DNA from: Arcanobacterium phocae | GTDB lineage: Bacteria > Actinomycetota > Actinomycetes > Actinomycetales > Actinomycetaceae | Length of the DNA stretch: 64,000 nucleotides | NCBI RefSeq assembly: GCF_900105865.1 | Contig: NZ_LT629804.1 | Coordinates: 1,798,001-1,862,000 of the forward strand | Direction of reading: 5' to 3' | Shown: piece by piece, positions 1-64,000 of the stretch | How the letters are laid out: every line of letters starts with the position of its first letter | How positions within the stretch are numbered: the first letter of the stretch is position 1 | Position numbers and translations under genes: made by a program | Notes under the pieces: model-generated | What the model was told of the DNA's origin: nothing | Databases searched by the model: none | Seen by the model: only the letters and a program-made list of their open reading frames with translations

Positions 1-112
1 AAATGCAAACTGAGTGCACACGGTACTGGTTACTTGACCTATGGACCAGCCGCGGTTTTTACAATAATGCCAAATAGTAAAATAAATGGGATCTTGGTGA
101 GGTCACTTTTCC

Positions 113-325
113 GTGAAAAATACTCACAAATACCCAAAGTGCGGCAGTAATGAACTTGTCAAGGTCCCCGGAAGTGCAAGGGCCTACGGCGTAGGAAACA
201 ATATAGTAGTAGGTTTGACTTATTTTTCCGCAGTTTTAGTCGATAGATATGTCTGTTGTAGATGCGGCTTTTCCGAGGAATGGATCAATCAAGCGGGCAT
301 TCAGAAGCTAAAGAAAAAATACTAA
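113..325 (+). CDS. Small zinc-ribbon-like protein, function unknown
   Basis: This 70-residue protein starts with GTG; the in-frame ATG upstream is cut off by a stop. It has two knuckle-like pairs, 'PKCGS' near residue 10 and 'CCRCGF' near residue 50, around a hydrophobic centre (VVGLTYFSAVLVDRYV). This layout fits small stand-alone zinc ribbons that read CPxCGS...CCxCGxxEEW. Here the first expected Cys of the N-terminal knuckle is Tyr (HKYPKC), so one zinc ligand is missing and the site may be lost or non-canonical. No role can be assigned from context. It lies upstream of and convergent with the end of the RNase J gene, and a hairpin at 391-426 separates the two. Confidence 0.55.
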   Translation: MKNTHKYPKCGSNELVKVPGSARAYGVGNNIVVGLTYFSAVLVDRYVCCRCGFSEEWINQAGIQKLKKKY

Positions 326-390
326 TAATAGTATTAATCTCAGTATAAAAACTTTTGCCCCGTTCTCATTGTTCTCACGACTCATACGAA

Positions 391-426
391 GAAGGTTGGG
401 AGCATCGGTAAATGTTCCCAACCTTC
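391..426. terminator. Hairpin between the zinc-ribbon gene and rnj
   Basis: There is an 11 bp perfect stem (GAAGGTTGGGA / TCCCAACCTTC) that can be extended by four inner pairs. It sits in the gap between two convergent genes. The tract after the stem is only modestly T-rich on either strand, so it is probably a weak bidirectional terminator. Confidence 0.55.
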
Positions 427-461
427 AAAAACTATTAGCCTAACAGCTTTCAAGCTTATCC

Positions 462-2204
462 TTATGCTTCGATCACCGTTGGAATGATCATCGGTGAACG
501 CCGAAGCGACTTAGCAGCCCAGCGCCCTAGTACCCGCCGCATAGCTTGTTGCATCTGATAGGTTGTTGCGCCCTCGGAAGCAATTGCTTCTTCTAATGCT
601 TCAGTGACCTTAGGCAAAATGTTATCGAAAACTGAATCGTCTTCGGCCATGCCACGAGCTTGGATATGTGGACCAGCAATAATACGGCGCTTTTGCCTAT
701 CCACAACAGCAAAGACAGCGATAAAGCCTTCCTCGCCAAGCGTCAAGCGATCAGTAAGTTCCGCTTCGGTAATCTCGCCAACCGATGAGCCATCAACGTA
801 CACGTGACCACACGGGACTTCACCAACGATGGCACATTTGCCATCGTGCATGTCAATGACGGAACCATCTTCAGTCAAAAGCACGTTCCCCGCCGGCACG
901 CCAGTTTTCACAGCAATAGCACCGTTAGCAACGAGGTGGCGTGGTTCGCCGTGTACAGGCATCACATATTCTGGCTCAACAATGTTGTAGCAGTACAGCA
1001 ATTCGCCTTGGGCGGAGTGACCAGAAACGTGTACCTTAGCGTTGCCCTGATGGACGACGCGAGCACCCAACTTCGTTAACCCGTTGATCAATCGGAATAC
1101 AGAGTTTTCGTTACCCGGAATCATCGAGGAAGCGAAAATGACGGTATCGTTTGGTCCAACCGCAATCGACTTATGTGTTCCACTGGCAATTCTCGAGAGC
1201 ACAGCCATCGGCTCGCCTTGCGAACCAGTTGACATATACACAATCTTTTCCGGCGGAACCGAAGGTGCATTCTTCAGATCTACCAATACGCCATCTGGAA
1301 CGTTGAGATAGCCAAGTTCTTCAGCGATGCCCATATTGCGCACCATAGATCGGCCAACGAAACACACTTTGCGGCCAAACTTGGCGGCTGCATTGAACAC
1401 TTGTTGTACCCGGTGGACGTGCGAAGCAAAAGACGCGACCACGATCTGCCCAGTTGCTTGAGCAAAAACGCTCTCTAACACCGGCCCGATTTCGCCTTCG
1501 GAACGGACAAACCCGGGTACTTCTGCATTGGTGGAGTCCACCATGAATAGGTCGATACCTTCATCGGCGAGCCGGGCAAAAGTGCGCAGGTCAGTAATCC
1601 GCCCGTCGAGTGGCAACTGATCCATCTTAAAATCACCAGTATGCAAAATAGTTCCAGCCACCGAACGTATTGCCACCGCCAGCGCATCAGGAATCGAGTG
1701 GTTAACGGCCACAAATTCGCATTCGAATGGGCCGATCTTTTCCACATCGCCTTCTTGGACAACCATGACGTATGGCTTAATCCGATGTTCAGCAAGCTTG
1801 GCCTCGATTAGCGCAATCGTAAGTTCCGATCCGATAATCGGAATATCCTTACGCAACCGCAACAAATACGGCACTGCCCCGATATGGTCTTCATGTCCAT
1901 GGGTAAGAATAATAGCGTCAACGTCGTCCATCCGGTCTTTGATGTAGTCAAAGTCTGGGAGGATAAGGTCTACACCTGGTTGGGATTCTTCGGGGAACAG
2001 TACGCCACAATCGACGATGAGCAGGCGCCCGTTAAGTTCAAAGACAGTCATATTTCGGCCAATTTCGCCGATTCCACCAAGCGGGACAATGCGTACCGTG
2101 TCCGGCTGAAGTTCTGGAGGCAATAGTTCATTCACACTACCTATTGTAGCTGATTGCTCTCCTTGGCAGAACCGGGTCGCTAACTCTGAACGAAGTTGAG
2201 ACAA
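462..2204 (-). CDS. rnj: Ribonuclease J
   Basis: RNase J is a metallo-beta-lactamase/beta-CASP ribonuclease that acts as an endonuclease and a 5'-3' exonuclease in mRNA decay and rRNA processing. The zinc motif HGHEDH is at about residues 102-107, after the family-typical 'PLGGIGEIGRNM'. A beta-CASP core with 'STGSQGEPMAVLSRIA' follows, and 'HVSGHS' and 'PVHGEPRHL' supply further metal ligands. The length of 580 residues is normal. The start is uncertain: the longest frame begins with TTG only 8 bp from the start of the divergent GNAT gene, whereas a GTG 22 codons in (at NELLPPEL) gives a more family-like N-terminus. It follows the M16 peptidase and PNPase genes, a common actinobacterial arrangement of RNA-decay genes. 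Confidence 0.95.
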   Translation of the reverse strand: MSQLRSELATRFCQGEQSATIGSVNELLPPELQPDTVRIVPLGGIGEIGRNMTVFELNGRLLIVDCGVLFPEESQPGVDLILPDFDYIKDRMDDVDAIILTHGHEDHIGAVPYLLRLRKDIPIIGSELTIALIEAKLAEHRIKPYVMVVQEGDVEKIGPFECEFVAVNHSIPDALAVAIRSVAGTILHTGDFKMDQLPLDGRITDLRTFARLADEGIDLFMVDSTNAEVPGFVRSEGEIGPVLESVFAQATGQIVVASFASHVHRVQQVFNAAAKFGRKVCFVGRSMVRNMGIAEELGYLNVPDGVLVDLKNAPSVPPEKIVYMSTGSQGEPMAVLSRIASGTHKSIAVGPNDTVIFASSMIPGNENSVFRLINGLTKLGARVVHQGNAKVHVSGHSAQGELLYCYNIVEPEYVMPVHGEPRHLVANGAIAVKTGVPAGNVLLTEDGSVIDMHDGKCAIVGEVPCGHVYVDGSSVGEITEAELTDRLTLGEEGFIAVFAVVDRQKRRIIAGPHIQARGMAEDDSVFDNILPKVTEALEEAIASEGATTYQMQQAMRRVLGRWAAKSLRRSPMIIPTVIEA

Positions 2205-2211
2205 TAGGTAC

Positions 2212-2793
2212 GTGAGTAGCGATAAATTATCAGTACGTCCGGCACTCCCTCAAGATGCGTTAGCTATCGGTCGAGTCCAATCCGAAGCAATGTTCGAAGC
2301 GATTAGTGCCGGTTTAGAGCGAACACCTGGGGTTGGAGTCCGCATGATGCTCGACGTCGGCTCGCTAGCCTCCGTGTGGACCGATACGTTATCGCGCCCG
2401 GCGATCCCAGGATGTCACGTACTCGTGGCTGACGCGAATGAACACGTTGAGGGTTTGGCCGTGCTGGCACCAGCTGATCCGGTTATTCTGAACGACGACG
2501 ATCCCGACGGCCGTGATGTAGAAACCGGTGAACAACGGATTGCGTTTGAGATTCAAGCCTTCGATGTGCCGTCCCGGTTTGCAACCCAACAGCACGAGCC
2601 TCGAATGCTAGCTGCACTAACTGATATCGCCAAGAACGCTGGGGCAACCGAGATCCACATATGGGTCATCGCCGGGCATGACAAAATGACAAACCTACTT
2701 ACTCAGACCGGATTCAGAGCGCGCCCGCTCCGCCGCGTGGCACAGATCGATGGCGGCGAGGTGGCCGAGTTCTTGTGGTGGGCGTTATTGTAG
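2212..2793 (+). CDS. GNAT-family N-acetyltransferase
   Basis: This 193-residue protein is probably an acetyl-CoA dependent N-acyltransferase of unknown substrate. It opens with the usual GNAT strand ('LSVRPALPQDALAIGRVQSEAMFEA'), has a central strand with 'VLVADANEHVEGLAVLAP', and ends with 'WVIAGHDKMTNLLTQTGFRARP', which resembles the C-terminal alpha4/beta6-7 part of the fold (ageLYexxGF). It starts with GTG, nearly head to head with rnj, and ends 5 bp before the convergent M16 peptidase stop. No substrate clue is visible. The fold call is fairly firm; the function is open. Confidence 0.75.
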   Translation: MSSDKLSVRPALPQDALAIGRVQSEAMFEAISAGLERTPGVGVRMMLDVGSLASVWTDTLSRPAIPGCHVLVADANEHVEGLAVLAPADPVILNDDDPDGRDVETGEQRIAFEIQAFDVPSRFATQQHEPRMLAALTDIAKNAGATEIHIWVIAGHDKMTNLLTQTGFRARPLRRVAQIDGGEVAEFLWWALL

Positions 2794-2798
2794 TTACG

Positions 2799-4109
2799 TT
2801 ATGGTCCAACGATAGCTGAGGACCGAGGCTGGCTAAGAATATCGAGAGCCAGCTGCTGTACTTGATCAGCTGTCACCCGGCGTGAGGCTTCGAGCGAATG
2901 CTCGATAGACCAAATATCGCCACGGAAAATCTCAGATTGTCCTAGCCGTGACCGTCTAAAACCATTCGCTTCAGCTGAGAAAACAAGCTGAGCGCGGCGT
3001 TGATTAAATGCCGTCAACATTTCTTGTTGAGATACTCCCCCATGCGCAATATCTTCTAGGCATTGGGTCATAATTGCCGCCACATCGTCAGCATTTTCTG
3101 GCTGGCATTGAGCTTCCAAGAAGAACGCACCGCCTTCGGCTGAATTCATCTGCCAAGCGTAGGTTGAGTATGCCAACCCGCGCTTTTCACGAACCTCTTG
3201 GAATAGCCTCGACGACGGACCACCACCAAGAATCAGTTCTAGAGCCATAGCCGTGTGCTCGCGTTCGTCGTCGATAGTCAAACCTGGCCAAGCAAGAGCT
3301 ACCGCGGTCTGCCGTCCCGGACGAGTTATGCGTACGTCCTGCCCGATCGTCGGATAAGAAATATCAGCAACTCGCCGGCGAGGAGCCGGCAGAACGCCGT
3401 CGTCAAGAATCCAACCACTTCCCAACAACAATGCCTGCACAAGTTCGCAGAAATCACGATGGTCAACATCGCCAACGGCGGTAAAAATAATCTCCTGTGG
3501 CTGGTAGTTCCGGTGATAGTGATCGAGCATGTCACTATGACGCAACCCAGACACGGTTTGTGGCGTGCCACCAACCGGACGTGCTAGCGGATGGTCGCCC
3601 ATCACCAACGGCAGTAGTGCGTGTTCGGCAACATCAGTGACATCGTCTTCCGAAGCGGCTAATTCTTCTAAAATCACTCCGCGTTCGGTTTCCATCTCTC
3701 CCGCGTCGAGCGTAGACCGAGTGAGCATATCGATCAGTAACTCCATCAGCTGCGGAAGATCCGACGCAAAAACACGTCCATAGTAGGAAGTATATTGACG
3801 TGCAGTAGCAGCATTGAGCGTTCCACCAAGGAAATCACCAAGAGCAGAAATATCTGTAGCACTTTGCGTGTCAGTTCCTTTAAACAGCATATGCTCTAAA
3901 AAGTGTGTGGAGCCTTCCTGCCCTAGTAGCTCGTCACGCGAGCCGGCACTCACCCAAAACCCTGCCGACACCGAACGTTGGCCTGGTACTTTTTCAGTCA
4001 GTACTCGTACCCCGCCAGGCAAAATCGTTCGTTGTCCAACGATGCCATCTTCTACAAAAGTCAGCGTTTCATAGGTATCCATCGGCAAGTTGACGGTTGT
4101 GAAGGTCAT
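2799..4109 (-). CDS. M16 family zinc metallopeptidase
   Basis: This 436-residue pitrilysin/processing-peptidase-like protein has the inverted zinc motif HFLEH at residues 69-73. The distal acidic ligand region follows (EERGV-type helix, 'ERGVILEELAASEDD'). The C-terminal half has 'GGGPSSRLFQEVREKRGLAYS', the non-catalytic M16 domain signature. These enzymes degrade small peptides; the substrate here is unknown. The ATG start has a strong Shine-Dalgarno (AGGAGGA) 5 nt upstream. The gene lies directly downstream of pnp, as in many actinobacteria, but a terminator at 4269-4298 separates them, so it probably has its own promoter in 4110-4268. Confidence 0.92.
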   Translation of the reverse strand: MTFTTVNLPMDTYETLTFVEDGIVGQRTILPGGVRVLTEKVPGQRSVSAGFWVSAGSRDELLGQEGSTHFLEHMLFKGTDTQSATDISALGDFLGGTLNAATARQYTSYYGRVFASDLPQLMELLIDMLTRSTLDAGEMETERGVILEELAASEDDVTDVAEHALLPLVMGDHPLARPVGGTPQTVSGLRHSDMLDHYHRNYQPQEIIFTAVGDVDHRDFCELVQALLLGSGWILDDGVLPAPRRRVADISYPTIGQDVRITRPGRQTAVALAWPGLTIDDEREHTAMALELILGGGPSSRLFQEVREKRGLAYSTYAWQMNSAEGGAFFLEAQCQPENADDVAAIMTQCLEDIAHGGVSQQEMLTAFNQRRAQLVFSAEANGFRRSRLGQSEIFRGDIWSIEHSLEASRRVTADQVQQLALDILSQPRSSAIVGP

Positions 4110-4129
4110 ACATTCCTCCTAATGTGAGC

Positions 4130-4165
4130 AATTCGCCGGTGTACACACAGTTACACACGGCAATT
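4130..4165 (-). promoter_or_regulatory. Imperfect inverted repeat in the M16 peptidase leader
   Basis: Arms of 14 nt (AATTCGCCGGTGTA / TACACACGGCAATT) are separated by 8 nt. They lie just upstream of the Shine-Dalgarno of the M16 gene. This could be an operator or a leader hairpin; no regulator is identified. Confidence 0.3.
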
Positions 4166-4268
4166 CCCTATCTTACTGCATCGTCACAGGTAACGGCTCG
4201 TAAGACTGTTCTGACTGTCACTGGGAAGGCAGTTATTAGCGAGCATCCTTTGTATACAGATACTACAA

Positions 4269-4298
4269 AGCGGGACAAGACCGAAGTCTTGTCCCGCT
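4269..4298 (-). terminator. Rho-independent terminator of pnp
   Basis: A perfect 13 bp stem (AGCGGGACAAGAC) closes on a 4 nt loop (TTCG on the minus strand) and is followed by TTTGTAGT on that strand. It lies 15 bp after the pnp stop. Confidence 0.85.
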
Positions 4299-4313
4299 CT
4301 ATGAGTTAGTTAA

Positions 4314-6695
4314 TCACTCAGCTGATTCTGCTGACGGAGCTGAATCTGCCGATTCTTCGACCTTACGGGTCCGACGACGTGGGCGACGCTCGCGACGCTC
4401 ACCACGGTCCGAACGGTCCCGACGCTCGCCACGATCTGAACGCTCGCCGCGTTCGCCACGCTCCGCGCGCTTGGCCTTAAATTCGGCTTCGGCAGCCTTT
4501 TCAGCTTCGAGCTGTTCTTCGGTCAGAACGGCATGAAGGGAAAGCTTTCCACGCTGATCAATCTCAGCGAGTTCAACCTCAACCTTATCGCCTACGTTCA
4601 GGACGTCTTCGACGTTCTCAACGCGCTTGCCGCCGACGAGGCGACGGATCTGCGAAATGTGGAGCAGACCGTCCTTGCCTGGAGCCAAGGAGATGAATGC
4701 GCCGAAGGTCGTTGTCTTGACAACGGTTCCAACGAAACGCTCACCAACTTCTGGCATGGTTGGGTTAGCGATCTGGTTGATCGTCTGACGAGCAGCTTCA
4801 GCGGAGGTTCCGTTGGTCGCACCAATGAACACTGTGCCATCGTCTTCAATCGTGATATCTGCACCAGTATCTTCTTGGATCTGGTTAATCATCTTGCCTT
4901 TCGGTCCGATGACCTCGCCGATCTTGTCTACTGGGATCTTCACGGAAATGATGCGTGGTGCAGTCTGTGCCATTTCTTCTGGTTCCGGAACAGCTTCTTC
5001 GATCAGATCGAGGATTGCCTGCCGGGCATCATGTGCCTGGCCAAGTGCGCCAGCCAAAACTTCAGCCGGAATACCATCAAGCTTGGTGTCAAGCTGCAAC
5101 GCAGTCACGAAGTCACGGGTACCAGCAACCTTGAAGTCCATATCGCCCAATGCGTCTTCTGCACCGAGGATGTCAGTCAACGCAACGTAACGCTGTTCGC
5201 CGTCGATCTCGCCAGAAACGAGGCCCATAGCGATGCCAGCAACAGCTGCCCGCAACGGAACGCCTGCGTTCATCAGCGAAATAGTTGATGCACAGACCGA
5301 ACCCATAGAGGTTGAACCGTTCGAACCGAGAGCTTCGGAGACCTGGCGGATAGCGTATGGGAACTCATCACGCGACGGCAACACTGGAACAAGTGCACGC
5401 TCAGCGAGCATTCCGTGACCGATTTCGCGGCGCTTTGGTGTGCCAACGCGACCGGTCTCACCAGTTGAGTATGGTGGGAAGTTGTAGTGGTGAATGTAGC
5501 GCTTGGAGGTAACCGGAGAAAGGTTATCCATTTGCTGTTCCATCTTGAGCATGTTCAAGGTGGTGACGCCCATGATCTGGGTTTCACCGCGCTGGAAGAG
5601 CGCCGAACCATGAACTCGTGGCAAAATGCCAGACTCAGCTGTAATGGTACGGATTTCGAGTGGGGTACGGCCGTCCATGCGTTCACCGGTGGTCAGGACG
5701 CGCTCACGCATAGCCTTCTTCCAGTGAGCATTAACTGCCAAGGCAAGTGCTTGCTCGCGCTCTGGGAATTCCTCGATGAGGGATTCGACGATGTCTTCAG
5801 TCAACGCATTCAATGCATCGTCACGTTCATGCTTATCAACGATACCCCATAGCTCTTCGAACCGGTTGCCGAGCTTACCAGCAACAGCATCGTATTCAGC
5901 ATCTTCGTACGATGGGAAGAGTGGGTATTCTTCGGTTGGCTTAGCTGCCTGGGCGGCTAATTCTGCCTGAGCTTCACACAACACGCGAATGAACGACTTT
6001 GCTGCTTCGAGGCCCTGAGCAACAACTTCTTCAGTTGGCTTCACGCCACCCTTAGCAATGTTCTCGATGGCATTTTCGCCACCTTCTGCTTCGACCATCA
6101 TAATGGCGACGTCGTCGCCCACAATACGTCCAGCAACAACCATGACAAAAGTCGCGCGTGGAAGTTCAGACCAGCGTGGGAATGCTACCCACTGACCGTC
6201 AATAAGAGCAAGGCGAACGCCTCCGATTGGACCGGAGAATGGTAGACCCGAAAGCTGGGTGGACATTGACGCAGCGTTGATTGCTACGACGTCGTAAGCG
6301 TCATCTGGGTGAATGGTAAGGATAGTCGCTACGACTTGAACCTCGTTGCGCAAGCCTTTAACGAAGGCTGGGCGCAATGGGCGGTCAATGAGGCGGGCAG
6401 CCAAAATAGCGTCAGTAGTTGGACGGCCTTCGCGACGGAAGAACGATCCTGGGATACGACCGGCTGCGTATGAACGCTCTTCCACATCGACGGTGAGTGG
6501 GAAGAAGTCGAAATGTTCCTTCGGCTGGCTTGATACAGCGGTTGCCGAGAGAATGGTGGTTTCACCATCTAAGTATGCAAGTGCGCAACCAGCAGCTTGA
6601 CGGGCCAATAGGCCGGTTTCAAAACGAATGGTGCGGGTGCCGAATTTTCCGTTATCAATAACGGCTTCAGCAAATTTTACGTCTGGACCCTCCAT
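4314..6695 (-). CDS. pnp: Polynucleotide phosphorylase / guanosine pentaphosphate synthetase
   Basis: PNPase degrades RNA 3' to 5' using phosphate and can add tails; in actinobacteria the family is also called guanosine pentaphosphate synthetase. The 793-residue chain shows two RNase PH domains (about 15-150 and 330-560), a KH domain ('[17 protein letters not shown]', about 590-650) and an S1 domain ('[15 protein letters not shown]', about 660-730). A very basic tail of RGER/RDRS-type repeats runs from about residue 745 to 790 and is likely to add RNA affinity. The ATG start has a strong Shine-Dalgarno (AAAGGAGAT). The gene follows rpsO with a 320 bp gap rich in hairpins that is likely to control it. 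Confidence 0.97.
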
Positions 6696-6721
6696 GGGAT
6701 CTCCTTTACGGTTATCGCCCT

Positions 6722-6797
6722 GGTACGGTCATCGATTCTCATGAACGGACTACCTAGCTTCTGCTAGTTTCCGTTCACCACAACCGAGGACCGAACC
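6722..6797 (-). promoter_or_regulatory. Long composite hairpin in the rpsO-pnp leader (candidate RNase III processing site)
   Basis: Three nested stems face each other. The outer stem is 16 positions (6722-6737 with 6782-6797, two mismatches), the middle stem is 8 bp (TGAACGGA / TCCGTTCA) and the inner stem is CTAGC / GCTAG on an AGAA loop. It ends about 25 nt before the pnp start. In Streptomyces and E. coli a long rpsO-pnp intergenic hairpin is cut by RNase III to autoregulate PNPase; the position here is equivalent, but that role is inferred. Confidence 0.6.
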
Positions 6798-6975
6798 TCG
6801 CGGGCAGCTTCTTTATCTTCGATGCGTACCAGCGAGGTACGCGGTTTTCCGTAGGCGCTTGGCGCCGTGTATAAAACTGGACGTTTTATACGTAGTGACG
6901 ACGACGGGGCCGCCAGTTACATAATCTATATTACGCGATTATCTGCCTTAATGTTGTGAAAGGCGCACATAAACT

Positions 6976-7007
6976 TATCGGCCCGAACCATGACGGCCGG
7001 GCCGATA
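6976..7007 (-). terminator. Terminator-like hairpin after rpsO
   Basis: A 9 bp stem (TATCGGCCC / GGGCCGATA) with a 14 nt loop lies 8 bp after the rpsO stop and is followed by AGTTTATG on the minus strand. The weak T tract suggests partial read-through into pnp. Confidence 0.6.
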
Positions 7008-7015
7008 TTTTCACG

Positions 7016-7285
7016 TCAGCGACGCAAGCCGAGACGTGCAATAAGGGAGCGGTAACGCTCGATATCTTCAGCAGCCAAGTAGCCGAGGAGGCGCTTGCGC
7101 TTACCAATGAGAAGCATCAGACCACGACGTGAGTGGTGATCATGCTTGTGAGTGCGGAAGTGCTCTGTCAATTCCTTGATGCGGGCGGAGAGAAGTGCAA
7201 CCTGGACCTCCGGAGAACCGGTGTCACCTTCATGAGTTGCGTATTCCTTGATGATTTCGTTCTTACGCTCTGCAGATAGAGCCAT
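7016..7285 (-). CDS. rpsO: 30S ribosomal protein S15
   Basis: S15 binds 16S rRNA helices 20-22 early in assembly of the 30S platform. The 89-residue sequence '[20 protein letters not shown]...' has the family hallmarks '[17 protein letters not shown]', '[11 protein letters not shown]' and 'RKRLLGYL'. The frame is open for another 42 codons upstream, but the start at 7285 is fixed by the conserved N-terminus and by a Shine-Dalgarno (AAGGAGTG) 7 nt before the ATG. It heads the rpsO-pnp unit. Confidence 0.97.
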
Positions 7286-7310
7286 ACGATCACTCCTTTT
7301 ATCCTTGTTG

Positions 7311-7353
7311 CACGGAGCCCGAGGCTTGTTCTCTCGAGCGATGACACTCCGTG
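7311..7353 (-). promoter_or_regulatory. Hairpin in the rpsO 5' leader, possible S15 autoregulatory element
   Basis: CACGGAG at one end pairs with CTCCGTG at the other, with an inner CTCGAG/CCTCGGG-type stem. The element ends about 25 nt before the rpsO start, close to its Shine-Dalgarno. S15 leaders that repress translation are known in several phyla. The assignment rests on position and fold only. Confidence 0.35.
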
Positions 7354-7556
7354 GCCGATCCAACGGCTGTTCGATTCTACCACGGCTTGAAATTCTGCCC
7401 GAATTGAGCACTGTGAGATTGAGTACCTCAAGATTCAGGCAACAACGTTATATCCAAAATATGAGGACTAAAAAATCTTTGCCGAGAAAAGCCCATAATT
7501 CAAGTACACGAAACGATATAGTTCCAAAACTTATCTAGTTCGCTAGTCCAGACCTT

Positions 7557-8144
7557 TTATCTCGGTATAGACGCTACCGGATAGTGATATATCCACGCCC
7601 ACACACCAGTAATATACACAATAGCGGCAATTGCATAAGAAATAATCGACGACGCTGGCGCTATAGCAAATGCCCACACATATCCACTACCACCTGGGTG
7701 AGAACCAACAAGTGTGAAGATGACGAACAAAATACTCGGTAAGAAAACGCCTAGTCGATAATATATCAGCGCCCCCGCCAGCAGACCGGCCCCGGTAAAA
7801 CCACAAAGTGATCGTAGAACTGGTAATGCCAGTGATATCCCATGTACACCTCCTGCCAAAGCAAAGCATATTAGCGTGAGCGTACTGATGAAAACACTAT
7901 CGATCCAAGGAATTTTCCGCGCCGAACGATATTCTATAAACGGGTCACTTTGACCCAAAACAACAAGAAACAAAGTTGCTAATGCACATGCGATAATTAC
8001 AGCAACTGGTGTAGAGCGTGTTAACACCCCAAGAAAACTTGGTAAAAAAACATGGTTTTTCCCTAACACAATTATAGACATTAATAGAACAGCGAATATC
8101 CACACTGCCGGTACACTAAACCGAGATTTGATATAAAGTTTCAT
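7557..8144 (-). CDS. Membrane protein of the ABC operon, function unknown
   Basis: This 195-residue protein is almost entirely hydrophobic, with about five to six membrane segments (for example 'VWIFAVLLMSIIVLG', 'VAVIIACALATLFLVVLG', 'SVFISTLTLICFALAGG' and a final 'ISYAIAAIVYITGVWAWIYHYP'). It has no recognisable catalytic motif. It is the last gene of a four-gene run (secreted protein, ATPase, 390-residue membrane protein, this one) and begins 24 bp after its neighbour. It is likely a second permease subunit or an immunity-type protein of the same transporter; that is inference from position. Confidence 0.6.
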   Translation of the reverse strand: MKLYIKSRFSVPAVWIFAVLLMSIIVLGKNHVFLPSFLGVLTRSTPVAVIIACALATLFLVVLGQSDPFIEYRSARKIPWIDSVFISTLTLICFALAGGVHGISLALPVLRSLCGFTGAGLLAGALIYYRLGVFLPSILFVIFTLVGSHPGGSGYVWAFAIAPASSIISYAIAAIVYITGVWAWIYHYPVASIPR

Positions 8145-8168
8145 ATCGCGCCCTGTTACTAACGCCCA

Positions 8169-9341
8169 CTAAGAACACTGCTTAATCTGAGCGACTGTCT
8201 GGGCAAACCACTCACGTAATTCTTGGTCACTCGTCGTCGCTACACGCTCAGTTACAGATTCATTATCAACAAGAATCCCACCCTTAGCCATTAATATCTG
8301 CCAAGCTTCTTCATAGAATATCCCATTCTCATAAGGACGATTACCACAATCAGGGACTTCAGGCAAATGTGCCACAGCTAATGTAGATACTATATTTTCG
8401 CGCGAAATACCTTCGGGAAAGTAACTGCTTATGGAGACTTGGGAATGCGCCTCCGAGTAACGTACCTGCCCGATTGGTACTAGATCACTCCATGCAGGCA
8501 TTACTGATTCAATAACTTGCATCACTTGTTCACGCTGAGGCTCGTGTTCTGGGAACAAACACAGTTCACCGCCATCACCCACTGGTTTGCACACTGTTTC
8601 TGCCCCGCGAAAGACCACTGGAAAAGCTCCTAGAGTACTCACCGAGAATAATCCACCAAAAAAAATAATGATTCCTATCATTACGAATACAGCTTTTTTA
8701 ACCACTTTAGTCAAAAAAGCTGCCACAACTATTGCCCACAAACTGCAAGCAACTAATAAAACTCCGATAACACCCTGCCAAGCCGGGACTTGATCCGCCA
8801 TACAGCACGTTGGCCAATAGCCATTGAGATGCCGCAACCACAATGGTTCAAACGCCATTGGTAACACCATCCACAGGTAACCGATAACCAAAACTGTAGG
8901 TGTAGCGACAATAGAAGGCAACAAAACTGCCGCAATAACTCCCAAAGCAAGCATCTGGCCCAATGCACCTGTGACAACTAGGACAAGCCTCATATCAGGT
9001 ATCGAAAAGCCAGACATCACCAATCCGCATCCCATGATGACCAACCACCCAACGGTAGCTGGAATAACAATAGATTGGGAAATAATTGAGGCGAGATGCC
9101 TAGGCCAATGTGCGGCGAGAATATCTGCATCTTTAAGCCGTCCAACCGAATACGCAACACAGCTTGCCACCACCGGCCCAACGATAAAGACAATCGACAA
9201 GCCAAGCGACCATCCTTGCAGTGGCAATGCGCTTTCACCGTGTGGAGCAGCAGAAAAATGGATCGTTGCCAACACAATGAGCAGTGGGCTAAGGAATAAA
9301 ATTGGCTCTCGTCGTCGCTGACGCCACAAGGCGCTAATCAT
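8169..9341 (-). CDS. ABC transporter permease-like membrane protein with extracytoplasmic C-terminal domain
   Basis: The first 250 of 390 residues contain about seven membrane segments, starting after a basic N-terminus (WRQRRREP). The last 140 residues form a soluble, probably extracellular domain containing four Cys (CKP, LCLF, DCGN and the penultimate residue). The start overlaps the stop of the ATPase gene by 4 bp (ATGA), so the two are translationally coupled and probably form one transporter. It lacks the obvious signatures of common ABC-2 permeases. Permeases with a large outside domain next to an ATPase occur in peptide export and resistance systems, which fits the small secreted protein encoded first in this operon. 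Confidence 0.65.
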   Translation of the reverse strand: MISALWRQRRREPILFLSPLLIVLATIHFSAAPHGESALPLQGWSLGLSIVFIVGPVVASCVAYSVGRLKDADILAAHWPRHLASIISQSIVIPATVGWLVIMGCGLVMSGFSIPDMRLVLVVTGALGQMLALGVIAAVLLPSIVATPTVLVIGYLWMVLPMAFEPLWLRHLNGYWPTCCMADQVPAWQGVIGVLLVACSLWAIVVAAFLTKVVKKAVFVMIGIIIFFGGLFSVSTLGAFPVVFRGAETVCKPVGDGGELCLFPEHEPQREQVMQVIESVMPAWSDLVPIGQVRYSEAHSQVSISSYFPEGISRENIVSTLAVAHLPEVPDCGNRPYENGIFYEEAWQILMAKGGILVDNESVTERVATTSDQELREWFAQTVAQIKQCS

Positions 9342-10042
9342 TGCGTTTGTCTCCAGTCAGTTCCCGTTGCAACATAATAGGATTCAACTGGATCTAAGTG
9401 TGGGGTCAGTTCTAAAAACTCTGGAACACTCCCGCTAAATTTCACTTCTCCAGATTGAAGAAGGATTACCCAGTCAAAGGATGCTGCCAATTCACGAATA
9501 TCATGCGTGGAAACAAGCATATATTCAGCGAGTTTGCTATCCGAAAAAAGCAAATCCCGCAGCCGCTCATATTCTGTTACATCCAAACCTGCAGTTGGCT
9601 CGTCTAAAATCAATAAATCAGGATCACCAATCAAGGCTTGCGCTAATCCAAGTCTACGTAATTGCCCTCCAGATAAACTAGTTGAACGAGTATCAGCCTG
9701 CCGAAGAAGATTGACACTTGTAAGTACTTCCTGAATTTGCTGGGAAAGTTGATCAGATGCGACCTTCTCTAACCACCCTATATATGAGAGCTGCTCACGC
9801 ACTGTAAAGCTACGAATTGGTTTGATTCGTTGCGGCATCCAACTGGTGAAAAAAGAATCGCTTGGCCAGCTGATATTCCCGTGTGCCATCTGCAACTTCC
9901 CAGAAAGAAGCGCCATCAATGTTGTTTTTCCAGCCCCATTAGGACCAACTAACACTGTTCGCCCAGGATGAATCTCAATCGACAACTTGGAAAACAAAGA
10001 TTTATTGCGGTACGAAAAAACTAGATTGTCGATAAAAATCAT
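9338..10042 (-). CDS. ABC transporter ATP-binding protein
   Basis: This is a 234-residue cytoplasmic ATPase. Walker A is 'VGPNGAGKTTL' (about residues 33-43), followed by a Q-loop ('WMPQRI'), the signature 'LSGGQLRRLGLAQAL', Walker B 'LLILDEPTAGLD' and the H-loop 'STHDIREL'. This pattern matches exporter-type (ABC-2/drug, peptide) ATPases. It lies 28 bp after the secreted-protein gene and overlaps the permease gene by 4 bp. It probably powers export of, or protection from, a peptide; the substrate is unknown. Confidence 0.9.
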   Translation of the reverse strand: MIFIDNLVFSYRNKSLFSKLSIEIHPGRTVLVGPNGAGKTTLMALLSGKLQMAHGNISWPSDSFFTSWMPQRIKPIRSFTVREQLSYIGWLEKVASDQLSQQIQEVLTSVNLLRQADTRSTSLSGGQLRRLGLAQALIGDPDLLILDEPTAGLDVTEYERLRDLLFSDSKLAEYMLVSTHDIRELAASFDWVILLQSGEVKFSGSVPEFLELTPHLDPVESYYVATGTDWRQTQ

Positions 10043-10070
10043 TACCTAATGTATCTCTCGTTCTAGCGGA

Positions 10071-10430
10071 TCAGTAATTTACGCTTACATTACGAACTGA
10101 AATCGCACCGTATTCACTCCCGTTAACTCCAGTAAGTGTAAAGTGATAGCTTCCAGCAGGAGAACGTCCCCAGTATTTAGTATCCGATCCACCACAGTTA
10201 AGAGAACGCCTGCCTTGCGACTCATCTGGTTGATAAAAAGGCGTTTCTCGAGTTAGCTGTACTTCTGCGTTGACACCATGGTATGGATTAATATTGTTGG
10301 TACATCCGGAAAATGTAATGCTTGTGCTAGTTGAATCAATATTCTGATCCTGCCATGTTCTCGAATTAAAACCCGTAAGAACACCTGTCATATAAGAACT
10401 CCAGCTTCCTTCAGCATATGCTACTGGCAT
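10071..10430 (-). CDS. Small secreted protein (bacteriocin-like?), signal peptide disrupted by a frameshift
   Basis: From the first in-frame ATG the product has 119 residues beginning MPVAYAEGSWSS. Reading further upstream in the same frame gives the hydrophobic run FLLAVVG but no start codon. In the next frame, 10488-10462, a GTG or TTG start after GAGGGG gives VSVLRRLTK, an ideal signal-peptide n-region, and then a stop. Removing one A of the AAA at 10462-10464 joins the two into a normal Sec signal peptide ending AYA, cleaved before EGSW. The mature part has two Cys and ends 'ISVRNVSVNY'. The AEGSW start resembles lactococcin-972-type bacteriocins, but the rest does not clearly match. It is first in an operon with an ABC transporter. 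Confidence 0.55.
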   Translation of the reverse strand: MPVAYAEGSWSSYMTGVLTGFNSRTWQDQNIDSTSTSITFSGCTNNINPYHGVNAEVQLTRETPFYQPDESQGRRSLNCGGSDTKYWGRSPAGSYHFTLTGVNGSEYGAISVRNVSVNY

Positions 10431-10520
10431 ACCAACGACAGCTAATAAAAAACTGTAATTATTTAGTTAAACGACGCAAAACGCTCACATCCCCTCATAT
10501 GGATAACTCATCGTTCTCTC

Positions 10521-10549
10521 ATTATAGGAAGAAAATATGTTGTACACAA
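10521..10549 (-). promoter_or_regulatory. Promoter of the secreted-protein/ABC operon, with palindrome over the -35
   Basis: On the minus strand, TTGTGT (10549-10544) and a perfect TATAAT (10526-10521) are spaced by 17 bp. The palindrome GTTGT-AC-ACAAC at 10539-10550 overlaps the -35 and could be a repressor site. The start codons of the operon's first gene lie about 33-42 nt downstream of the -10. Confidence 0.65.
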
Positions 10550-10640
10550 CACAATTAAGTAGATCGCAACATAAATTATTGTATGTGAATGACCGGTAAA
10601 TAACTTCACTGAAAGTCATCGTTAAATCATCGTAGACAGT

Positions 10641-11636
10641 TTAGCTCGCCGTCACCGAATCTGGATCGACTCGTCCCGCCACTGGCACGGACAAGATGTC
10701 CGCGGTGGACCGCAAATCATTATCCATTTGGCAGAGCAGCTCATTAACATCAGAAAAGCTCATCATGGGGCGCACATAGTCGATAAAATCGATCGCGACT
10801 TCTTCCCCATAAAGGTTAAGATCACTTCGCCCTAGTACGTGGGCCTCTACTGTGCGTTCAACACCATCAAATTGCGGATTAGTTCCAATAGAAATTGCAG
10901 CCGGCAAATGTTCCGTTGCCTTCGTTTCTGGAATGGTACGCACCAGCCAGCCAGCATAAACACCATCAGCCGGTATTTCGCCAACGCCTACGCCCGGCAG
11001 ATTCGCCGTCGGAAAGCCAAGCTGACGACCGCGCTTAAAACCATGCTCAACTACGCCACGAATCCGGTGTGGTCGGCCCAGTACTTGCGTTGCTTGCCGA
11101 ACATCACCGGCACGCAGTAGATCACGCACCCATGTAGAGGACCACCGTCTACCATCATGCAAATCACAAACATCATCCAAAATAATCGCGGTTAAATCGT
11201 GGTTACGCCCATAGGAACGCAGAAAATCACCGTCGCCTGAGTTATTACGCCCAAACCGTACATCTTCTCCAGCTACAACCACCCCAGCATGCAACATGTC
11301 TACAAGTTGCTGGTCAACAAATTCTTGTGGACTCTGGCGCGCGTAGTCCAGCGTGTAATGTTGAACAAAAACCGCATCAATCCCAGCCGCTTCTAATCGT
11401 TCTAAGCGATCAGCAAGAGACGTAATCAACGGTAAGGGAGTATCTGGATTATGAACGAGACGCGGATGCGGATCAAAAGTTAATGCGACTGCTTTCAGAC
11501 CACGCTGACGGGCTTGCCGGACAGTTTCTTGCACCACTACCTGGTGCCCCTTATGCACACCGTCGAAAATACCAATAGTCACAACTGTCGTGCCGATATC
11601 GCACGGAATATCGATTGCACTATGCCAAATTTGCAT
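10641..11636 (-). CDS. ribF: Bifunctional riboflavin kinase / FAD synthetase
   Basis: RibF converts riboflavin to FMN and then FAD in the cytoplasm. The N-terminal nucleotidyltransferase domain carries the GxFDGVHxGH motif ('GIFDGVHKGHQ', about residues 23-33) and 'VAGEDVRFGRNNSGD'. The C-terminal kinase domain has 'HGFKRGRQLGFPTANL' and 'EEVAIDFIDYVRPMMSF'. The length of 331 residues is standard. The ATG start is 3 bp after the stop of the Cys-rich miniprotein, so the two are likely co-transcribed. In most actinobacteria ribF directly follows truB; here about 2.4 kb of extra sequence intervenes. No FMN riboswitch was seen upstream. Confidence 0.95.
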   Translation of the reverse strand: MQIWHSAIDIPCDIGTTVVTIGIFDGVHKGHQVVVQETVRQARQRGLKAVALTFDPHPRLVHNPDTPLPLITSLADRLERLEAAGIDAVFVQHYTLDYARQSPQEFVDQQLVDMLHAGVVVAGEDVRFGRNNSGDGDFLRSYGRNHDLTAIILDDVCDLHDGRRWSSTWVRDLLRAGDVRQATQVLGRPHRIRGVVEHGFKRGRQLGFPTANLPGVGVGEIPADGVYAGWLVRTIPETKATEHLPAAISIGTNPQFDGVERTVEAHVLGRSDLNLYGEEVAIDFIDYVRPMMSFSDVNELLCQMDNDLRSTADILSVPVAGRVDPDSVTAS

Positions 11637-11639
11637 CGG

Positions 11640-11822
11640 TTAAATTCCACGCAATCCTAATTGTTTACGACCCTGCGAGACATCATCCGGCGCAGAGGCT
11701 GGGGTGTTCTCAGTGCGAATTCCATGATGACGGCCCTTGCCGCCACAACCACACCCACTGTGCTGACCAGCTGTTGCTGCTTTCTTACCGCCGCAACCGC
11801 AGCCCTTTTTCTCTTCAGTCAT
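11640..11822 (-). CDS. Cys/Gly-rich miniprotein with two CGCGG motifs
   Basis: This 60-residue protein has two near-identical clusters, GCGCGGKK and GCGCGGKG, spaced by 11 residues, followed by a His pair and a polar tail ending LGLRGI. The Cys pairs suggest metal binding; I do not recognise the family. The ATG at 11822 is chosen because the longer frame upstream runs through the palindromic repeat at 11879-11927; a second ATG lies three codons earlier. No strong Shine-Dalgarno is visible. The 3 bp gap to ribF and the terminator upstream at 11957-11991 make it the first gene of a ribF transcript. Confidence 0.55.
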   Translation of the reverse strand: MTEEKKGCGCGGKKAATAGQHSGCGCGGKGRHHGIRTENTPASAPDDVSQGRKQLGLRGI

Positions 11823-11878
11823 GGGCACCATGATAATACGGCCGGTTGACAATAGGTTAGGTGGTGTGCCGAAAATTC

Positions 11879-11927
11879 GGTAATAGCGCAAACCTCGTCC
11901 ATATATACCTAGGTTTGCGTTATTGCC
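11879..11927. repeat. Palindromic repeat, copy A
   Basis: The left arm GGTAATAGCGCAAACCT (11879-11895) and right arm AGGTTTGCGTTATTGCC (11911-11927) pair with two mismatches around a 15 nt loop. Loop start, arms and the right flank (AAG..TTT.GGCAC) match copy B at 14009-14057. On the minus strand TTGGCA and TATATA at 16 bp spacing lie inside the repeat, so it may also carry the promoter for the miniprotein-ribF unit. Confidence 0.8.
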
Positions 11928-11956
11928 AAGATTTTGGCACAACATCCGTAGAAAAA

Positions 11957-11991
11957 AGGGGGCAGGATAGATATCATCTATTCTGCCCCCT
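11957..11991 (-). terminator. Rho-independent terminator of the acid phosphatase gene
   Basis: A 16 bp stem (one wobble pair) starting AGGGGGCAGGATAGAT with a 3 nt loop is followed by six T on the minus strand. It lies 16 bp after the gene's stop. Confidence 0.92.
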
Positions 11992-12006
11992 CAGTTCACC
12001 GTTAAT

Positions 12007-13914
12007 TCATGGCAAATAATATGTAGGATTAGGGAGCTTGTAGTGGGCGTCAGCGTATCCCCCAATCAGATCAGAGTATTGATCGCCAAAATTACCGACG
12101 ATGCGATAACCTAAGTCATTCTCGATATGCTTACGAACTGAGGATTTGAACTCGATAGTAGTGCACTTTTCCTTAGCACACGTAACCCACTGCGGAAGTT
12201 CAGCAGCCTTGGATGTCTTCTTCGTGAAGTAGATGCTCGGATCAATAGCTGGATATCCAACTTCCGTCATGTTCCGCTGAGTTATCTCTTTTAGATCATC
12301 GGAACGTCCATTGAGACCAATAATTTCACAGCCCGCTTCCTTAGCAGCAGAAACTAGTTCCGCCATTCCAGGTGTTGCTGGAAGTGCATGGTAGTTCGTC
12401 TTGAGGTAATCAATCTGCTTTGCTGGTGAGAACGCGAACTCCATCCATTCTTCCATGTCATAGGTCCACAGCGTCGTGTCATCAGCATCCAGCGTGATAG
12501 CTGGCTTTTCCCCATGCGCAACAGCAGTCTGGCAGCGCTCGACGACCTCACCGCGAGCTTTATCCGTGACCGCCTTCAGTTCGCTGATGTATGGTGACGT
12601 TTCTTTGCTAGAAACATATTGACCCAGCTCGGCATCCTTATGCGCTGAATAGTAATGACGCAAGGTCGACTTAACAATATCCATATTTGGAATATCGGAG
12701 TCTTTCACGCCCGGACGCGCTCCGGAAGACCCATCTGATGCAACAACATACGTGGATTCAGCTGGTGCCATACCCGCAGCTTTATCGCGAGCTTCCCAGT
12801 CTGCGTCTAGGTTTGGGCTAGGCAAATAGTAGGTAGCATTTGGTAGTTTGACCCATTTTTCTGCTTGACCGCCTTGCAGATCGGACCATTGGTCACCGAA
12901 GTTTCCAATAATGGTGTAACCAAGGTCTTCCTGAATATGTTGGCGGGTACCAGCTTTAAATTGAACAGTAGTGCACTTCTTCTTTTCCATGTCACAACGT
13001 CCCTGGTTAACTAGATACTCCGGCATTGGATCATCTTTTGTAAACTTCGTAAAGAAATACTCGTTCGTGAACAGTGGCTTCCCATTCGCATCTACGTATC
13101 CAGCATGCTCCAAATTAGCGACAGTGTAAGATTGTTGCTTACTGTTACGACCCGTCAGCCCAATAATCTGGCATCCAGCATCGTGAATTTTCTTCACCGC
13201 GTCAACCATTCCCGGAGTTGCAGGCATTTCATGAGCATCAAACCAAGCTTGCTGTTTTGTAGGCGTAAAAGCGAAATTCATCGCCCCATCTTCCATGTCA
13301 TACGTCCACAATGTGGTGTCATCTGAATCAAACACAGCAGCAGGTTTCTTACCAGCAGTTTTGGCAGCAGAACACATTTTCGCGACCTCATCACCGGCCG
13401 CCGAAGCAATAGCAGTAACATCCCGAATATATGGTGAATCGTTCTTGTCGGCTATGCCATCTTTCGAAGCATTCATGTATGCACGCAGCGTCTTTTTAGC
13501 GACATCCCAGTTGATAATATCTTCACCAGAAGCAATGTCACCGGTTGTGCCATCAGCCTTCATCGTGAAGGTTGTTTTAGGTGTCATCCATGATTCGTCG
13601 GTGACAGGCCGAGAGATACCCGTGTTGCTGGCATCTGGTTGTTGCTGCGGCTTGTCCGCGTCAGCTTTCTTCTCTTTTGCAGCGTCATAGTGATAACCTT
13701 GCGGGCATTTTTTGGCTGTTGACGCATAGGACTGCACCGGAGCGTAAGCCATTGCCCCAACTACGGCAACGAGGAGCATCATGGCTACTCCTGCGCGCTT
13801 TTTCCGGATAATTAAAAAAGCACCCAGCATGAGCATGCCGAGTGCAAGTGCAGCTAATAGACCTGTTGACATACCTGTTTTAGCAAGATCAGGTACGCAG
13901 TAATCTGGGATCAC
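12007..13914 (-). CDS. Membrane-anchored protein with two tandem HAD acid phosphatase domains and an N-terminal sortase-like signal
   Basis: The GTG start at 13914 has a strong Shine-Dalgarno (GAGGAGG) 5 nt away, giving 635 residues; a longer TTG frame exists but lacks one. The N-terminus reads LAKTG (10-14), a membrane segment, RKKR (37-40), then a second membrane or signal segment ending about 64. Two repeated class B/IIIB HAD phosphatase domains follow. Domain 1 has DSDDT (about 198) and 'GLTGR'; domain 2 has DADDT (about 475) and 'GLNGR'. Both have 'GNFGDQxSD' and both end in YYLP. Both are probably extracellular and hydrolyse phosphomonoesters. Palindromic repeat copies lie on either side, inside the truB-ribF interval. 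Confidence 0.85.
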   Translation of the reverse strand: MIPDYCVPDLAKTGMSTGLLAALALGMLMLGAFLIIRKKRAGVAMMLLVAVVGAMAYAPVQSYASTAKKCPQGYHYDAAKEKKADADKPQQQPDASNTGISRPVTDESWMTPKTTFTMKADGTTGDIASGEDIINWDVAKKTLRAYMNASKDGIADKNDSPYIRDVTAIASAAGDEVAKMCSAAKTAGKKPAAVFDSDDTTLWTYDMEDGAMNFAFTPTKQQAWFDAHEMPATPGMVDAVKKIHDAGCQIIGLTGRNSKQQSYTVANLEHAGYVDANGKPLFTNEYFFTKFTKDDPMPEYLVNQGRCDMEKKKCTTVQFKAGTRQHIQEDLGYTIIGNFGDQWSDLQGGQAEKWVKLPNATYYLPSPNLDADWEARDKAAGMAPAESTYVVASDGSSGARPGVKDSDIPNMDIVKSTLRHYYSAHKDAELGQYVSSKETSPYISELKAVTDKARGEVVERCQTAVAHGEKPAITLDADDTTLWTYDMEEWMEFAFSPAKQIDYLKTNYHALPATPGMAELVSAAKEAGCEIIGLNGRSDDLKEITQRNMTEVGYPAIDPSIYFTKKTSKAAELPQWVTCAKEKCTTIEFKSSVRKHIENDLGYRIVGNFGDQYSDLIGGYADAHYKLPNPTYYLP

Positions 13915-14008
13915 GTGTCCTCCTCGTTGAAGAATAATAATGTCCTCGCACAATGTGCTCAGAGGTACATAATAGTCCCATTCATATCCCGGTGCCGAAC
14001 GCTAATGC

Positions 14009-14057
14009 GGTAATAGCGCAAACCTCGTCCGTATATGTCAAGGTTTGCGCTATTGCC
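14009..14057. repeat. Palindromic repeat, copy B
   Basis: Arms GGTAATAGCGCAAACCT (14009-14025) and AGGTTTGCGCTATTGCC (14041-14057) pair with one wobble around a 15 nt loop. It has the same orientation as copy A. It lies between the truB stop and the upstream region of the acid phosphatase gene. Confidence 0.8.
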
Positions 14058-14080
14058 AAGTTTTAGGCACACTCAAAGCG

Positions 14081-15109
14081 TCAAAAAATCCGAATTTGCA
14101 GATCCGGTTTGAGCTGTTTAGAACGCGGCGAAACAATCGCAATTGCTTGCTCCCCCAAGAATGCACATGCCGGCCATTTATTGGCTCCGTCGATCCGAAT
14201 CGGATCGTGCCGATCGATAAACAGTCCTCTCCCAAGCCGTTCTGCCTCCGCCCCATCTATATCGATCCGAGAGAATGTTTGTGCACACACGTCATCGATC
14301 CCGACTACCGGTAGCTCTTCCCCATCAGTAATACGATCACGCAATGCTTCAATCGTATGAGCCTGAGCTATGTCCCAGCGCCCAACATGTTCCCGGCGCA
14401 ACATTGACAGGTGTGCCCCGACTCCAAGTTTTGCGCCAAGATCGCGCGCCAAAGCACGTACATAGGTTCCTGAAGAAACATCAACGGCAATATCAAAAGC
14501 CAAGGTGCCGTATCTTTTGTCCCCAATTTGCACCGATTCAGACGCAACATCTGAGGTCCGTTCAAATCGATAGATTGTTACTGTCTGAGCAGCCAGATCT
14601 ACTTGCACACCATCACGAACAAGATCGTGGGCTCGTTTTCCACCAATTTTCTTCGCCGAAACGGTAGCCGGGACTTGCTGGATCTGACCAGTTAGTTCAG
14701 CTATCGCCGTGTCAATCTGGTCAGAACCAATCGAATTAACAGCGCGGACCTCATCAGTCGAAGGAACGATAGGAGTACCATCTGCGTCATCTGTGTCAGT
14801 TCCAACTCCCAAGACGATCCGTGCTACATACGTTTTATCAGCACCGGTTAAGTACTGGACCAGTTTGGTCGCTCTACCAAACGCTACTGTCAGAAGTCCG
14901 GTAGCCATGGGATCGAGTGTACCGGTGTGCCCGACTTTGCGAGTAGCACCAAGGCGACGTAGTGCGCCCACGATATCGTGCGAGGTGACGCCCTGTGGCT
15001 TATCTATAAGGATCAGGCCATCGGCAGCTTCATGGAGGCCACGCGGCAGATCGCCCCACGGCATAACACGCCGGGGGCGATCTATCTCGCGTTTACGATT
15101 CCGAGCCAC
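14081..15109 (-). CDS. truB: tRNA pseudouridine-55 synthase
   Basis: TruB makes pseudouridine 55 in the T-loop of tRNAs. The catalytic Asp lies in 'HTGTLDPMATGLL' (Asp66). 'GLILIDKPQGVTSHD' precedes it, and 'YGTLAFDIAVDVSSGTYVRALARDLG' and a C-terminal PUA-like region follow. The length of 342 residues is normal. It starts with GTG immediately after the rbfA stop, consistent with the rimP-nusA-ylxR-infB-rbfA-truB operon. Confidence 0.96.
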   Translation of the reverse strand: MARNRKREIDRPRRVMPWGDLPRGLHEAADGLILIDKPQGVTSHDIVGALRRLGATRKVGHTGTLDPMATGLLTVAFGRATKLVQYLTGADKTYVARIVLGVGTDTDDADGTPIVPSTDEVRAVNSIGSDQIDTAIAELTGQIQQVPATVSAKKIGGKRAHDLVRDGVQVDLAAQTVTIYRFERTSDVASESVQIGDKRYGTLAFDIAVDVSSGTYVRALARDLGAKLGVGAHLSMLRREHVGRWDIAQAHTIEALRDRITDGEELPVVGIDDVCAQTFSRIDIDGAEAERLGRGLFIDRHDPIRIDGANKWPACAFLGEQAIAIVSPRSKQLKPDLQIRIF

Positions 15110-15604
15110 TTACTCGGCCAACTCGGTAGAGTCAGTCAGCTCGTCATCAGCTACGCTGTCCAATAGGTCAACAGATTCTGCTGATTCTTCATCTGGCTTC
15201 CGGTATGGATCAGGATCCCCAGCATACTGGGCATCTTGAGCCATCTTCCGGATCTGTTCATCACGGTAACGAGCCGCAATAAGCAGATCCTCAATGGATT
15301 TTGCCGATTCTGGCAGTGCATCCAAGTGAAATGCCAGCGACGGCGTCAAGCGTAAACCTAACTGTTTGCCAACATTTGAGCGGATCACTCCGGTAGCTGA
15401 GCGCAATGCGGCAGCAGTACTCTTCGCATCGTGCTCATCACCGAAAACGGTGTAGAACACATCTGCATGCTGTAAATCGCCAGTTACCCGCACATCTGTA
15501 ATGGTGACCATACCTAACCGCGGATCTTTGATCTGCTTGTCAAGCATTGATGCCACTACTTGTTGGATACGTTCCGCTACTCGAGCAGCACGTGGATTAA
15601 CCAT
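15110..15604 (-). CDS. rbfA: Ribosome-binding factor A
   Basis: RbfA is a KH-fold 30S maturation factor that acts on the 5' end of 16S rRNA. The N-terminus 'MVNPRAARVAERIQQVVASMLDKQIKDPRLGMVTITDVRVT' is diagnostic. The core ends near residue 110 ('LAFHLDALPESAKSIEDLL') and an acidic tail of about 40 residues follows. The ATG has a Shine-Dalgarno (GAGGAACT). It sits between infB and truB. Confidence 0.95.
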   Translation of the reverse strand: MVNPRAARVAERIQQVVASMLDKQIKDPRLGMVTITDVRVTGDLQHADVFYTVFGDEHDAKSTAAALRSATGVIRSNVGKQLGLRLTPSLAFHLDALPESAKSIEDLLIAARYRDEQIRKMAQDAQYAGDPDPYRKPDEESAESVDLLDSVADDELTDSTELAE

Positions 15605-15635
15605 AGTTCCTCACTTTACTAAGCGCACACGACTA

Positions 15636-18536
15636 TCAGTCGCGTGGCTTTTCGCGCATTTCGTAGGTCTCGATCATGTCGCCTTGAGCAATATCCTTGT
15701 AGCCGAGCGTGATACCACATTCGTAACCTTCACGGACTTCAGTGACATCATCCTTTTCCCGGCGCAAGGAGACGATTTCGAGGTTTTCAGCAATCGTCTT
15801 TCCGTTGCGAATCAGTCGAGCCTTGTGACCACGGCGGATCGCGCCCGAACGAACAATCGAACCTGCGATGAGGCCGAACTTACCGGACTTGAAGACTTGG
15901 CGAATCTCTGCAGTAGCAACTTGTACTTCTTCATAGATTGGCTTGAGCTTGCCCTTCATAGCTGCTTCGACTTCATCGATAGCATCGTAGATGACGGAGT
16001 AGAACTTCATTTCTACGCCTTCAGCATCAGCCAATTCAGTAACTCGTTCTGCTGGACGGACGTTGAAGCCAATGATGATGGCGTTGTCCACGGTTGCTAG
16101 ATCGACGTCGGACTGGGTGATCGCGCCAACACCGCGGTGAATAACGTTCAGCTGAACTTCATCGCCACCGATTTCGATATCGAGCAAGGACGATTCAAGT
16201 GCTTCGACCGAACCGGAGGAATCACCCTTGATGATGAGGTTAAGGTTTTCGATCTTACCCTCTTCAATGGCTGCGTTGAGATCTTCAAGCGAAACACGCT
16301 TACGGCGCTTAGCCAATGTTGCGGCACGCTTAGCAGCTTCACGACGTTCCGCGATCTGCCGTGCGGTGCGGTCGTCTTCAGCAACAATGAGCTGATCGCC
16401 AGCTCCCGGAACTGAGGTCAAACCGAGGACCTGAACTGGGCGAGCTGGACCAGCTTCCGTCAACCGGTTACCATGCTCATCGATCATTGCACGGACACGT
16501 CCGTACGCAGTACCAACGACGATCGGGTCACCAATGCGCAAGGTTCCTTCTTGGACCAGCGCGGTAATAACCGAACCACGGCCCTGATCGAGCTTGGCTT
16601 CAATGGCTACACCGCGAGCTGGTTTGTTTGGATTTGCCGTAGGCGTTACCAAAATATCGGAGGTAGTCAGTACGGTTTCCAGCAAGGCTGGAATATTGAT
16701 GCGTTGCTTTGCCGAAATATCAACGAATGCAACGTCACCACCGTATTCTTCGGCAACTAAGTTGTATTCAGTGAGCTGAGCACGAACCTTATCCGGGTTC
16801 GCTCCGTCAACATCAATTTTGTTGACTGCGACGACGATTGGCACACTTGCCGCTTGCGCATGGTTAATTGCTTCTACGGTCTGTGGCATAACGCCGTCGT
16901 TCGCAGCAACAACCAAAATAGCAACGTCAGTGATGTCAGCACCACGGGCACGCATCTGGGTAAACGCTTCGTGACCTGGGGTGTCAATGAAGGTGATGGC
17001 ACGCTCGCCGTCTTCAATTTTGACGTGAGTCTGGTAAGCACCGATGGACTGGGTAATACCACCGGCTTCACCTTCGACGACGTCGGCGTTACGGATCGCG
17101 TCCAGGAGCTTGGTCTTACCGTGATCGACGTGACCCATGACGGTCACTACTGGTGGGCGTGGCACACGATCTTCGTCAGATTCGTCAGCGTGCTCAGCGT
17201 CGATATCGATATCGAACGATTCAAGAATCTCACGGTCTTCGTCTTCTGGGCTCATGATCTTGATGTCATAACCAAGTTCTGCGCCGAGTAGTGCGAAAGT
17301 ATCTTCGTCTAGGGACTGATTAGCGGTAGCCATCTCACCCATCCGGAACAAGACGGTAACCAATGCTGCTGGATCTGCTTCGATGCGTTCTGCGAAGTCA
17401 GCTAGGGATGCACCGGCGCGGACACGAACCACAGTGGAACCATCACCACGTGGAATCTGCACGCCCTGGAGCATCGGTGATTGCTGCTCTTCCCATTCTT
17501 GACGCTTTGCGCGCTTAGACTTACGATTGCCGCGGCCGCCACCTTGACGTCCGAAAGCACCTGCGGTTGAACCGCCACGAGCTTTACCGCCGGAACGGGT
17601 GAAACTACCACGACCGCCGGAGTTATTACCACCGAAACCGCCACTGTTACCGCCACGGCCACGGCCACCACCACGGCTAGGAGCAGCTGCTGGCACTTGT
17701 TCTGGCATCATATTGGGGCTTGGCCGGTTACCGCCGCCAGTACGTGGTGGACGCGCAGTAGCTTCAGGGCGTGGTCCTCGGCTCTGACCGCCGCGGCCAC
17801 CTTGGTTGCCTTGGCCTTTACCAGCAAAAGAAGAGCCATTTGGACGAGGACCGCGACCTTGGCCGCCTTGACCGTTGCGTCCGCCCATCCCTTGTTTTGA
17901 AGAGAATGGAGAGTTTCCTGGACGCGGTGCTCCTGGACGAGGACGACCTCCACTTGGGCGTGGTGGTGCAGCTTCTCGCGCTGCTTCAGCAGAAGCGTGT
18001 GCTGATCCTGGCGTTACCCCACGAGCTACTGGCCGTGGGGATGGGCTTGGCTTCTTTACTGATTTGCCGTCACTTGCTCCAGGCTTTTGACCAGATGGCT
18101 TGTTTGAAGCAGGTTTTGCCGATCCTGGTTTTCCTGAGGGTGGCTTAGGCGCAGCTGCTTTTGAGCTAGCTGGCTTAGCAGATTTGGGTGCTGGCTTGGC
18201 AGAAGCAGTCTTTGCGGTAGCTTTCTTCACTGCAGGCTTCGGTGCTGCCGGAGTAGGCGCACTCGGCTTCTTAGTGTCTGCCACTGGTGCAGATTCAGTT
18301 TTTGCTGACGTCGTTTGTGTTGACGTAGACTTTGCTGCCGGTTTCTTGGCAGTCTTCTTCGGATCCACTAGATCGGGATGCGATTCAAAATATTCACGTG
18401 CTTTACGCACTACTGGTGCCTCGATTGACGAGGAAGCAGATTTAACGAATTCACCTTCAGATTTAAGCACTTCAAGCAACTTTTTGCTTGTCACACCAAT
18501 CTCTTTAGCAAGTTCATGGACGCGGACCTTAGCCAC
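15636..18536 (-). CDS. infB: Translation initiation factor IF-2
   Basis: IF-2 is the GTPase that brings initiator tRNA to the 30S subunit and promotes subunit joining. The 966 residues start with the IF2N module ('[21 protein letters not shown]'). A long low-complexity Ala/Pro/Lys region and Gly/Arg-rich stretches follow to about residue 350. The G domain has '[10 protein letters not shown]' (about 465), 'DTPGHEAF' and 'NKIDV'. The C-terminus has '[19 protein letters not shown]'. The GTG start has a Shine-Dalgarno (AAGGAGAA). The gene sits between ylxR and rbfA. Confidence 0.97.
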
Positions 18537-18605
18537 ATTTCTCCTTATGTCTTGGCCCGCGCAAATGTGCGTCAGGCCCCTGTTTGGCAGCTCATCGCTG
18601 GGTAC

Positions 18606-18971
18606 TCATCGGGTGCCCATCGGCTCTCTACCCGCTTTCATTGGGTTATTCGCACATAACTGTGCTGATCGAACAAAATCACTCACATAAGCAACTACTG
18701 CACCAGTATTAGCTATAGGGCGTTTGAAAGCCCGTGCAAACTGAGATGTTTTAACTGCTTGTGCGACACATTTGGAGCATGGATGAATCCACGCTCCACG
18801 CCCTTGCATGGACGCTTGTGGATCTGGGTAAACAGTTCCATCATTGCAAGCCACTACACGCAAAAGCTCGTTCCGGCATGCTTTGTCACGGCAACCGATG
18901 CAGGTACGAACCATGATCCGGTCACGAAAACCGGCCATATTCATATCGATCGATCGCTTTAACATAGACAT
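18606..18971 (-). CDS. ylxR: YlxR-family RNA-binding protein (RNase P modulator family)
   Basis: The core 'VRTCIGCRDKACRNELLRVV' and 'GRGAWIHPCSKCVAQA' define the YlxR/RnpM family (DUF448), small RNA-binding proteins encoded between nusA and infB; Bacillus RnpM interacts with RNase P. The reading frame is 121 residues from an ATG at 18971. Most homologues start near the MVRTC residue, so translation may begin up to about 20 codons later; no start has a clear Shine-Dalgarno. A terminator lies between nusA and this gene. Confidence 0.9.
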   Translation of the reverse strand: MSMLKRSIDMNMAGFRDRIMVRTCIGCRDKACRNELLRVVACNDGTVYPDPQASMQGRGAWIHPCSKCVAQAVKTSQFARAFKRPIANTGAVVAYVSDFVRSAQLCANNPMKAGREPMGTR

Positions 18972-19014
18972 ACAATCTTTAGTCTACTGTATGTAAGCAC
19001 TAAAACTAAACGAT

Positions 19015-19055
19015 AAGAGCCGTGCCACTGCACACATTGCACAGGGACGGCTCTT
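19015..19055 (-). terminator. Terminator-like hairpin between nusA and ylxR
   Basis: AAGAGCCGT pairs with ACGGCTCTT around a structured loop containing TGCA repeats, followed by a moderately T-rich ATCGTTTAGTTTTAG on the minus strand. It may attenuate the nusA operon before ylxR-infB, possibly under NusA control (inference). Confidence 0.65.
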
Positions 19056-19075
19056 TCTCGCGAAATAAACTGGTG

Positions 19076-20053
19076 TTACTCGGATTCCTTGCGGATATCG
19101 ATTGACCAGCCGGTAAGCTTAGCAGCTAGGCGGACATTTTGTGCTTCCTTACCAATAGCCAAAGAAGCTTGATCGTCAGGAACAACTGCACGTGCTTGGC
19201 GCATATCCGGGCTGAGAATCTCTACCTCGGCCACCTTGGCAGGCGATAATGCCGCCGCAATGAACTTGGCTGGATCGTCGTCATAATCAACAACATCGAT
19301 CTTTTCACCATGCAACTCTTGGGTTACTGCACGAACACGCTGACCGTTGTGACCAATTAACGCACCCTTAGCACCGACTGATTCATCATTGCTCCACACC
19401 GCTATCTTGGTACGGTGACCGGCTTCGCGGGCAAGTGCTACAATCTCAACAGTGCCGTCGGCGATTTCTGGAACTTCACTTTCGAACAGCTGCCGCACAA
19501 AATCCGGATGCGAGCGCGATAACCGGATTGACGCGCCATGGCTTCCAACCGAGATATCCAACACTAAGGCACGAATCAGATCTCCGTGCTTGAAATGCTC
19601 CGAAGCAACTTGTTCATCAGCGCGAAGTAGGCCGCGATTCTCGCCCAGCTCAACGAACACATCGCGAGATAACGACGACGCTCCGGCAGAACTTTCAACT
19701 ACACCAGAAACGAGCTGTCCCTTTTTGCCTTGGAACGAACCGAGAACACGCTCTGTTTCAGCATCACGTAGACGCTGAGCGATAATCGATCGTGCCGTTG
19801 AGGTAGCGATTCGCCCAAAATCGTTAGGAGTATCGTCAAATTCTCCAATAACTTCGTCATTCTCATCGACTTCCGGTGCCCATACAGTCACTTTTCCGGT
19901 AGTACGATCCAGCTCTACACGAGCACCACGAACCGCGCCAGGAACCCGATTGTAGGCATGAACCAAGGCTTCCTCAATAGCGTTGAGGAGAACATTCAGA
20001 TCGATACCGAGTTCGGATTCTACAATCCGAAGTTCATTCATTGACAGTTCCAT
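19076..20053 (-). CDS. nusA: Transcription termination/antitermination factor NusA
   Basis: NusA binds RNA polymerase and nascent RNA and affects pausing, termination and antitermination. The 325-residue chain has the N-terminal domain ('ELGIDLNVLLNAIEEALVHAY'), an S1 domain around 'GQLVSGVVESS', and two KH domains ('ALIGHNGQRVRAVTQELHGEKIDVV' and 'LAIGKEAQNVRLAAKLTGWSIDI'). It has no C-terminal acidic repeats, as is usual in actinobacteria. Its ATG shares one base with the rimP stop (TGATG). Confidence 0.96.
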   Translation of the reverse strand: MELSMNELRIVESELGIDLNVLLNAIEEALVHAYNRVPGAVRGARVELDRTTGKVTVWAPEVDENDEVIGEFDDTPNDFGRIATSTARSIIAQRLRDAETERVLGSFQGKKGQLVSGVVESSAGASSLSRDVFVELGENRGLLRADEQVASEHFKHGDLIRALVLDISVGSHGASIRLSRSHPDFVRQLFESEVPEIADGTVEIVALAREAGHRTKIAVWSNDESVGAKGALIGHNGQRVRAVTQELHGEKIDVVDYDDDPAKFIAAALSPAKVAEVEILSPDMRQARAVVPDDQASLAIGKEAQNVRLAAKLTGWSIDIRKESE

Positions 20054-20523
20054 CAGTTCTCTCCCTTGGCCTTGTTAAGCTCGATAACAACGTGAGCGCG
20101 TGCTACGTCTGCAACCGCAATTGTACCTGCATCGTGCTCCAGCGTGATAACGCCGTCAGCAACATCTGAGATACGTTCCGTTAGCTTCGTCCCATCAGAC
20201 AATTTGAACGCAACTTTACGACCAATGGCACGTGAAAAATGACGCTCTTCGGAAAGCTCCCGGGTAGCACCTGGCGTAGATACTTCGAGGGTATAGGCAC
20301 CACGGATCGGATCGTGCTCATCTAGCACTTCGGACACGGCCCGCGAAACGTCCGTTAGCTGTGTGGAATCCACCCCACCCGGCCCGGACGGCAGATCTAC
20401 TGTAACCCGGACAACCGTGTGTTTACCTGCCCCTACAACGCGAACTGTTTCCAGCCATAAGCCGGCATCGCGAATAACTGGGTCAAGAAGTTGCGCAACC
20501 TGCGCCGAAACATTGTCTACCAT
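20053..20523 (-). CDS. rimP: Ribosome maturation factor RimP
   Basis: RimP assists 30S assembly. The 156 residues show 'VVRVTVDLPSGPGGVDSTQLTDVSRAVSEVLDE' and 'GAYTLEVSTPGATRELSEERHFSRAIGRKVAFKL', both typical of the family. It is the first gene of the rimP-nusA operon and overlaps nusA by one base. The upstream region is shared with a divergent plus-strand gene. Confidence 0.94.
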   Translation of the reverse strand: MVDNVSAQVAQLLDPVIRDAGLWLETVRVVGAGKHTVVRVTVDLPSGPGGVDSTQLTDVSRAVSEVLDEHDPIRGAYTLEVSTPGATRELSEERHFSRAIGRKVAFKLSDGTKLTERISDVADGVITLEHDAGTIAVADVARAHVVIELNKAKGEN

Positions 20524-20641
20524 AGGTACAACATTACCGGCTCGTACCTAGTGATGTCATAAGAGTGAAGAAAAATCACGTTATCCTATGTAGTGCTGGG
20601 ACACTTTTCCATGCCAGCACATGATATGGCAAAGTAGTGCT

Positions 20642-21559
20642 ATGACCAATTCACGTTCCCATACTAAATCTGTTGTGGCATCATGGCTATCCTTTGTTGG
20701 GCTATCCCTGATTGCGATTGCCATTTTTGCATTGGTTCTTGTTGTTATGGGGACTCGCTGGGAACATATGTCACTTGATCCTGCAAAACCAACCCCAACT
20801 GAACAAGCCCGGCAAAATGCGGCAGTTACTATTGCGCGAACGCATGCACTGGCGCAGGAGCTTCAAAACGATGCACTGGAACCCGCGATAGCTGCAATCA
20901 TCGGTGACGTAGCAACCGCAAGTGATCAATGGTTGACTTCTCTTGGGGATGTTTGGGTACCTTGGCCGGACGGCGCCCCTGAAGGCTACAGCAACCCCGA
21001 ACTAGATCTCACACCAAAAGAAGTGACAGTAGATGCGCTTCGCAACGAACTTATTCAATTATCTTCAACGCTGCCTGCCGATACCGATTTAGACGGTCGT
21101 ATTGCTACGTCAATATCTGTTAAAGCACGAACTTTAGCCGCGCAGCTCTCCCCTGATGAGGAACGAGAATCGAGCTGTCGTACCCCAGATCTATCTCGGC
21201 TTGGTTCGCATATCACTGGCGAACAAACACTTCTGCGACTGGAATCTGCTCGGCAATGGCTCGAGCATGATGCTGCAATTACTGATCCGGCACAGCGCCA
21301 ACGCCCCGAAGAACAAATCGCACTTTTGACTGCGCTCACCGAAAATATGATCGACGCCGGTACGCCTGACTCACGCCCTGCCTTAGTTCCGCCGGCTTCG
21401 AGCGAGGATGTAACCGCTGCTCTAACAGTCGCCAATGCCGAACTTATCGGCCAAGCAACTCAAGCAACACCTGAGGAACGAGAAGCAACAGTTTCATTCC
21501 TGTGCCTCCTGTCAGCTGGTGAACACCTTCCTGCCTTACCTGGAACAACAACGAAATAA
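20642..21559 (+). CDS. Single-pass membrane-anchored protein, function unknown
   Basis: This protein of about 305 residues has one N-terminal membrane segment ('WLSFVGLSLIAIAIFALVLVVMG') that leaves the rest outside the cell. The outer part is Ala- and Leu-rich, mostly helical in character, with two Cys (ESSCRT and FLCLL). Several actinobacteria have a poorly characterised extracytoplasmic helical protein at this place, divergent from rimP. No domain is recognised. The ATG at 20642 is preferred; an in-frame ATG lies seven codons upstream. It ends just before a strong bidirectional terminator. Confidence 0.65.
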   Translation: MTNSRSHTKSVVASWLSFVGLSLIAIAIFALVLVVMGTRWEHMSLDPAKPTPTEQARQNAAVTIARTHALAQELQNDALEPAIAAIIGDVATASDQWLTSLGDVWVPWPDGAPEGYSNPELDLTPKEVTVDALRNELIQLSSTLPADTDLDGRIATSISVKARTLAAQLSPDEERESSCRTPDLSRLGSHITGEQTLLRLESARQWLEHDAAITDPAQRQRPEEQIALLTALTENMIDAGTPDSRPALVPPASSEDVTAALTVANAELIGQATQATPEEREATVSFLCLLSAGEHLPALPGTTTK

Positions 21560-21567
21560 CTGCATAA

Positions 21568-21603
21568 TAAAAGAGGCTGGCTACTACTAGCCAGCCTCTT
21601 TTA
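21568..21603. terminator. Bidirectional terminator between convergent genes
   Basis: A perfect 16 bp stem (TAAAAGAGGCTGGCTA / TAGCCAGCCTCTTTTA) with a 4 nt loop. A and T tracts at both ends serve both the plus-strand gene and proS. Confidence 0.93.
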
Positions 21604-21613
21604 GCAGTTCGAA

Positions 21614-23410
21614 TTACTTAGCTTGAGCCATAACCTCATCGAGTTTCGACAAAGCTTGATCAACTGGAACTTCGTACCGTTCGCCACTGCGACGATCGCG
21701 GATCTCAACCATGCCGTCTTTGAGACCACGCCCAACAACGATCGCGAATGGAACACCGATCAGTTCGAAGTCCGCAAACTTCACGCCGGCTGACACCTTA
21801 ACGCGATCATCGTAGAGAACTTCTAGTCCACGACCAGACAACTCCTCCGCAAAATTCTGCGCCGTCTCAAATATCGCTGCGTCCTTTCCAGTAGCAAGTA
21901 CATGGACCTGAGCAGGAGCAAGATGCAACGGCCACTTCAGCCCCATATCATCTGAATTCAACTCTGCCAATGCAGCCATCACGCGCGAAACACCGATACC
22001 ATACGAGCCCATGGTTACCACTGCGGTCTTACCATTTTGGTCAAGAACTGTTAAGTCAAGCGCCTTAGCGTATTTGCGGCCCAGCTGGAAGATGTGTCCG
22101 ATCTCGATACCGCGTTCGATCGTCAACGGGCCAGAACCATCTGGAGCTTCATCGCCTTCACGAACCTCAACAGCTTCAATCGTACCGTCGGCTTCGAAGT
22201 CTCGGACGTAGACCAGATCGAAAACATGTTGATCAACTTCATTCGCCCCAGAAATCCAGCGCGAACCACGAGCGACATGCGGATCGAGTAAGTAACGTAC
22301 CGACCCGGAGATTTCGCCTTCGTCGTTGACTGTACGGGACTCCGAATTTGGTCCGATAACCTCTGGACCAATGTAGCCAGCCACAAGTTCTGGATGTTGC
22401 TCAAGATCATGTGCCGTTGCCATCTCGACTTCAGCCGGGGAAATACTGGCCTCTACTCGCTTGAGATCAACTTCGCGATCCCCAGGGACGCCAATAACAA
22501 CAACTTCACGTTCACCATCCGGATGGACAAAAGCAACCACAACATTCTTCAACGTGTCACTTGCTTCCCACGTGCGATCCGCACGCGGTGCCACCTCGTT
22601 CGCCATCTCAACAAGCGATGCAATCGTTGTTGCACCCGGTGTTGGAACAGTGTGCGGTTCCGGAACATCAGAGAAATCCTGATCCGGCTGTGCCGGAGTA
22701 GTGACTGCTTCGGTATTTGCAGCGTAACCACCCGCGGACATAACGAAGGTATCTTCACCAATAGCACATGGCGAAAGGAATTCTTCCGAACGCGAACCAC
22801 CCATTGGTCCAGACTGCGCTGAACAAATCACATACGGGATACCAAGACGATCAAAGATTCGCTGATATGCGGCACGCATCGTTTCATAGGAGCGGTCCAA
22901 ACCGGCGTCGTCAATATCGAAAGAATAGGCATCCTTCATGATGAACTCGCGGGTGCGGATGATACCAGCGCGCGGACGAGCCTCATCACGGTACTTATGC
23001 TGAATCTGGTAGAGGGATACCGGCAGATCCTTGTACGAAGAGTACATATCCTTCACAGCCAACGTGAACATTTCTTCATGCGTTGGTGCCAACAGATAAT
23101 CGTTATCGCGCCGATCCTTCAACCGGAATAAGTTCGGACCGTATTCTTCCCACCGATTCGTAGCTTCGAACGGCTCGCGTGGCAATAGCGCCGGGAAATG
23201 CATTTCTTGCGAACCCGCATTATCCATTTCTTCACGCACCACAGCTTCAACCTTGCGAAGCACTTTGAGCCCAAGTGGCAACCAGGTATAGATACCCGGC
23301 GCAGCACGACGTACGTATCCGGCACGTACCATCAGTTTATGAGAACGGACCTCTGCGTCGGCCGGATCGTCGCGGAGGGTACGGACAAAAAGTTCAGACA
23401 TTTTTAGCAC
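21614..23410 (-). CDS. proS: Prolyl-tRNA synthetase
   Basis: ProS charges tRNA-Pro. This is the bacterial type with an editing-like insertion: the class II core ('[21 protein letters not shown]', '[21 protein letters not shown]', '[14 protein letters not shown]') is split by an insert at about residues 220-400, and a C-terminal anticodon-binding domain ends the chain. Length is 598 residues. The GTG start gives MLKMSELF, matching relatives that begin MLxxMS; the ATG three codons in is the alternative. Neither has a clear Shine-Dalgarno. Confidence 0.97.
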
Positions 23411-23487
23411 AGTACTAGTTTAGCTGTTTCGCGCTGTCTACCCTATTTCCCCAGCCGAATCAAGCGTGGCGTTGGCAACAATTCACA

Positions 23488-24339
23488 TTATGCCAACAGT
23501 ACCGTTGCATACTCTCCGACGACGGCGAACCCGGCTTTTTCGTACGCTCGCACCGCAGCAATGTTGTAATCGTTCACATAGAGAGAAACCACAGGCGCAT
23601 GCGAATCCTGAATCAGTTTCGCTACGCTGGCCATTGCCGGCCCAGCAATTCCGCGCCCGCGCAAATCTGGATGAACCCAAACACCTTGTATTTGAGCTAC
23701 TCCCCCGGCTAACGCGCCGATATCAGCTTTAAACTCAACTTTTGACAGTGGACAATCGTCAGAAAAACGCACAAAAGTTCGCCCCTGCTGAACAAGTGAA
23801 CGGACTCGACGAATATACGCCGGACCATAGCAAGTAGGATCATACCCGACTTCTTCGATGAACATAGCAACTGAAGCTGGTGCTATGAGCGATTCTTCAC
23901 TCCGCTGCGCGGGACGCACCTGATCGTCGTATCCACACCGCGATTTTCCCTGCCACACCATGGACAGCTGATGTTCCCGAACCTCGCGTGGAGCTGCATA
24001 AGAATCTTTGATGCGTTCCCACAAGCCCAGAACCTGATCGGCTGGACCTACCAGAGAGTTAGCGATCCGATCATGCCGGCTGACGTAACTAGCTAGTAAG
24101 TCTAGGCCAGGTTCATCAAACCCAAGTGGGATGATGTTAGCCCCCATCCAGCATAACGACCGTAACCCATCGCCGTCGTCGATCCCCACGGCATGAGCCA
24201 AACGTTGGGTGCGTGATTCGACTGCGCCCCGCGCAAGAACAGAACCTACTGGGTCCCGGTCAAAGAACTGGAAAGCACGGTCGAGGTCATTCGACCCGAG
24301 TCGGCGAAGCTGACCGGCACGCCGAAACAGCCATGTCAT
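23488..24339 (-). CDS. GNAT acetyltransferase with N-terminal DUF4081-like domain
   Basis: This is a protein of about 283 residues. The N-terminal half matches the DUF4081 arrangement that precedes a GNAT domain in actinobacteria. The C-terminal GNAT domain has 'IQGVWVHPDLRGRGIAGPAMASVAKLIQ', an acetyl-CoA binding Q/RxxGxG/A loop, and 'VSLYVNDYNIAAVRAYEKAGFAVVGEY'. The ATG at 24339 lies 1 bp after the ispG stop, so the two are translationally linked; this pairing is common in actinobacteria. The substrate is unknown. Confidence 0.85.
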   Translation of the reverse strand: MTWLFRRAGQLRRLGSNDLDRAFQFFDRDPVGSVLARGAVESRTQRLAHAVGIDDGDGLRSLCWMGANIIPLGFDEPGLDLLASYVSRHDRIANSLVGPADQVLGLWERIKDSYAAPREVREHQLSMVWQGKSRCGYDDQVRPAQRSEESLIAPASVAMFIEEVGYDPTCYGPAYIRRVRSLVQQGRTFVRFSDDCPLSKVEFKADIGALAGGVAQIQGVWVHPDLRGRGIAGPAMASVAKLIQDSHAPVVSLYVNDYNIAAVRAYEKAGFAVVGEYATVLLA

Positions 24340-24340
24340 C

Positions 24341-25501
24341 TCACACAATCACTTCAGGTGAGCTTGCTGCGTCCTCGCTTAACCCAAGTTCTTCTGCAAC
24401 AACTCGCGCGCGAGCGATGAGAGTCGGGACGATATCTGCTTCTGGAACAGTTTCAACGACCTTACCTCGAACAAAAATCTGTCCTTTGCCGTTTCCAGAA
24501 GCTACCCCAAGGTCTGCTTCCCGAGCTTCACCTGGACCATTAACGACGCATCCCATAACAGCTACTCGCAACGGGAACGAAATATCTTTCAGGCCCTCCG
24601 AAACTCGATTCGCCAAGGTGTACACATCTACCTGGGAGCGGCCACAAGACGGACACGACACAATTTCCAGCTTCTTTGGACGCAAGTTAAGCGAACGCAA
24701 AATTGCCTCGCCAACCTTGACTTCTTCAACCGGCGGAGCCGAAAGAGAAACACGAATAGTGTCGCCGATACCGTTCGCGAGCAAAGCGCCGAAAGCCACC
24801 GAGGATTTCACGGTTCCTTGGAACGCTGGACCTGCTTCGGTCACGCCCAGATGCAATGGCCAATCGCCTGCTTCGGACAGTAACTCATAGGCACGAACCA
24901 TCGTCACCGGATCGTGGTGCTTAACAGAGATAGCAAAATCATAGAAGCCGGCATCTTCAAAAAGCCGGGCTTCATTCACTGCCGACTCAACCAGAGCTTC
25001 CGGAGTTGCCTTGCCGTATTTTTTGAGCAACCGCGGGTCTAGCGATCCGGCATTAATCCCAATGCGCATAGCTGTGCCGTTAGCGTTAGCAGCCGCAGCG
25101 ATTTCCGGGATACGGTCATCAAACTTCTTGATATTTCCTGGGTTGACACGCACACCACAGCCAGCCTCAATCGCCGCAAAAACATACCGTGGCTGGAAAT
25201 GGATGTCAGCAACCACTGGAATCTTTGACTTTGCAGCAATAATTGGTAGCGCATCAGCATCTTTATCGGTTGGACATGCAACTCGAATAATATCGCAACC
25301 AGCAGTGGTCAACTCTGCGATCTGTTGCAAAGTTGCACCGATATCATGCGTTTTTGTGGTGGTCATCGACTGCACTGACACCGGAGCGTCGCCGCCAACT
25401 TTGACGTCACCAACTTGAATCTGACGAGTCTTCTTCCGTTGCGAGAGAACAGGATCTGGTTCTTTCACGCTGGGTATTCCTAAAGCAATTGGCATATTCA
25501 C
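24341..25501 (-). CDS. ispG: 4-hydroxy-3-methylbut-2-enyl-diphosphate synthase (IspG/GcpE)
   Basis: IspG is a [4Fe-4S] enzyme that converts MEcPP to HMBPP in the MEP isoprenoid pathway. It opens with '[25 protein letters not shown]', and the cluster ligands lie in 'SCPSCGRSQ' (about residue 282) and '[10 protein letters not shown]' (about 315). Length is 386 residues. GTG at 25501 or ATG two codons later are possible starts. dxr and the rseP-type protease gene are adjacent, the usual actinobacterial dxr-rseP-ispG cluster. Confidence 0.97.
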
Positions 25502-25531
25502 GTTCTGTATTATTCCACTCTTGAAGATTTC

Positions 25532-26773
25532 TCACACGATGGGGTTAACTATGTCGACCACAATCAGTAGCACGGTCATGAAAACAAAGAATAAAATCAT
25601 TGCGTAGCTCACCGGAAGTAACCGTGCAGTATCAAACGGTCCCGGATCTGGTTTCCCTTGGGAGAAAGCGATTTTCCGGCGGACACCTTCGATGAGTGCG
25701 CCGAGTATATGACCACCGTCTAACGGCAACAATGGAATCATATTGAAGATGAACAACGTCATGTTCAGCCCTGCGAGGAGCATCGTTAAATCGCCAAGAC
25801 GATCAAGGAAACCGTAGTTATCTACTTGCGCTGCACTGATAGATCCCGCGACATCAGCGATGCCAACTAGGCCAACCACAGAATCTGGGGTACGCTTTTC
25901 GCCGGTGACCAGCGTGCTAGCGGCATCCCAGAGCTTAACCGGCAACTGGACAAGTATTTTGGCAGTGCCACTAGCCATTGTCCACGTCTGGCCCGGAACT
26001 TCAGAAAGCGTTCCTGGGCGGCGCTCGATTGCCGGACCTATTCCCACATATGGCTTGGTGGCTACAGTGCCAGTACCATCGTCAAACTCGCGCATTACCG
26101 GGGTAACAGAAAGCGTTTTTTGGACGTTGTTTCGTTCGACGACGACGTCCGTCGCTACAGTTCCACCAGTGGCGATAGCTTGTTGGATATCATTCCATGT
26201 CTCAACTTGCTTACCTCCCCACGAAATAATCGTGTCCGACGGCTCGATGACGCCAGTTGCCGGAGCAGGTGTGCAAGTTTCAGCATTATCAATACAGGGA
26301 GCTACTTGTGCGATCGTCGTAGACAACCGCGGCACTCCAATACCGACTGTAACTGCAGCAAGCAAGACAATGCTGATAATCAGATTAGTCAGCGGCCCAC
26401 CAAACATCACAATCATCTTCAGCCGCGCTGGCAGATGCCAAAAAGCACCTGGCTGCGCCGGATCATCGAACTCTTCAGCAGACTGTAACCGGGCTTCCTG
26501 AGCCAACGTTAAGGACCCGTCAGTTTTAGTTGTCGGCACGCCGTCTTTTGCCGGCGGCAACATTCCAGCAATCGACACGAACCCACCAAGCGGGATTGCT
26601 TTAAATCCCCATTCAGTTCCACCACGTTCAATTGACCAAACAGTTGGACCGAAGCCAACGAAATACCGGCTAACTTTTGCGCCAAATTTTTTCGCTGGTA
26701 TGAGATGCCCTAGTTCATGGATAGCTACTGAGGCAACGAGCCCAATAACCATAAAAATAATTCCGGGAAGCAT
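25532..26773 (-). CDS. rseP: Site-2 intramembrane zinc protease (RseP/Rip1 family, M50)
   Basis: This membrane protease cuts transmembrane anti-sigma factors or other substrates within the membrane. The zinc site HELGH is at residues 19-23 in the first membrane segment, and the third ligand is in 'LPLDGGHI' (about residue 349). A PDZ domain lies between (about 130-250, including 'VIEPSDTIISWGGKQVETWNDIQQAI'). About four membrane segments and 413 residues fit the family. The mycobacterial homologue Rip1 sits in the same dxr-ispG context. Confidence 0.94.
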   Translation of the reverse strand: MLPGIIFMVIGLVASVAIHELGHLIPAKKFGAKVSRYFVGFGPTVWSIERGGTEWGFKAIPLGGFVSIAGMLPPAKDGVPTTKTDGSLTLAQEARLQSAEEFDDPAQPGAFWHLPARLKMIVMFGGPLTNLIISIVLLAAVTVGIGVPRLSTTIAQVAPCIDNAETCTPAPATGVIEPSDTIISWGGKQVETWNDIQQAIATGGTVATDVVVERNNVQKTLSVTPVMREFDDGTGTVATKPYVGIGPAIERRPGTLSEVPGQTWTMASGTAKILVQLPVKLWDAASTLVTGEKRTPDSVVGLVGIADVAGSISAAQVDNYGFLDRLGDLTMLLAGLNMTLFIFNMIPLLPLDGGHILGALIEGVRRKIAFSQGKPDPGPFDTARLLPVSYAMILFFVFMTVLLIVVDIVNPIV

Positions 26774-26788
26774 AGTATCTTTCTCTGG

Positions 26789-28018
26789 TTAGCGGCTATG
26801 TTGTGCCATAATTTTGTGAGCAAGCGTGCGCGCACGCTTCTCGGTGTCAAGAACACTCTCAACAGTTCGCTCTGCCGGAACTGACAGTGTTTCAAGTACT
26901 TGTTTCACGGTATCGACAATTCCTAGATACGGTAACTTCCCAGCTAAGAACGCACCCACACATTCTTCGTTGGCAGCATTGAGAACAGCCGGGTGCAGTG
27001 ACGACGTCGAGATCGCCTGCTGCGCTAATTTAACTGCCGGGAATACCTCATGATCAAGTGGCTCAAATGTCCATGCCGATAGCGCATCCCACGAGTGCGG
27101 AGCGACAACCCGATCGAGCCGATCTGGCCATGAAATTCCCAAGGCTATCGGGAGCCGCATATCAGGATCTGAGGCCTGCGCAATCGTAGAACCGTCCTGG
27201 AACTCGACCATCGAGTGGATCATCGACTGCGGATGGACAACCGGCACAATATTCTCTGGTGCAACATCGAATAAGTATGCAGCTTCGATGAGCTCTAACC
27301 CCTTATTCATAAGTGTAGAAGAGTTAATTGTGACCACCGGCCCCATTGACCATGTTGGATGGTTTAAAGCCTGTTGCGGAGTGACATTTGCTAGCTCGTG
27401 ACGTTTTTTACCACGGAAAGGCCCACCCGATGCAGTCAGGATAATGCGGCTCACTTCGCTTGTTCCATCAACGATTGGTGAGGTTAAGCCCTTACAATGT
27501 CGACCCGAACGAAGAGCTTGCGCGATAGCCGAGTGTTCCGAATCAACCGGCACAATCTGCCCCGGCCACGTCATCGCTTCAGATACAAGAGAGCCTCCTA
27601 CAACGAGAGATTCCTTGTTTGCCAGTGCTAACGTCGCGCCCGAGTGCAGCGCTGCAAGCGTGGGCAATAGCCCAACTGAACCAGTAATACCGTTGACGAC
27701 GACGTCGGAGGAATCAATGCTAACTCCACTACCACTACCCGCGAGCTCAGTCATTGCCCGCTCGCCAGCAATGATCTGAGGCTCTGGCAGATGTGCAAAA
27801 CGATCATTCCACTGTTGATGGAAATCGTTAACGGCTGATTCGTCTGCCACGCCTACAATCGGAACGTTGAATGTTGCAGCTTGTTCAGCTAACAGTGGGA
27901 TACGAGAGCCTCCCGCACCTAAAGCTTGCACGTGGAATTTATCCCGATGCCGGGAGATCACATCCAGTGTTTGGGTGCCGATAGAACCAGTTGAGCCTAA
28001 AACAATTACCCGCCGCAT
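26789..28018 (-). CDS. dxr: 1-deoxy-D-xylulose 5-phosphate reductoisomerase
   Basis: Dxr makes 2-C-methyl-D-erythritol 4-phosphate using NADPH, the second step of the MEP pathway. The NADPH loop is 'VLGSTGSIGTQTLDV', 'LALANKESLVVGG' and 'PVDSEHSAIAQAL' are catalytic-site motifs, and 'MNKGLELIEAAYLF' and 'HPQSMIHSMVEF' follow. The length of 409 residues is normal. The ATG overlaps the stop of the DivIVA-domain gene (TAATG). Confidence 0.97.
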   Translation of the reverse strand: MRRVIVLGSTGSIGTQTLDVISRHRDKFHVQALGAGGSRIPLLAEQAATFNVPIVGVADESAVNDFHQQWNDRFAHLPEPQIIAGERAMTELAGSGSGVSIDSSDVVVNGITGSVGLLPTLAALHSGATLALANKESLVVGGSLVSEAMTWPGQIVPVDSEHSAIAQALRSGRHCKGLTSPIVDGTSEVSRIILTASGGPFRGKKRHELANVTPQQALNHPTWSMGPVVTINSSTLMNKGLELIEAAYLFDVAPENIVPVVHPQSMIHSMVEFQDGSTIAQASDPDMRLPIALGISWPDRLDRVVAPHSWDALSAWTFEPLDHEVFPAVKLAQQAISTSSLHPAVLNAANEECVGAFLAGKLPYLGIVDTVKQVLETLSVPAERTVESVLDTEKRARTLAHKIMAQHSR

Positions 28019-28569
28019 TATTCCACACTCATCAAAACTGAAATCACACGATCAAGGAAAACATCCACAACTTTTTCTTCATAGGCTTTCTCATTCTTAG
28101 CCGAAGAAAAAGTGGTATTGCGGACTTCCTGAGAGGTAATCGGCTCCGCACTGTCGAAGAACGCAATAATACGATCCATTAATGCATCGACATCAGCAGA
28201 AGAGTAACCCGACTTCTCTGGGTGCGCAAAGCGCTGTCCGGCCGGCCGACGCAAGCGTGGATACAGACTGGTAGCCCGATCATAGGTAGACCGTAACCAG
28301 CGGTCTTCGCCTACTTCACGTACCCGGGCAGCTCGTCGTCGTTGTACAAAGGCCCTTTCTAACCGATCTAGCGCGACGTCCACAAGCTGCGCATGATACC
28401 CATTGCGTACCCACGAAAATGAGACACGACGAACTGTTTCTTCAGTAATTTCTTGTCCATCTTCATAGGCTACATCGTATGCATCTTTTGCTTGCTCCAA
28501 AAATGCATCAACCTGAGCTGGATCATACCCCGAACGGAACCAGCCAACGCGCGCAAATGTGTCATTCAT
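28018..28569 (-). CDS. DivIVA-domain repeat protein
   Basis: A protein of about 183 residues with three copies of a DivIVA-like motif: 'GWFRSGYDPAQVDAFLEQAKDAYD', 'SWVRNGYHAQLVDVALDRLERAF' and 'GYSSADVDALMDRIIAFFDS', each a GYxxxxVDxxLD pattern. Such proteins are often polar or septal in actinobacteria, but this one lacks the long coiled coil of true DivIVA/Wag31. The ATG at 28569 has GGAG 7 nt upstream and overlaps the rlmN stop; a start four codons earlier is possible. Confidence 0.8.
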   Translation of the reverse strand: MNDTFARVGWFRSGYDPAQVDAFLEQAKDAYDVAYEDGQEITEETVRRVSFSWVRNGYHAQLVDVALDRLERAFVQRRRAARVREVGEDRWLRSTYDRATSLYPRLRRPAGQRFAHPEKSGYSSADVDALMDRIIAFFDSAEPITSQEVRNTTFSSAKNEKAYEEKVVDVFLDRVISVLMSVE

Positions 28570-29848
28570 CGATATCTCCATTCGTAACTGCTGCTATAGC
28601 AGCAAGAGTCGAATCAAAATCTTTCGGTTCGCCACGGTGTGCCTCGATGCGGGCATCAACTGCAGCTTGAGCGCGGGCAGCGCGCCGTGAAACATGATCG
28701 CGGTCTACTACGTCCGCAGCTAACTGGCCGCACGCGCCATCAATATCTGAACCGCGAGTATCCCGGATCGTCGTCGAGATCCCAGCATCAGTCAACGTTT
28801 GAACAAAGACCCCTGTATCCGCCGTCGTAGACGCAGTCCAAATAGATCCTGGCGTCGGGTTAAGCGGAATCGGATTAACATGCGCCCAGCCTCGCCCACG
28901 CGAATTAAGCTCCGCAGCAAGAAGCTCAGCACGCCACTGATGGTCATTCATATCTTTAATCAACGCGTACTCAATCGAAACTCGCCGTCCAGTCCGAACA
29001 AAATAATACCGTGCTGTGTCTAGTAATTCGCCAACTTTATAGCGCGAGTTAATAGGGATGAGATCGTCACGCAAACCATCATCCGGTGCATGCAAGGATA
29101 CCGCCAATGTCACTGGCAAGCCTTCGTCAGCAAGCTTCTTAATTACTGGAACCATACCAACAGTAGACACGGTTATATTGCGAGCCGACATACCAAAGCC
29201 TTCTGGCGCTGGCTCAATCATGCGGTGCAATGCATCGCGCACTGCCGGGAAATTCGCTAATGGTTCTCCCATTCCCATAAACACGACGTTGGTTACCCGC
29301 ACTGGCTCACCAAAAATACCCTCTTCAGCAAGCTGACGCGCCTGGCGGAGCTGTTCAACAATCTCTCCAGCAGACAGGTTGCGTGTTAAACCAGCTTGGC
29401 CAGTGGCGCAAAATGGGCACGCCATGCCGCAACCAGCTTGTGACGAAATACAGAGCGTTGCACGATCGGGATACTTCATCAGCACCGACTCCACGACGGC
29501 ACCGTCGAACAGTTTCCACAGCGTCTTAATAGTTACTCCGCCATCAGCAACTTGATCACGAACTTTAGTGATGAGCTGCGGGAGCATAACGCGCGTTAAA
29601 TCAGCGCGTTGAGCTTGCGGTAAATCCGTCATCTGCTCCGGGTCAACACAGTTATGCTCGAAATAATGCTTCGACAACTGGTCAGCACGAAATTGTGGAT
29701 ATCCGAGATCTGCTACCAGTGCACGCCGTTCACTACGGCTAAGATCAGCCAAATGTTTTGGTGGCTTGCCATGCCGACGCTCAGTAAATGAAAGCGACGG
29801 GCGCGGCCCTTGCTCCACACGTGGCATAACCTGTTTAGTTTTCTTCAT
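28562..29848 (-). CDS. rlmN: Dual-specificity RNA methyltransferase RlmN
   Basis: RlmN is a radical SAM enzyme that methylates C2 of A2503 in 23S rRNA and A37 in tRNAs. The cluster motif CxxxCxxC is at residues 140-147 (CGMACPFC). 'GMGEPLANFPAVRDAL', 'TVSTVGMVPVIKKLA' and the C-terminal Cys in 'DIDGACGQLA' are present. The 428 residues include a basic N-terminal extension of about 35 residues and a charged C-terminal tail. Confidence 0.96.
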   Translation of the reverse strand: MKKTKQVMPRVEQGPRPSLSFTERRHGKPPKHLADLSRSERRALVADLGYPQFRADQLSKHYFEHNCVDPEQMTDLPQAQRADLTRVMLPQLITKVRDQVADGGVTIKTLWKLFDGAVVESVLMKYPDRATLCISSQAGCGMACPFCATGQAGLTRNLSAGEIVEQLRQARQLAEEGIFGEPVRVTNVVFMGMGEPLANFPAVRDALHRMIEPAPEGFGMSARNITVSTVGMVPVIKKLADEGLPVTLAVSLHAPDDGLRDDLIPINSRYKVGELLDTARYYFVRTGRRVSIEYALIKDMNDHQWRAELLAAELNSRGRGWAHVNPIPLNPTPGSIWTASTTADTGVFVQTLTDAGISTTIRDTRGSDIDGACGQLAADVVDRDHVSRRAARAQAAVDARIEAHRGEPKDFDSTLAAIAAVTNGDIDE

Positions 29849-29887
29849 TCCAGTCCTCGAGAAAAGCAGACGTATGTTTCTGGTTCG

Positions 29888-30781
29888 TCAGTTCACGCCG
29901 AAGCCATACGTAAGGACGACGTAGAGAATCGGTGCACAAAACAACAGTGAATCTACCCTATCGAGCACGCCACCGTGACCTGGAAAGATCGATCCCATGT
30001 CTTTCACACCAAGATCACGTTTCAGAAGCGATTCCGAAAAGTCGCCAGCTGTAGCAAAAACCGGGGTTACCAGCCCGATGATTAGCGCCGCATACCAGGG
30101 TAAGCCTAAAGCGAACCAGATAGTAACCCCCGCAGCGAAGAGTGCTCCGAGGAGTGAGCCAACAAAGCCCTCCCAGGATTTTTTAGGTGAAATCGAAGGT
30201 GCTATCGGATGTTTGCCAAAGGTGATGCCCGCAAGCCAGCCACCAGTATCCGATGCCACTGGGAGAAGTACGAAAGCGACGATAGCAAGCGGGCCATTTT
30301 CAAGTGCTGCCAGAGCTACTGCAAACATCGAAAAGATACCGATCCATGCCAAGGCAAAAACCCCGGCTAAAGCATCGGTTAGGGCATTCGCCATTGGCAT
30401 ATAGCTACGCCACAAGACCAAGATACCACTGGCGATGAGGAATACCACCAGTCCCGCTTCTATTCCGCCGAACCAGGTTGCTAGTATCATACTTAGCCCA
30501 CTTCCAAGAAGTGGGATCGCTGGAATATGAATATCGCGAGCCAGAAATGCTCCCGCAATTTCCCATAAACCTGCAAGGATGAAAGCAATCGCAAGCACTA
30601 CAAAACCTTCGATTTTGTATGCTAACGAAAGCCCCACCAAGCCCAACAAGACAGCAGCTGTCAGCACTGCAGCCGGCACATTTCGCCCGGCACGCGAAGT
30701 AACCTCTTTAGGCGGACGCGGCGGGTGCGGAGTTATGCGTTCTAAAAACGAGCGAGTCGCTGTTGGACTTGGTGTAGCCAC
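29888..30781 (-). CDS. cdsA: Phosphatidate cytidylyltransferase
   Basis: CdsA makes CDP-diacylglycerol from phosphatidic acid and CTP in the membrane. About eight membrane segments lead to the signature 'GDFSESLLKRDLGVKDMGSIFPGHGGVLDRVDSLL' read in parts: GD.SES, KR..G.KD and PGHGG..DR.DS. Length is 297 residues. The GTG start lies just after frr with GGAG from the frr 3' end as a likely Shine-Dalgarno. Confidence 0.95.
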   Translation of the reverse strand: MATPSPTATRSFLERITPHPPRPPKEVTSRAGRNVPAAVLTAAVLLGLVGLSLAYKIEGFVVLAIAFILAGLWEIAGAFLARDIHIPAIPLLGSGLSMILATWFGGIEAGLVVFLIASGILVLWRSYMPMANALTDALAGVFALAWIGIFSMFAVALAALENGPLAIVAFVLLPVASDTGGWLAGITFGKHPIAPSISPKKSWEGFVGSLLGALFAAGVTIWFALGLPWYAALIIGLVTPVFATAGDFSESLLKRDLGVKDMGSIFPGHGGVLDRVDSLLFCAPILYVVLTYGFGVN

Positions 30782-30783
30782 AA

Positions 30784-31341
30784 TCAGATCTCCATCAATT
30801 CCTTCTCTTTAGCCTCAAGAATAGAATCGACGGTATCGACATACTTTTTAGTGAGGCTTTCGAGTTCTTTTTCGGCGCGCTCGACGTCGTCCTCGCCAGC
30901 TTCGCCGTCCTTCTTGATCTTATCCAGCGTTTCCTTAGCCTTACGACGAATTGCTCGAATCGAAATACGCGCATCTTCGCCCTTAGACTTGGCAAGCTTG
31001 ACGTATTCCCGACGACGCTCTTCGGTAAGCGCAGGCAGGTTAATACGCAATACTTGGCCGTCATCAGTAGGGTTGACACCTAGGTCTGATTCTTGGATAG
31101 CACGCTCAATATCTTTCATCGCAGAACGATCATATGGCGAAATAAGAACAGTACGAGCTTCCGGAACCGAAACTGTGGCTAGTTGCTGCAACGGAGTTGG
31201 CGCGCCATAGTAGTCCACAACTAGAGATGTGAATAGTTCTGGATTAGCACGACCCGAACGGATTTTCGAGAAGTCATTACGGGCAACGTCAATTGCTTTG
31301 CCCATCTTTTCTTCGGCTTCGAGTAGGGTATCGTCAATCAT
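30784..31341 (-). CDS. frr: Ribosome recycling factor
   Basis: RRF splits post-termination ribosomes with EF-G. The 185 residues carry '[12 protein letters not shown]', '[24 protein letters not shown]', '[38 protein letters not shown]', all family-typical. The ATG overlaps the pyrH stop by 4 bp, so translation is coupled. Confidence 0.97.
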
Positions 31342-32090
31342 TTTTGGTCCTTGCTGTTGGGGGTTGATGTCACTAGGGTACCGATCTTTTCCCCGCGCAG
31401 CGCGCGAGACACGTTTCCTGGTGTACCCATTCCGAAAACGCGCATGGTCATTCCATTATCTTGGCATAACGAGAACGCTGCCGCATCTACCACTTTTAGA
31501 CCGTCGTGGAGGGCTTGCTGATACGTCACTGATTCAAGCATCACAGCGTTCGGATCTTTACGTGGGTCTGCAGTGTAAACACCGTCAACCCCGTTCTTCC
31601 CTACTAACAACTCATCACACCGTAATTCGAGTGCACGTTGTGCCGAGACTGTATCAGTTGAGAAGAAAGGCATACCTGCGCCGGCGCCAAAGATAACAAC
31701 ACGGCCTTTTTCAAGGTGACGGATTGCCCTTAATGGAATGTATGCTTCAGCAACCTGGCTCATCGTAATCGCCGTTTGTACACGCGACGGAATACCTGAG
31801 TTCTCCAGGAAATCCTGCAAAGCAACCGCATTAATAACGGTACCGAGCATTCCCATATAGTCGGCCCGAGCTCGATCCATGCCATTTTCTTGGAGTTCGA
31901 CACCACGGAAGAAATTACCCCCGCCGACGACGACAGCGACTTGCACACCAGCTCGCACAGCTTCCGCGATTTCATTAGAAATACGACGAAGTACCGTTGT
32001 ATCGAGGCCGATGTCTCCACCGCCAAATACCTCACCCGACAGTTTTAAGAGCACACGGCGTGTACCGTGTGCGGCCATATCAGCAGACAT
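31338..32090 (-). CDS. pyrH: UMP kinase
   Basis: PyrH phosphorylates UMP to UDP; it is a hexameric amino-acid-kinase-fold enzyme. Visible motifs are '[17 protein letters not shown]', '[13 protein letters not shown]', '[20 protein letters not shown]' and '[11 protein letters not shown]'-like '[21 protein letters not shown]'. It has 250 residues, and its ATG is preceded by AAAGGTGG. It starts the pyrH-frr-cdsA operon. Confidence 0.96.
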
Positions 32091-32125
32091 GGTCCACCTT
32101 TCATCTAGTTAGCGCTAAGAAGATT

Positions 32126-32509
32126 CTACCCCATATGACCATAGTTCGAATTACGTCCAAGAATCCGATCCAATTCGCGTCGTTCTTTCTTCGTGGGCCG
32201 GCCCGCTCCACGTTCGCGAGTGAAAACCGGGATATAAACTTTGGGGCGTTGCGGGCTCTTGTCGATATAACAGGCTTGGGCTTGGGTAGCGCTCGAGCGC
32301 TTAGTTAACAATCTGGTGACCTGCAAAATCCGGTCAAATCCTTGGAATCGGTAGCGTACTTCGTCGCCGATTTTCACTGGCGACGAGGGTTTGGCAACGT
32401 TGCCGTTGATCCGCACGTGGCCTGCTTTGCATTCGTTTGTGGCCAGGCTGCGCGTTTTAGTTTGGCGCACTGACCACAACCAGACATCTATTCGAACCGT
32501 TTCACTCAT
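32126..32509 (-). CDS. S4-domain RNA-binding protein (Hsp15-like)
   Basis: This 127-residue protein carries an S4 domain at the N-terminus ('VRIDVWLWSVRQTKTRSLATNECKAGHVRINGNVAKPSSPVKIGDEV'). A basic C-terminal tail follows ('TRERGAGRPTKKERRELDRIL'). The pattern matches the Hsp15/YrfH group, which binds rRNA or stalled 50S particles in other bacteria. It lies upstream of pyrH on the same strand and divergent from the MFS gene. Confidence 0.85.
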   Translation of the reverse strand: MSETVRIDVWLWSVRQTKTRSLATNECKAGHVRINGNVAKPSSPVKIGDEVRYRFQGFDRILQVTRLLTKRSSATQAQACYIDKSPQRPKVYIPVFTRERGAGRPTKKERRELDRILGRNSNYGHMG

Positions 32510-32524
32510 AATATCCAGCCTAAA

Positions 32525-32556
32525 GGGTCATACAGATCACTACAATATTATGACCC
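32525..32556. promoter_or_regulatory. Inverted repeat in the S4/MFS divergent promoter region
   Basis: GGGTCATA and TATGACCC (8 bp arms, 16 nt spacer) lie between the two divergent genes, with AT-rich TACAATATTAT between the arms. It is a candidate operator for the exporter gene; no regulator gene is nearby. Confidence 0.35.
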
Positions 32557-32624
32557 AGCACGCATTAGTTGAAAATGAAAAGGACTACTATCGATCCGTA
32601 CCTTCTTAGACTGAGAGAACACGA

Positions 32625-34172
32625 ATGAAGAAGAACGCAAGATCGATTCCAACCGAGCACGCTTTCGCTGTGCCCGGTTCCCCACGTATATACGATAAAC
32701 GCCAGCTTCTAGCTGTACTCCTTGTGCCTCTGATGATGGCATTAGTACAGGTGAGCTCAGTGAACAACGCACTGCCAGCTCTACGCGAGGCGCTCCACTC
32801 CACCGACTCTGGTCTACAGTGGGTATTATCTGGTTATGCTCTAGCTATCGGAATTGTTCTTGTTCCTGCCGGACGATTAGGTGACATCTTAGGACGCTCA
32901 TCGCTGTTCGTCGTCGGACTCACATTGTTCACTACTATGTCTCTTGCTTGTGGGTTATCCACACATATCGTCGTACTCAATATTTTTAGAGTATTACAAG
33001 GGATTGGCGCCGGAATTCTCTCGCCCCAAACTACTGGGCTCATCTTGCAATATTTCGAAGGTCAGGCACGCGCCAAAGCCTTTGCACTGTTCGGGTTAGT
33101 CGTCTCCTTATCCGTGGCAATCGGTCCCATCCTGTCTGGGGTCTTAATCGGATGGCTCGGCAATGACCTCGGCTGGCGAGGTGGATTCTTAGTCAACGTA
33201 CCGCTCGGAATAATCGGATTGTTATTGGCTATCAAATGGTTACCCTTCGGTAAAGAGCGACGAACCGTGGGGCCTCACCGTCAACAAGTGCAAGCAGAAT
33301 TCCTACGTCGTGAGCGCGCTGCCGGACATAAGGTTATTGAACGACGGGGCAAAATTGATATTGACCCCATCGGAGCTTCCCTGCTTTCGGTAAGCGTCCT
33401 ATTTATCATGCTTCCTTTTATGGTTCGAACCACGCCATGGATATGGACATTTTTACCAGCAGGACTAGCGCTGACTGCTTTCTGGGTGCGCTGGGAGAAA
33501 CGCTACAAAGAGCGCGGACACTACCCCATGATGGATCTTGTGCTTCTCAAAATCCCAAGCTATGCGCTCGGTACACTCACTGGTTCATTATTCTTCTTGG
33601 CCGGACCGGCTGTTATGGCCATCGTCGCAATCTACCTCCAAAACGGAGTAGGCGCTATAGCCCTGAGCGTCGGGCTACTTACCTTGCCCAACGCCGTATT
33701 GTCAGCGTTTGGAGCGATGTGGGGTGGACGACACGCCGTCAAACACGGTGCAGCAATTCAAGTATTATGTGCCGTCATCATCGTTGCCAGCGCCATTGGG
33801 CTGGCCGGCGTCGTCTGGGGAATCGAACATGGTGCTAGTTTCTGGTGGGCAACCATTCCCCTCGCATTCCAAGGATTCGCTTTCGGAGCCTTCGGTTCAG
33901 CAAACCAAACAATAACAATGATGGACGTGCCCCATGCACACGGCGGGACTGCCGGTGGCTTTTTGCAAACAGGCCAGCGCATAGCTACTGCTATCAGCAT
34001 CGCAATGGTGACCGCAGTCTTCTTCGCAGGACAAAGATTAACAACAGGCGAACCCAACTGGCTACTAGGAATGCTCCTCGCACTAGGACTCGTTGTTTTC
34101 CTAGCTTCGCTCACCCTCACCGTTGCGTCGATTATGGTCCATCAGCAACGTACTAGCCTTCACGATAGCTGA
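32625..34172 (+). CDS. MFS exporter, DHA2 (EmrB/QacA-like) family
   Basis: A 515-residue membrane protein with about 14 hydrophobic segments. Segment 1 contains 'LVPLMMALVQVSSVNNALPALREAL', the loop after segment 2 is 'GRLGDILGRSSLFVVG', and segment 4/5 holds 'FRVLQGIGAGILSPQTTGLI'. These are drug:H+ antiporter signatures. A basic cytoplasmic loop lies at about 210-245. The substrate is unknown. Its 3' end overlaps the convergent fixX gene by 20 bp, with no terminator between them. Confidence 0.88.
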   Translation: MKKNARSIPTEHAFAVPGSPRIYDKRQLLAVLLVPLMMALVQVSSVNNALPALREALHSTDSGLQWVLSGYALAIGIVLVPAGRLGDILGRSSLFVVGLTLFTTMSLACGLSTHIVVLNIFRVLQGIGAGILSPQTTGLILQYFEGQARAKAFALFGLVVSLSVAIGPILSGVLIGWLGNDLGWRGGFLVNVPLGIIGLLLAIKWLPFGKERRTVGPHRQQVQAEFLRRERAAGHKVIERRGKIDIDPIGASLLSVSVLFIMLPFMVRTTPWIWTFLPAGLALTAFWVRWEKRYKERGHYPMMDLVLLKIPSYALGTLTGSLFFLAGPAVMAIVAIYLQNGVGAIALSVGLLTLPNAVLSAFGAMWGGRHAVKHGAAIQVLCAVIIVASAIGLAGVVWGIEHGASFWWATIPLAFQGFAFGAFGSANQTITMMDVPHAHGGTAGGFLQTGQRIATAISIAMVTAVFFAGQRLTTGEPNWLLGMLLALGLVVFLASLTLTVASIMVHQQRTSLHDS

Positions 34173-34458
34173 TCCCCATCCCAGAATTCGGGTAATGCCA
34201 GCTCAACGTGCCGGCTGGAGCTAGTGCTAAACACGTACCACACTCCAAGCATGCCGCATATTCAGCAGCCACAGTTCCATCAGGGTTCTTCGAATACACT
34301 CGTGCCGGACAAATACGGATAAGCGTATCCGCGAAACCACTGGCAGCTAATTCTTCTTGATGAACCTCGATATGCGAAGCCTCATCGTCAGTCATATACG
34401 AGTTGCCTGCTAACCGGCGATTAAGCGGAGGCAAGGAAAAGTTTTCACTCTGCGTCAT
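34153..34458 (-). CDS. fixX: FixX-like ferredoxin
   Basis: A 101-residue ferredoxin-like protein of the FixX family. 'ICPARVY' and 'CLECGTCLALAPAGTLSWHYP' correspond to the cluster-binding regions; E. coli FixX likewise lacks a final Cys after CLECGTC. It would pass electrons within the FixABCX complex to the quinone-reactive FixC. It overlaps the fixC stop by 4 bp. Confidence 0.88.
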   Translation of the reverse strand: MTQSENFSLPPLNRRLAGNSYMTDDEASHIEVHQEELAASGFADTLIRICPARVYSKNPDGTVAAEYAACLECGTCLALAPAGTLSWHYPNSGMGISYREG

Positions 34459-35756
34459 AGCGCCTTCTTCATCTTCCGGGCGATCTTGACTAGATTCCAG
34501 ATGCTCAGCTTAGAAGCCTTTAACTTTGCTAATGCCAATGGAACAATGCGTTTACGTGGAGTCTGATCCATGTGATACACCCCGTGAAGCACATCAGCCG
34601 CATACTGACCAATCTCGCCGTACATCTGTGGCGTCGACGCCAAAAAGTCAGGAGCATGACGGAACGTCGCCATATCCTGGCCTAGCCACGAGGCAGCAAC
34701 ATTGCGCTCATAAGCTTGCAATCGAGTAACAGAATAATCCTCTGCTTCTAAAGACTCATGCACTGCGCGAGCAGCACACCGTGCTGATTCCGCAGCCAAA
34801 TCCATTCCACGAATCGCAAAACCATTGTTAATTGTAAAACCAGCAGCGTCACCAACAATAACTGCACCATCAAAAGCAATCCGACCAACCATAGCCTGAC
34901 CACCCTCGGCCACCATATGAGTACCATACTCTAGCAACTCACCACCAGCCAGCAGCGGCTGAATAAACGGATGGCTAATCAAATGATCATGTAGCTCCAC
35001 AACATCATGCCCAGATTCGGCAAGATCCTGAGCATTGACAACAATACCTACACTCACGGAATCCTTGTTCGTGTACATAAATGCTCCGCCCGGAACACCA
35101 CGAGTTGCGTCGCCAACCAATGCGTACGCCACGCCGTCGTCATCCCCCGCGTGGAAACGCTCCGAAACCACATCGGTGCCAAGACGCACCACTGATTTCA
35201 CACCAACGCCCAGCGTCTGCGGAGCAGGCTTCGCTCGCAAACCTGCAGCGCAAGCTAAAAACGAATGAACGCCATCTGCCAAGACTACGATTTTGGCATG
35301 CAAAACATCTTCGCCAGCACGGATACCACAAACTGCGCCCGACTCACTTTTCACAAGCTCGTCCACTTTGACGCCGCTCATAACAGTCACGCCAGCTTCT
35401 TCTGCCTGCTCAGCAAGCCACGGATCAAGTTTGGCACGCAAGATCGACACCGCATTCGTTGGTTGTGCTAAACGCGCATCCCAATAATCCATCGAAACCG
35501 CAGAATCAGCGTTAAGGAGCGTCAAGACATTGCGTGTGATGCGACGTTCTATCGGAGCTACCTGCGAAAAATCCGGAAAAATCTCATCCATGACACGCGA
35601 ATAGAACACGCCACCGGAAAGGTTTTTCTCTCCTGGTTCATTGCCGCGCTCCGCTAACAATACTTCGTGGCCGTCCTGAGCTAACAAATAAGCAGTAGTA
35701 AGACCAGCAATACCAGCGCCCACCACTATAACGTCAAAATCGTAGTCAATGCTCAC
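34455..35756 (-). CDS. fixC: FixC-like FAD-dependent oxidoreductase (ETF-quinone oxidoreductase family)
   Basis: A 433-residue flavoprotein with an N-terminal FAD motif 'VVGAGIAGLTTAYLLAQDG', then 'GEKNLSGGVFYSR', and a second FAD contact 'GAVIVGDAAGFTINNGFAIRGMDLA'. The family moves electrons from electron-transfer flavoprotein to quinone or, in FixABCX, takes part in flavin-based electron bifurcation. It starts with GTG, 11 bp after the etfA stop. The complete A-B-C-X order supports a functional complex. Confidence 0.93.
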   Translation of the reverse strand: MSIDYDFDVIVVGAGIAGLTTAYLLAQDGHEVLLAERGNEPGEKNLSGGVFYSRVMDEIFPDFSQVAPIERRITRNVLTLLNADSAVSMDYWDARLAQPTNAVSILRAKLDPWLAEQAEEAGVTVMSGVKVDELVKSESGAVCGIRAGEDVLHAKIVVLADGVHSFLACAAGLRAKPAPQTLGVGVKSVVRLGTDVVSERFHAGDDDGVAYALVGDATRGVPGGAFMYTNKDSVSVGIVVNAQDLAESGHDVVELHDHLISHPFIQPLLAGGELLEYGTHMVAEGGQAMVGRIAFDGAVIVGDAAGFTINNGFAIRGMDLAAESARCAARAVHESLEAEDYSVTRLQAYERNVAASWLGQDMATFRHAPDFLASTPQMYGEIGQYAADVLHGVYHMDQTPRKRIVPLALAKLKASKLSIWNLVKIARKMKKAL

Positions 35757-35767
35757 AGGATTTTAGC

Positions 35768-36640
35768 TCATTTCTGCAATGCCGCAGTCAATTCCGGCAA
35801 TACTTGATACAGGTCACCGACAATGCCATAATCTGCAAAATCAAACATTGTTGCGAGCTCATCATTGTTGATAGCCACGATTGTTTGGGAGTCCGTGACA
35901 CCTGCAGTGTGGTGGATCTGGCCTGAGATACCAACAGCAATGTAAAGCTCGGGAGCAATAATTTGTCCCGAAATACCAATATAGTTGTCACGGCGCACCC
36001 AACCATAGCCTTCGGCAAGCGGGCGGGAAACGCCCATTTCGGCGCCAAGAACATCCGCCAAATCCTGAGCGAGTTGGAGATCCTCTTTGTTTTCAAATCC
36101 GCGACCGGCGCACACCACACGCTCCGCACGAGAAATATCTACTCGCGGCGTATCACTAATATCCTCCGCGATCACCTGCGCCGAATAACCTGCACAATCC
36201 ACGGTCGCCTCATCACCAGCTGGTCCGGTAAGCTCCGCCCCGCCATCATATAGCGCCACAACCGGACCCGTAAATTCGACTGTTTCTAGTGTAATAGCGC
36301 CGAAACGAGCAACCTGCGCAGTGCCGGTGCCAAGCTGACGAACGCTCACAAGAACAGGGGCGTTCAACTTTGCTGCCACAGCCCCTGCGAGGACACGTTC
36401 AGCAGGTAGATCAGCAGTCAAAATGACATCATCAATACCAGCGGTAACAGCAGCGCTAACTGCCGGAGCTAGAACTTCAGCTGGTTGACCTGCTTGTTGC
36501 GGAATTCGAATCACTGAATCGACATCAGCAACAGCCGCATCACCGACTACGACGGCAGTAATAGTATCGCCGCGGTTTTTACCTAAAGCAACGAGATCAG
36601 AAATAGCGCCAGTGGTGGTAACAATCCATGTAGTTGACAT
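35768..36640 (-). CDS. fixB: Electron transfer flavoprotein alpha subunit (FixB)
   Basis: A 290-residue protein, slightly shorter than the usual 310-330. The C-terminal FAD domain is clear: 'RVVCAGRGFENKEDLQLAQDLADVLGAEMGVSRPLAEGYGWV', 'YIGISGQIIAPELYIAVGISGQIHHTAGV' and 'IVAINNDELATMFDFADYGIVGDLYQVLPEL'. It forms a heterodimer with FixA. A good Shine-Dalgarno (AAGGAAGGA) precedes the ATG. Confidence 0.94.
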   Translation of the reverse strand: MSTTWIVTTTGAISDLVALGKNRGDTITAVVVGDAAVADVDSVIRIPQQAGQPAEVLAPAVSAAVTAGIDDVILTADLPAERVLAGAVAAKLNAPVLVSVRQLGTGTAQVARFGAITLETVEFTGPVVALYDGGAELTGPAGDEATVDCAGYSAQVIAEDISDTPRVDISRAERVVCAGRGFENKEDLQLAQDLADVLGAEMGVSRPLAEGYGWVRRDNYIGISGQIIAPELYIAVGISGQIHHTAGVTDSQTIVAINNDELATMFDFADYGIVGDLYQVLPELTAALQK

Positions 36641-36652
36641 TTTGTTCCTTCC

Positions 36653-37414
36653 TTAGAGCACGCCATCTGCACGGAGCACAGAAACAAGTTCATTTACTGC
36701 ATCTGGACCGGCAAAAATTGTTCGTTTACGCTCACGCTCGGCTGGTTTTTGGTGCGCAACAGGTCGCACACCAGCTGGAGCCGGCTCAACATCTGCCAGC
36801 GTCAGTACCTCGACCGGAGTTTTACCTGCAGCCAGAATTTCCTTCATCGACGGTGCCGGGACACGTGCCGCATCTGATGTAACTGCCACAACAACAGAAC
36901 CAGAAACATCTACCGTGCGAGTTCCACCAGCAACCTGCTGAGTAAGGCGATAGCCGCCGTCGAGAGGTTCAATTTTCTCTACTTGTTGGAATACCGGCCA
37001 GCCAAGATAACCGCCAAGTATCGCTGAAGTCATTGAGGCTCCGTTATCAATTGATGCATCACCAGTAATGACTATCGTTGCGTCTCCGATACGCGCGACT
37101 AGTTGTGAAAGTAGCTGAGCATATTGAGTAGGGTTGAGATCTTGCGCCGCATCATCAGCAAGGATCAGACCGCGAGAAAAGCCTTTAGACATAGCATTTT
37201 TCCGAGCCATGGATCCGCCAATAGCTGCTGCCCCAACACTGATGCCGATAGATTCTGTTCCTAGATCCGCGGCTAAGGCTTTGCCGACTTGGGCCGCCAC
37301 TGGATCATAATCGCTCATTGCAGGTTTTGCACGTGACCAGTCCACCGTACCATCAGCTGCTACTCGAGCATCTTGTGGGTTTGTGGTGTATTTGTATGCA
37401 ACAACTACACTCAT
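36653..37414 (-). CDS. fixA: Electron transfer flavoprotein beta subunit (FixA)
   Basis: A 253-residue protein of the EtfB family: 'VVVAYKYTTNPQDARV' at the N-terminus, 'LSQLVARIGDATIVITGDASIDNGASMTSAILGGYLGWP' in the middle and 'PAPSMKEILAAGKTPVEVL' near the end. The ATG at 37414 has AGGAGT 8 nt upstream; an in-frame GTG two codons earlier is the alternative. It is the first gene of a fixABCX operon located where pyrH would normally follow tsf. Confidence 0.94.
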   Translation of the reverse strand: MSVVVAYKYTTNPQDARVAADGTVDWSRAKPAMSDYDPVAAQVGKALAADLGTESIGISVGAAAIGGSMARKNAMSKGFSRGLILADDAAQDLNPTQYAQLLSQLVARIGDATIVITGDASIDNGASMTSAILGGYLGWPVFQQVEKIEPLDGGYRLTQQVAGGTRTVDVSGSVVVAVTSDAARVPAPSMKEILAAGKTPVEVLTLADVEPAPAGVRPVAHQKPAERERKRTIFAGPDAVNELVSVLRADGVL

Positions 37415-37616
37415 GAACACACTCCTATGAATTGCGGGTTTAAACCATCATAATTCTATACGCTTTGCGTAATCGCATGCGCTAGAAGTGTGGTGGGATT
37501 AGTCGCTAAACAGTTGCTGTCCCAAACGAAGTCTGGTCACTACACCACTACTGAAACTAAACCGTTCTTCGATGCCAGAATGGGGGGGTGCTACACGTGA
37601 TACCGTCCGCTAATCA

Positions 37617-37667
37617 CGGCAATAGTGCAAACCGAGGCATATATGCTCTCGGTTTGCACTATTGCCG
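37617..37667. repeat. Palindromic repeat, copy C
   Basis: A perfect 20 bp stem (CGGCAATAGTGCAAACCGAG / CTCGGTTTGCACTATTGCCG) encloses GCATATATGC(T). Arm core and TATAT loop match copies A and B (AATAGYGCAAACC), but this copy is more symmetric. Confidence 0.8.
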
Positions 37668-37712
37668 AGTTTCTCCACTGCCGACCTCGACAATCTCGAC
37701 TACCCACAAACA

Positions 37713-37746
37713 GTAAGGGCGAGGTTCAAAAGAACCTCGCCCTTAC
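37713..37746 (-). terminator. Rho-independent terminator of tsf
   Basis: A perfect 15 bp stem (GTAAGGGCGAGGTTC / GAACCTCGCCCTTAC) with a 4 nt loop, followed by TGTTTGTG on the minus strand. It lies 29 bp after the tsf stop. Confidence 0.92.
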
Positions 37747-37774
37747 ATTCTTAAGTTATGTACTTAAGCTGTGC

Positions 37775-38644
37775 TCACTGAGCGGCAGCGTCAGCAGCAG
37801 CTGCAGCCTCACCTACGCGAACGCGCTTGAAGCCGGTTACCTTGCCGCCAGCAGCCTCAACAACTTGACCAACAGAAAGCTTCGGATCACGAGCAAATGG
37901 CTGATCAACTAGCGTGATCTGCTTGAAGAAGCCCTTGAGACGTCCTTCAACGATCTTTGCGATAGCCTTTTCTGGCTTACCTTCAGCAACCGTGATATCG
38001 GTTGCAATGCGGCGCTCGTTTTCCACGATCTCAGCTGGAACTGCTTCTTCGTTGAGATACTGTGGGTTCATTGCTGCTATGTGAACAGCAACATCATGAG
38101 CAACCTTGGTGCCAGCTTCGTCAGTTGCAATGAGAACTGCAACCTGAGGTGGCAGATCGGTTGCGGTGCGGTGCATGTAAGATTCGATATGCTCGCCAGA
38201 AAGGGTCTCGAGAGAACCAACAGCAAGCTTCTCGCCGATAACACCGGTGAAGTTGTCGATACGATCCTTGACAGTACCTTCAGCCAGTGGAGCTTCGAGC
38301 AACGCATCTACGGAAGCAGCCTTAGCAGCAACAGCAGCTTCAAGCAGTTCCTCAGCGAAAGCAATGAACTTTTCGTTCTTTGCAACGAAGTCAGTTTCGG
38401 AGTTAACTTCGATGATGTAACCGGTCTGGCCGTCAGCGGAGTCAACGATCTTGGACAGAACGAGACCTGCACTTGCGGTGCGACCTTCGCGCTTTGCAGC
38501 GACCTTCAAGCCCTTGAGACGAAGCAACTCTTCAGCCTTGGCGGTATCGCCTTCAGCATCAGCTAGCGCTTTCTTAACGTCGAGCATTCCGGCACCAGTC
38601 TTCTCACGAAGAGCCTTAATATCAGCGACAGAGTAATTTGCCAT
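37775..38644 (-). CDS. tsf: Elongation factor Ts
   Basis: EF-Ts regenerates EF-Tu-GTP. The 289 residues start 'MANYSVADIKALREKTGAGMLDVKKAL' with a UBA-like domain, then 'GYIIEVNSETDFVAKNEKFIAFAEEL', the family signature. The length is normal. It follows rpsB at 29 bp and ends in a strong terminator, so the rpsB-tsf transcript stops before the fix genes. Confidence 0.97.
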   Translation of the reverse strand: MANYSVADIKALREKTGAGMLDVKKALADAEGDTAKAEELLRLKGLKVAAKREGRTASAGLVLSKIVDSADGQTGYIIEVNSETDFVAKNEKFIAFAEELLEAAVAAKAASVDALLEAPLAEGTVKDRIDNFTGVIGEKLAVGSLETLSGEHIESYMHRTATDLPPQVAVLIATDEAGTKVAHDVAVHIAAMNPQYLNEEAVPAEIVENERRIATDITVAEGKPEKAIAKIVEGRLKGFFKQITLVDQPFARDPKLSVGQVVEAAGGKVTGFKRVRVGEAAAAADAAAQ

Positions 38645-38673
38645 GTAAATATACCTTCCTTTATAAACCCAAA

Positions 38674-39504
38674 TCAGGCTTCAGTTGTTTCGGAAGCGGA
38701 CTCTTCGGTGGTTGCTTCAGCTTCAGCGACTGGAGCTTCTTCCTCCGCCTTGTCGGAAGCGAGCATTTCGCGCTCCCACTCTGGCATTGGTTCTTCAGCG
38801 GCATTCTTACCGCCATTACGGGCAAGAAGACCTTCAGCAACAGCGTCAGCAACAACACGGGTGAGGATTTCGATGGAGCGAATAGCGTCATCGTTTCCAG
38901 GAATGCCGTAGTCGACAACATCTGGATCACAGTTGGTGTCAAGAACAGCAACAACAGGAATGTTGAGCTTCTTGGCTTCAGCAACAGCCAAGTGCTCCTT
39001 ATTGGTATCAACGATCCAAATAGCGGAAGGAACCTTTGGCATGTCGCGAATACCACCGAGGGTACGCTCCAGCTTTTCCTTCTCGCGGCGCATCATCAAA
39101 AGTTCTTTCTTGGTGAACTTTGAGCCAGCGACGTCGTCGAAATCAATTAGTTCAAGTTCCTTGAGACGCTGAATACGGGATGAAACGGTGGCAAAGTTCG
39201 TCAGCATACCACCCAACCAACGCTCGTTCACGTATGGCATACCGACGCGCTCAGCCTGCTCGCGAATTGGCTGCTGTGCTTGGCGCTTAGTACCAACGAA
39301 GAGGATGTTGCCACCGTGAGCAACAGTTTCCTTAACGAAATCGTAGGTAGAGTTAATGTCTTCAACAGTTTTGCGAAGATCGATGATGTAAATGCCGTTG
39401 CGTTCGGTAAGAATGAAACGCTTCATCTTTGGGTTCCAACGGCGGGTCTGATGACCGAAGTGGACACCAGCTTCAAGCAGCTGGCGCATAGAAACGACTG
39501 CCAT
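38674..39504 (-). CDS. rpsB: 30S ribosomal protein S2
   Basis: S2 is needed late in 30S assembly. The 276 residues begin '[27 protein letters not shown]', then '[34 protein letters not shown]' and '[25 protein letters not shown]'-type motifs. An acidic tail of about 35 residues is typical of actinobacterial S2. The ATG has a Shine-Dalgarno (AAAGGACG). Confidence 0.97.
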
Positions 39505-39892
39505 GGTCGTCCTTTCTCAGGCGTGAAAACACGCATAGATACGGTTAATGTATATCGGCGGGATTACCGATAAACCCTGGCGTGCCACCTTCTACAACAT
39601 AAGCACCGAAGCAGAAGAGACCTTACGGTGAACACACGCGCGAATTAGCTACACTTGTAGCCTTTCTAAGTTTACCTGACGCTCCTCATTTACAGCTAAC
39701 GTCTTGTTGGAGATAAGACGTGGGATTGGTGACATTTTCTGCTTTTCGCGAGCGCTTCTAGACAACTTGTTCGATTCTATTCGCTATTTTCTGAGCAGCG
39801 AATAATTATCCACATAGAACCAGATTTCTCCTGTTTTCCACAACTTCCATTATCAACCATTCCCAATCAATGTTTTCGCGCATACTGTCACT
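39505..39892. other. rpsB / M23 divergent intergenic region, several hairpins, no gene
   Basis: This 388 bp gap separates rpsB (leftward) from the M23 gene (rightward). It contains small perfect hairpins (GCTAC/GTAGC at 39648-39661; ACGTCTT/AAGACGT at 39699-39721), an 8 bp inverted repeat TATTCGCT/AGCGAATA at 39778-39804 and, directly after it, a perfect DnaA-box sequence TTATCCACA at 39806-39814. No small gene or known riboswitch was recognised. Confidence 0.5.
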
Positions 39893-40480
39893 ATGTTTAG
39901 ATCAACTGTTGCAAAAGCTTGTGTTTCTTGTGCCGTGCTGGCCACAAGTTTCATAGTTCCTGCTGTCTTTACGCATTCGCCAGATTCAGCTTTAGAACGC
40001 ACGGACATAGTGACCAGCGAGATCACGAGTCACTCGTTTCCATCCAGCAACCAGTCCCATGTGCGACAAGTTCCCATCAGGCATCGTTACGATTGGCCAA
40101 CTGGCCAGCCGGTTAGAGTTTTACAGCCGTTTAGCGTTGGCAAGTATAATTGGCTGCCCGGGCATCGCGGAGTTGATCTCGACATTACCCAAGGAAAACC
40201 AATATACGCTCCGGCAGCAGGAACAATCATCTATTCTGGAGTTCTTAATGACCGGCAGGTTATATCGATTCTTCACGACGACGGTATCCGGACTACTTAT
40301 GAGCCAGTAATCCCAGCAGTTGTTAAAGGACAGCGGGTACAACGGCATGAAATCATCGGAACCGTGGACGGCACTCATTGTGCTCCCTCGTCGTGTCTAC
40401 ATTGGGGAGCGAAACAAGGAAAGAATCATTACCTCAATCCGTTATCTTTATTAGAAGGTCCTATCGTCTTATTGGAATAA
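39893..40480 (+). CDS. Secreted M23-family peptidase-like protein
   Basis: A 195-residue protein with an N-terminal signal peptide ('ACVSCAVLATSFIVPAVF'). The LytM/M23 domain includes 'LPGHRGVDLDI' (HxxxD zinc motif), 'YAPAAGTIIYSG' and 'SSCLHWGAK'; here the first His of the usual HxH is Cys, as in many actinobacterial relatives whose motif reads CLHWG. It likely acts on, or binds, peptidoglycan outside the cell. Its place next to rpsB is conserved in actinobacteria. It ends 71 bp from the convergent recombinase gene. Confidence 0.9.
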   Translation: MFRSTVAKACVSCAVLATSFIVPAVFTHSPDSALERTDIVTSEITSHSFPSSNQSHVRQVPIRHRYDWPTGQPVRVLQPFSVGKYNWLPGHRGVDLDITQGKPIYAPAAGTIIYSGVLNDRQVISILHDDGIRTTYEPVIPAVVKGQRVQRHEIIGTVDGTHCAPSSCLHWGAKQGKNHYLNPLSLLEGPIVLLE

Positions 40481-40551
40481 CAATCCTTGGTGTTCTCCGA
40501 TATCTGCATAGATTTACCGGCCTATCAAAGATGACATGGTGGCTGCTATCC

Positions 40552-41478
40552 CTATGCGCGCGGGTGGGCTTGTCCAAATGCTGCTCGCAGACGTTCTGTA
40601 CTAACATGCGTATAGCGCTGCGTTGTCCCGATTGACGAATGCCCGAGTATTTCTTGCACAGCTCGTAAATCTGATCCGCCGTCAAGTAAATGCGTGGCGG
40701 CCGAGTGCCGTAAATCATGTGGCGTAATTTCTGGAAGATTTGCTTGGATCGTCAGCTGGTTGAGCGATTTTCGAACAACACGCGGGTCTATTCGCTTCCC
40801 GCGCACCCCAATAAACAAAGCCGGATCCTGAGCGTTGTTCCCTAAAAGGGACGAACGCACGCTCAACCATGCCATGAGAGCTGTGCGGGCTGGCCGTCCA
40901 AAAGGCACCACCCTCTCTTTGTTGCCTTTACCCAGCACTCGTATGGAATTATCCGGAGAGATATCGCCAATATTGATTCCAACTAACTCGCTTATTCGAA
41001 TTGCTGTGGCATAGAGCAGTTCAAAAATTGCAGCATCCCGAATAGCAATCGGATCTCCCGATTGTGTATTCTCATGAGCTACTCGGAGTAGTTCACGCGC
41101 CTGGGCAACAGATAACACATGTGGTAACTCATTTGCTGCTCGCGGAGCTTTAAGCTGTGCCCCCGGATCGTGATCAATTATTCCGGCTTTCAACATCCAT
41201 GCAGTAAAAGTGCGCACTGCGGCAGAATGCCGCGCTATCGAAGAACGAGCGTGTCCAGATTGTTGGCGATATGCCAACCAAGAACGCAAATCACGAATGT
41301 CAAGTTCCCCAATAGCTACCGCAGCGTTGTCCGACTGCTGATGTAAGAACTCCAAAAGCGATCGTGCTTCGGCAAGATATGCGCGGCATGTATGATCGGA
41401 CAGACCACGCCGCAAACTAATTTCTCGGCTATATCGAGCAAGGATATTCTCTAATGCTTGTGGTAGCTCCGCAGTCAT
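40552..41478 (-). CDS. xerC: Tyrosine recombinase, XerC-like
   Basis: A 308-residue site-specific recombinase. The N-terminal SAM-like DNA-binding domain spans about 1-110. Catalytic residues are visible: Arg161 ('ATAIRISELVG'), Lys in 'GKGNKERVVPF' (about 185-187), His254 and Arg257 ('HDLRHSAATHLL'), His280 ('EILGHSSIGTTQRYTHV') and Tyr289. XerC/D resolve chromosome dimers at dif. The position after dprA matches the actinobacterial xerC locus, and no mobile element ends are nearby. Confidence 0.92.
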   Translation of the reverse strand: MTAELPQALENILARYSREISLRRGLSDHTCRAYLAEARSLLEFLHQQSDNAAVAIGELDIRDLRSWLAYRQQSGHARSSIARHSAAVRTFTAWMLKAGIIDHDPGAQLKAPRAANELPHVLSVAQARELLRVAHENTQSGDPIAIRDAAIFELLYATAIRISELVGINIGDISPDNSIRVLGKGNKERVVPFGRPARTALMAWLSVRSSLLGNNAQDPALFIGVRGKRIDPRVVRKSLNQLTIQANLPEITPHDLRHSAATHLLDGGSDLRAVQEILGHSSIGTTQRYTHVSTERLRAAFGQAHPRA

Positions 41479-41501
41479 GCTTTCTATTCTAGCCTAGGAG
41501 T

Positions 41502-42644
41502 TCATACTCGCCTCCACCCCGTAGGCACGTTGCGCGCCCGGCCTAATAGCTCTAATCGAGCAAGTTTCACCAGAGCTTCTCTCTCACTCACCCCAGCAAC
41601 ACGAGCAATCGAGGACGCCGTTGCTGCACAAGTGAGTGGAATTGCCTCCCAAACCTGCTCCAAGATCTTGTCAAAGCCGTCATCAGGCATCTGGAAAATA
41701 TCTTCTCCTTCACCTGTGGAAAGCGTTAACTGTTGCCAAGAGACGAGTTCGCGCACATCTGCGCTATTACGAATTAGCGTTGCCCCGTTACGGATCAAAA
41801 GATGACAACCGTCGGCAACCGGAGTATCCACTAATCCTGGACACGCACCTACGGGCCGACCGCAGTCAATTGCATGACGCGCAGTAGATAATGCACCCGA
41901 CCTGCTAGGGGCCTCCACTACCACTGTTCCAGAACCTAATGCTGCGATAATCCGATTCCGAGATAAAAAACGATGCCGTTGTGGTGCTGCTCCTGGCGGA
42001 GATTCAGACAGGATGGCTCCTCGAGCTATCGTTGCATTAAAAAGATCTGAATGTGCGAGTGGATACGGTCTATCCACGCCGCCAGCCGATACTATGACGG
42101 TCTGTTTCCCATTGTGTAAGGCACCCAGATGAGCTTGCGCATCGATTCCAAAAGCTCCGCCAGAGACAATAATGTGGGTATCAGAAAGATCGCAGGCCAA
42201 ATTTCGGGCGATTCTTTTTCCGTAGGAACTAGCCGCACGTGATCCAACGAGCGAAATAGCCGGACGCGAAAGAACGTCAACATCTCCGCGAATCCACAGC
42301 CCAAAAACTGGAGCGCTGAGATCGTCTAAAGAGAACGGCCACTGTTTATCACCGGGTATCAAAAAACTGATGCCCATGCGTTTCATCGTAAACGTACTCA
42401 TTTCTTGATACGACGCTAACCGTAACTGCCATGCTTGCATCGTTCTTTGCACGTAATCACCGCGAGCGCCGCTGCGTTGTATAGCTTCTTCGATTTCATC
42501 GCTCAGCTGACTGTGGGTACCGTATTCTTTTACCCACGACAATGCCTGCTCATATGAAGTAGCTTCGATAAGTGCGTACGCGAGTGGATGGCCACCTTCG
42601 CATAGATAGCTCCACGCTTGAGCAGCACTATGTTCATTACCCAT
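41502..42644 (-). CDS. dprA: DNA-processing protein DprA
   Basis: DprA loads RecA on incoming single-stranded DNA in transformation. The Rossmann-like core includes 'SLVGSRAASSYGKRIARNLA', 'IVSGGAFGIDAQAHLGAL' and 'SESPPGAAPQRHRFLSRNRIIAALGSGTVVVEA'. The C-terminal ~70 residues form a winged-helix-like domain. It has 380 residues. The ATG overlaps the comM stop by one base and has GAGGAGA as Shine-Dalgarno. comM and yraN are upstream. Confidence 0.95.
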   Translation of the reverse strand: MGNEHSAAQAWSYLCEGGHPLAYALIEATSYEQALSWVKEYGTHSQLSDEIEEAIQRSGARGDYVQRTMQAWQLRLASYQEMSTFTMKRMGISFLIPGDKQWPFSLDDLSAPVFGLWIRGDVDVLSRPAISLVGSRAASSYGKRIARNLACDLSDTHIIVSGGAFGIDAQAHLGALHNGKQTVIVSAGGVDRPYPLAHSDLFNATIARGAILSESPPGAAPQRHRFLSRNRIIAALGSGTVVVEAPSRSGALSTARHAIDCGRPVGACPGLVDTPVADGCHLLIRNGATLIRNSADVRELVSWQQLTLSTGEGEDIFQMPDDGFDKILEQVWEAIPLTCAATASSIARVAGVSEREALVKLARLELLGRARNVPTGWRRV

Positions 42645-44161
42645 TATGTCTCCTCAATATTCGTTCGCAGGGAGAAAGCTAATGCCACATCGTCATCAGT
42701 GGGATGCGCATGTTCGTTAATATCGGCAACGGACCACGCTAGTTTCAAAATTCGGTCCATCCCGCGCATAGACAGCTGGCCCATACGTAACCTGTTATCG
42801 AACAACGCCGAAATAGCGTTGCTCAATGTCGTGTGCTCCCGCAACCACGAACCACTGAGCTGGCTGTTTCGGCCGTTTTGTCGCTCATATTGCCGTTGCT
42901 GAGCACACTCTATTTTTGCTCGCATGCGGGCACTCGTCGTCGTGCTTCCCATGTTGAGATCAGCTTTTGTGGGACGGTTAAGAGATATAACGACGTCGAT
43001 CCGGTCCCGCACCGGCCCACCTAACCGAGATTGGTAACTACGTAAGTCGCGCGAACTACACTGGCAGGCTCCTGGACCGTCAAGAGCTTTCCCGCATTTG
43101 CACGGGTTAGCGGCAGCTATGAGCTGAAACCGCGCGGGAAAACGAACCCTGGCAGAGCTGCGTGCGATGTCGATATACCCTGTTTCGAGTGGTTCTCGCA
43201 AAGCTTGGATGGCACGTGGTGAAAACTCAGCAAATTCGTCGCAAAAGAGGATTCCATTGTGAGCCGCAGTTATTGCTCCTGGACGGGCAATAGTACTTCC
43301 GCCACCAATAAGAGCAGCTACCGAAGTGGTATGGTGCGGACTCGCTAACGGTGGCCGGAAATTTAGTGCCGTGCAACTTTGACCCTGAACAGATTGAATA
43401 ATAGCTACCTCTATCGCTTCATCAGCTGATAGATCCGGCATAACAGTTGGTATCCGTTGGGCAATCATCGATTTTCCGACACCCGGTGAACCCAGCATCA
43501 ACATATGGTGTCCCCCAGCTACGGCGACTTCAGTAGCAATTAGTGCTGATTCTTGACCGTATACCTCAGCCATATCAAGTCGCTGATCGGGCATTTTTGT
43601 AGGCAATGCTAACGAGTTCTTGCCTGGACTATCAAATTGCGTGATACCCGTTTCCATCCATTGTGCGATTTGGGCGAGGCCAGCTACTGGCACAATGTTC
43701 ACCCCATCAACCAGTTGTGCCTCATGCGCGTTTTCTTGTGGAACAAGTACTGTTTTCAAGCCGTTTTCTTTTGCGGCCACGACGCTGGGCAGAACTCCTG
43801 GAACCGGACGCACACTTCCGTCTAGTCCTAGTTCTCCGATAGCCATCGCGCGCTTAGTTAATGGCCTATAGCCTTGGGCACATAAGATCGCGATAGCTAG
43901 GCCAAGATCTAACCCGGTGCCCGTCTTTGGCAGTGCACCGGGCGATAAATTTATTGTCAACCGTTCTTGTGGCCAGGGCAGACCGACCTGAGAAAAACTT
44001 GCGCGCAAGCGTTCCCGTGCTTCGTTCACTGCAGTATCAGGTAAGCCGACGATGGAGCACCGTGGCAGCCCGGGAAGAATAACTGCCTCAATAAGTACCG
44101 GTTGAGCACTGATTCCGATCAAAGTCATGCTCATCGCGCGCCCGACAATACCGATACTCAT
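42644..44161 (-). CDS. comM: ComM/YifB family Mg-chelatase-like AAA+ ATPase
   Basis: A 505-residue protein with an N-terminal domain ('GLPRCSIVGLPDTAVNEARERLRASF'), an AAA+ core with Walker A 'LGSPGVGKSMIAQRIPTVMPDLS' and Walker B-like 'GILFCDEFAEF', and a C-terminal Mg-chelatase lid. ComM is a helicase that helps heteroduplex branch migration in natural transformation. A Cys quartet ('NPCKCGKALDGPGACQCSSRD') fits the family. It overlaps yraN and dprA by a few bases. Confidence 0.94.
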   Translation of the reverse strand: MSIGIVGRAMSMTLIGISAQPVLIEAVILPGLPRCSIVGLPDTAVNEARERLRASFSQVGLPWPQERLTINLSPGALPKTGTGLDLGLAIAILCAQGYRPLTKRAMAIGELGLDGSVRPVPGVLPSVVAAKENGLKTVLVPQENAHEAQLVDGVNIVPVAGLAQIAQWMETGITQFDSPGKNSLALPTKMPDQRLDMAEVYGQESALIATEVAVAGGHHMLMLGSPGVGKSMIAQRIPTVMPDLSADEAIEVAIIQSVQGQSCTALNFRPPLASPHHTTSVAALIGGGSTIARPGAITAAHNGILFCDEFAEFSPRAIQALREPLETGYIDIARSSARVRFPARFQLIAAANPCKCGKALDGPGACQCSSRDLRSYQSRLGGPVRDRIDVVISLNRPTKADLNMGSTTTSARMRAKIECAQQRQYERQNGRNSQLSGSWLREHTTLSNAISALFDNRLRMGQLSMRGMDRILKLAWSVADINEHAHPTDDDVALAFSLRTNIEET

Positions 44162-44529
44162 GCGACATTCCGAATGTGGTTAAGTCGAAAATCGTCAACG
44201 GTTCTCGCCGTAATTGCGATAACGTCAATCGCTATCCGAGCAGCGCGCCGACGTTGAATATGTTGCCAGTGCCCGAAGGCTCGCCGAATTCGTTCTATTT
44301 TCTGGCCGGTAACGGCTTCTTCTGGAGCTCCGTAGCGTATACAACGCCGGGTCTTAACTTCGATTGCTACGAGCGCGTCACGCGCTGGATCATATGCAAC
44401 AATATCTAATTCGCCCGCGGGACTACGCCAGTTGCGGTCTAAGACGGCCCAGCCGCGGGACTGCACATAGCGCGAAGCAGTTTCTTCTCCCCAGGCACCC
44501 AACGACTGCCGATTATTTAGTGTTTCCAT
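44158..44529 (-). CDS. yraN: YraN family (UPF0102) nuclease-fold protein
   Basis: A 123-residue protein with a restriction-endonuclease-like core: 'LGAWGEETASRYVQSRGWAVLDRNWRSPAGELDIVAYD' and 'LVAIEVKTRR', giving the E...D...ExK arrangement of a PD-(D/E)xK nuclease. The function is not well defined; it is commonly encoded between rnhB and comM/dprA, as here. Confidence 0.9.
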   Translation of the reverse strand: METLNNRQSLGAWGEETASRYVQSRGWAVLDRNWRSPAGELDIVAYDPARDALVAIEVKTRRCIRYGAPEEAVTGQKIERIRRAFGHWQHIQRRRAARIAIDVIAITARTVDDFRLNHIRNVA

Positions 44530-44624
44530 AAGTTAATGAAAACAAATGCGGCATCGCGGCCAACGAGAAAAAATAAATCTGTGGAGAAAAGTTTAGCTAA
44601 ATGATCTTGTGGAAAAACCGGATA

Positions 44625-44933
44625 TCACATTGCCAGTTCATGCGTAATATCTGGCTTATTCAGCTCTTCAACATTGACATCTTTAAACGTTACGACACGA
44701 GCCTCGCGAATAAACCGAGATGGCCGGTAAATATCCCAGACCCATGCATCTTTCAACATCACTTCAAAGAAAATATCACCAGAGGCCGAGGCGCGAACCT
44801 TCACATCGACGTCGTTCGCCAAATAGAACCGTCGCTCAGTTTCAACAACAAACCGGAATAGATTAACTACTTCACGATACTCGCGGTACAACGCCAACTC
44901 AGCGTCTGCCTCAAAGTTTTCCAATTCACTCAT
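44625..44933 (-). CDS. DUF2469 family protein
   Basis: A 102-residue, acidic and highly conserved actinobacterial protein of unknown function: 'SELENFEADAELALYREYREVVNLFRFVVETERRFYLAN' and 'FEVMLKDAWVWDIYRPSRFIREARVVTFKDVNVEEL'. The ATG at 44933 overlaps the rnhB stop by 8 bp and matches the usual N-terminus; a start five codons upstream is less likely. Confidence 0.92.
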   Translation of the reverse strand: MSELENFEADAELALYREYREVVNLFRFVVETERRFYLANDVDVKVRASASGDIFFEVMLKDAWVWDIYRPSRFIREARVVTFKDVNVEELNKPDITHELAM

Positions 44934-45612
44934 TATTTGCCTGTCCAATCGTTGAGCTCACACCAGGGAGTTTCCACGCTGTCCGATGAAAATCGCACGG
45001 CCCATGTTCTGCTAAACCAGCGATATGTTGTGCTGAAGCATAGCCTTTGTTACGTTCAAAACCGTACTCAGGAAAATTCTGAGCAGCCTGAACCATAATC
45101 GCATCACGTTCCACCTTAGCTAATACACTCGCTGCCGCCACGACGGCGCAACGCGCGTCGCCTTTTACTTCCATGTGCACCGGCAATGCTGGTAGCGTGC
45201 AACCGGCATCGAATAGCCCGTCCGATGTCCACCAGTCGTGACTACCGTCGAGGAGTATTCCACCAATATCGTACTGGGTTAGTTGTGCTAGTGCGTGGCT
45301 CGCAGCGATCCGCAGTGCACCGATAATTCCAAAATCATTAACGTCATTAGCGCTCGCATGTCCAACTGCATGGACACTTACCCACGATGACACCGGTTCA
45401 ATCAGGTTTTCACGCGCTCGCGGCGATAGCAACTTAGAATCCCGCAAATTTTCCGGGAAGGCATCCTTCGTCTGGAGATTAACAAGAGCAATACCTACAC
45501 TTGCTGGACCAGCAATGGCACCGCGCCCTACTTCATCTACGCCCGCCAAAAATGCTCCGGGTTTCAGCGTTTTTAGCAGTTCTTTTTCAACAACACGATC
45601 AGGACGTAACAT
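44926..45612 (-). CDS. rnhB: Ribonuclease HII
   Basis: RNase HII removes RNA from DNA, including single ribonucleotides. The catalytic motif 'GVDEVGRGAIAGP' has Asp26 and Glu27, followed by 'LRDSKLLSPRARENL' and 'VKGDARCAVVAAASVLAKVERDAIM', which carry further acidic ligands. Length is 228 residues. It lies 13 bp after lepB and overlaps the DUF2469 gene. Confidence 0.95.
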   Translation of the reverse strand: MLRPDRVVEKELLKTLKPGAFLAGVDEVGRGAIAGPASVGIALVNLQTKDAFPENLRDSKLLSPRARENLIEPVSSWVSVHAVGHASANDVNDFGIIGALRIAASHALAQLTQYDIGGILLDGSHDWWTSDGLFDAGCTLPALPVHMEVKGDARCAVVAAASVLAKVERDAIMVQAAQNFPEYGFERNKGYASAQHIAGLAEHGPCDFHRTAWKLPGVSSTIGQANNE

Positions 45613-45625
45613 TCACACTACCCAA

Positions 45626-46456
45626 TCACCGTTGTGGTTCAGGAACGCCTTCAAATACTTTCGATACATCCGGCAATGTTCCAAACCGAGAAATTGGCAA
45701 AATACGCAACCAAGCGCGCCCTTCTATATTTCGAATCGGCACAAAACCCGACCCGTCAACTCGTTGGTGATACCGCGAATCACTCGAATCAGAACGGTTA
45801 TCTCCCATGACCCACACGTGTCCACGCGGGACTCGCACGTCAAAGGTCTCGTCAGAAGGCGCTACCCCGGGTTTAATATAAGTTTCATCGAGGCTATGCC
45901 CATTGACCATCATGCGTCCTTTGTCATCACAACATGAGACGTGGTCTCCCGGTAAACCTATAAGCCGTTTAATCAGGTGGCTTCCGGCATTCTTTGGCAT
46001 AAGTCCGACTGCTTCGCCTACTTTTTGGATGCCAGCTTGCCACCCGGAAGGTTCAGGTACGTGGGTGTTGGCTAACCATTGCCCTGGATCCCGGAACACT
46101 ACGATGTCACCGCGGTTAAGATCATCAGCGCTTTTGGCAAGTTTATTGACCACAACCCTATCATCAATGATGATGGTGTCCTCCATAGAACCGGACGGGA
46201 TCTCAAAAGCCTGCAGAAAAAATGTTTTTAGTAGCACTGAGAATAACAGTGCAATCGCCACAATAGTACCAATTTCAAGAATTGACGAGAAAAATCTGCG
46301 GCCAAGAGATACCGGTTTTTTATCCGCTGGGATAACAATTCGTAAACGTTGAGCCCGCGCTTCATCAAGCGACACCGGTTCGATAGTTGGTGGCATCACG
46401 TCAGGAGCCGGAGCGTAGCGCTCGGCTTCGATCTCTTCACCGGTATCCGATGTCAT
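45626..46456 (-). CDS. lepB: Signal peptidase I
   Basis: This membrane protease removes Sec and Tat signal peptides outside the cell. A cytoplasmic N-terminus of about 60 residues is followed by one membrane segment ('IGTIVAIALLFSVLLKTFF'). The Ser-Lys dyad is Ser90 ('IPSGSMEDT') and Lys105 ('VVNKLAKS'). 'RGDIVVFRDPGQW', 'LIKRLIGLPGDHV' and 'GHVWVMGDNRSDSSDSRYH' are the family boxes C-E. It has 276 residues. Confidence 0.95.
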   Translation of the reverse strand: MTSDTGEEIEAERYAPAPDVMPPTIEPVSLDEARAQRLRIVIPADKKPVSLGRRFFSSILEIGTIVAIALLFSVLLKTFFLQAFEIPSGSMEDTIIIDDRVVVNKLAKSADDLNRGDIVVFRDPGQWLANTHVPEPSGWQAGIQKVGEAVGLMPKNAGSHLIKRLIGLPGDHVSCCDDKGRMMVNGHSLDETYIKPGVAPSDETFDVRVPRGHVWVMGDNRSDSSDSRYHQRVDGSGFVPIRNIEGRAWLRILPISRFGTLPDVSKVFEGVPEPQR

Positions 46457-46560
46457 TTTTCTCCTGACGTATAATTTTACGACTCTTCAAGCCTACATAA
46501 GCAGCCTTGGTTGTGCGTAGGTCAACTACCGCGCGTCACGTATCAGTTCCATCACAATAC

Positions 46561-46593
46561 AGAAATGCCCCGACATATAGCCGGGACATTTCT
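46561..46593 (-). terminator. Terminator-like hairpin after rplS
   Basis: A 12 bp stem (AGAAATGTCCCG / CGGGGCATTTCT on the minus strand, with one U-G pair) and 9 nt loop. The mismatch on the plus strand becomes a wobble pair on the minus strand, which supports the minus orientation. It lies 11 bp after the rplS stop. Confidence 0.75.
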
Positions 46594-46604
46594 TACAAAT
46601 ACGA

Positions 46605-46958
46605 TCAGCGAGCGTCGGTACGCTTCTCCTTGATCTTAGCTGCCTTACCGTGCAAATTGCGCAGGTAGTACAGCTTAGCCCGGCGGACATCACCACGGGT
46701 CACGACCTCGATGGAGTCAACATTCGGGGAGTGAAGTGGGAACGTACGCTCCACACCAACGCCAAACGATGACTTGCGAACGGTGAATGTCCCGTTGACA
46801 CCAGTGCCGCCCTTACGAGCGATAACTAGGCCTTGGAAGACCTGGATACGGTGACGGTTTCCTTCGACAACCTTGACGTTAACCTTGACGGTATCGCCAG
46901 CGCGGAAGTCTGGGCGCTCAGTGAGCTGGGATTCAGCAATCTTCTTTAGAAAATCCAT
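46605..46958 (-). CDS. rplS: 50S ribosomal protein L19
   Basis: L19 sits at the 30S-50S interface. The sequence '[61 protein letters not shown]' and '[26 protein letters not shown]' is diagnostic. The ATG giving MDFLKK (46958) has GAGAG 5 nt upstream; a start five codons earlier is also in frame. Confidence 0.97.
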
Positions 46959-47036
46959 GATTCTCTCAACCATTCTGCGCGCAGGTCAGAATGCTTTCCG
47001 GGGTTACCCCCGTTCGTATGTGCATTTATCTTGCCT

Positions 47037-47071
47037 CGTACACCACCCCCTGCGGCAGGCTCTGGTGTACG
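47037..47071 (-). terminator. Hairpin between trmD and rplS
   Basis: CGTACACCA pairs with TGGTGTACG, with an inner CCTGC/GCAGG stem. It lies 18 bp after the trmD stop and is followed by AGGCAAGATAAATG on the minus strand, so termination may be incomplete or the structure may be part of the rplS leader. Confidence 0.6.
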
Positions 47072-47089
47072 CGTTATAGCAAGCGTTTC

Positions 47090-48424
47090 TTATTCTGCCA
47101 GATTGAGTGGCCGCACTAAAGTGACTTCACTATTATTCGCGTCACCAACATTGCTGGTACGTTCCCCGAAAGGCACGAATCCGGACTTTTTGAGCGCCTT
47201 CTGTGCCCGGCGATTAGCGTTGGCCACTGCAGTCCACACGTCTGCATGATTCGGAACCGCAGAACAGTCACGGAGCTTGTTGAATGTTTCTGCCATTAAA
47301 AATCCGTATAGTCCACTACCTCGCCACAATCGATCGAGGTAGATTCCTACAACGTACACCAGATCCGATGCTTGCGGACCTCCTAGACGATGAGTTATCT
47401 GTGTATCCCACGTTGCATGAGAAAATCCGATAATTTCGCGTTCCAGTTCTGCAACGAGAACAAGCTGGGTATCATCTGCGATCCACGAACGGACGTTTTC
47501 TTTATCCAGATGCTGAGTTATGTGCGTCTGGATATTTGTTTCGGACACATCTCGATCAAGACTATCTGGGAAGGTACGTCGCGCAAGTTCGGTAAGCGCT
47601 TCGACGTCGGCTTCACCAGCTAAACGCACGGTCACCTGTTTTACTGGTCCATCCGTTTTCCGAGGACGAATCCATCCGTATTGAGCTAAGAGGGCACAAT
47701 CTTTCTTGTCGAGATTACTGACGCGTGCGATCATGTCCGGCCGGCGTACTGCGGTTTTTTCAAGGGCGCGATCCCGGCGCCATCGGGCGACGGCTTGGTG
47801 ATTTCCGGACGTCAAAACCTCAGGTACCTCTATCCCTCGAAATTCCGCTGGCCTGGTATATACCGGGTATTCCAGCAGACCGGCTTCGCCATGGGATTCT
47901 TCAACTAAGGATTCTGGGTTGCCAACCATACCTGGCACCAAACGTCCGACGGCTTCGATCAGTGCAGTAGCAGCTACCTCACCGCCATTGAGTACGTAGT
48001 CGCCAAGCGAATATTCATAGACGACGACGTCGGGCTGGCTTGCGTAATACTCAGCCACTCGGGAATCAATTCCTTCGTACCGACCACACGCGATAATCAT
48101 ATGATCTGCCTGTGCCAGCTCATAACAACGCTGCTGCGTGAGCGGATGACCAGATGGAGTTGGGATTGCGAGGACACATTGCCCGACTATACCGGAACGT
48201 GCGCGTACATCATCGAGAGCAGCACCCCAAATATCTGACTTCATAACCATGCCGGCGCCACCACCGAATGGCGTATCATCCACAGTTCGGTGGACGTCTG
48301 TGGCCCAATCGCGTACATCGTGGACTTCAATATCAATCAATCCACGAGCACGTGCTTTGCCGACTAGAGAAACGTCGAGGACCCCGAAGAATTCCGGGAA
48401 TACGGTCATGACGTCGATGCGCAT
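47090..48424 (-). CDS. trmD: tRNA (guanine37-N1)-methyltransferase fused to a GNAT acetyltransferase domain
   Basis: Residues 1 to about 240 are TrmD, the SPOUT methyltransferase that makes m1G37 in tRNA: 'MRIDVMTVFPEFFGVLDVSLVGKA', 'DDTPFGGGAGMVMK', 'IACGRYEGIDSRV' and 'EYSLGDYVLNGGEVAA'. After a linker, residues about 275-440 form a second domain with GNAT features: 'VRLAGEADVEALTELARRTFP', 'YVVGIYLDRLWRGSGLYGFLMAETFNKL' (acetyl-CoA loop) and 'VANANRRAQKALKKSGFVPFGE'. Ordinary TrmD is about 240-280 residues; this one has 444. It overlaps the rimM stop by one base. Confidence 0.94.
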   Translation of the reverse strand: MRIDVMTVFPEFFGVLDVSLVGKARARGLIDIEVHDVRDWATDVHRTVDDTPFGGGAGMVMKSDIWGAALDDVRARSGIVGQCVLAIPTPSGHPLTQQRCYELAQADHMIIACGRYEGIDSRVAEYYASQPDVVVYEYSLGDYVLNGGEVAATALIEAVGRLVPGMVGNPESLVEESHGEAGLLEYPVYTRPAEFRGIEVPEVLTSGNHQAVARWRRDRALEKTAVRRPDMIARVSNLDKKDCALLAQYGWIRPRKTDGPVKQVTVRLAGEADVEALTELARRTFPDSLDRDVSETNIQTHITQHLDKENVRSWIADDTQLVLVAELEREIIGFSHATWDTQITHRLGGPQASDLVYVVGIYLDRLWRGSGLYGFLMAETFNKLRDCSAVPNHADVWTAVANANRRAQKALKKSGFVPFGERTSNVGDANNSEVTLVRPLNLAE

Positions 48425-48945
48425 CAGTCGATCTCCAGCTCGTCGTCGGAAAACAGACCAGCCGGAGCATCAATAATCACACAGTGATCGTCGAGGTCTA
48501 CTTCAGTAACAATCGCTTTGACGAATGGCACACGAGTTATTAGACCGTCTGGCTCACGGACAATGAGATAGTCATGAGCGGGTCCTGGTTCGAGTCCAGT
48601 TACTTCACCGAGCTCATACCCTTCCGGGTCTAAGGCTTCGAGCCCAACAAGTTCATGTGGGTACCACGCATCTTCTTCGACTTCATCTTCGTCGGTCTCG
48701 ATCACGAGTTTGGCATTGCGCATTGCTTCGGCACCGGTCCGATCTGCATATTCCGCAAAAGTGACGAACGTAGACCCTTTGTAGGAGCGCACACTTGCGA
48801 TTGTAACCGGACCAAGATCAGCAGGGTCTGTTTCATACATTGTGCCGACGACGAGTCGGCGTTCCGGCGCATCAGTGCGTACATTAAGTTTGACTTCACC
48901 TTTGAGCCCATGAGCAGAACCGACAATAGCAACTGTTAAAAGCAT
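48424..48945 (-). CDS. rimM: Ribosome maturation factor RimM
   Basis: RimM binds S19 and helps mature the 30S head. The 173 residues include 'VAIVGSAHGLKGEVKLNVRTDAPERRL' and the PRC-barrel part 'WYPHELVGLEALDPEGYELGEVTGLEPGPAHDYLIV' ending 'VPFVKAIVTEVDLDDHCVIIDAPAGL'. The Shine-Dalgarno is AAAGG. A terminator lies directly upstream, but read-through from rpsP-khpA is likely given the conserved gene order. Confidence 0.95.
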   Translation of the reverse strand: MLLTVAIVGSAHGLKGEVKLNVRTDAPERRLVVGTMYETDPADLGPVTIASVRSYKGSTFVTFAEYADRTGAEAMRNAKLVIETDEDEVEEDAWYPHELVGLEALDPEGYELGEVTGLEPGPAHDYLIVREPDGLITRVPFVKAIVTEVDLDDHCVIIDAPAGLFSDDELEID

Positions 48946-48963
48946 GATGACCTTTCTAATAAA

Positions 48964-48996
48964 CAGACCCGCCCTCGTTTTCCAAGGGCGGGTCTG
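48964..48996 (-). terminator. Terminator after the KH-domain gene
   Basis: A perfect 12 bp stem (CAGACCCGCCCT / AGGGCGGGTCTG), 9 nt loop, followed by TTTATTAG on the minus strand, between the KH-protein gene and rimM. Confidence 0.85.
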
Positions 48997-49008
48997 CTAC
49001 ACGTAAAA

Positions 49009-49245
49009 TCAGCGATCAGTTTCGATCACATCAACGCGAACGGAACCGTTCGTTGCCAGTGCGCTCATCACAGAACGCAACGCCTTGGCCGTGCGACCAT
49101 TACGGCCAATCACGCGGCCCAAGTCCTCCGGGTTTACGCGAACTTCAAGAAGCTCACCGCGGCGGTTAGTTCGGGAAGAGACCTCGACATCATCGGGGTT
49201 ATCCACGATTCCACGGACGAGGTGTTCCAAGGCTTCGGCTAACAT
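49009..49245 (-). CDS. khpA: KH-domain RNA-binding protein (KhpA family)
   Basis: A 78-residue single KH-domain protein: 'LVRGIVDNPDDVEV', and the GxxG loop region 'DLGRVIGRNGRTAKALRSVMSAL'. Its place between rpsP and rimM is conserved. KhpA pairs with KhpB (Jag) in other Gram-positive bacteria. The ATG shares one base with the rpsP stop (TGATG). Confidence 0.93.
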   Translation of the reverse strand: MLAEALEHLVRGIVDNPDDVEVSSRTNRRGELLEVRVNPEDLGRVIGRNGRTAKALRSVMSALATNGSVRVDVIETDR

Positions 49246-49691
49246 CAGGCTTCCTCGGTCTCTTCAGCTGGTGCTTCGGCAGCTTCAGCAGCAGCCTTAG
49301 CTTCGGCCTCTTCGCGAGCCTTGGCCTTCGCAGCACGACGCTTCTCAGCCTCGTCCTGAACAGCCTTGATAGCTTCTTCGCGAGCCTTCTCAGCATCAAC
49401 CTTTTCGACGGTCTTCAAGGTGGAGCCACCTTCAAGACCCTTGGCAACCTGCCAATCACCGGTGATCTTCAACTGAGCGAGTACTGCTTCGGATGGCTGT
49501 GCGCCAACGCCGATCCAGTACTGAGCGCGCTCAGAATTGATGTCGATGGTTGAAGGCTCGGTATGTGGATTGTAGTAACCGATTTCTTCGATGACGCGGC
49601 CATCACGCTTCTTGCGCGAATCGACGACAACAACACGGTACTGCGCTTGACGGATTTTACCCATGCGCTTTAAACGAATCTTGACTGCCAC
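49245..49691 (-). CDS. rpsP: 30S ribosomal protein S16
   Basis: S16 binds the 5' domain of 16S rRNA. The sequence from the GTG at 49691 is '[42 protein letters not shown]', matching the conserved start MAVKIRLxRxGxK; AGGAG lies 11 nt upstream. The S16 core ends near residue 85 and is followed by an Ala/Glu/Lys-rich tail of about 60 residues, common in actinobacterial S16. The frame is open 13 codons further upstream but lacks support. Confidence 0.96.
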
Positions 49692-49973
49692 TTTTGTGGT
49701 CACTCCTGGTTCTATAGTTGGGCGGAACATGACTCTGATCCGGTGGGAAATACACGCATCAGCGAACTGTTCCTAACTGAGGAATTCACCCGGTGAGAGG
49801 TCCGAATTGCATCCTGAGTACAACGAACTATTCTGCCAGATTTCCCACACCAACACCATTTATTTCACTCGTGCCGCTGGTGGCATCGCTCACCTCTGAT
49901 TTTTCGCTTGGCTGTGATTCTTCACGCACAATTTCCCATCCACAATAACTCTTATCCTGTACACAATAGGATT

Positions 49974-50909
49974 ATGAGTTTTTCGTCAGAGTCTTCCCGT
50001 GATCTTTCTGCTTTCGCCTGGCTATCCGTGGGCGCCGCAGTTGTAACAATCAGTTTGAAATATGTTGCGTACGAAGTTACTGGTTCGATATCACTTTTGT
50101 CAGATGCGATGGAATCCGTTGTCAACCTAGTTGCCGCCATCGTCGCCCTGTTGGCTCTGAAGCTCGCCGCAAAGCCCGCAAATTCACGGTTTCCGTTCGG
50201 CCGGTCCAAAGCGGAGTATTTTTCTGCTGCCCTCGAAGGCGCAATGATCTTTGGCGCAGCAGCACTCATTATGTTCACAGCTATTGGCCGGCTGATTCAC
50301 CCAGTAGAGGTTGATCAGCTCGGTATCGGAATTATCATTTCTCTCATTGCGTCAGCTGTTAACGCTGCAGCCGGTTTTATATTGTTAAGAGCAGGAAAAA
50401 GATACACCTCGCCCACTCTGATTGCAGACGCAAAACATCTGTTTACTGACATCGTCACTTCGGCTGGCGTCGTCGTCGGTGTTGGTCTAGTGGCAATCAC
50501 GGGCTGGTCTCAGCTTGATCCGGTTATCGCGATCTGCGTTGCGTTAAATATTATCTACGTTGGCATCACCCTTATGCGGGACGCTCTGGCAGGACTTATG
50601 GACGTCGCATTACCCGACGACGAAAACCAAGTCATCATCGAAATTCTCAATTCACACGCCCAAGAGAACTGCATCTCTTTCCACGGCTTACAAACTCGTG
50701 TTTCCGGGCATGAACGCTATATCAAATTCGATGCCCTCGTCCCGGATTTATGGACAGTCAAACAAGGCCATGACTTTGCTGAGAGCCTCGTTCGTGAAAT
50801 CCAACAGCAGTTATCAGACGCGGCGGTGACAGTTCACGTCGAACCGATTAACGATCCAGAATCTTATAAGGACATCCCGCAAGGCTATATCCCATTGAAA
50901 AAAATGTAA
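49974..50909 (+). CDS. Cation diffusion facilitator (CDF) metal exporter
   Basis: A 311-residue membrane protein with six segments, starting 'LSAFAWLSVGAAVVTISLKYVAYEVTGSISLLSDAMESVVN'. The metal-site motifs are SDAMESVVN in segment 2 and DAKHLFTD (HxxxD) in segment 5. A cytoplasmic domain of about 90 residues follows ('HGLQTRVSGHERYIKFDALVP...'). The family exports divalent metals (Zn, Fe, Mn, Mg) against protons; the metal cannot be told. The start at 49974 matches the family; a longer frame from 49908 is unlikely. Confidence 0.92.
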   Translation: MSFSSESSRDLSAFAWLSVGAAVVTISLKYVAYEVTGSISLLSDAMESVVNLVAAIVALLALKLAAKPANSRFPFGRSKAEYFSAALEGAMIFGAAALIMFTAIGRLIHPVEVDQLGIGIIISLIASAVNAAAGFILLRAGKRYTSPTLIADAKHLFTDIVTSAGVVVGVGLVAITGWSQLDPVIAICVALNIIYVGITLMRDALAGLMDVALPDDENQVIIEILNSHAQENCISFHGLQTRVSGHERYIKFDALVPDLWTVKQGHDFAESLVREIQQQLSDAAVTVHVEPINDPESYKDIPQGYIPLKKM

Positions 50910-50991
50910 AAGGTCATACAGTATAATTTATCAACTGTTGACGATCAGTATGTTCTAGCCGATGCACTCTAGAACAAGGAACGGAATTTCA

Positions 50992-51381
50992 ATGAAGAAA
51001 ACTCTTACCCTTATGTCGCTGGGTAGCTTACTACTCGCCGCCCTGCTCTATCTTGTCTTTGCTTCCCGCCTAATAGCAGGAATAGGATTCCCATTCCTGC
51101 CACTTATCATTGCGGCTATGTTAGGTTTCGTAGGCATACTCGCCTTGAATATGCTGCTGGTGGCATCTTCATGGAATTCTCCATCACGAGCACTAGCCGT
51201 TTTATTTCTGATCGGAGAAGCCTGCTTACTTCTTGCCTTGTGTATTGGATTTGTGAGCGTTGACGAATACCCCTCATTGGGTCGCTTCCTTACTTCCACG
51301 CCACTTTCTACCGGTTTAAGCATCGCTGGCGTTGCCACATGGCTAGTGACGTTGGGGTTTTATTCACGCCGATCCCATTAA
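50992..51381 (+). CDS. Four-segment membrane protein, function unknown
   Basis: A 129-residue, strongly hydrophobic protein with four membrane segments ('LTLMSLGSLLLAALLYLVFASRLIAG', 'FLPLIIAAMLGFVGILALNMLLVAS', 'ALAVLFLIGEACLLLALCIGFV', 'LSIAGVATWLVTLGFY') and a basic end. The ATG at 50992 is preceded by GGAACGG. It follows the CDF gene by 82 bp and may be co-transcribed. No family was recognised. Confidence 0.6.
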   Translation: MKKTLTLMSLGSLLLAALLYLVFASRLIAGIGFPFLPLIIAAMLGFVGILALNMLLVASSWNSPSRALAVLFLIGEACLLLALCIGFVSVDEYPSLGRFLTSTPLSTGLSIAGVATWLVTLGFYSRRSH

Positions 51382-51395
51382 CCCATAATCAAACC

Positions 51396-51453
51396 AAGTG
51401 ACCGATACTCTATCCAGCTATTTCCATAGAAATAGTTTGAGTATCGGTCACTT
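51396..51453. terminator. Bidirectional terminator with nested hairpin
   Basis: A perfect 15 bp stem (AAGTGACCGATACTC / GAGTATCGGTCACTT) followed by TTTTAG on the plus strand; the 28 nt loop contains a second stem CTATTTC/GAAATAG. It separates the plus-strand membrane genes from the convergent amidohydrolase. Confidence 0.9.
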
Positions 51454-51464
51454 TTTAGTTCTAT

Positions 51465-52532
51465 TTATGCCTGAAACCGGATCCCATCAATAAACACCGA
51501 GGCGGGATGCAACGTCTGCGTAATATCTACTTCCGGATCGCTATCGTAGACAACGAAATCAGCCGGAGCCCCCTCCTCCCAAGTTGGCAATCCAAGCCAA
51601 GAACGTCCCGCATAACTCGCATTCGCCATCGCAAAATCTGGCGGGAAACCATCAGCTACGGCGTCAATAAGTTCATGTGGCATCGATAGTTCACCAACGT
51701 TCTCCGACGTATCCGTGCCCATCAGCATAGGTACTCCCGATTCCATCATTAGCTCTAAATGCTCGCGCCGCTTCCGGTCCATTCCCCGCATCCGTTCCAC
51801 ATAGATCGGGAAACGCGAACCGGCGTCAGCAAATTCTGGAAACCGCCTAATTTGATGGACGGTCGGGGTAATCAGAATTCCGCGATGCGCAGCTTCTTGC
51901 AGGTGCTCAGCCGTCATTCCAGTGCCGTGCTCGATACCGTCAACTCCAGCTTCAAGAAGATCATCGATAGTTTCGGTACAAAACGAATGAACGGTCACTT
52001 TACCGCCACATTCGTGAACTGCTTCCACAGCATCCGCTAGAGCAGACTGGGGCCACACCGGACGATTGTCGCCCGCTGCACGATCAATCCAATCGCCCAC
52101 GATTTTGATCCACCCATCAGATTTCTCGTACTCAATTATGGCTTGGCCGACGAGACCGGTTGGTTCAACTTCAACAGCTAGGTGACGCGTGTACCGTTTG
52201 GGACGGGAAATATGTTGGCCACAATGAATCACACGTGGCAGACCATCGTAGCGATCGCCATTGGGATTTTGCTGCCCACCGCAATCACGAACCGCGGTAA
52301 CACCCCATCCGCGTAATGCGGTTAGCCGACGACGTACCTCACGCCGGTCAAGCAAACGTCCATCACGGTTGACACCCGGATGGGTATGGGCATCAAGTAA
52401 GCCTGGATAAACATAGCCGTTGATATTGGTTACGGCTCCCTGTGGTTTTTGCCGCGTTATGCGTCCGTCAACAATCCACATCTCACGATGCGACGTACCC
52501 CGAAGCGTACCGCTCAGCCGATAATTTACCAA
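51465..52532 (-). CDS. Amidohydrolase-superfamily metal-dependent hydrolase
   Basis: A 355-residue TIM-barrel hydrolase. The N-terminal metal site is HxH in 'GLLDAHTHPGVN' (after the YPG turn). Further ligands are probably in 'KVTVHSFCTE' and 'GIEHGTGM', and the catalytic Asp in 'LMGTDTSENVG'. This matches the imidazolonepropionase/prolidase-like group acting on C-N bonds. The substrate is unknown. It lies just upstream of the convergent terminator and follows ffh by 9 bp. Confidence 0.88.
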   Translation of the reverse strand: MVNYRLSGTLRGTSHREMWIVDGRITRQKPQGAVTNINGYVYPGLLDAHTHPGVNRDGRLLDRREVRRRLTALRGWGVTAVRDCGGQQNPNGDRYDGLPRVIHCGQHISRPKRYTRHLAVEVEPTGLVGQAIIEYEKSDGWIKIVGDWIDRAAGDNRPVWPQSALADAVEAVHECGGKVTVHSFCTETIDDLLEAGVDGIEHGTGMTAEHLQEAAHRGILITPTVHQIRRFPEFADAGSRFPIYVERMRGMDRKRREHLELMMESGVPMLMGTDTSENVGELSMPHELIDAVADGFPPDFAMANASYAGRSWLGLPTWEEGAPADFVVYDSDPEVDITQTLHPASVFIDGIRFQA

Positions 52533-52541
52533 CGAGCAAAC

Positions 52542-54095
52542 CTATCGCAGAAACTTCTTCAGATCATCCAGGTTCACGTCCGGCTGGGCGCTAGATTGTC
52601 CGCCAAAAGCGCTTCCGGACGCTTCCCGTTTCCGAGCCGCTTCAAGCTCCTGTTGCCGACGCTTAGCCGGATTACCGGAACGGCCTTTCTTCGAGCCGCT
52701 CTTCTTCTTAGCTTTCTTATTTTGTTTCTTGGTATACCCACCGCCCGGCATTCCCGGGATCGATGGCATTCCAGGCATGCCAGGGATTCCACCGCCGCGC
52801 GCCATTTGCGTCATCATCTTCTTGGCCTGCTCAAAGCGATCCATCAAAGAATTCACTTCTTGCACAGATGTACCCGACCCCTTAGCAATACGCATACGCC
52901 GAGAACCATTCAGAATCTTAGGATTGGCACGTTCTTTTTTAGTCATGGAGAGCACGATGGCTTCTTGGCGATCAATCTCGCGCTCGTCGAAACCTTCGAT
53001 AGCCTCGCGGAACTGTCCCATACCCGGGAGCATGCCCATGATTTTTTTCATCGACCCCATCTTGCGCATCTGGTTAAGCTGCGCCAAGAAATCGTCAAGA
53101 GTAAAATCGCCGCCTGCCATCTTAGCGGCTAAGTCGGCAGCTTCTTCCTCATTCCAGGTACGTTCCGCCTGTTCAATAAGAGTGAGAATGTCACCCATAT
53201 CGAGGATACGAGATGCCATCCGATCAGCATGGAACCGCTCAAACGCATCAAGTTTCTCACCAGTAGATGCAAAGAGTACTGGTTGACCGGTAACGCCACG
53301 CACTGAAAGCGCCGCACCACCGCGGGCATCGCCGTCGAGCTTCGAGAGAACAACACCTGTGAATCCAACGCCGTCGCGGAAAGCCAACGACGTCGTCACT
53401 GCGTCCTGACCAATCATCGCGTCCAGCACAAACAAGATTTCATCCGGAGTTACCGCGTCGCGAATATTGCGAGCCTGGGCCATCATTTCTTCATCGATGC
53501 CCAAACGACCTGCAGTATCAACCACAACCACGTCGAAGCCATTTTCTTGGGCGTGCGCTACACCTGAGCGAGCTACCTGAACCGGATCACCGATTCCATT
53601 ACCTGGCTGCGGTGCCCATACTTCAACACCAGCTTGACCAGCAACAACCGTCAGCTGTTGCACGGCGTTTGGCCGCTGCAGATCAGATGCAACCAGCAAC
53701 GGGCGCTTGCCACTTTCGCGTAGCCACCGACCCAGCTTTCCTGCCAATGTGGTTTTACCAGCACCTTGCAAGCCGGCCAGCATAATGACTGTTGGACGAT
53801 TCCCGGTAGCCCAATTCAGCTCCCGACTTTCCCCACCGAGTACCGCAATAAGCTCTTCATTAACGATCTTGACAACTTGTTGTGCCGGGTTGAGTGCCTG
53901 CGAAGCAACAGCACCCACAGCCTTTTCCCGAACGGCCGCCGTAAAAGTACGGACAACCGGCAAAGCCACGTCGGCATCCAATAACGCGCGGCGAATATCG
54001 GAAATTACTGCCTCGACATCCTGCTCGGATAACCGACCGCGCTTGCGAAGATTCCGCAAGGAACCGGTAATACGATCAGAGAGGGAGTTGAACAT
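52542..54095 (-). CDS. ffh: Signal recognition particle protein Ffh
   Basis: Ffh binds SRP RNA and signal sequences and targets ribosomes to FtsY. The N domain is followed by the GTPase with 'GLQGAGKTTLAGKLG' (about residue 107), 'VVVVDTAGRLGIDEEMM' and 'LSKLDGDARGG'. The M domain has the RNA-binding 'SRRMRIAKGSGTSVQEVNSLMDRF' and a Met/Gly/Pro-rich stretch (about 435-460). A basic C-terminal tail follows. It has 517 residues and follows ftsY. Confidence 0.97.
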   Translation of the reverse strand: MFNSLSDRITGSLRNLRKRGRLSEQDVEAVISDIRRALLDADVALPVVRTFTAAVREKAVGAVASQALNPAQQVVKIVNEELIAVLGGESRELNWATGNRPTVIMLAGLQGAGKTTLAGKLGRWLRESGKRPLLVASDLQRPNAVQQLTVVAGQAGVEVWAPQPGNGIGDPVQVARSGVAHAQENGFDVVVVDTAGRLGIDEEMMAQARNIRDAVTPDEILFVLDAMIGQDAVTTSLAFRDGVGFTGVVLSKLDGDARGGAALSVRGVTGQPVLFASTGEKLDAFERFHADRMASRILDMGDILTLIEQAERTWNEEEAADLAAKMAGGDFTLDDFLAQLNQMRKMGSMKKIMGMLPGMGQFREAIEGFDEREIDRQEAIVLSMTKKERANPKILNGSRRMRIAKGSGTSVQEVNSLMDRFEQAKKMMTQMARGGGIPGMPGMPSIPGMPGGGYTKKQNKKAKKKSGSKKGRSGNPAKRRQQELEAARKREASGSAFGGQSSAQPDVNLDDLKKFLR

Positions 54096-54137
54096 GACAG
54101 ACCTTTCGACAGGGATTAATCGGGAACGATAGGGGTT

Positions 54138-55232
54138 TTAGGATAGTAGCGAATCGACGAAGTTTTCTGGATCGAACGGAGCGAAATCATCCGCGCCCTC
54201 GCCCAGACCAACAAACTTCACTGGGACGCCAAGCGCACGCTGGACTGAAATAACGATTCCACCTTTTGCAGTACCGTCAAGCTTGGACAAGACGATACCA
54301 GTAATTCCGGCAGCTTGAGCAAAGACTTCGGCCTGGCGCATGCCATTTTGACCAGTAGTTGCGTCTAGGACGAGGAGGACTTCGCCAGTAGGCACAGTTT
54401 TTTCCATAACACGCTTGATTTTACCGAGCTCATCCATAAGCCCTGCTTTATTTTGGAGACGCCCAGCAGTATCAACGATGACGACGTCGACGTCGGTATC
54501 GGCTCCCTGCTTAACCGCATCAAATGCTACCGAGGCTGGATCTGCGCCTTCACGATCGGAGCGAACTACCTCTACCCCAACGCGTTCGCCCCAAGTGCAG
54601 AGCTGATCGGCTGCGGCCGCACGGAATGTATCTGCTGCTCCTAAAAGCACAGTGTGCTCTTGGGCAACAAGAAGACGAGCGAGTTTACCAGTGGTTGTAG
54701 TTTTACCAGTGCCATTAACACCAACCATCAAAATGGTAGCTGGTTTGTTCGTTAGTGCGAGCGAACGATCCATCTCCACATTGACGGCCTTCAATAATTC
54801 GTCACGCAATAGTTGCCGGGTATCGGCCTCCGGGCCAGTAACTTTCACTGCGGTACGCAAGTTATCGAGAATCTCAGTGGTGGCATCTAAGCCAACATCA
54901 GCCATCAACAAGGTTTCTTCTAGTTCTTCCCAATCTGCTGGCGATAGGTCACCACGAGAAAGGATTCCAAGCAATGCCTGGCCGAGCCCACCCGAATGTG
55001 CCAAACGTGCCCGTAAGCGTTGCATACGCGACGGCACTGATTCTGGGACTTCCTGCGCCGGTGAGCTGGTATCCGGAGTTGGTGCTACCTCTTCTTCGAC
55101 AGGAAGTAACGGTGTTTGTTGGGCAGGCGGAAGCTGATCAGACTGGCGTGTTTTGATGAACGCGACCACCCCACCAAGCGCAACAAAAGCTAGTAGGGAA
55201 ACAATAATGACAAGATAAGTTAAAGAAGACAC
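54138..55232 (-). CDS. ftsY: SRP receptor FtsY, with N-terminal membrane segment
   Basis: FtsY docks SRP at the membrane. A membrane segment ('LTYLVIIVSLLAFVALGGVVAFI') at the N-terminus anchors it directly, a feature of actinobacterial FtsY. A Pro/Glu-rich linker leads to the NG domain: 'GVNGTGKTTTTGKLARLL', 'VIVDTAGRLQNKAGLMDELGKI', 'LVLDATTGQNG' and 'LSKLDGTAKGGIV'. It has 364 residues. It starts with GTG and lies 42 bp before ffh. Confidence 0.97.
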   Translation of the reverse strand: MSSLTYLVIIVSLLAFVALGGVVAFIKTRQSDQLPPAQQTPLLPVEEEVAPTPDTSSPAQEVPESVPSRMQRLRARLAHSGGLGQALLGILSRGDLSPADWEELEETLLMADVGLDATTEILDNLRTAVKVTGPEADTRQLLRDELLKAVNVEMDRSLALTNKPATILMVGVNGTGKTTTTGKLARLLVAQEHTVLLGAADTFRAAAADQLCTWGERVGVEVVRSDREGADPASVAFDAVKQGADTDVDVVIVDTAGRLQNKAGLMDELGKIKRVMEKTVPTGEVLLVLDATTGQNGMRQAEVFAQAAGITGIVLSKLDGTAKGGIVISVQRALGVPVKFVGLGEGADDFAPFDPENFVDSLLS

Positions 55233-55269
55233 ATGCTAATCTTCCCGCACAATGGAAGAAAAATAAACT

Positions 55270-55611
55270 TTAGGCGGCGTGATTTTCCTTCTTTAACATA
55301 TCTGCTACCTTTTTAACCCTTTCCACACCAGGGTTTGATGCCAATTCACTCACCGCAGCATTGAGCTCTTCCGGTGTCAAATACGCGTCACCTTCATACG
55401 GCGCAAACGTGGAAAACACATCATTGATAGAGACGTCATGATGCTCGATGGCAAACTGTTCAGTATCGAGCCGGTCTGCTCGCATCGCTTTAACAGCATC
55501 AACATAGTATCCAACGAAGCCCTTTTCAGGACGACGCCACGAAGCTATCAGCCAGATAACACCGATAGCAAATACAGACATTACACACACAACAATCAAC
55601 GGTAACCACAC
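55270..55611 (-). CDS. Small single-pass membrane protein between smc and ftsY
   Basis: A 113-residue protein with one N-terminal membrane segment ('LPLIVVCVMSVFAIGVIWLIAS') and a soluble acidic part ('APYEGDAYLTPEELNAAVSEL'). The function is unknown. It lies 37 bp before ftsY and 57 bp after smc, so it is likely in the same operon; the same layout of a short membrane segment plus charged domain as in FtsY is suggestive only. Confidence 0.65.
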   Translation of the reverse strand: MWLPLIVVCVMSVFAIGVIWLIASWRRPEKGFVGYYVDAVKAMRADRLDTEQFAIEHHDVSINDVFSTFAPYEGDAYLTPEELNAAVSELASNPGVERVKKVADMLKKENHAA

Positions 55612-55668
55612 ACTCTTAGTGTGCCTTCACCAAGTTAGGAATGGATACAGGGCACGCTATTTCGTCAG

Positions 55669-58600
55669 TCACATTTGGGTAACATCTTTGAGGCGTTGTG
55701 AGATCACCGTGGTAACTCCGCCTTCGCGCATCGCCACGCCATAGAGTGCGTCGGCAATTTCCATTGTGCGCTTGTGGTGGGTGATGACTAAGAGCTGCGA
55801 ATTTTCTTGAAGTTCGACGAAAATATCTAGGAGCCGGGAAAGATTGACATCATCTAAAGCTGCTTCTACTTCGTCCATCACATAGAACGGTGATGGACGG
55901 GCCATGAAAATCGCAACCAAAAAAGCAAGAGCGGTCAAGGAGCGCTCGCCACCGGAGAGTAACGAAAGCCGTTTCACCCGTTTACCCGGCGGACGAGCTT
56001 CAATATCAATTCCGGTCGTAAGGATCGAATCTGGATCCGTCAGCACCAATCTGCCTTCTCCACCAGGAAACAACCGCGGGAAAATACGTTCAAATGCGCG
56101 GGCTACATCTTGATATGCCCCACTCATCACTTCGTGAACGCGTGAGTCAATATCGCTCACTATCTGTAGCAGATCGGCACGCGACTGACGCAAATCAGCC
56201 AATTGTTCCGATAGGTAACTGTGCCGTTCTTCCAGTGCGGCATGTTCTTCCAGAGCCAACGGATTAATTTTTCCGAGTTTGGCGAGATCGCGTTCCGCGC
56301 GAGCTAAGCGTTTTTCTTGTTCGCCGCGAACATACGGGTATGAACGCGGGTGGCCGTCGTCGTCTTGCGATTCCGGATCGACAATGAGCTGATGTGGTCC
56401 AAACTCATCGATTAACGTGGCCGCTTCCATACCCAGATCATCGATGGCACGCTGAGCTAACTGTTTATACGTCAGTTGCAGTTCGGCCAGAGCCAGTTCA
56501 TGCTGGTGCCGGCTATCGTCAAATTGTCGTTCCTGCACCAAAGCTTCATCAAGCGTCTGGCGCGCCTGGGCTATGCCAGCTTCTCGTACCGAATGTGCTT
56601 CGTTCAGTTCTTCGCGTTCCTGATTAATCTCAGTTTCCAAACGCTGTGCCTCGCGTGCTGCCCGATCAGCATACTCATATACCTTCTCAGCAATCTGTGC
56701 AGCCTGGGCGCGTCGTTGCGCGGCGCGTCCTTCTTGCGCGATCCGCGCTTCGACAGATTGCGCAGTGTTTTCTAAGGTGTCAGCTCGTCCAGCAACCGCA
56801 CGCAACCGTTCCTCGCGAGTACGCAACGACAGCCGGGCCTCGGTTTCTTGAGTACGCGCTTGTATGGTTGCCTGATGCGCAGACTCACGCTGCGACTGCA
56901 GCTGGGCTAATTTAGCTGTTTGCTCCGCTGGGTCATCGCTGGTAGCCGCATTTCTTGATTCGAGTTCGGCGCATTTGGCAGTATGCGCCGCAAGATCAGC
57001 ATCAATACGTTGTATTCGCTGTTCATTTCGTTCGGTTTCCGCCTGCGCTGTGGAAAGGGATTGCCGTAACACTCCCAATTGAGCGCTAATCGCCGCCACC
57101 TGAGAATCACGGCTGGTGAGTTGAGTTGCTAGAAGATCATAGTTTTCTTGTGCCTCGTTACGTGCAGAAATAGCTTTATCGATATCGCGTTGGGCTTCTT
57201 GTTCTACTTTGTGGGCACGTTCTGCTTGTTGTACCGCATCATCATAGAGAGCTTGTCTAGCCAAGATCGCATTATGTTCTACTTCCCCACCGCGAGCCGT
57301 AGTTAACGTGACGACGTCGCCCGCTAACGTTGCGACTCGCTGAGCACCAGCGTTCATGAGTTTACGGGCAATGCGCAGATCCGTGGCAAGCACAGTATCA
57401 GCGAGGTAATAACGTAAGGCGCGTGCTACGTCGTCGTCCCCATGAATCACTGACGATGCCGAACGCGCCTCGTGCTCTGATACGCCGGCAGCCTCAATAA
57501 CTGTCTGTGTTTGATCGCCACAATCATGGCTGGTGCTGATAAGGAAATCTACGTGTCCGGCATTTGCTTGGCGAGCGGCTTGTAAGGCGTCAATCGCGAG
57601 ATCGACGTCGGTCACAACTGCTCCATCTGCAACACCAAGCATCGCGGCTTCGATTCCAGCTTCCCAGCCAGCATCGATTCGGATGGCATCACGCACGAGC
57701 CCATTGATCCCAATTCGGTGGATGTCCAACGCCCAAGCGGTAGCATTTTCTGGCGCAAGTGACAGTTTCAGTGTTTCGGCTTTAGTCTGCCAGGCAACGC
57801 TCTGTCCTTGTGCCTGGGTCAGTGTTTTGCGAGCGCGCTCCACCCGTTCACTGGCAGCAGCAAGGTCTTTCGCGGCTTCCTCATGTTCAATGGCGAGGGT
57901 GTCATCACCGTCGGTATGGGCAACAATATCTTGTTCCAGCCGGGCAACCTGATCGGCAGCATCGCGGGCGCGAATCTGTGCATCGTTCCCAGCACTGGCT
58001 ACACGTTCGCGTTCTGCCGTCAACGCTTCGAGCCGCGACTTCACGGCAGTAATTTTGCCAGCTAACCGTGCTGCGGCTTCTCGCTGGTCAGCCAAGGCAC
58101 GATTGACCAACGCCAGCTCAGCATCTATGCTTCGTTCGGTTCGCTCACAGTCTTCCCGTTGGGTGATTACCGCGTTGAGGGTATCGTGCGCTTGCTGGAC
58201 CAGCATGGTTAGTTCGTCTTCTTCTTGCCGTGCAACCTGTGCTCGCCCACGAATAGATTCAGGAGATTCACCCCGGTGGATATCGGGCGTTGCCGAGAGC
58301 AAGGACCGGTGACGTTCTCCCGCCAGCGCACGCAACGACGCGAAGCGTTCCGCCAGCGCTGTGACACGTTGCCAGGTATCGGTGAGTTCGGCAAGCCTCG
58401 GGCTAGCTTGGGCGCGTTCGTTTTCCAGCCGTTCGAGTTCGTCGCGGGCGGTACGTACCGTATGCTCGATTGCTACTCGCTGTTGCGCAAGCGTCTGTTT
58501 ATTGGTGGTTTGGCTGGCGAGCCGTGCCTGAGCTTGGGCTAGATCATCAGCTAGGAGCCGGGCGCGAGCATCGAAAACATGCTGTTGAATTGCTTGTGCA

Positions 58601-59241
58601 CGGCGCGCGGTTGACGCTTGGCGAGCCAACGGGCCGAGTTGGCGGCGCAGTTCTGCCGTGAGGTCTTCGATTCGGGTGAGATTGGCTTGCATCGCATCAA
58701 GTTTGTGCAACGCTTTTTCTTTACGACGACGATGCTTGAGTACGCCAGCAGCCTCTTCAATAAATGACCGGCGGTCTTCAGGAGTAGCGGTTAAAACTTG
58801 GTCAAGTTTTCCTTGCCCGATAATGACGTGCATCTGTCTGCCCATACCGGTGTCAGAGAGGAGTTCTTGAATATCGAGCAACCGGCATGGACTGCCGTTG
58901 ATAGCATATTCAGAACCGCCCGCGCGAAATAGGGTCCGCGAAATTGTTACTTCCGAATAGTCAATGGGCAATGCGCCATCACTATTGTCAATCGTCAGCG
59001 AAACTTCGGCTCGACCCAAGGCAGGACGTGATGCGGTTCCGGCAAAAATAACATCAGTCATATTGCCGCCGCGCAAATTTTTTGCGCCTTGTTCGCCCAT
59101 CACCCATGCCAGGGCATCAACAACGTTCGACTTGCCCGATCCGTTCGGACCGACAACACAGTTAATCCCTGGTTCAAAATGGAGCGTGGTTGCCGAAGCA
59201 AACGACTTAAAACCACGCAATGTGAGTGTTTTTAAGTGCAC
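55669..59241 (-). CDS. smc: Chromosome segregation protein SMC
   Basis: SMC organises and segregates the chromosome as an ATP-driven clamp. The 1190 residues show Walker A 'VVGPNGSGKSNVVDALAWVMGEQ' (about 32-54), long coiled coils, a hinge at about 500-650 ('HRIGINGLVRDAI...'), and at the C-terminus the ABC signature 'LLSGGERSLTALAFLVAIF' and Walker B 'FYVMDEVEAALDDVN'. It starts with GTG. smc-ftsY-ffh is a common Gram-positive cluster. Confidence 0.97.
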   Translation of the reverse strand: MHLKTLTLRGFKSFASATTLHFEPGINCVVGPNGSGKSNVVDALAWVMGEQGAKNLRGGNMTDVIFAGTASRPALGRAEVSLTIDNSDGALPIDYSEVTISRTLFRAGGSEYAINGSPCRLLDIQELLSDTGMGRQMHVIIGQGKLDQVLTATPEDRRSFIEEAAGVLKHRRRKEKALHKLDAMQANLTRIEDLTAELRRQLGPLARQASTARRAQAIQQHVFDARARLLADDLAQAQARLASQTTNKQTLAQQRVAIEHTVRTARDELERLENERAQASPRLAELTDTWQRVTALAERFASLRALAGERHRSLLSATPDIHRGESPESIRGRAQVARQEEDELTMLVQQAHDTLNAVITQREDCERTERSIDAELALVNRALADQREAAARLAGKITAVKSRLEALTAERERVASAGNDAQIRARDAADQVARLEQDIVAHTDGDDTLAIEHEEAAKDLAAASERVERARKTLTQAQGQSVAWQTKAETLKLSLAPENATAWALDIHRIGINGLVRDAIRIDAGWEAGIEAAMLGVADGAVVTDVDLAIDALQAARQANAGHVDFLISTSHDCGDQTQTVIEAAGVSEHEARSASSVIHGDDDVARALRYYLADTVLATDLRIARKLMNAGAQRVATLAGDVVTLTTARGGEVEHNAILARQALYDDAVQQAERAHKVEQEAQRDIDKAISARNEAQENYDLLATQLTSRDSQVAAISAQLGVLRQSLSTAQAETERNEQRIQRIDADLAAHTAKCAELESRNAATSDDPAEQTAKLAQLQSQRESAHQATIQARTQETEARLSLRTREERLRAVAGRADTLENTAQSVEARIAQEGRAAQRRAQAAQIAEKVYEYADRAAREAQRLETEINQEREELNEAHSVREAGIAQARQTLDEALVQERQFDDSRHQHELALAELQLTYKQLAQRAIDDLGMEAATLIDEFGPHQLIVDPESQDDDGHPRSYPYVRGEQEKRLARAERDLAKLGKINPLALEEHAALEERHSYLSEQLADLRQSRADLLQIVSDIDSRVHEVMSGAYQDVARAFERIFPRLFPGGEGRLVLTDPDSILTTGIDIEARPPGKRVKRLSLLSGGERSLTALAFLVAIFMARPSPFYVMDEVEAALDDVNLSRLLDIFVELQENSQLLVITHHKRTMEIADALYGVAMREGGVTTVISQRLKDVTQM

Positions 59242-59245
59242 GTTA

Positions 59246-59854
59246 TTAGCTTACACATTCCCGTAATGCTTGGAGAATGAGCTGTGTGGAAGCGGCTCCT
59301 GGGTCAAGATGTCCAATGGTGCGCTCACCGAGGTATGAGGCACGTCCCTTGGTGGCAACCATCGGTATCGTATTTTGCGCCGCGGTGTGCGCGGTCTCGG
59401 TCATGAGCTGTGCTGAAGCCACTAAGTCAGCGCCTTCATCAACGGCAGTGTTGACGGCATCGGATACCGGTAGCCAGACATCGAGCATTGTTTTTTCGTG
59501 TGCCTGCGCATGCCCACGTCCTTGAATAGCGGCAACTGCCCGGTCTAGCATCGCGGCTAGTGTTGCTGGCGTGAGTTCGTCATTGGCAACATCAGCCATC
59601 CGAATAAAAGCTGACCCGTATAGTGGTCCGGCAGCTCCACCGACATTGGAAATCAACGTCATCCCAATACCACGCAAAACATCCTCTGCGTGAGGATCTG
59701 CATGAGCATCTAAATATTCGGCAACGGCACAAAAGCCCCGATCCAAATTCTCGCCATGATCAGCATCGCCAATCTGACGGTCGAGTTCAATCAGGGTTTC
59801 GCGGTTGTCTTTAACAAGGTCAGCTATTCGGTATCCCCATTGCCGCGCCCACAT
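59246..59854 (-). CDS. dhaL: DhaL-like dihydroxyacetone kinase subunit (ADP-binding)
   Basis: A 202-residue protein of the DhaL fold. The Mg/ADP-binding motif is 'QIGDADHGENLDRGF', followed by 'GMTLISNVGGAAGPLYGSAFIRM' and 'KGRASYLGERTIGHLDPGAAS', all characteristic. In PTS-type systems DhaL passes phosphate from DhaM to dihydroxyacetone bound on DhaK. Neither dhaK nor dhaM is nearby, so partners are elsewhere or the role differs. The ATG overlaps the ndk stop (TAATG). Confidence 0.9.
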   Translation of the reverse strand: MWARQWGYRIADLVKDNRETLIELDRQIGDADHGENLDRGFCAVAEYLDAHADPHAEDVLRGIGMTLISNVGGAAGPLYGSAFIRMADVANDELTPATLAAMLDRAVAAIQGRGHAQAHEKTMLDVWLPVSDAVNTAVDEGADLVASAQLMTETAHTAAQNTIPMVATKGRASYLGERTIGHLDPGAASTQLILQALRECVS

Positions 59855-60264
59855 TAAAACCACACACTCGTTTCATGTTCGGCAGATTGTACCGAATCAG
59901 ATGAATGGATCAGGTTTTCGATTGAATCTGTTCCGGTATCGCAGGCGAAATCACCACGGATTGTTCCGGGGGCTGCTGTTGTTGGGTCGGTTGCTCCGCT
60001 GAGTGAACGAACGCCTTCGATAACACGATGGCCGCTGACAAGGGCCGCGATGATCGGACCGGATGTCATGTACTCAACGATGCCTGGGTAGAACGGCTTG
60101 TCAACAAGTTCACGATAGTGCGCTGCTAGCTGCTGTTCAGTAGCAGTAAGCATACGCACATCTTCGATTGTGTAACCCTTAGCTTCGATACGAGCCAAGA
60201 TTTGTCCGACGAGGCCACGGCGTACGCCGTCGGGCTTAACTAAAATGAGAGTTGTTTGTTTCAT
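59854..60264 (-). CDS. ndk: Nucleoside diphosphate kinase
   Basis: Ndk equilibrates nucleoside di- and triphosphates through a phospho-His. The 136 residues start 'KQTTLILVKPDGVRRGLVGQILARIEAKGY', with active His120 in 'NLIHSSDSVQSAEHE' (most homologues read IHGSDS, so Gly is Ser here). It lies 4 bp after folC and overlaps dhaL. Confidence 0.95.
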   Translation of the reverse strand: MKQTTLILVKPDGVRRGLVGQILARIEAKGYTIEDVRMLTATEQQLAAHYRELVDKPFYPGIVEYMTSGPIIAALVSGHRVIEGVRSLSGATDPTTAAPGTIRGDFACDTGTDSIENLIHSSDSVQSAEHETSVWF

Positions 60265-60268
60265 GATG

Positions 60269-61786
60269 CTAGTCTAACTCGATATCAACTGGTCCGGCAC
60301 CGAGAAGCGCACGCGCTTGTCCACCGAGCATGATTGAACCGAGAACAGTCACTGAGGCTGGCGCTATCGCGTCTGGGTCAACGGTTTCGGCAATGTCCGC
60401 GGCGGTGGCGATAGCATCAAGCAGTTCGCCTACCACTCGTACTCGATCTTCACCAAAAATATCGGTGGCAATCTCAGTCAAATCATCAATATCCATGGCT
60501 CGGTCGCCAGCCATTTCAGTCACCACAATAGTATGGAATACTGGCTCCAGCTCAGTAAGAATGCCTTCGACGTCTTTATCAGCCATTGCGCTAAAGACGG
60601 CAACTCGTGGCCCGGGGAAGTATTCTTCGAGCCCTTCTCGGGTGACTTTGGCACCAGCCGGATTGTGTGCGGCATCCACAATAATCAGTGGTGACGACTT
60701 AACTACTTCGAGTCGACCAGGCGAGCTTGTTGACATTAACGCGTGTTCAACAATGTCTCCAGGAATAGCAGAGCCCCCAAAAAATGCCTCCACCGCAGTT
60801 AATGCAGCCGCCGCGTTTTGAGCCTGATAGGCACCTAGCATGGCGAGTGGAATATCTTCGTAAACAGCTGCCGGGGTACGCAACGATATCAGTTGGCCAC
60901 CGACGGCAGCTTCATGACTAATTACCTCGAAATTGTCGATCAGGGTTGCGTGTACTCGATGGGCGTGCTCGTATGCCATCGCACGTACTTCTGGATCTTG
61001 CGGGGCCAAAATCATGATAGTTCCGGGCTTGACGATCCCGAGCTTTTCGAATGCGATATCCGTGAGGTCATGCCCTAACCATTTTTCATGGTCATGTGCA
61101 ATCGGCATGATCATCGCAACGTCAGCATCGATCACATTGGTGGCATCCCAACGTCCACCCATTCCAACTTCGACGACGGCGACGTCCACGGGTGCCATTG
61201 CAAACGCAGAATATGCCATCACAGTAAAGACTTCGAAGAAGGACATTCGCGGCCCATCTTGAGCCAACGATTCCGCATCCACCATCTCGATAAACGGGGC
61301 TACGTCTTCCCATGTTTGGACGAAATCAGTGGCGCTAATCGCCATTCCATCGATAGATATCCGTTCCCGTACAGAGTTCAAGTGTGGCGAGGTAAACCGC
61401 CCGGTACGTAAGCCGCGCTCACGCAATAAGGCTTCCACCATACGCGCAGTTGAGGTTTTCCCGTTCGTTCCGGTGATGTGAATAACCCGGAACGAATGTT
61501 GTGGATTCCCCATCAGGTCTAATGCACGCCGAACTCGATCAAGCGAAGGTTGGACCTTATGCTCGGGTGCTCGGGCCACAATGGACAGATAGATTTCTCT
61601 TACCCGTTCTTGGATTTCGGCATCTTCTACCCATTGGGCAGTTTCGCGTTCGTCCTCATCTTTAATATCGGAAACGACGCTTGGATCCGGCCCCGCAAAC
61701 AATGGGGAGGCAAACAAGGCAGCTAATGCTTCGCCCGTTTCGTCAATCTCGTCCGGCGTCGGAGCCGAATCCATAGCGTCATTCAT
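60269..61786 (-). CDS. folC: Folylpolyglutamate synthase / dihydrofolate synthase
   Basis: FolC adds glutamates to folates. It has an N-terminal acidic extension of about 90 residues, then 'VIHITGTNGKTSTARMVEALL' (P-loop), 'TSPHLNSVRERISIDG', 'VEVGMGGRWDATNVI', 'IAHDHEKWLGHDLTDIAFEKLGIVK' and 'VVDAAHNPAGAKV'-type 'IIVDAAHNPAGAKVT'. It has 505 residues. It lies directly downstream of ileS with no gap, as in relatives with ileS-folC-ndk. Confidence 0.95.
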   Translation of the reverse strand: MNDAMDSAPTPDEIDETGEALAALFASPLFAGPDPSVVSDIKDEDERETAQWVEDAEIQERVREIYLSIVARAPEHKVQPSLDRVRRALDLMGNPQHSFRVIHITGTNGKTSTARMVEALLRERGLRTGRFTSPHLNSVRERISIDGMAISATDFVQTWEDVAPFIEMVDAESLAQDGPRMSFFEVFTVMAYSAFAMAPVDVAVVEVGMGGRWDATNVIDADVAMIMPIAHDHEKWLGHDLTDIAFEKLGIVKPGTIMILAPQDPEVRAMAYEHAHRVHATLIDNFEVISHEAAVGGQLISLRTPAAVYEDIPLAMLGAYQAQNAAAALTAVEAFFGGSAIPGDIVEHALMSTSSPGRLEVVKSSPLIIVDAAHNPAGAKVTREGLEEYFPGPRVAVFSAMADKDVEGILTELEPVFHTIVVTEMAGDRAMDIDDLTEIATDIFGEDRVRVVGELLDAIATAADIAETVDPDAIAPASVTVLGSIMLGGQARALLGAGPVDIELD

Positions 61787-64000
61787 TTAGTTCACCTTTT
61801 CTACCTGAACCGCAAATTCACCGGTTAATACTTCTGATTCTACTGCTAATGTTTCAGCGCTAATCATCTCACGATGAGTCTCTACCGCTGCCCGATGCTC
61901 TTCGGGAACAGTTAATACTAGCCGGATGCGGTCTGCCACATGCAGGTCTTCCGCTTTACGCTGATCCTGGACTGCACGAATCACGTCACGCGCATATCCT
62001 TCAGCTTCCAGCTCGTCATCCAAGACAGTATCGAGAACAACGAACGCTCCGGAAGCCAAGACCATCGCGACTGAGCCTTCTTCGGCACTGACCGATGTGG
62101 TCATTTCGTATTGCTCTGGAGTTAGCTCAACTGGCGGCTCAATCAGCATCCGAACGCCCGTTTCGGTGCGCTCCCACTGACCGGTCTTAGCAGCCTTGAA
62201 CAATGCCGAAGTGAACTTACGAACCGATGGATCCAGTTCACGTGGAAGCACTGCAAGATCGGTAGATACTTCTAGTCCAGATTCAGCAGCTGACTGGATC
62301 TTGACTTCCTTCACGTTGACTTCACCCTTGATAAGCTCAGCGTACGGTGCCAAATCGAGATCAGTGACCACGGTCAGTGCCCGCAACGGTTGGCGTACCC
62401 GCAACTTGTGAGCCTTTCGCAAGGAATGAGCGGCCGAAACAACGTCACGCACCTCGTCCATGACGGCTACTAGATCGTCGTCGACTTCCCCAGCCTCTGG
62501 ATAGTCAGTCAAATGAACAGACCGACCGCCAGTCAGGCCACGCCAAATTTCTTCGGAGACCAACGGCAGCATCGGTGCCACGACGCGCATCAGCGTTTCG
62601 AGCACGGTGTAGAGAGTATCGAACGCAGCCTTGTCCTCATTCCAGAACCGGTCACGCGAGGTGCGCACATACCAGTTGGTCAGCAAGTCAAGGTAGGCAC
62701 GTACAGCTTGGGTTGCTGCTGGGATGTCAAGGCCATCAAGAGACTGGCGAACGTCAGAGACCAGCATAGATGTACGAGAGAGCAGGTAGCGATCCATCAC
62801 ATCAGTTGGCTCACTAGTCAACCCATGCGAAACGTAACCCTTACCGCCGTCGACCGTTCCGGCGTACAACGCATAGAAATACCAAGTATTCCACAACGGC
62901 AAAATCACGTGACGCATAGCCTCACGGATACCGGCTTCGTCAACTACGAGGTTTCCGCCGCGTAGCACTGGGGAACTCATGAGCATCCAGCGCACCGCGT
63001 CCGAGCCGTAGGAGTTGAACATCTCCATCGGGTCTGGATAGTTACGGAGCGACTTGGACGCCTTTCGGCCGTCATTACCCAGCACGATACCGTGAGAGAT
63101 ACATGAGGTAAATGCCGGCTTATCGAACAATGCCGTTGCCAACGCATGCATGACGTAGAACCAGCCACGGGTTTGACCAATGTATTCGACGATGAAATCG
63201 CCTGGGTAGTGCGATTCGAACCAGTCGTGGTTGTCGAATGGATAGTGGACTTGGGCGTATGGCATCGAACCAGAATCGAACCAGACGTCGAGGATGTCAG
63301 TGACGCGACGCATGGTGGACTTTCCGGTTGGATCGTCTGGGTTTGGCCGGGTTAATTCGTCGATGAATGGGCGATGCAGGTTTGGTTCGCCGTCGCGTCC
63401 GCGAGGCAACCGACCGAAGTCACGTTCGAGTTCTTCGAACGAGCCGTAGACGTCAATACGTGGATACATTGGATCATCGGACTTCCATACTGGAATTGGT
63501 GTTCCCCAGAAACGGTTACGGGAAATCGACCAGTCGCGAGCGCCTTCGAGCCAGTGTCCGAAGATGCCGTCCTTGATATGTTCTGGCTGCCAGATGATGT
63601 CCTGGTTGAGTTCTACCATGCGGTCACGGAACTTGGTGACGGCCACGAACCAGGAGGTCACTGGCTTGTAGATCAGTGGCTTGCGGCAGCGCCAGCAGTG
63701 TGGGTAGGAGTGAACGTAGGACTTTTCCTGAACCAGCACGGCGCGCACGGATGGGTCACGACGCGCGATTGGGCCAGTTGCGTCACGCAAGTCATTAATA
63801 ATCGGCCGGTTAGCATCGAACACGTGCATGCCGGCGTAGTCGGAGACGACGTCGAAGAATTTTCCGCCAGCATCCACGGTTTCGATGACGTTCACGCCAG
63901 CTGCAGATAGAACGAACATGTCGTCTTCACCGTATGGTGCGGTGTGGACTAGGCCGGTACCGTCTTCGGTGGTGACGTAGTCTGCTAGGCAAATCTTCCA
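61787..64000 (-). CDS. ileS: Isoleucyl-tRNA synthetase, C-terminal part (runs off the window)
   Basis: IleS charges tRNA-Ile. The frame stays open to the window edge, where it reads WKICLADYVTTEDGTGLVHTAP, the end of the editing domain, so the true start is beyond 64000. Within the window are 'SRNRFWGTPIPVW', 'DVWFDSGSMPYAQVHYPF', 'GQTRGWFYVMHALATALFD' and the second class I motif 'GRKASKSLRNYPDP', which has Ala where most have Met (KMSKS). The anticodon-binding region and a long C-terminus fit the eukaryote-like IleS type found in actinobacteria. Confidence 0.96.
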   Translation of the reverse strand, partial: WKICLADYVTTEDGTGLVHTAPYGEDDMFVLSAAGVNVIETVDAGGKFFDVVSDYAGMHVFDANRPIINDLRDATGPIARRDPSVRAVLVQEKSYVHSYPHCWRCRKPLIYKPVTSWFVAVTKFRDRMVELNQDIIWQPEHIKDGIFGHWLEGARDWSISRNRFWGTPIPVWKSDDPMYPRIDVYGSFEELERDFGRLPRGRDGEPNLHRPFIDELTRPNPDDPTGKSTMRRVTDILDVWFDSGSMPYAQVHYPFDNHDWFESHYPGDFIVEYIGQTRGWFYVMHALATALFDKPAFTSCISHGIVLGNDGRKASKSLRNYPDPMEMFNSYGSDAVRWMLMSSPVLRGGNLVVDEAGIREAMRHVILPLWNTWYFYALYAGTVDGGKGYVSHGLTSEPTDVMDRYLLSRTSMLVSDVRQSLDGLDIPAATQAVRAYLDLLTNWYVRTSRDRFWNEDKAAFDTLYTVLETLMRVVAPMLPLVSEEIWRGLTGGRSVHLTDYPEAGEVDDDLVAVMDEVRDVVSAAHSLRKAHKLRVRQPLRALTVVTDLDLAPYAELIKGEVNVKEVKIQSAAESGLEVSTDLAVLPRELDPSVRKFTSALFKAAKTGQWERTETGVRMLIEPPVELTPEQYEMTTSVSAEEGSVAMVLASGAFVVLDTVLDDELEAEGYARDVIRAVQDQRKAEDLHVADRIRLVLTVPEEHRAAVETHREMISAETLAVESEVLTGEFAVQVEKVN

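Follow-up and report, generated by a model that had tools for sequence, protein, structure and literature searches.

Arcanobacterium phocae and some of its congeners carry a dispersed family of palindromes of ~81 bp. At roughly even odds (a probability of about 0.5), we read these palindromes as an old family, vertically retained in one Arcanobacterium group, whose arms are putative protein-recognition sites and whose hairpin-forming DNA corrects itself. The arms would then be recognised, as a site with two-fold symmetry, by a putative sequence-specific DNA-binding protein, and the palindrome would fold as DNA during replication, where template switching within the hairpin could copy one arm onto the other, leaving compensated substitutions, and could flip the spacer between them. 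The genes flanking the copies share no obvious function, which suits a protein that organises chromosomes or acts in recombination better than a local regulator; paired repeats may also let the intervening genes be lost or exchanged exactly.

Architecture and distribution of the palindromes

Across 62 collected copies, the two-fold symmetry of the element reaches ~±40 bp from its centre. Nearly invariant 13-bp inner arms (AATAGCGCAAACC) form an inverted pair separated by a 17-bp spacer with an asymmetric GTATATG-like core, and each inner arm is flanked by an outer arm whose sequence is specific to the lineage. The copy alignment holds 61 of the 62; the remaining copy, from genome G004, has a one-base insertion and was included in the context, compensated-pair, core-flip and arm-identity analyses.

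Three copies, A, B and C, lie in the window, the 64,000-nucleotide stretch of A. phocae DNA analysed here (Table 1). An earlier note on this DNA had reported these palindromes, and they exist as it claimed: the pattern GCAAACCN{8,30}GGTTTGC matches the window three times against 0.02 matches expected (0 of 100 shuffles reach three), and an inverted-repeat search recovered arms of 34 nt (79% complementary) for copy A, 17 nt (94%) for copy B and 25 nt (92%) for copy C. The ends it had assigned (11879-11927, 14009-14057 and 37617-37667) are too tight for the full elements. Both inner arms of copy C carry an identical departure from the consensus. The contiguous stem is 17–20 pairs long in all three copies, and folding as single-stranded DNA, computed for these copies plus one type B and one type C copy of the family, gave z = -6.1 (A), -3.9 (B) and -9.3 (C). 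A mechanically called ORF (11640-11945) runs over copy A; because the species-conserved start of that gene lies at 11822, copy A falls outside the gene, so that the window has only intergenic copies. The claim that the repeats lie between genes thus holds for the window, but 19 of the 62 collected copies fall inside a mechanically called ORF (these ORFs were checked in part).

Table 1. Palindromes A, B and C and their surroundings in the window (strand of a full element, orientation of its asymmetric core).
Feature	Position	Strand	Remarks
Copy A, full element	11863..11943	-	43-bp core 11882-11924
Copy A, left inner arm	11882..11894	+	AATAGCGCAAACC
Copy A, right inner arm	11912..11924	-	AATAACGCAAACC on -
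Copy A, neighbour	start 11822	-	small Cys/Gly/His-rich gene
Copy A, neighbour	12007-13953	-	double acid-phosphatase gene with T-tailed hairpin
Hairpin then TTTTTT	11957..11991	-	after acid-phosphatase gene; outside repeat family; 32 bp from A core
Copy B, full element	13993..14073	-	43-bp core 14012-14054
Copy B, left inner arm	14012..14024	+	
Copy B, right inner arm	14042..14054	-	
Copy B, neighbours			core 26 bp beyond truB stop codon; element upstream of acid-phosphatase gene
Copy C, full element	37602..37682	+	43-bp core 37621-37663
Copy C, left inner arm	37621..37633	+	AATAGTGCAAACC
Copy C, right inner arm	37651..37663	-	AATAGTGCAAACC on -
Copy C, neighbour	36653-37420	-	ETF-domain gene
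Copy C, neighbour	37775-38644	-	tsf
Terminator-like hairpin of tsf	37713..37746	-	outside repeat family; 49 bp from C core

The dispersed family is genuine, and a count of three copies understated it. The 2.0-Mb A. phocae genome holds 18 copies at three or fewer mismatches and 19 with a diverged copy at 1105529, a lower bound from scoring 150 of 674 first-look candidates. Three congeners hold at least 14, at least 16 and at least 19 copies, and two others (G003 and G006) have a few diverged copies, whose inner arms are of other types (C and B, respectively). Among the first-look candidates scored (150 of 674), G002, G007 and G008 showed no copy; given these genomes and the other arms of G003 and G006, the genus can do without this site. 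When 213 genomes of the family were scanned with two patterns, the 204 from the other 35 genera gave no match. A scan of 84,980 species genomes, which covers the genus incompletely (it did not return the copy-bearing congeners G001 and G005), yielded 14 stretches, seven from A. phocae and seven singles in unrelated taxa, the latter close to the ~4 estimated by chance. The repeats have so far been seen only in some Arcanobacterium species, and among the matches listed in a literature search on Arcanobacterium and palindromes, none appears to be about this family. Visual reading had suggested a tRNA beside the element at 682206; ARAGORN finds none there, and the tRNA was discarded.

Arm conservation and core inversion at orthologous loci

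Copies of the family occupy the same loci across different Arcanobacterium species, and their inner arms stay alike where similarity is no longer detectable in the adjacent DNA. Among orthologous pairs, the 25 diverged ones (flank identity below 88%) have an identity of 0.94 in the arms, 0.54 in the outer arms and 0.63 over the 60 bp beyond, against a background of 0.56 for unrelated 60-mers. Because the arms are 94% identical while the outer arms and the next 60 bp are near background, we conclude that arm sequence is constrained. Any two copies compared are likewise 0.92 identical in the arms and 0.50 in the outer arms, and arm similarity might also stem from ectopic gene conversion or renewed spreading. 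A regulator site, one of the possibilities raised earlier, is a candidate function, the arms being far more conserved than their surroundings.

The outer arms change lineage-wide at fixed loci, which looks like concerted evolution: their consensus is ggcGT-N5-AAACtcGGC in G000 and G004 and tgTGCAgtAAAtgGGG in G001 and G005. A more specific version of our reading, which we hold only tentatively and think unlikely as a whole, is that the copies are clade-specific chromosomal sites for a dedicated putative DNA-binding or recombining protein. Its fixed recognition box would be the 13-bp arm; the outer arm would serve as a second box, with a specificity that switched at many fixed loci, in every lineage in parallel. 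Such sites would act as exact joints for module exchange and as self-correcting, self-flipping hairpins.

The spacer core does not keep its direction. Among 45 pairs with homology on both flanks, core orientation was the same in 28, flipped in 16 and ambiguous in one. In the 16 core-flipped pairs, the outer arms were unflipped in 13, ambiguous in two and flipped in one (threshold, three matches), and in eight of the 16, direct matches cover at least 25 of 38 outer-arm positions. Core flips were found in 4 of 20 close pairs (at three loci) and 12 of 25 diverged pairs, so that core orientation is randomised with time; flips in diverged pairs could in principle reflect independent insertions, which limits the firm flips to the three close loci. 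An inverted core between outer arms that are mostly unflipped is a signature of replication template switching, for which spacer inversion and arm homogenisation are described products at hairpins (PMC8604942, PMC8794818). The cases described there, in yeast (PMC8604942) and in rRNA genes including those of bacteria (PMC8794818), are alike in their in-place core inversion, homogenised arms and compensated changes; they differ from the Arcanobacterium family, which comprises dispersed bacterial repeats at many loci, with inversion saturated between diverged species.

Paired substitutions and possible transcript hairpins

When substitutions in bacterial palindromes stay paired, they are often taken as a sign of selection for RNA structure, and the earlier note had argued in this way that the fold is kept. 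Paired changes do exceed shuffles: two-sided cells numbered 91 against 62.4 ± 6.1, and the covariation score was 0.145 against 0.096. The covariation result is nonetheless divided, since neither the number of pairs with two-sided change nor the number of pair types rises above shuffles. Compensated pairs exceeded expectation in the six main genome comparisons (for example, 15 against ~3.1 for G000-G001; 6 against ~1.5 for G000-G004), where the expectation is a simple one that assumes equal rates at all sites and genomes are shared among comparisons. Five pairs with the window's own copies gave no compensated pairs (expected 0.0 and 1.1). Because template switching homogenises arms, compensated changes can be explained without selection on RNA, and in-place inversion of the core, which marks this process, weakens the inference of a kept fold. 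As the spacer inverts in place at orthologous sites, pairing can persist through a replication process alone. Template switching does not explain the arm constraint, making fold and sequence separable in ~60 natural sites.

A hairpin acting in transcripts as a terminator, stability or processing signal, with its fold under selection, would fit the strong folding (computed as DNA), the paired substitutions and the gene context of the copies, 45 of 62 being between co-directional and 11 between convergent genes by mechanical ORF calls. However, six copies were called divergent, and the element core inverts. The 45 co-directional copies show no clear RNA-strand preference (53 G-U against 40 A-C) and no clear bias of core orientation (28 along transcription, 17 against). 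In the window, an intrinsic terminator is not supported for copies A and C, each of which sits behind a separate hairpin, T-tailed for A and the terminator-like hairpin of tsf for C; the former was found by direct inspection and the inverted-repeat search and is absent from the terminator-scan list. That scan listed none of the three copies as terminator-like; it allows loops of 3–8 only, so that it could not list A or B. A known structured RNA was rejected, as Rfam had 0 gathering matches in the window. Taken with the core inversion, these results make a transcript hairpin very improbable.

Possible mobility, gene modules and known repeat systems

The family has traits of mobile elements. As in REPINs, inverted conserved arms form a hairpin and copies are dispersed mainly between genes, and as in MITEs there are terminal inverted repeats, the symmetry extending to the element ends. 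A non-autonomous mobile palindrome, REPIN- or MITE-like, whose enzyme was lost or goes unrecognised, would account for subfamilies A, B and C with common outer ends and centre, through related mobilisers, and for a layout resembling the REPINs described in PMC3116915. It would also suit one locus where, on both its truB and its ribF side, G001 and G006 have type B but G000, G004 and G005 type A, and where G002 has the same truB - phosphatase - small gene order with the elements absent. Against this, the one transposase family searched, the Y1 (IS200/IS605-like) transposases (PF01797), had matches in 0 of 9 genus genomes (controls were positive in 5 of 14 named genomes), and the aligned loci offered neither a clean empty site nor a target duplication. 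The exact type-A half-site GGSAATAGYGCAAAC occurs nowhere outside family palindromes in the nine genus genomes (there are besides 11 unpaired one-mismatch matches), which also disfavours IS ends. Phages and plasmids (one copy as query) and viral contigs (pattern as query) gave no match, and copies sit at orthologous loci with arms that have not decayed. We therefore consider a mobile palindrome unlikely.

The lack of a Y1 transposase in the nine genomes also led us to reject a REP family with its RAYT, a REP-like element being one of the possibilities raised earlier. REPs and REPINs with RAYTs (PMC3116915, PMC3733652) are similar in having two inverted arms, a variable spacer, a single-stranded DNA hairpin, dispersal and subfamilies, and the Arcanobacterium copy numbers (at least 14–19) lie within the range given for small REP families (20–100 copies or fewer; PMC3733652). 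Unlike them, the Arcanobacterium genomes have no Y1/RAYT gene (0 of 9), the stem is long and contiguous, and copies are fixed at orthologous loci of different species. The CGTC-tagged REPs of PMC3733652 are palindromic and, like our family, have no known transposase, and CGTC stands near the end of some G000 copies. Their stems of 8–9 bp and loops of 4–5 nt contrast with the 17–20 bp stem and 17-bp spacer found here, and in place of CGTC the outer arm of G001/G005 has TGTGCA; with CGTC in some copies only and not in the G001/G005 consensus, a GTAG/CGTC-tagged REP, which has one of these tags unpaired at one end, was rejected. A word search of the main text of PMC3733652 finds neither Arcanobacterium nor Actinobacteria named.

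Gene modules bordered by some of the copies vary from species to species, so that the family provides markers for Arcanobacterium, some of them at places where gene modules vary. At the ychF locus, G000 and G004 differ in the genes between two elements, El1 and El2; G001 has a single element that joins the left flank of El1 to the right flank of El2. GNATs, a Phd/YefM antitoxin protein, and a cupin with a methyltransferase are among the genes that paired copies enclose. Such pairs could be recombination sites that allow exact gain, loss or replacement of genes, whether through a dedicated recombinase or through homologous recombination between copies. Consistent with this, homology breakpoints coincide with elements in four DNA-level comparisons, G000/G004 (4/15 noncoding, P 0.003), G004/G000 (4/12, P 0.001), G001/G005 (7/16, P 3e-5) and G005/G001 (3/12, P 0.02), although the stretches were chosen around elements and a conserved element itself extends homology in diverged pairs. 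The ORF-junction test was mixed: junctions were broken in 7/13 cases with an element against 19/82 without in G000/G004 (P 0.04), in 2/9 against 22/76 in G004/G000 (P 1.0), and four further comparisons gave P 0.17-1.0, with noise from spurious ORFs and from adjacent G004 stretches that stayed separate (99-base gaps). Synteny is conserved on both sides of many copies, and we regard recombination sites of gene modules as quite improbable.

Integron attC sites and dif-module cassettes are palindromic sites beside small accessory genes. The Arcanobacterium palindromes likewise lie beside small accessory genes (GNATs, antitoxin); they differ in forming no array, many copies being single beside housekeeping genes. 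The recombinase search that bears on both the comparison and the module reading covered the general tyrosine recombinase family PF00589, which has only 2–4 matches in each genome, whether or not that genome carries the repeat family.

Extent and anatomy of the palindrome family

The three palindromes reported in an earlier note on this DNA (copies A, B and C) were all confirmed at their positions. In the whole window the 7-bp arm pair GCAAACC/GGTTTGC, spaced 8-30 bp, occurs three times against 0.02 expected from shuffles. Across the single-contig Arcanobacterium phocae genome (G000; 1,998,242 bp), the arm pattern of that note was found in 14 places, or 18 with up to three mismatches, and a backwards-read control pattern gave no match at either setting. 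A covariance-model genome scan, a kind of check that the note had proposed, recovered at least 19 sites in G000 (38 matches, both strands). Among the other Arcanobacterium genomes compared (G001-G008), the model (E no higher than 0.1) identified at least 14 sites in G001, at least 16 in G004, at least 19 plus one weak one-strand match in G005, at least 3 in G006 and at least 2 weak one-strand matches in G003; these are lower bounds, with 150 first-look candidates scored per genome, and none of the 150 candidates in each of G002, G007 and G008 was a site. Of 213 genomes in the taxonomic family, four contained the family by a relaxed pattern and three matched a pattern for its type B and C kin, every one of them Arcanobacterium. 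As far as searched, the family (62 copies sampled) is confined to one Arcanobacterium group.

A centred alignment of 62 copies, drawn from four species, revealed symmetry reaching about +/-40 bp. The inner arm of this main type (type A), AATAGCGCAAACC at -21 to -9, is near-invariant, and every one of the 124 half-sites has GG at -24/-23 and CAA at -14 to -12. The arms enclose a 17-bp spacer whose asymmetric core, in one orientation, reads GTATATG. The outer arm is lineage-specific, with simplified consensus ggcGT-N5-AAACtcGGC in G000 and G004 and tgTGCAgtAAAtgGGG in G001 and G005. Diverged kin have outer ends in common with type A, and their inner arms are different yet again paired. These kin comprise type B (GGGGAATACGGGG...CCCCGTATTCCCC), with two sites in G001 and four in G006, and type C, with one site in G003. 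Where copies A and B lie, on both the truB and the ribF side of the locus, the elements are type B in G001 and G006 and type A in G000, G004 and G005. In three genomes one orthologous locus holds a diverged copy, and after truB in G003 a different inverted repeat, possibly a fourth type, occupies the place of the type A or B elements of other species (see table).

By mechanical ORF calls, 45/62 copies lie between co-directional, 11/62 between convergent and 6/62 between divergent genes. The earlier statement that the three window copies are all intergenic holds. Copy A counts among the 19/62 copies falling within such ORF calls of 75 aa or longer, and the call there has an over-long start. The flanking genes have no obvious common function; by Pfam they include YchF, lactate dehydrogenase, PspC, histidine kinase, ABC and MFS transporters, GNATs, methyltransferase and acid phosphatase, and others we take to be TruB, Tsf and an HrpA-like helicase. 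Copy C follows a terminator-like hairpin of tsf, and copy A another T-tailed hairpin.

Coordinates of individual features (G000 to G005, Arcanobacterium genomes; L-numbers, individual DNA stretches)
Feature	Genome	Position	Description
Core flip	G000 vs G004	683912	core 16/17 identical reversed, 7 direct; outer arms 37/38 direct
Core flip	G000 vs G004	1084445	core 13 reversed vs 5 direct; outer 33 direct
Core flip	G001 vs G000 and vs G005	560180	core 15 reversed vs 9 direct; outer 33 direct
Half-sites outside palindromes	G000	187406; 1021415	one mismatch each
Diverged copy	G000, G004, G001	L127:2530-2607; L128:2516-2593; L125:2539-2618	shares AATAGCGCAA arm ends; G001 inner stem different, again self-paired
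Inverted repeat after truB	G003	L225:1774-1900	TGTGCA-ended; arms around TTTGCATTTT/AAAATGCAAA
Acid-phosphatase protein	G000	window 12007-13953 (-)	two acid-phosphatase stretches (HAD IIIB, PF03767)
Tyrosine recombinase	G000	window 40552-41478 (-)	XerC/D-like (PF00589, E 7e-45); few genes from copy C
Integrase-like gene	G000	680739 (L029:4614-5894)	PF00589; adjoins element at 682206
Runs of ~330-aa proteins		L131:3107-9712; L130:2904-7815	3-6 related proteins between truB and ribF-side genes

Arm constraint, core inversion and paired changes

We compared the arm, the outer arm and the next 60 bp in 45 orthologous pairs with both flanks homologous. Mean identities in close pairs (n=20, flank identity at least 88%) were 0.97, 0.93 and 0.93, respectively; in diverged pairs (n=25) they were 0.94, 0.54 and 0.63, with baselines of 0.56 for unrelated 60-mers and, for any two family copies, 0.92 (arms) and 0.50 (outer arms). 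The arms thus survive at orthologous loci where the surrounding DNA is near saturation. Such retention would not be expected of a dead mobile element; a recognition site would retain its arms, and concerted evolution could do so too. We have moderate confidence that the arms are a site for a DNA-binding protein.

Within these conserved loci the core is inverted in place. Judging orientation from the flanks alone, the core was in the same orientation in 28 of the 45 pairs, flipped in 16 and ambiguous in one. Outer arms kept their orientation in 13 of the 16 flips (two ambiguous, one flipped). A three-match difference decided these calls, and several diverged pairs were close to it. Close pairs were flipped in 4/20 cases, at three loci, and diverged pairs in 12/25, core orientation being randomised among the latter. 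Adding one-flank pairs (n=73, one link being to a paralogous locus) gave 27 flipped, 42 same and four ambiguous; in copies A, B and C the core runs the same way as in their G004 orthologues.

Changes in the arms are also paired, as the earlier note had proposed, in that 61 copies contain 91 two-sided paired cells against 62.4 +/- 6.1 in shuffles and 19-49 in slid controls; the numbers of pair types (32 vs 32.9) and of pairs with two-sided change (11 vs 10.9) were not above those of shuffles. Among 70 orthologous pairs with one or two flanks, compensated pairs exceeded a simple expectation assuming equal site rates in all six main genome comparisons (G000-G001, 15 vs 3.1; G000-G004, 6 vs 1.5; G000-G005, 13 vs 2.6; G001-G004, 17 vs 5.2; G001-G005, 4 vs 1.9; G004-G005, 15 vs 5.9); five pairs with window copies, counted separately, contained none. 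On the transcribed strand of the 45 copies between co-directional genes, non-canonical pairs comprised 53 G-U and 40 A-C, and thus give no clear sign of RNA pairing. Template switching is described, in PMC8604942 and PMC8794818, as yielding both arm homogenisation and spacer inversion, and it is likely what maintains the pairing here.

Mobility, gene modules and neighbouring genes

A REP/RAYT identity, for which the earlier note had suggested seeking a REP-associated transposase, is rejected: the Y1 transposase profile PF01797 matched 0/9 genus genomes, with controls positive in 5/14. A search of the nine genomes for type A half-sites, allowing one mismatch, gave 37 matches in G000, all but two in family palindromes, and 11 unpaired one-mismatch matches overall. 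One copy used as query matched no phage or plasmid record, and a pattern search of viral contigs gave no match. No clean empty site was found at the loci compared. The tsf-locus element was seen in G000 and G004 only, the spacers of other species being too different to reveal a boundary (the G007 comparison covers 133 spacer bases). At the 682-kb locus, after an acyltransferase gene, G001 has an apparent half element and G000 a whole one. G002 keeps the order truB - phosphatase - small gene but holds no elements in it; the phosphatase is missing from this place in G007.

Elements can bracket different genes at one locus. At ychF, two elements enclose three GNAT genes in G000, a 343-aa gene without Pfam match in G004, and in G005 a Phd/YefM antitoxin protein, a small ORF and a relative of one of the G000 GNATs, with two more genes beyond; G001 has a single element whose left flank is that of the first element and right flank that of the second. 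Between G000 and G004 (30 breakpoints in total), 4/15 noncoding homology breakpoints were no more than 60 bp from the centre of an element, against 4.4% of noncoding positions (P 0.003); the reverse and G001/G005 comparisons agree (4/12, 7/16, 3/12), and a gene-junction version was significant in only 1/6 comparisons. Tyrosine recombinase profile PF00589 had 2-4 matches per genome, unrelated to family presence, and ordinary homologous recombination between repeats would suffice for the module differences. Beyond the element at 682206, G000 DNA differs from G004; the region is possibly a genomic island, and ARAGORN found no tRNA in the stretch containing it (L029).

The window's acid-phosphatase protein has an LPXTG-type-like sorting signal (VPDLAKTG, a hydrophobic stretch, RKKR) at its N-terminus, its motif kept as DLAKTG/DLAQTG in G003 and G002; sorting signals usually lie at the C-terminus. 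In G001, G003, G005 and G006, the run of ~330-aa proteins, with an ABC transporter pair, replaces the phosphatase or, in G003, stands besides it; the one such protein tested had no Pfam match. Long stretches of the truB-ribF region are about 95-99% identical between G001 and G006, which suggests exchange between species.
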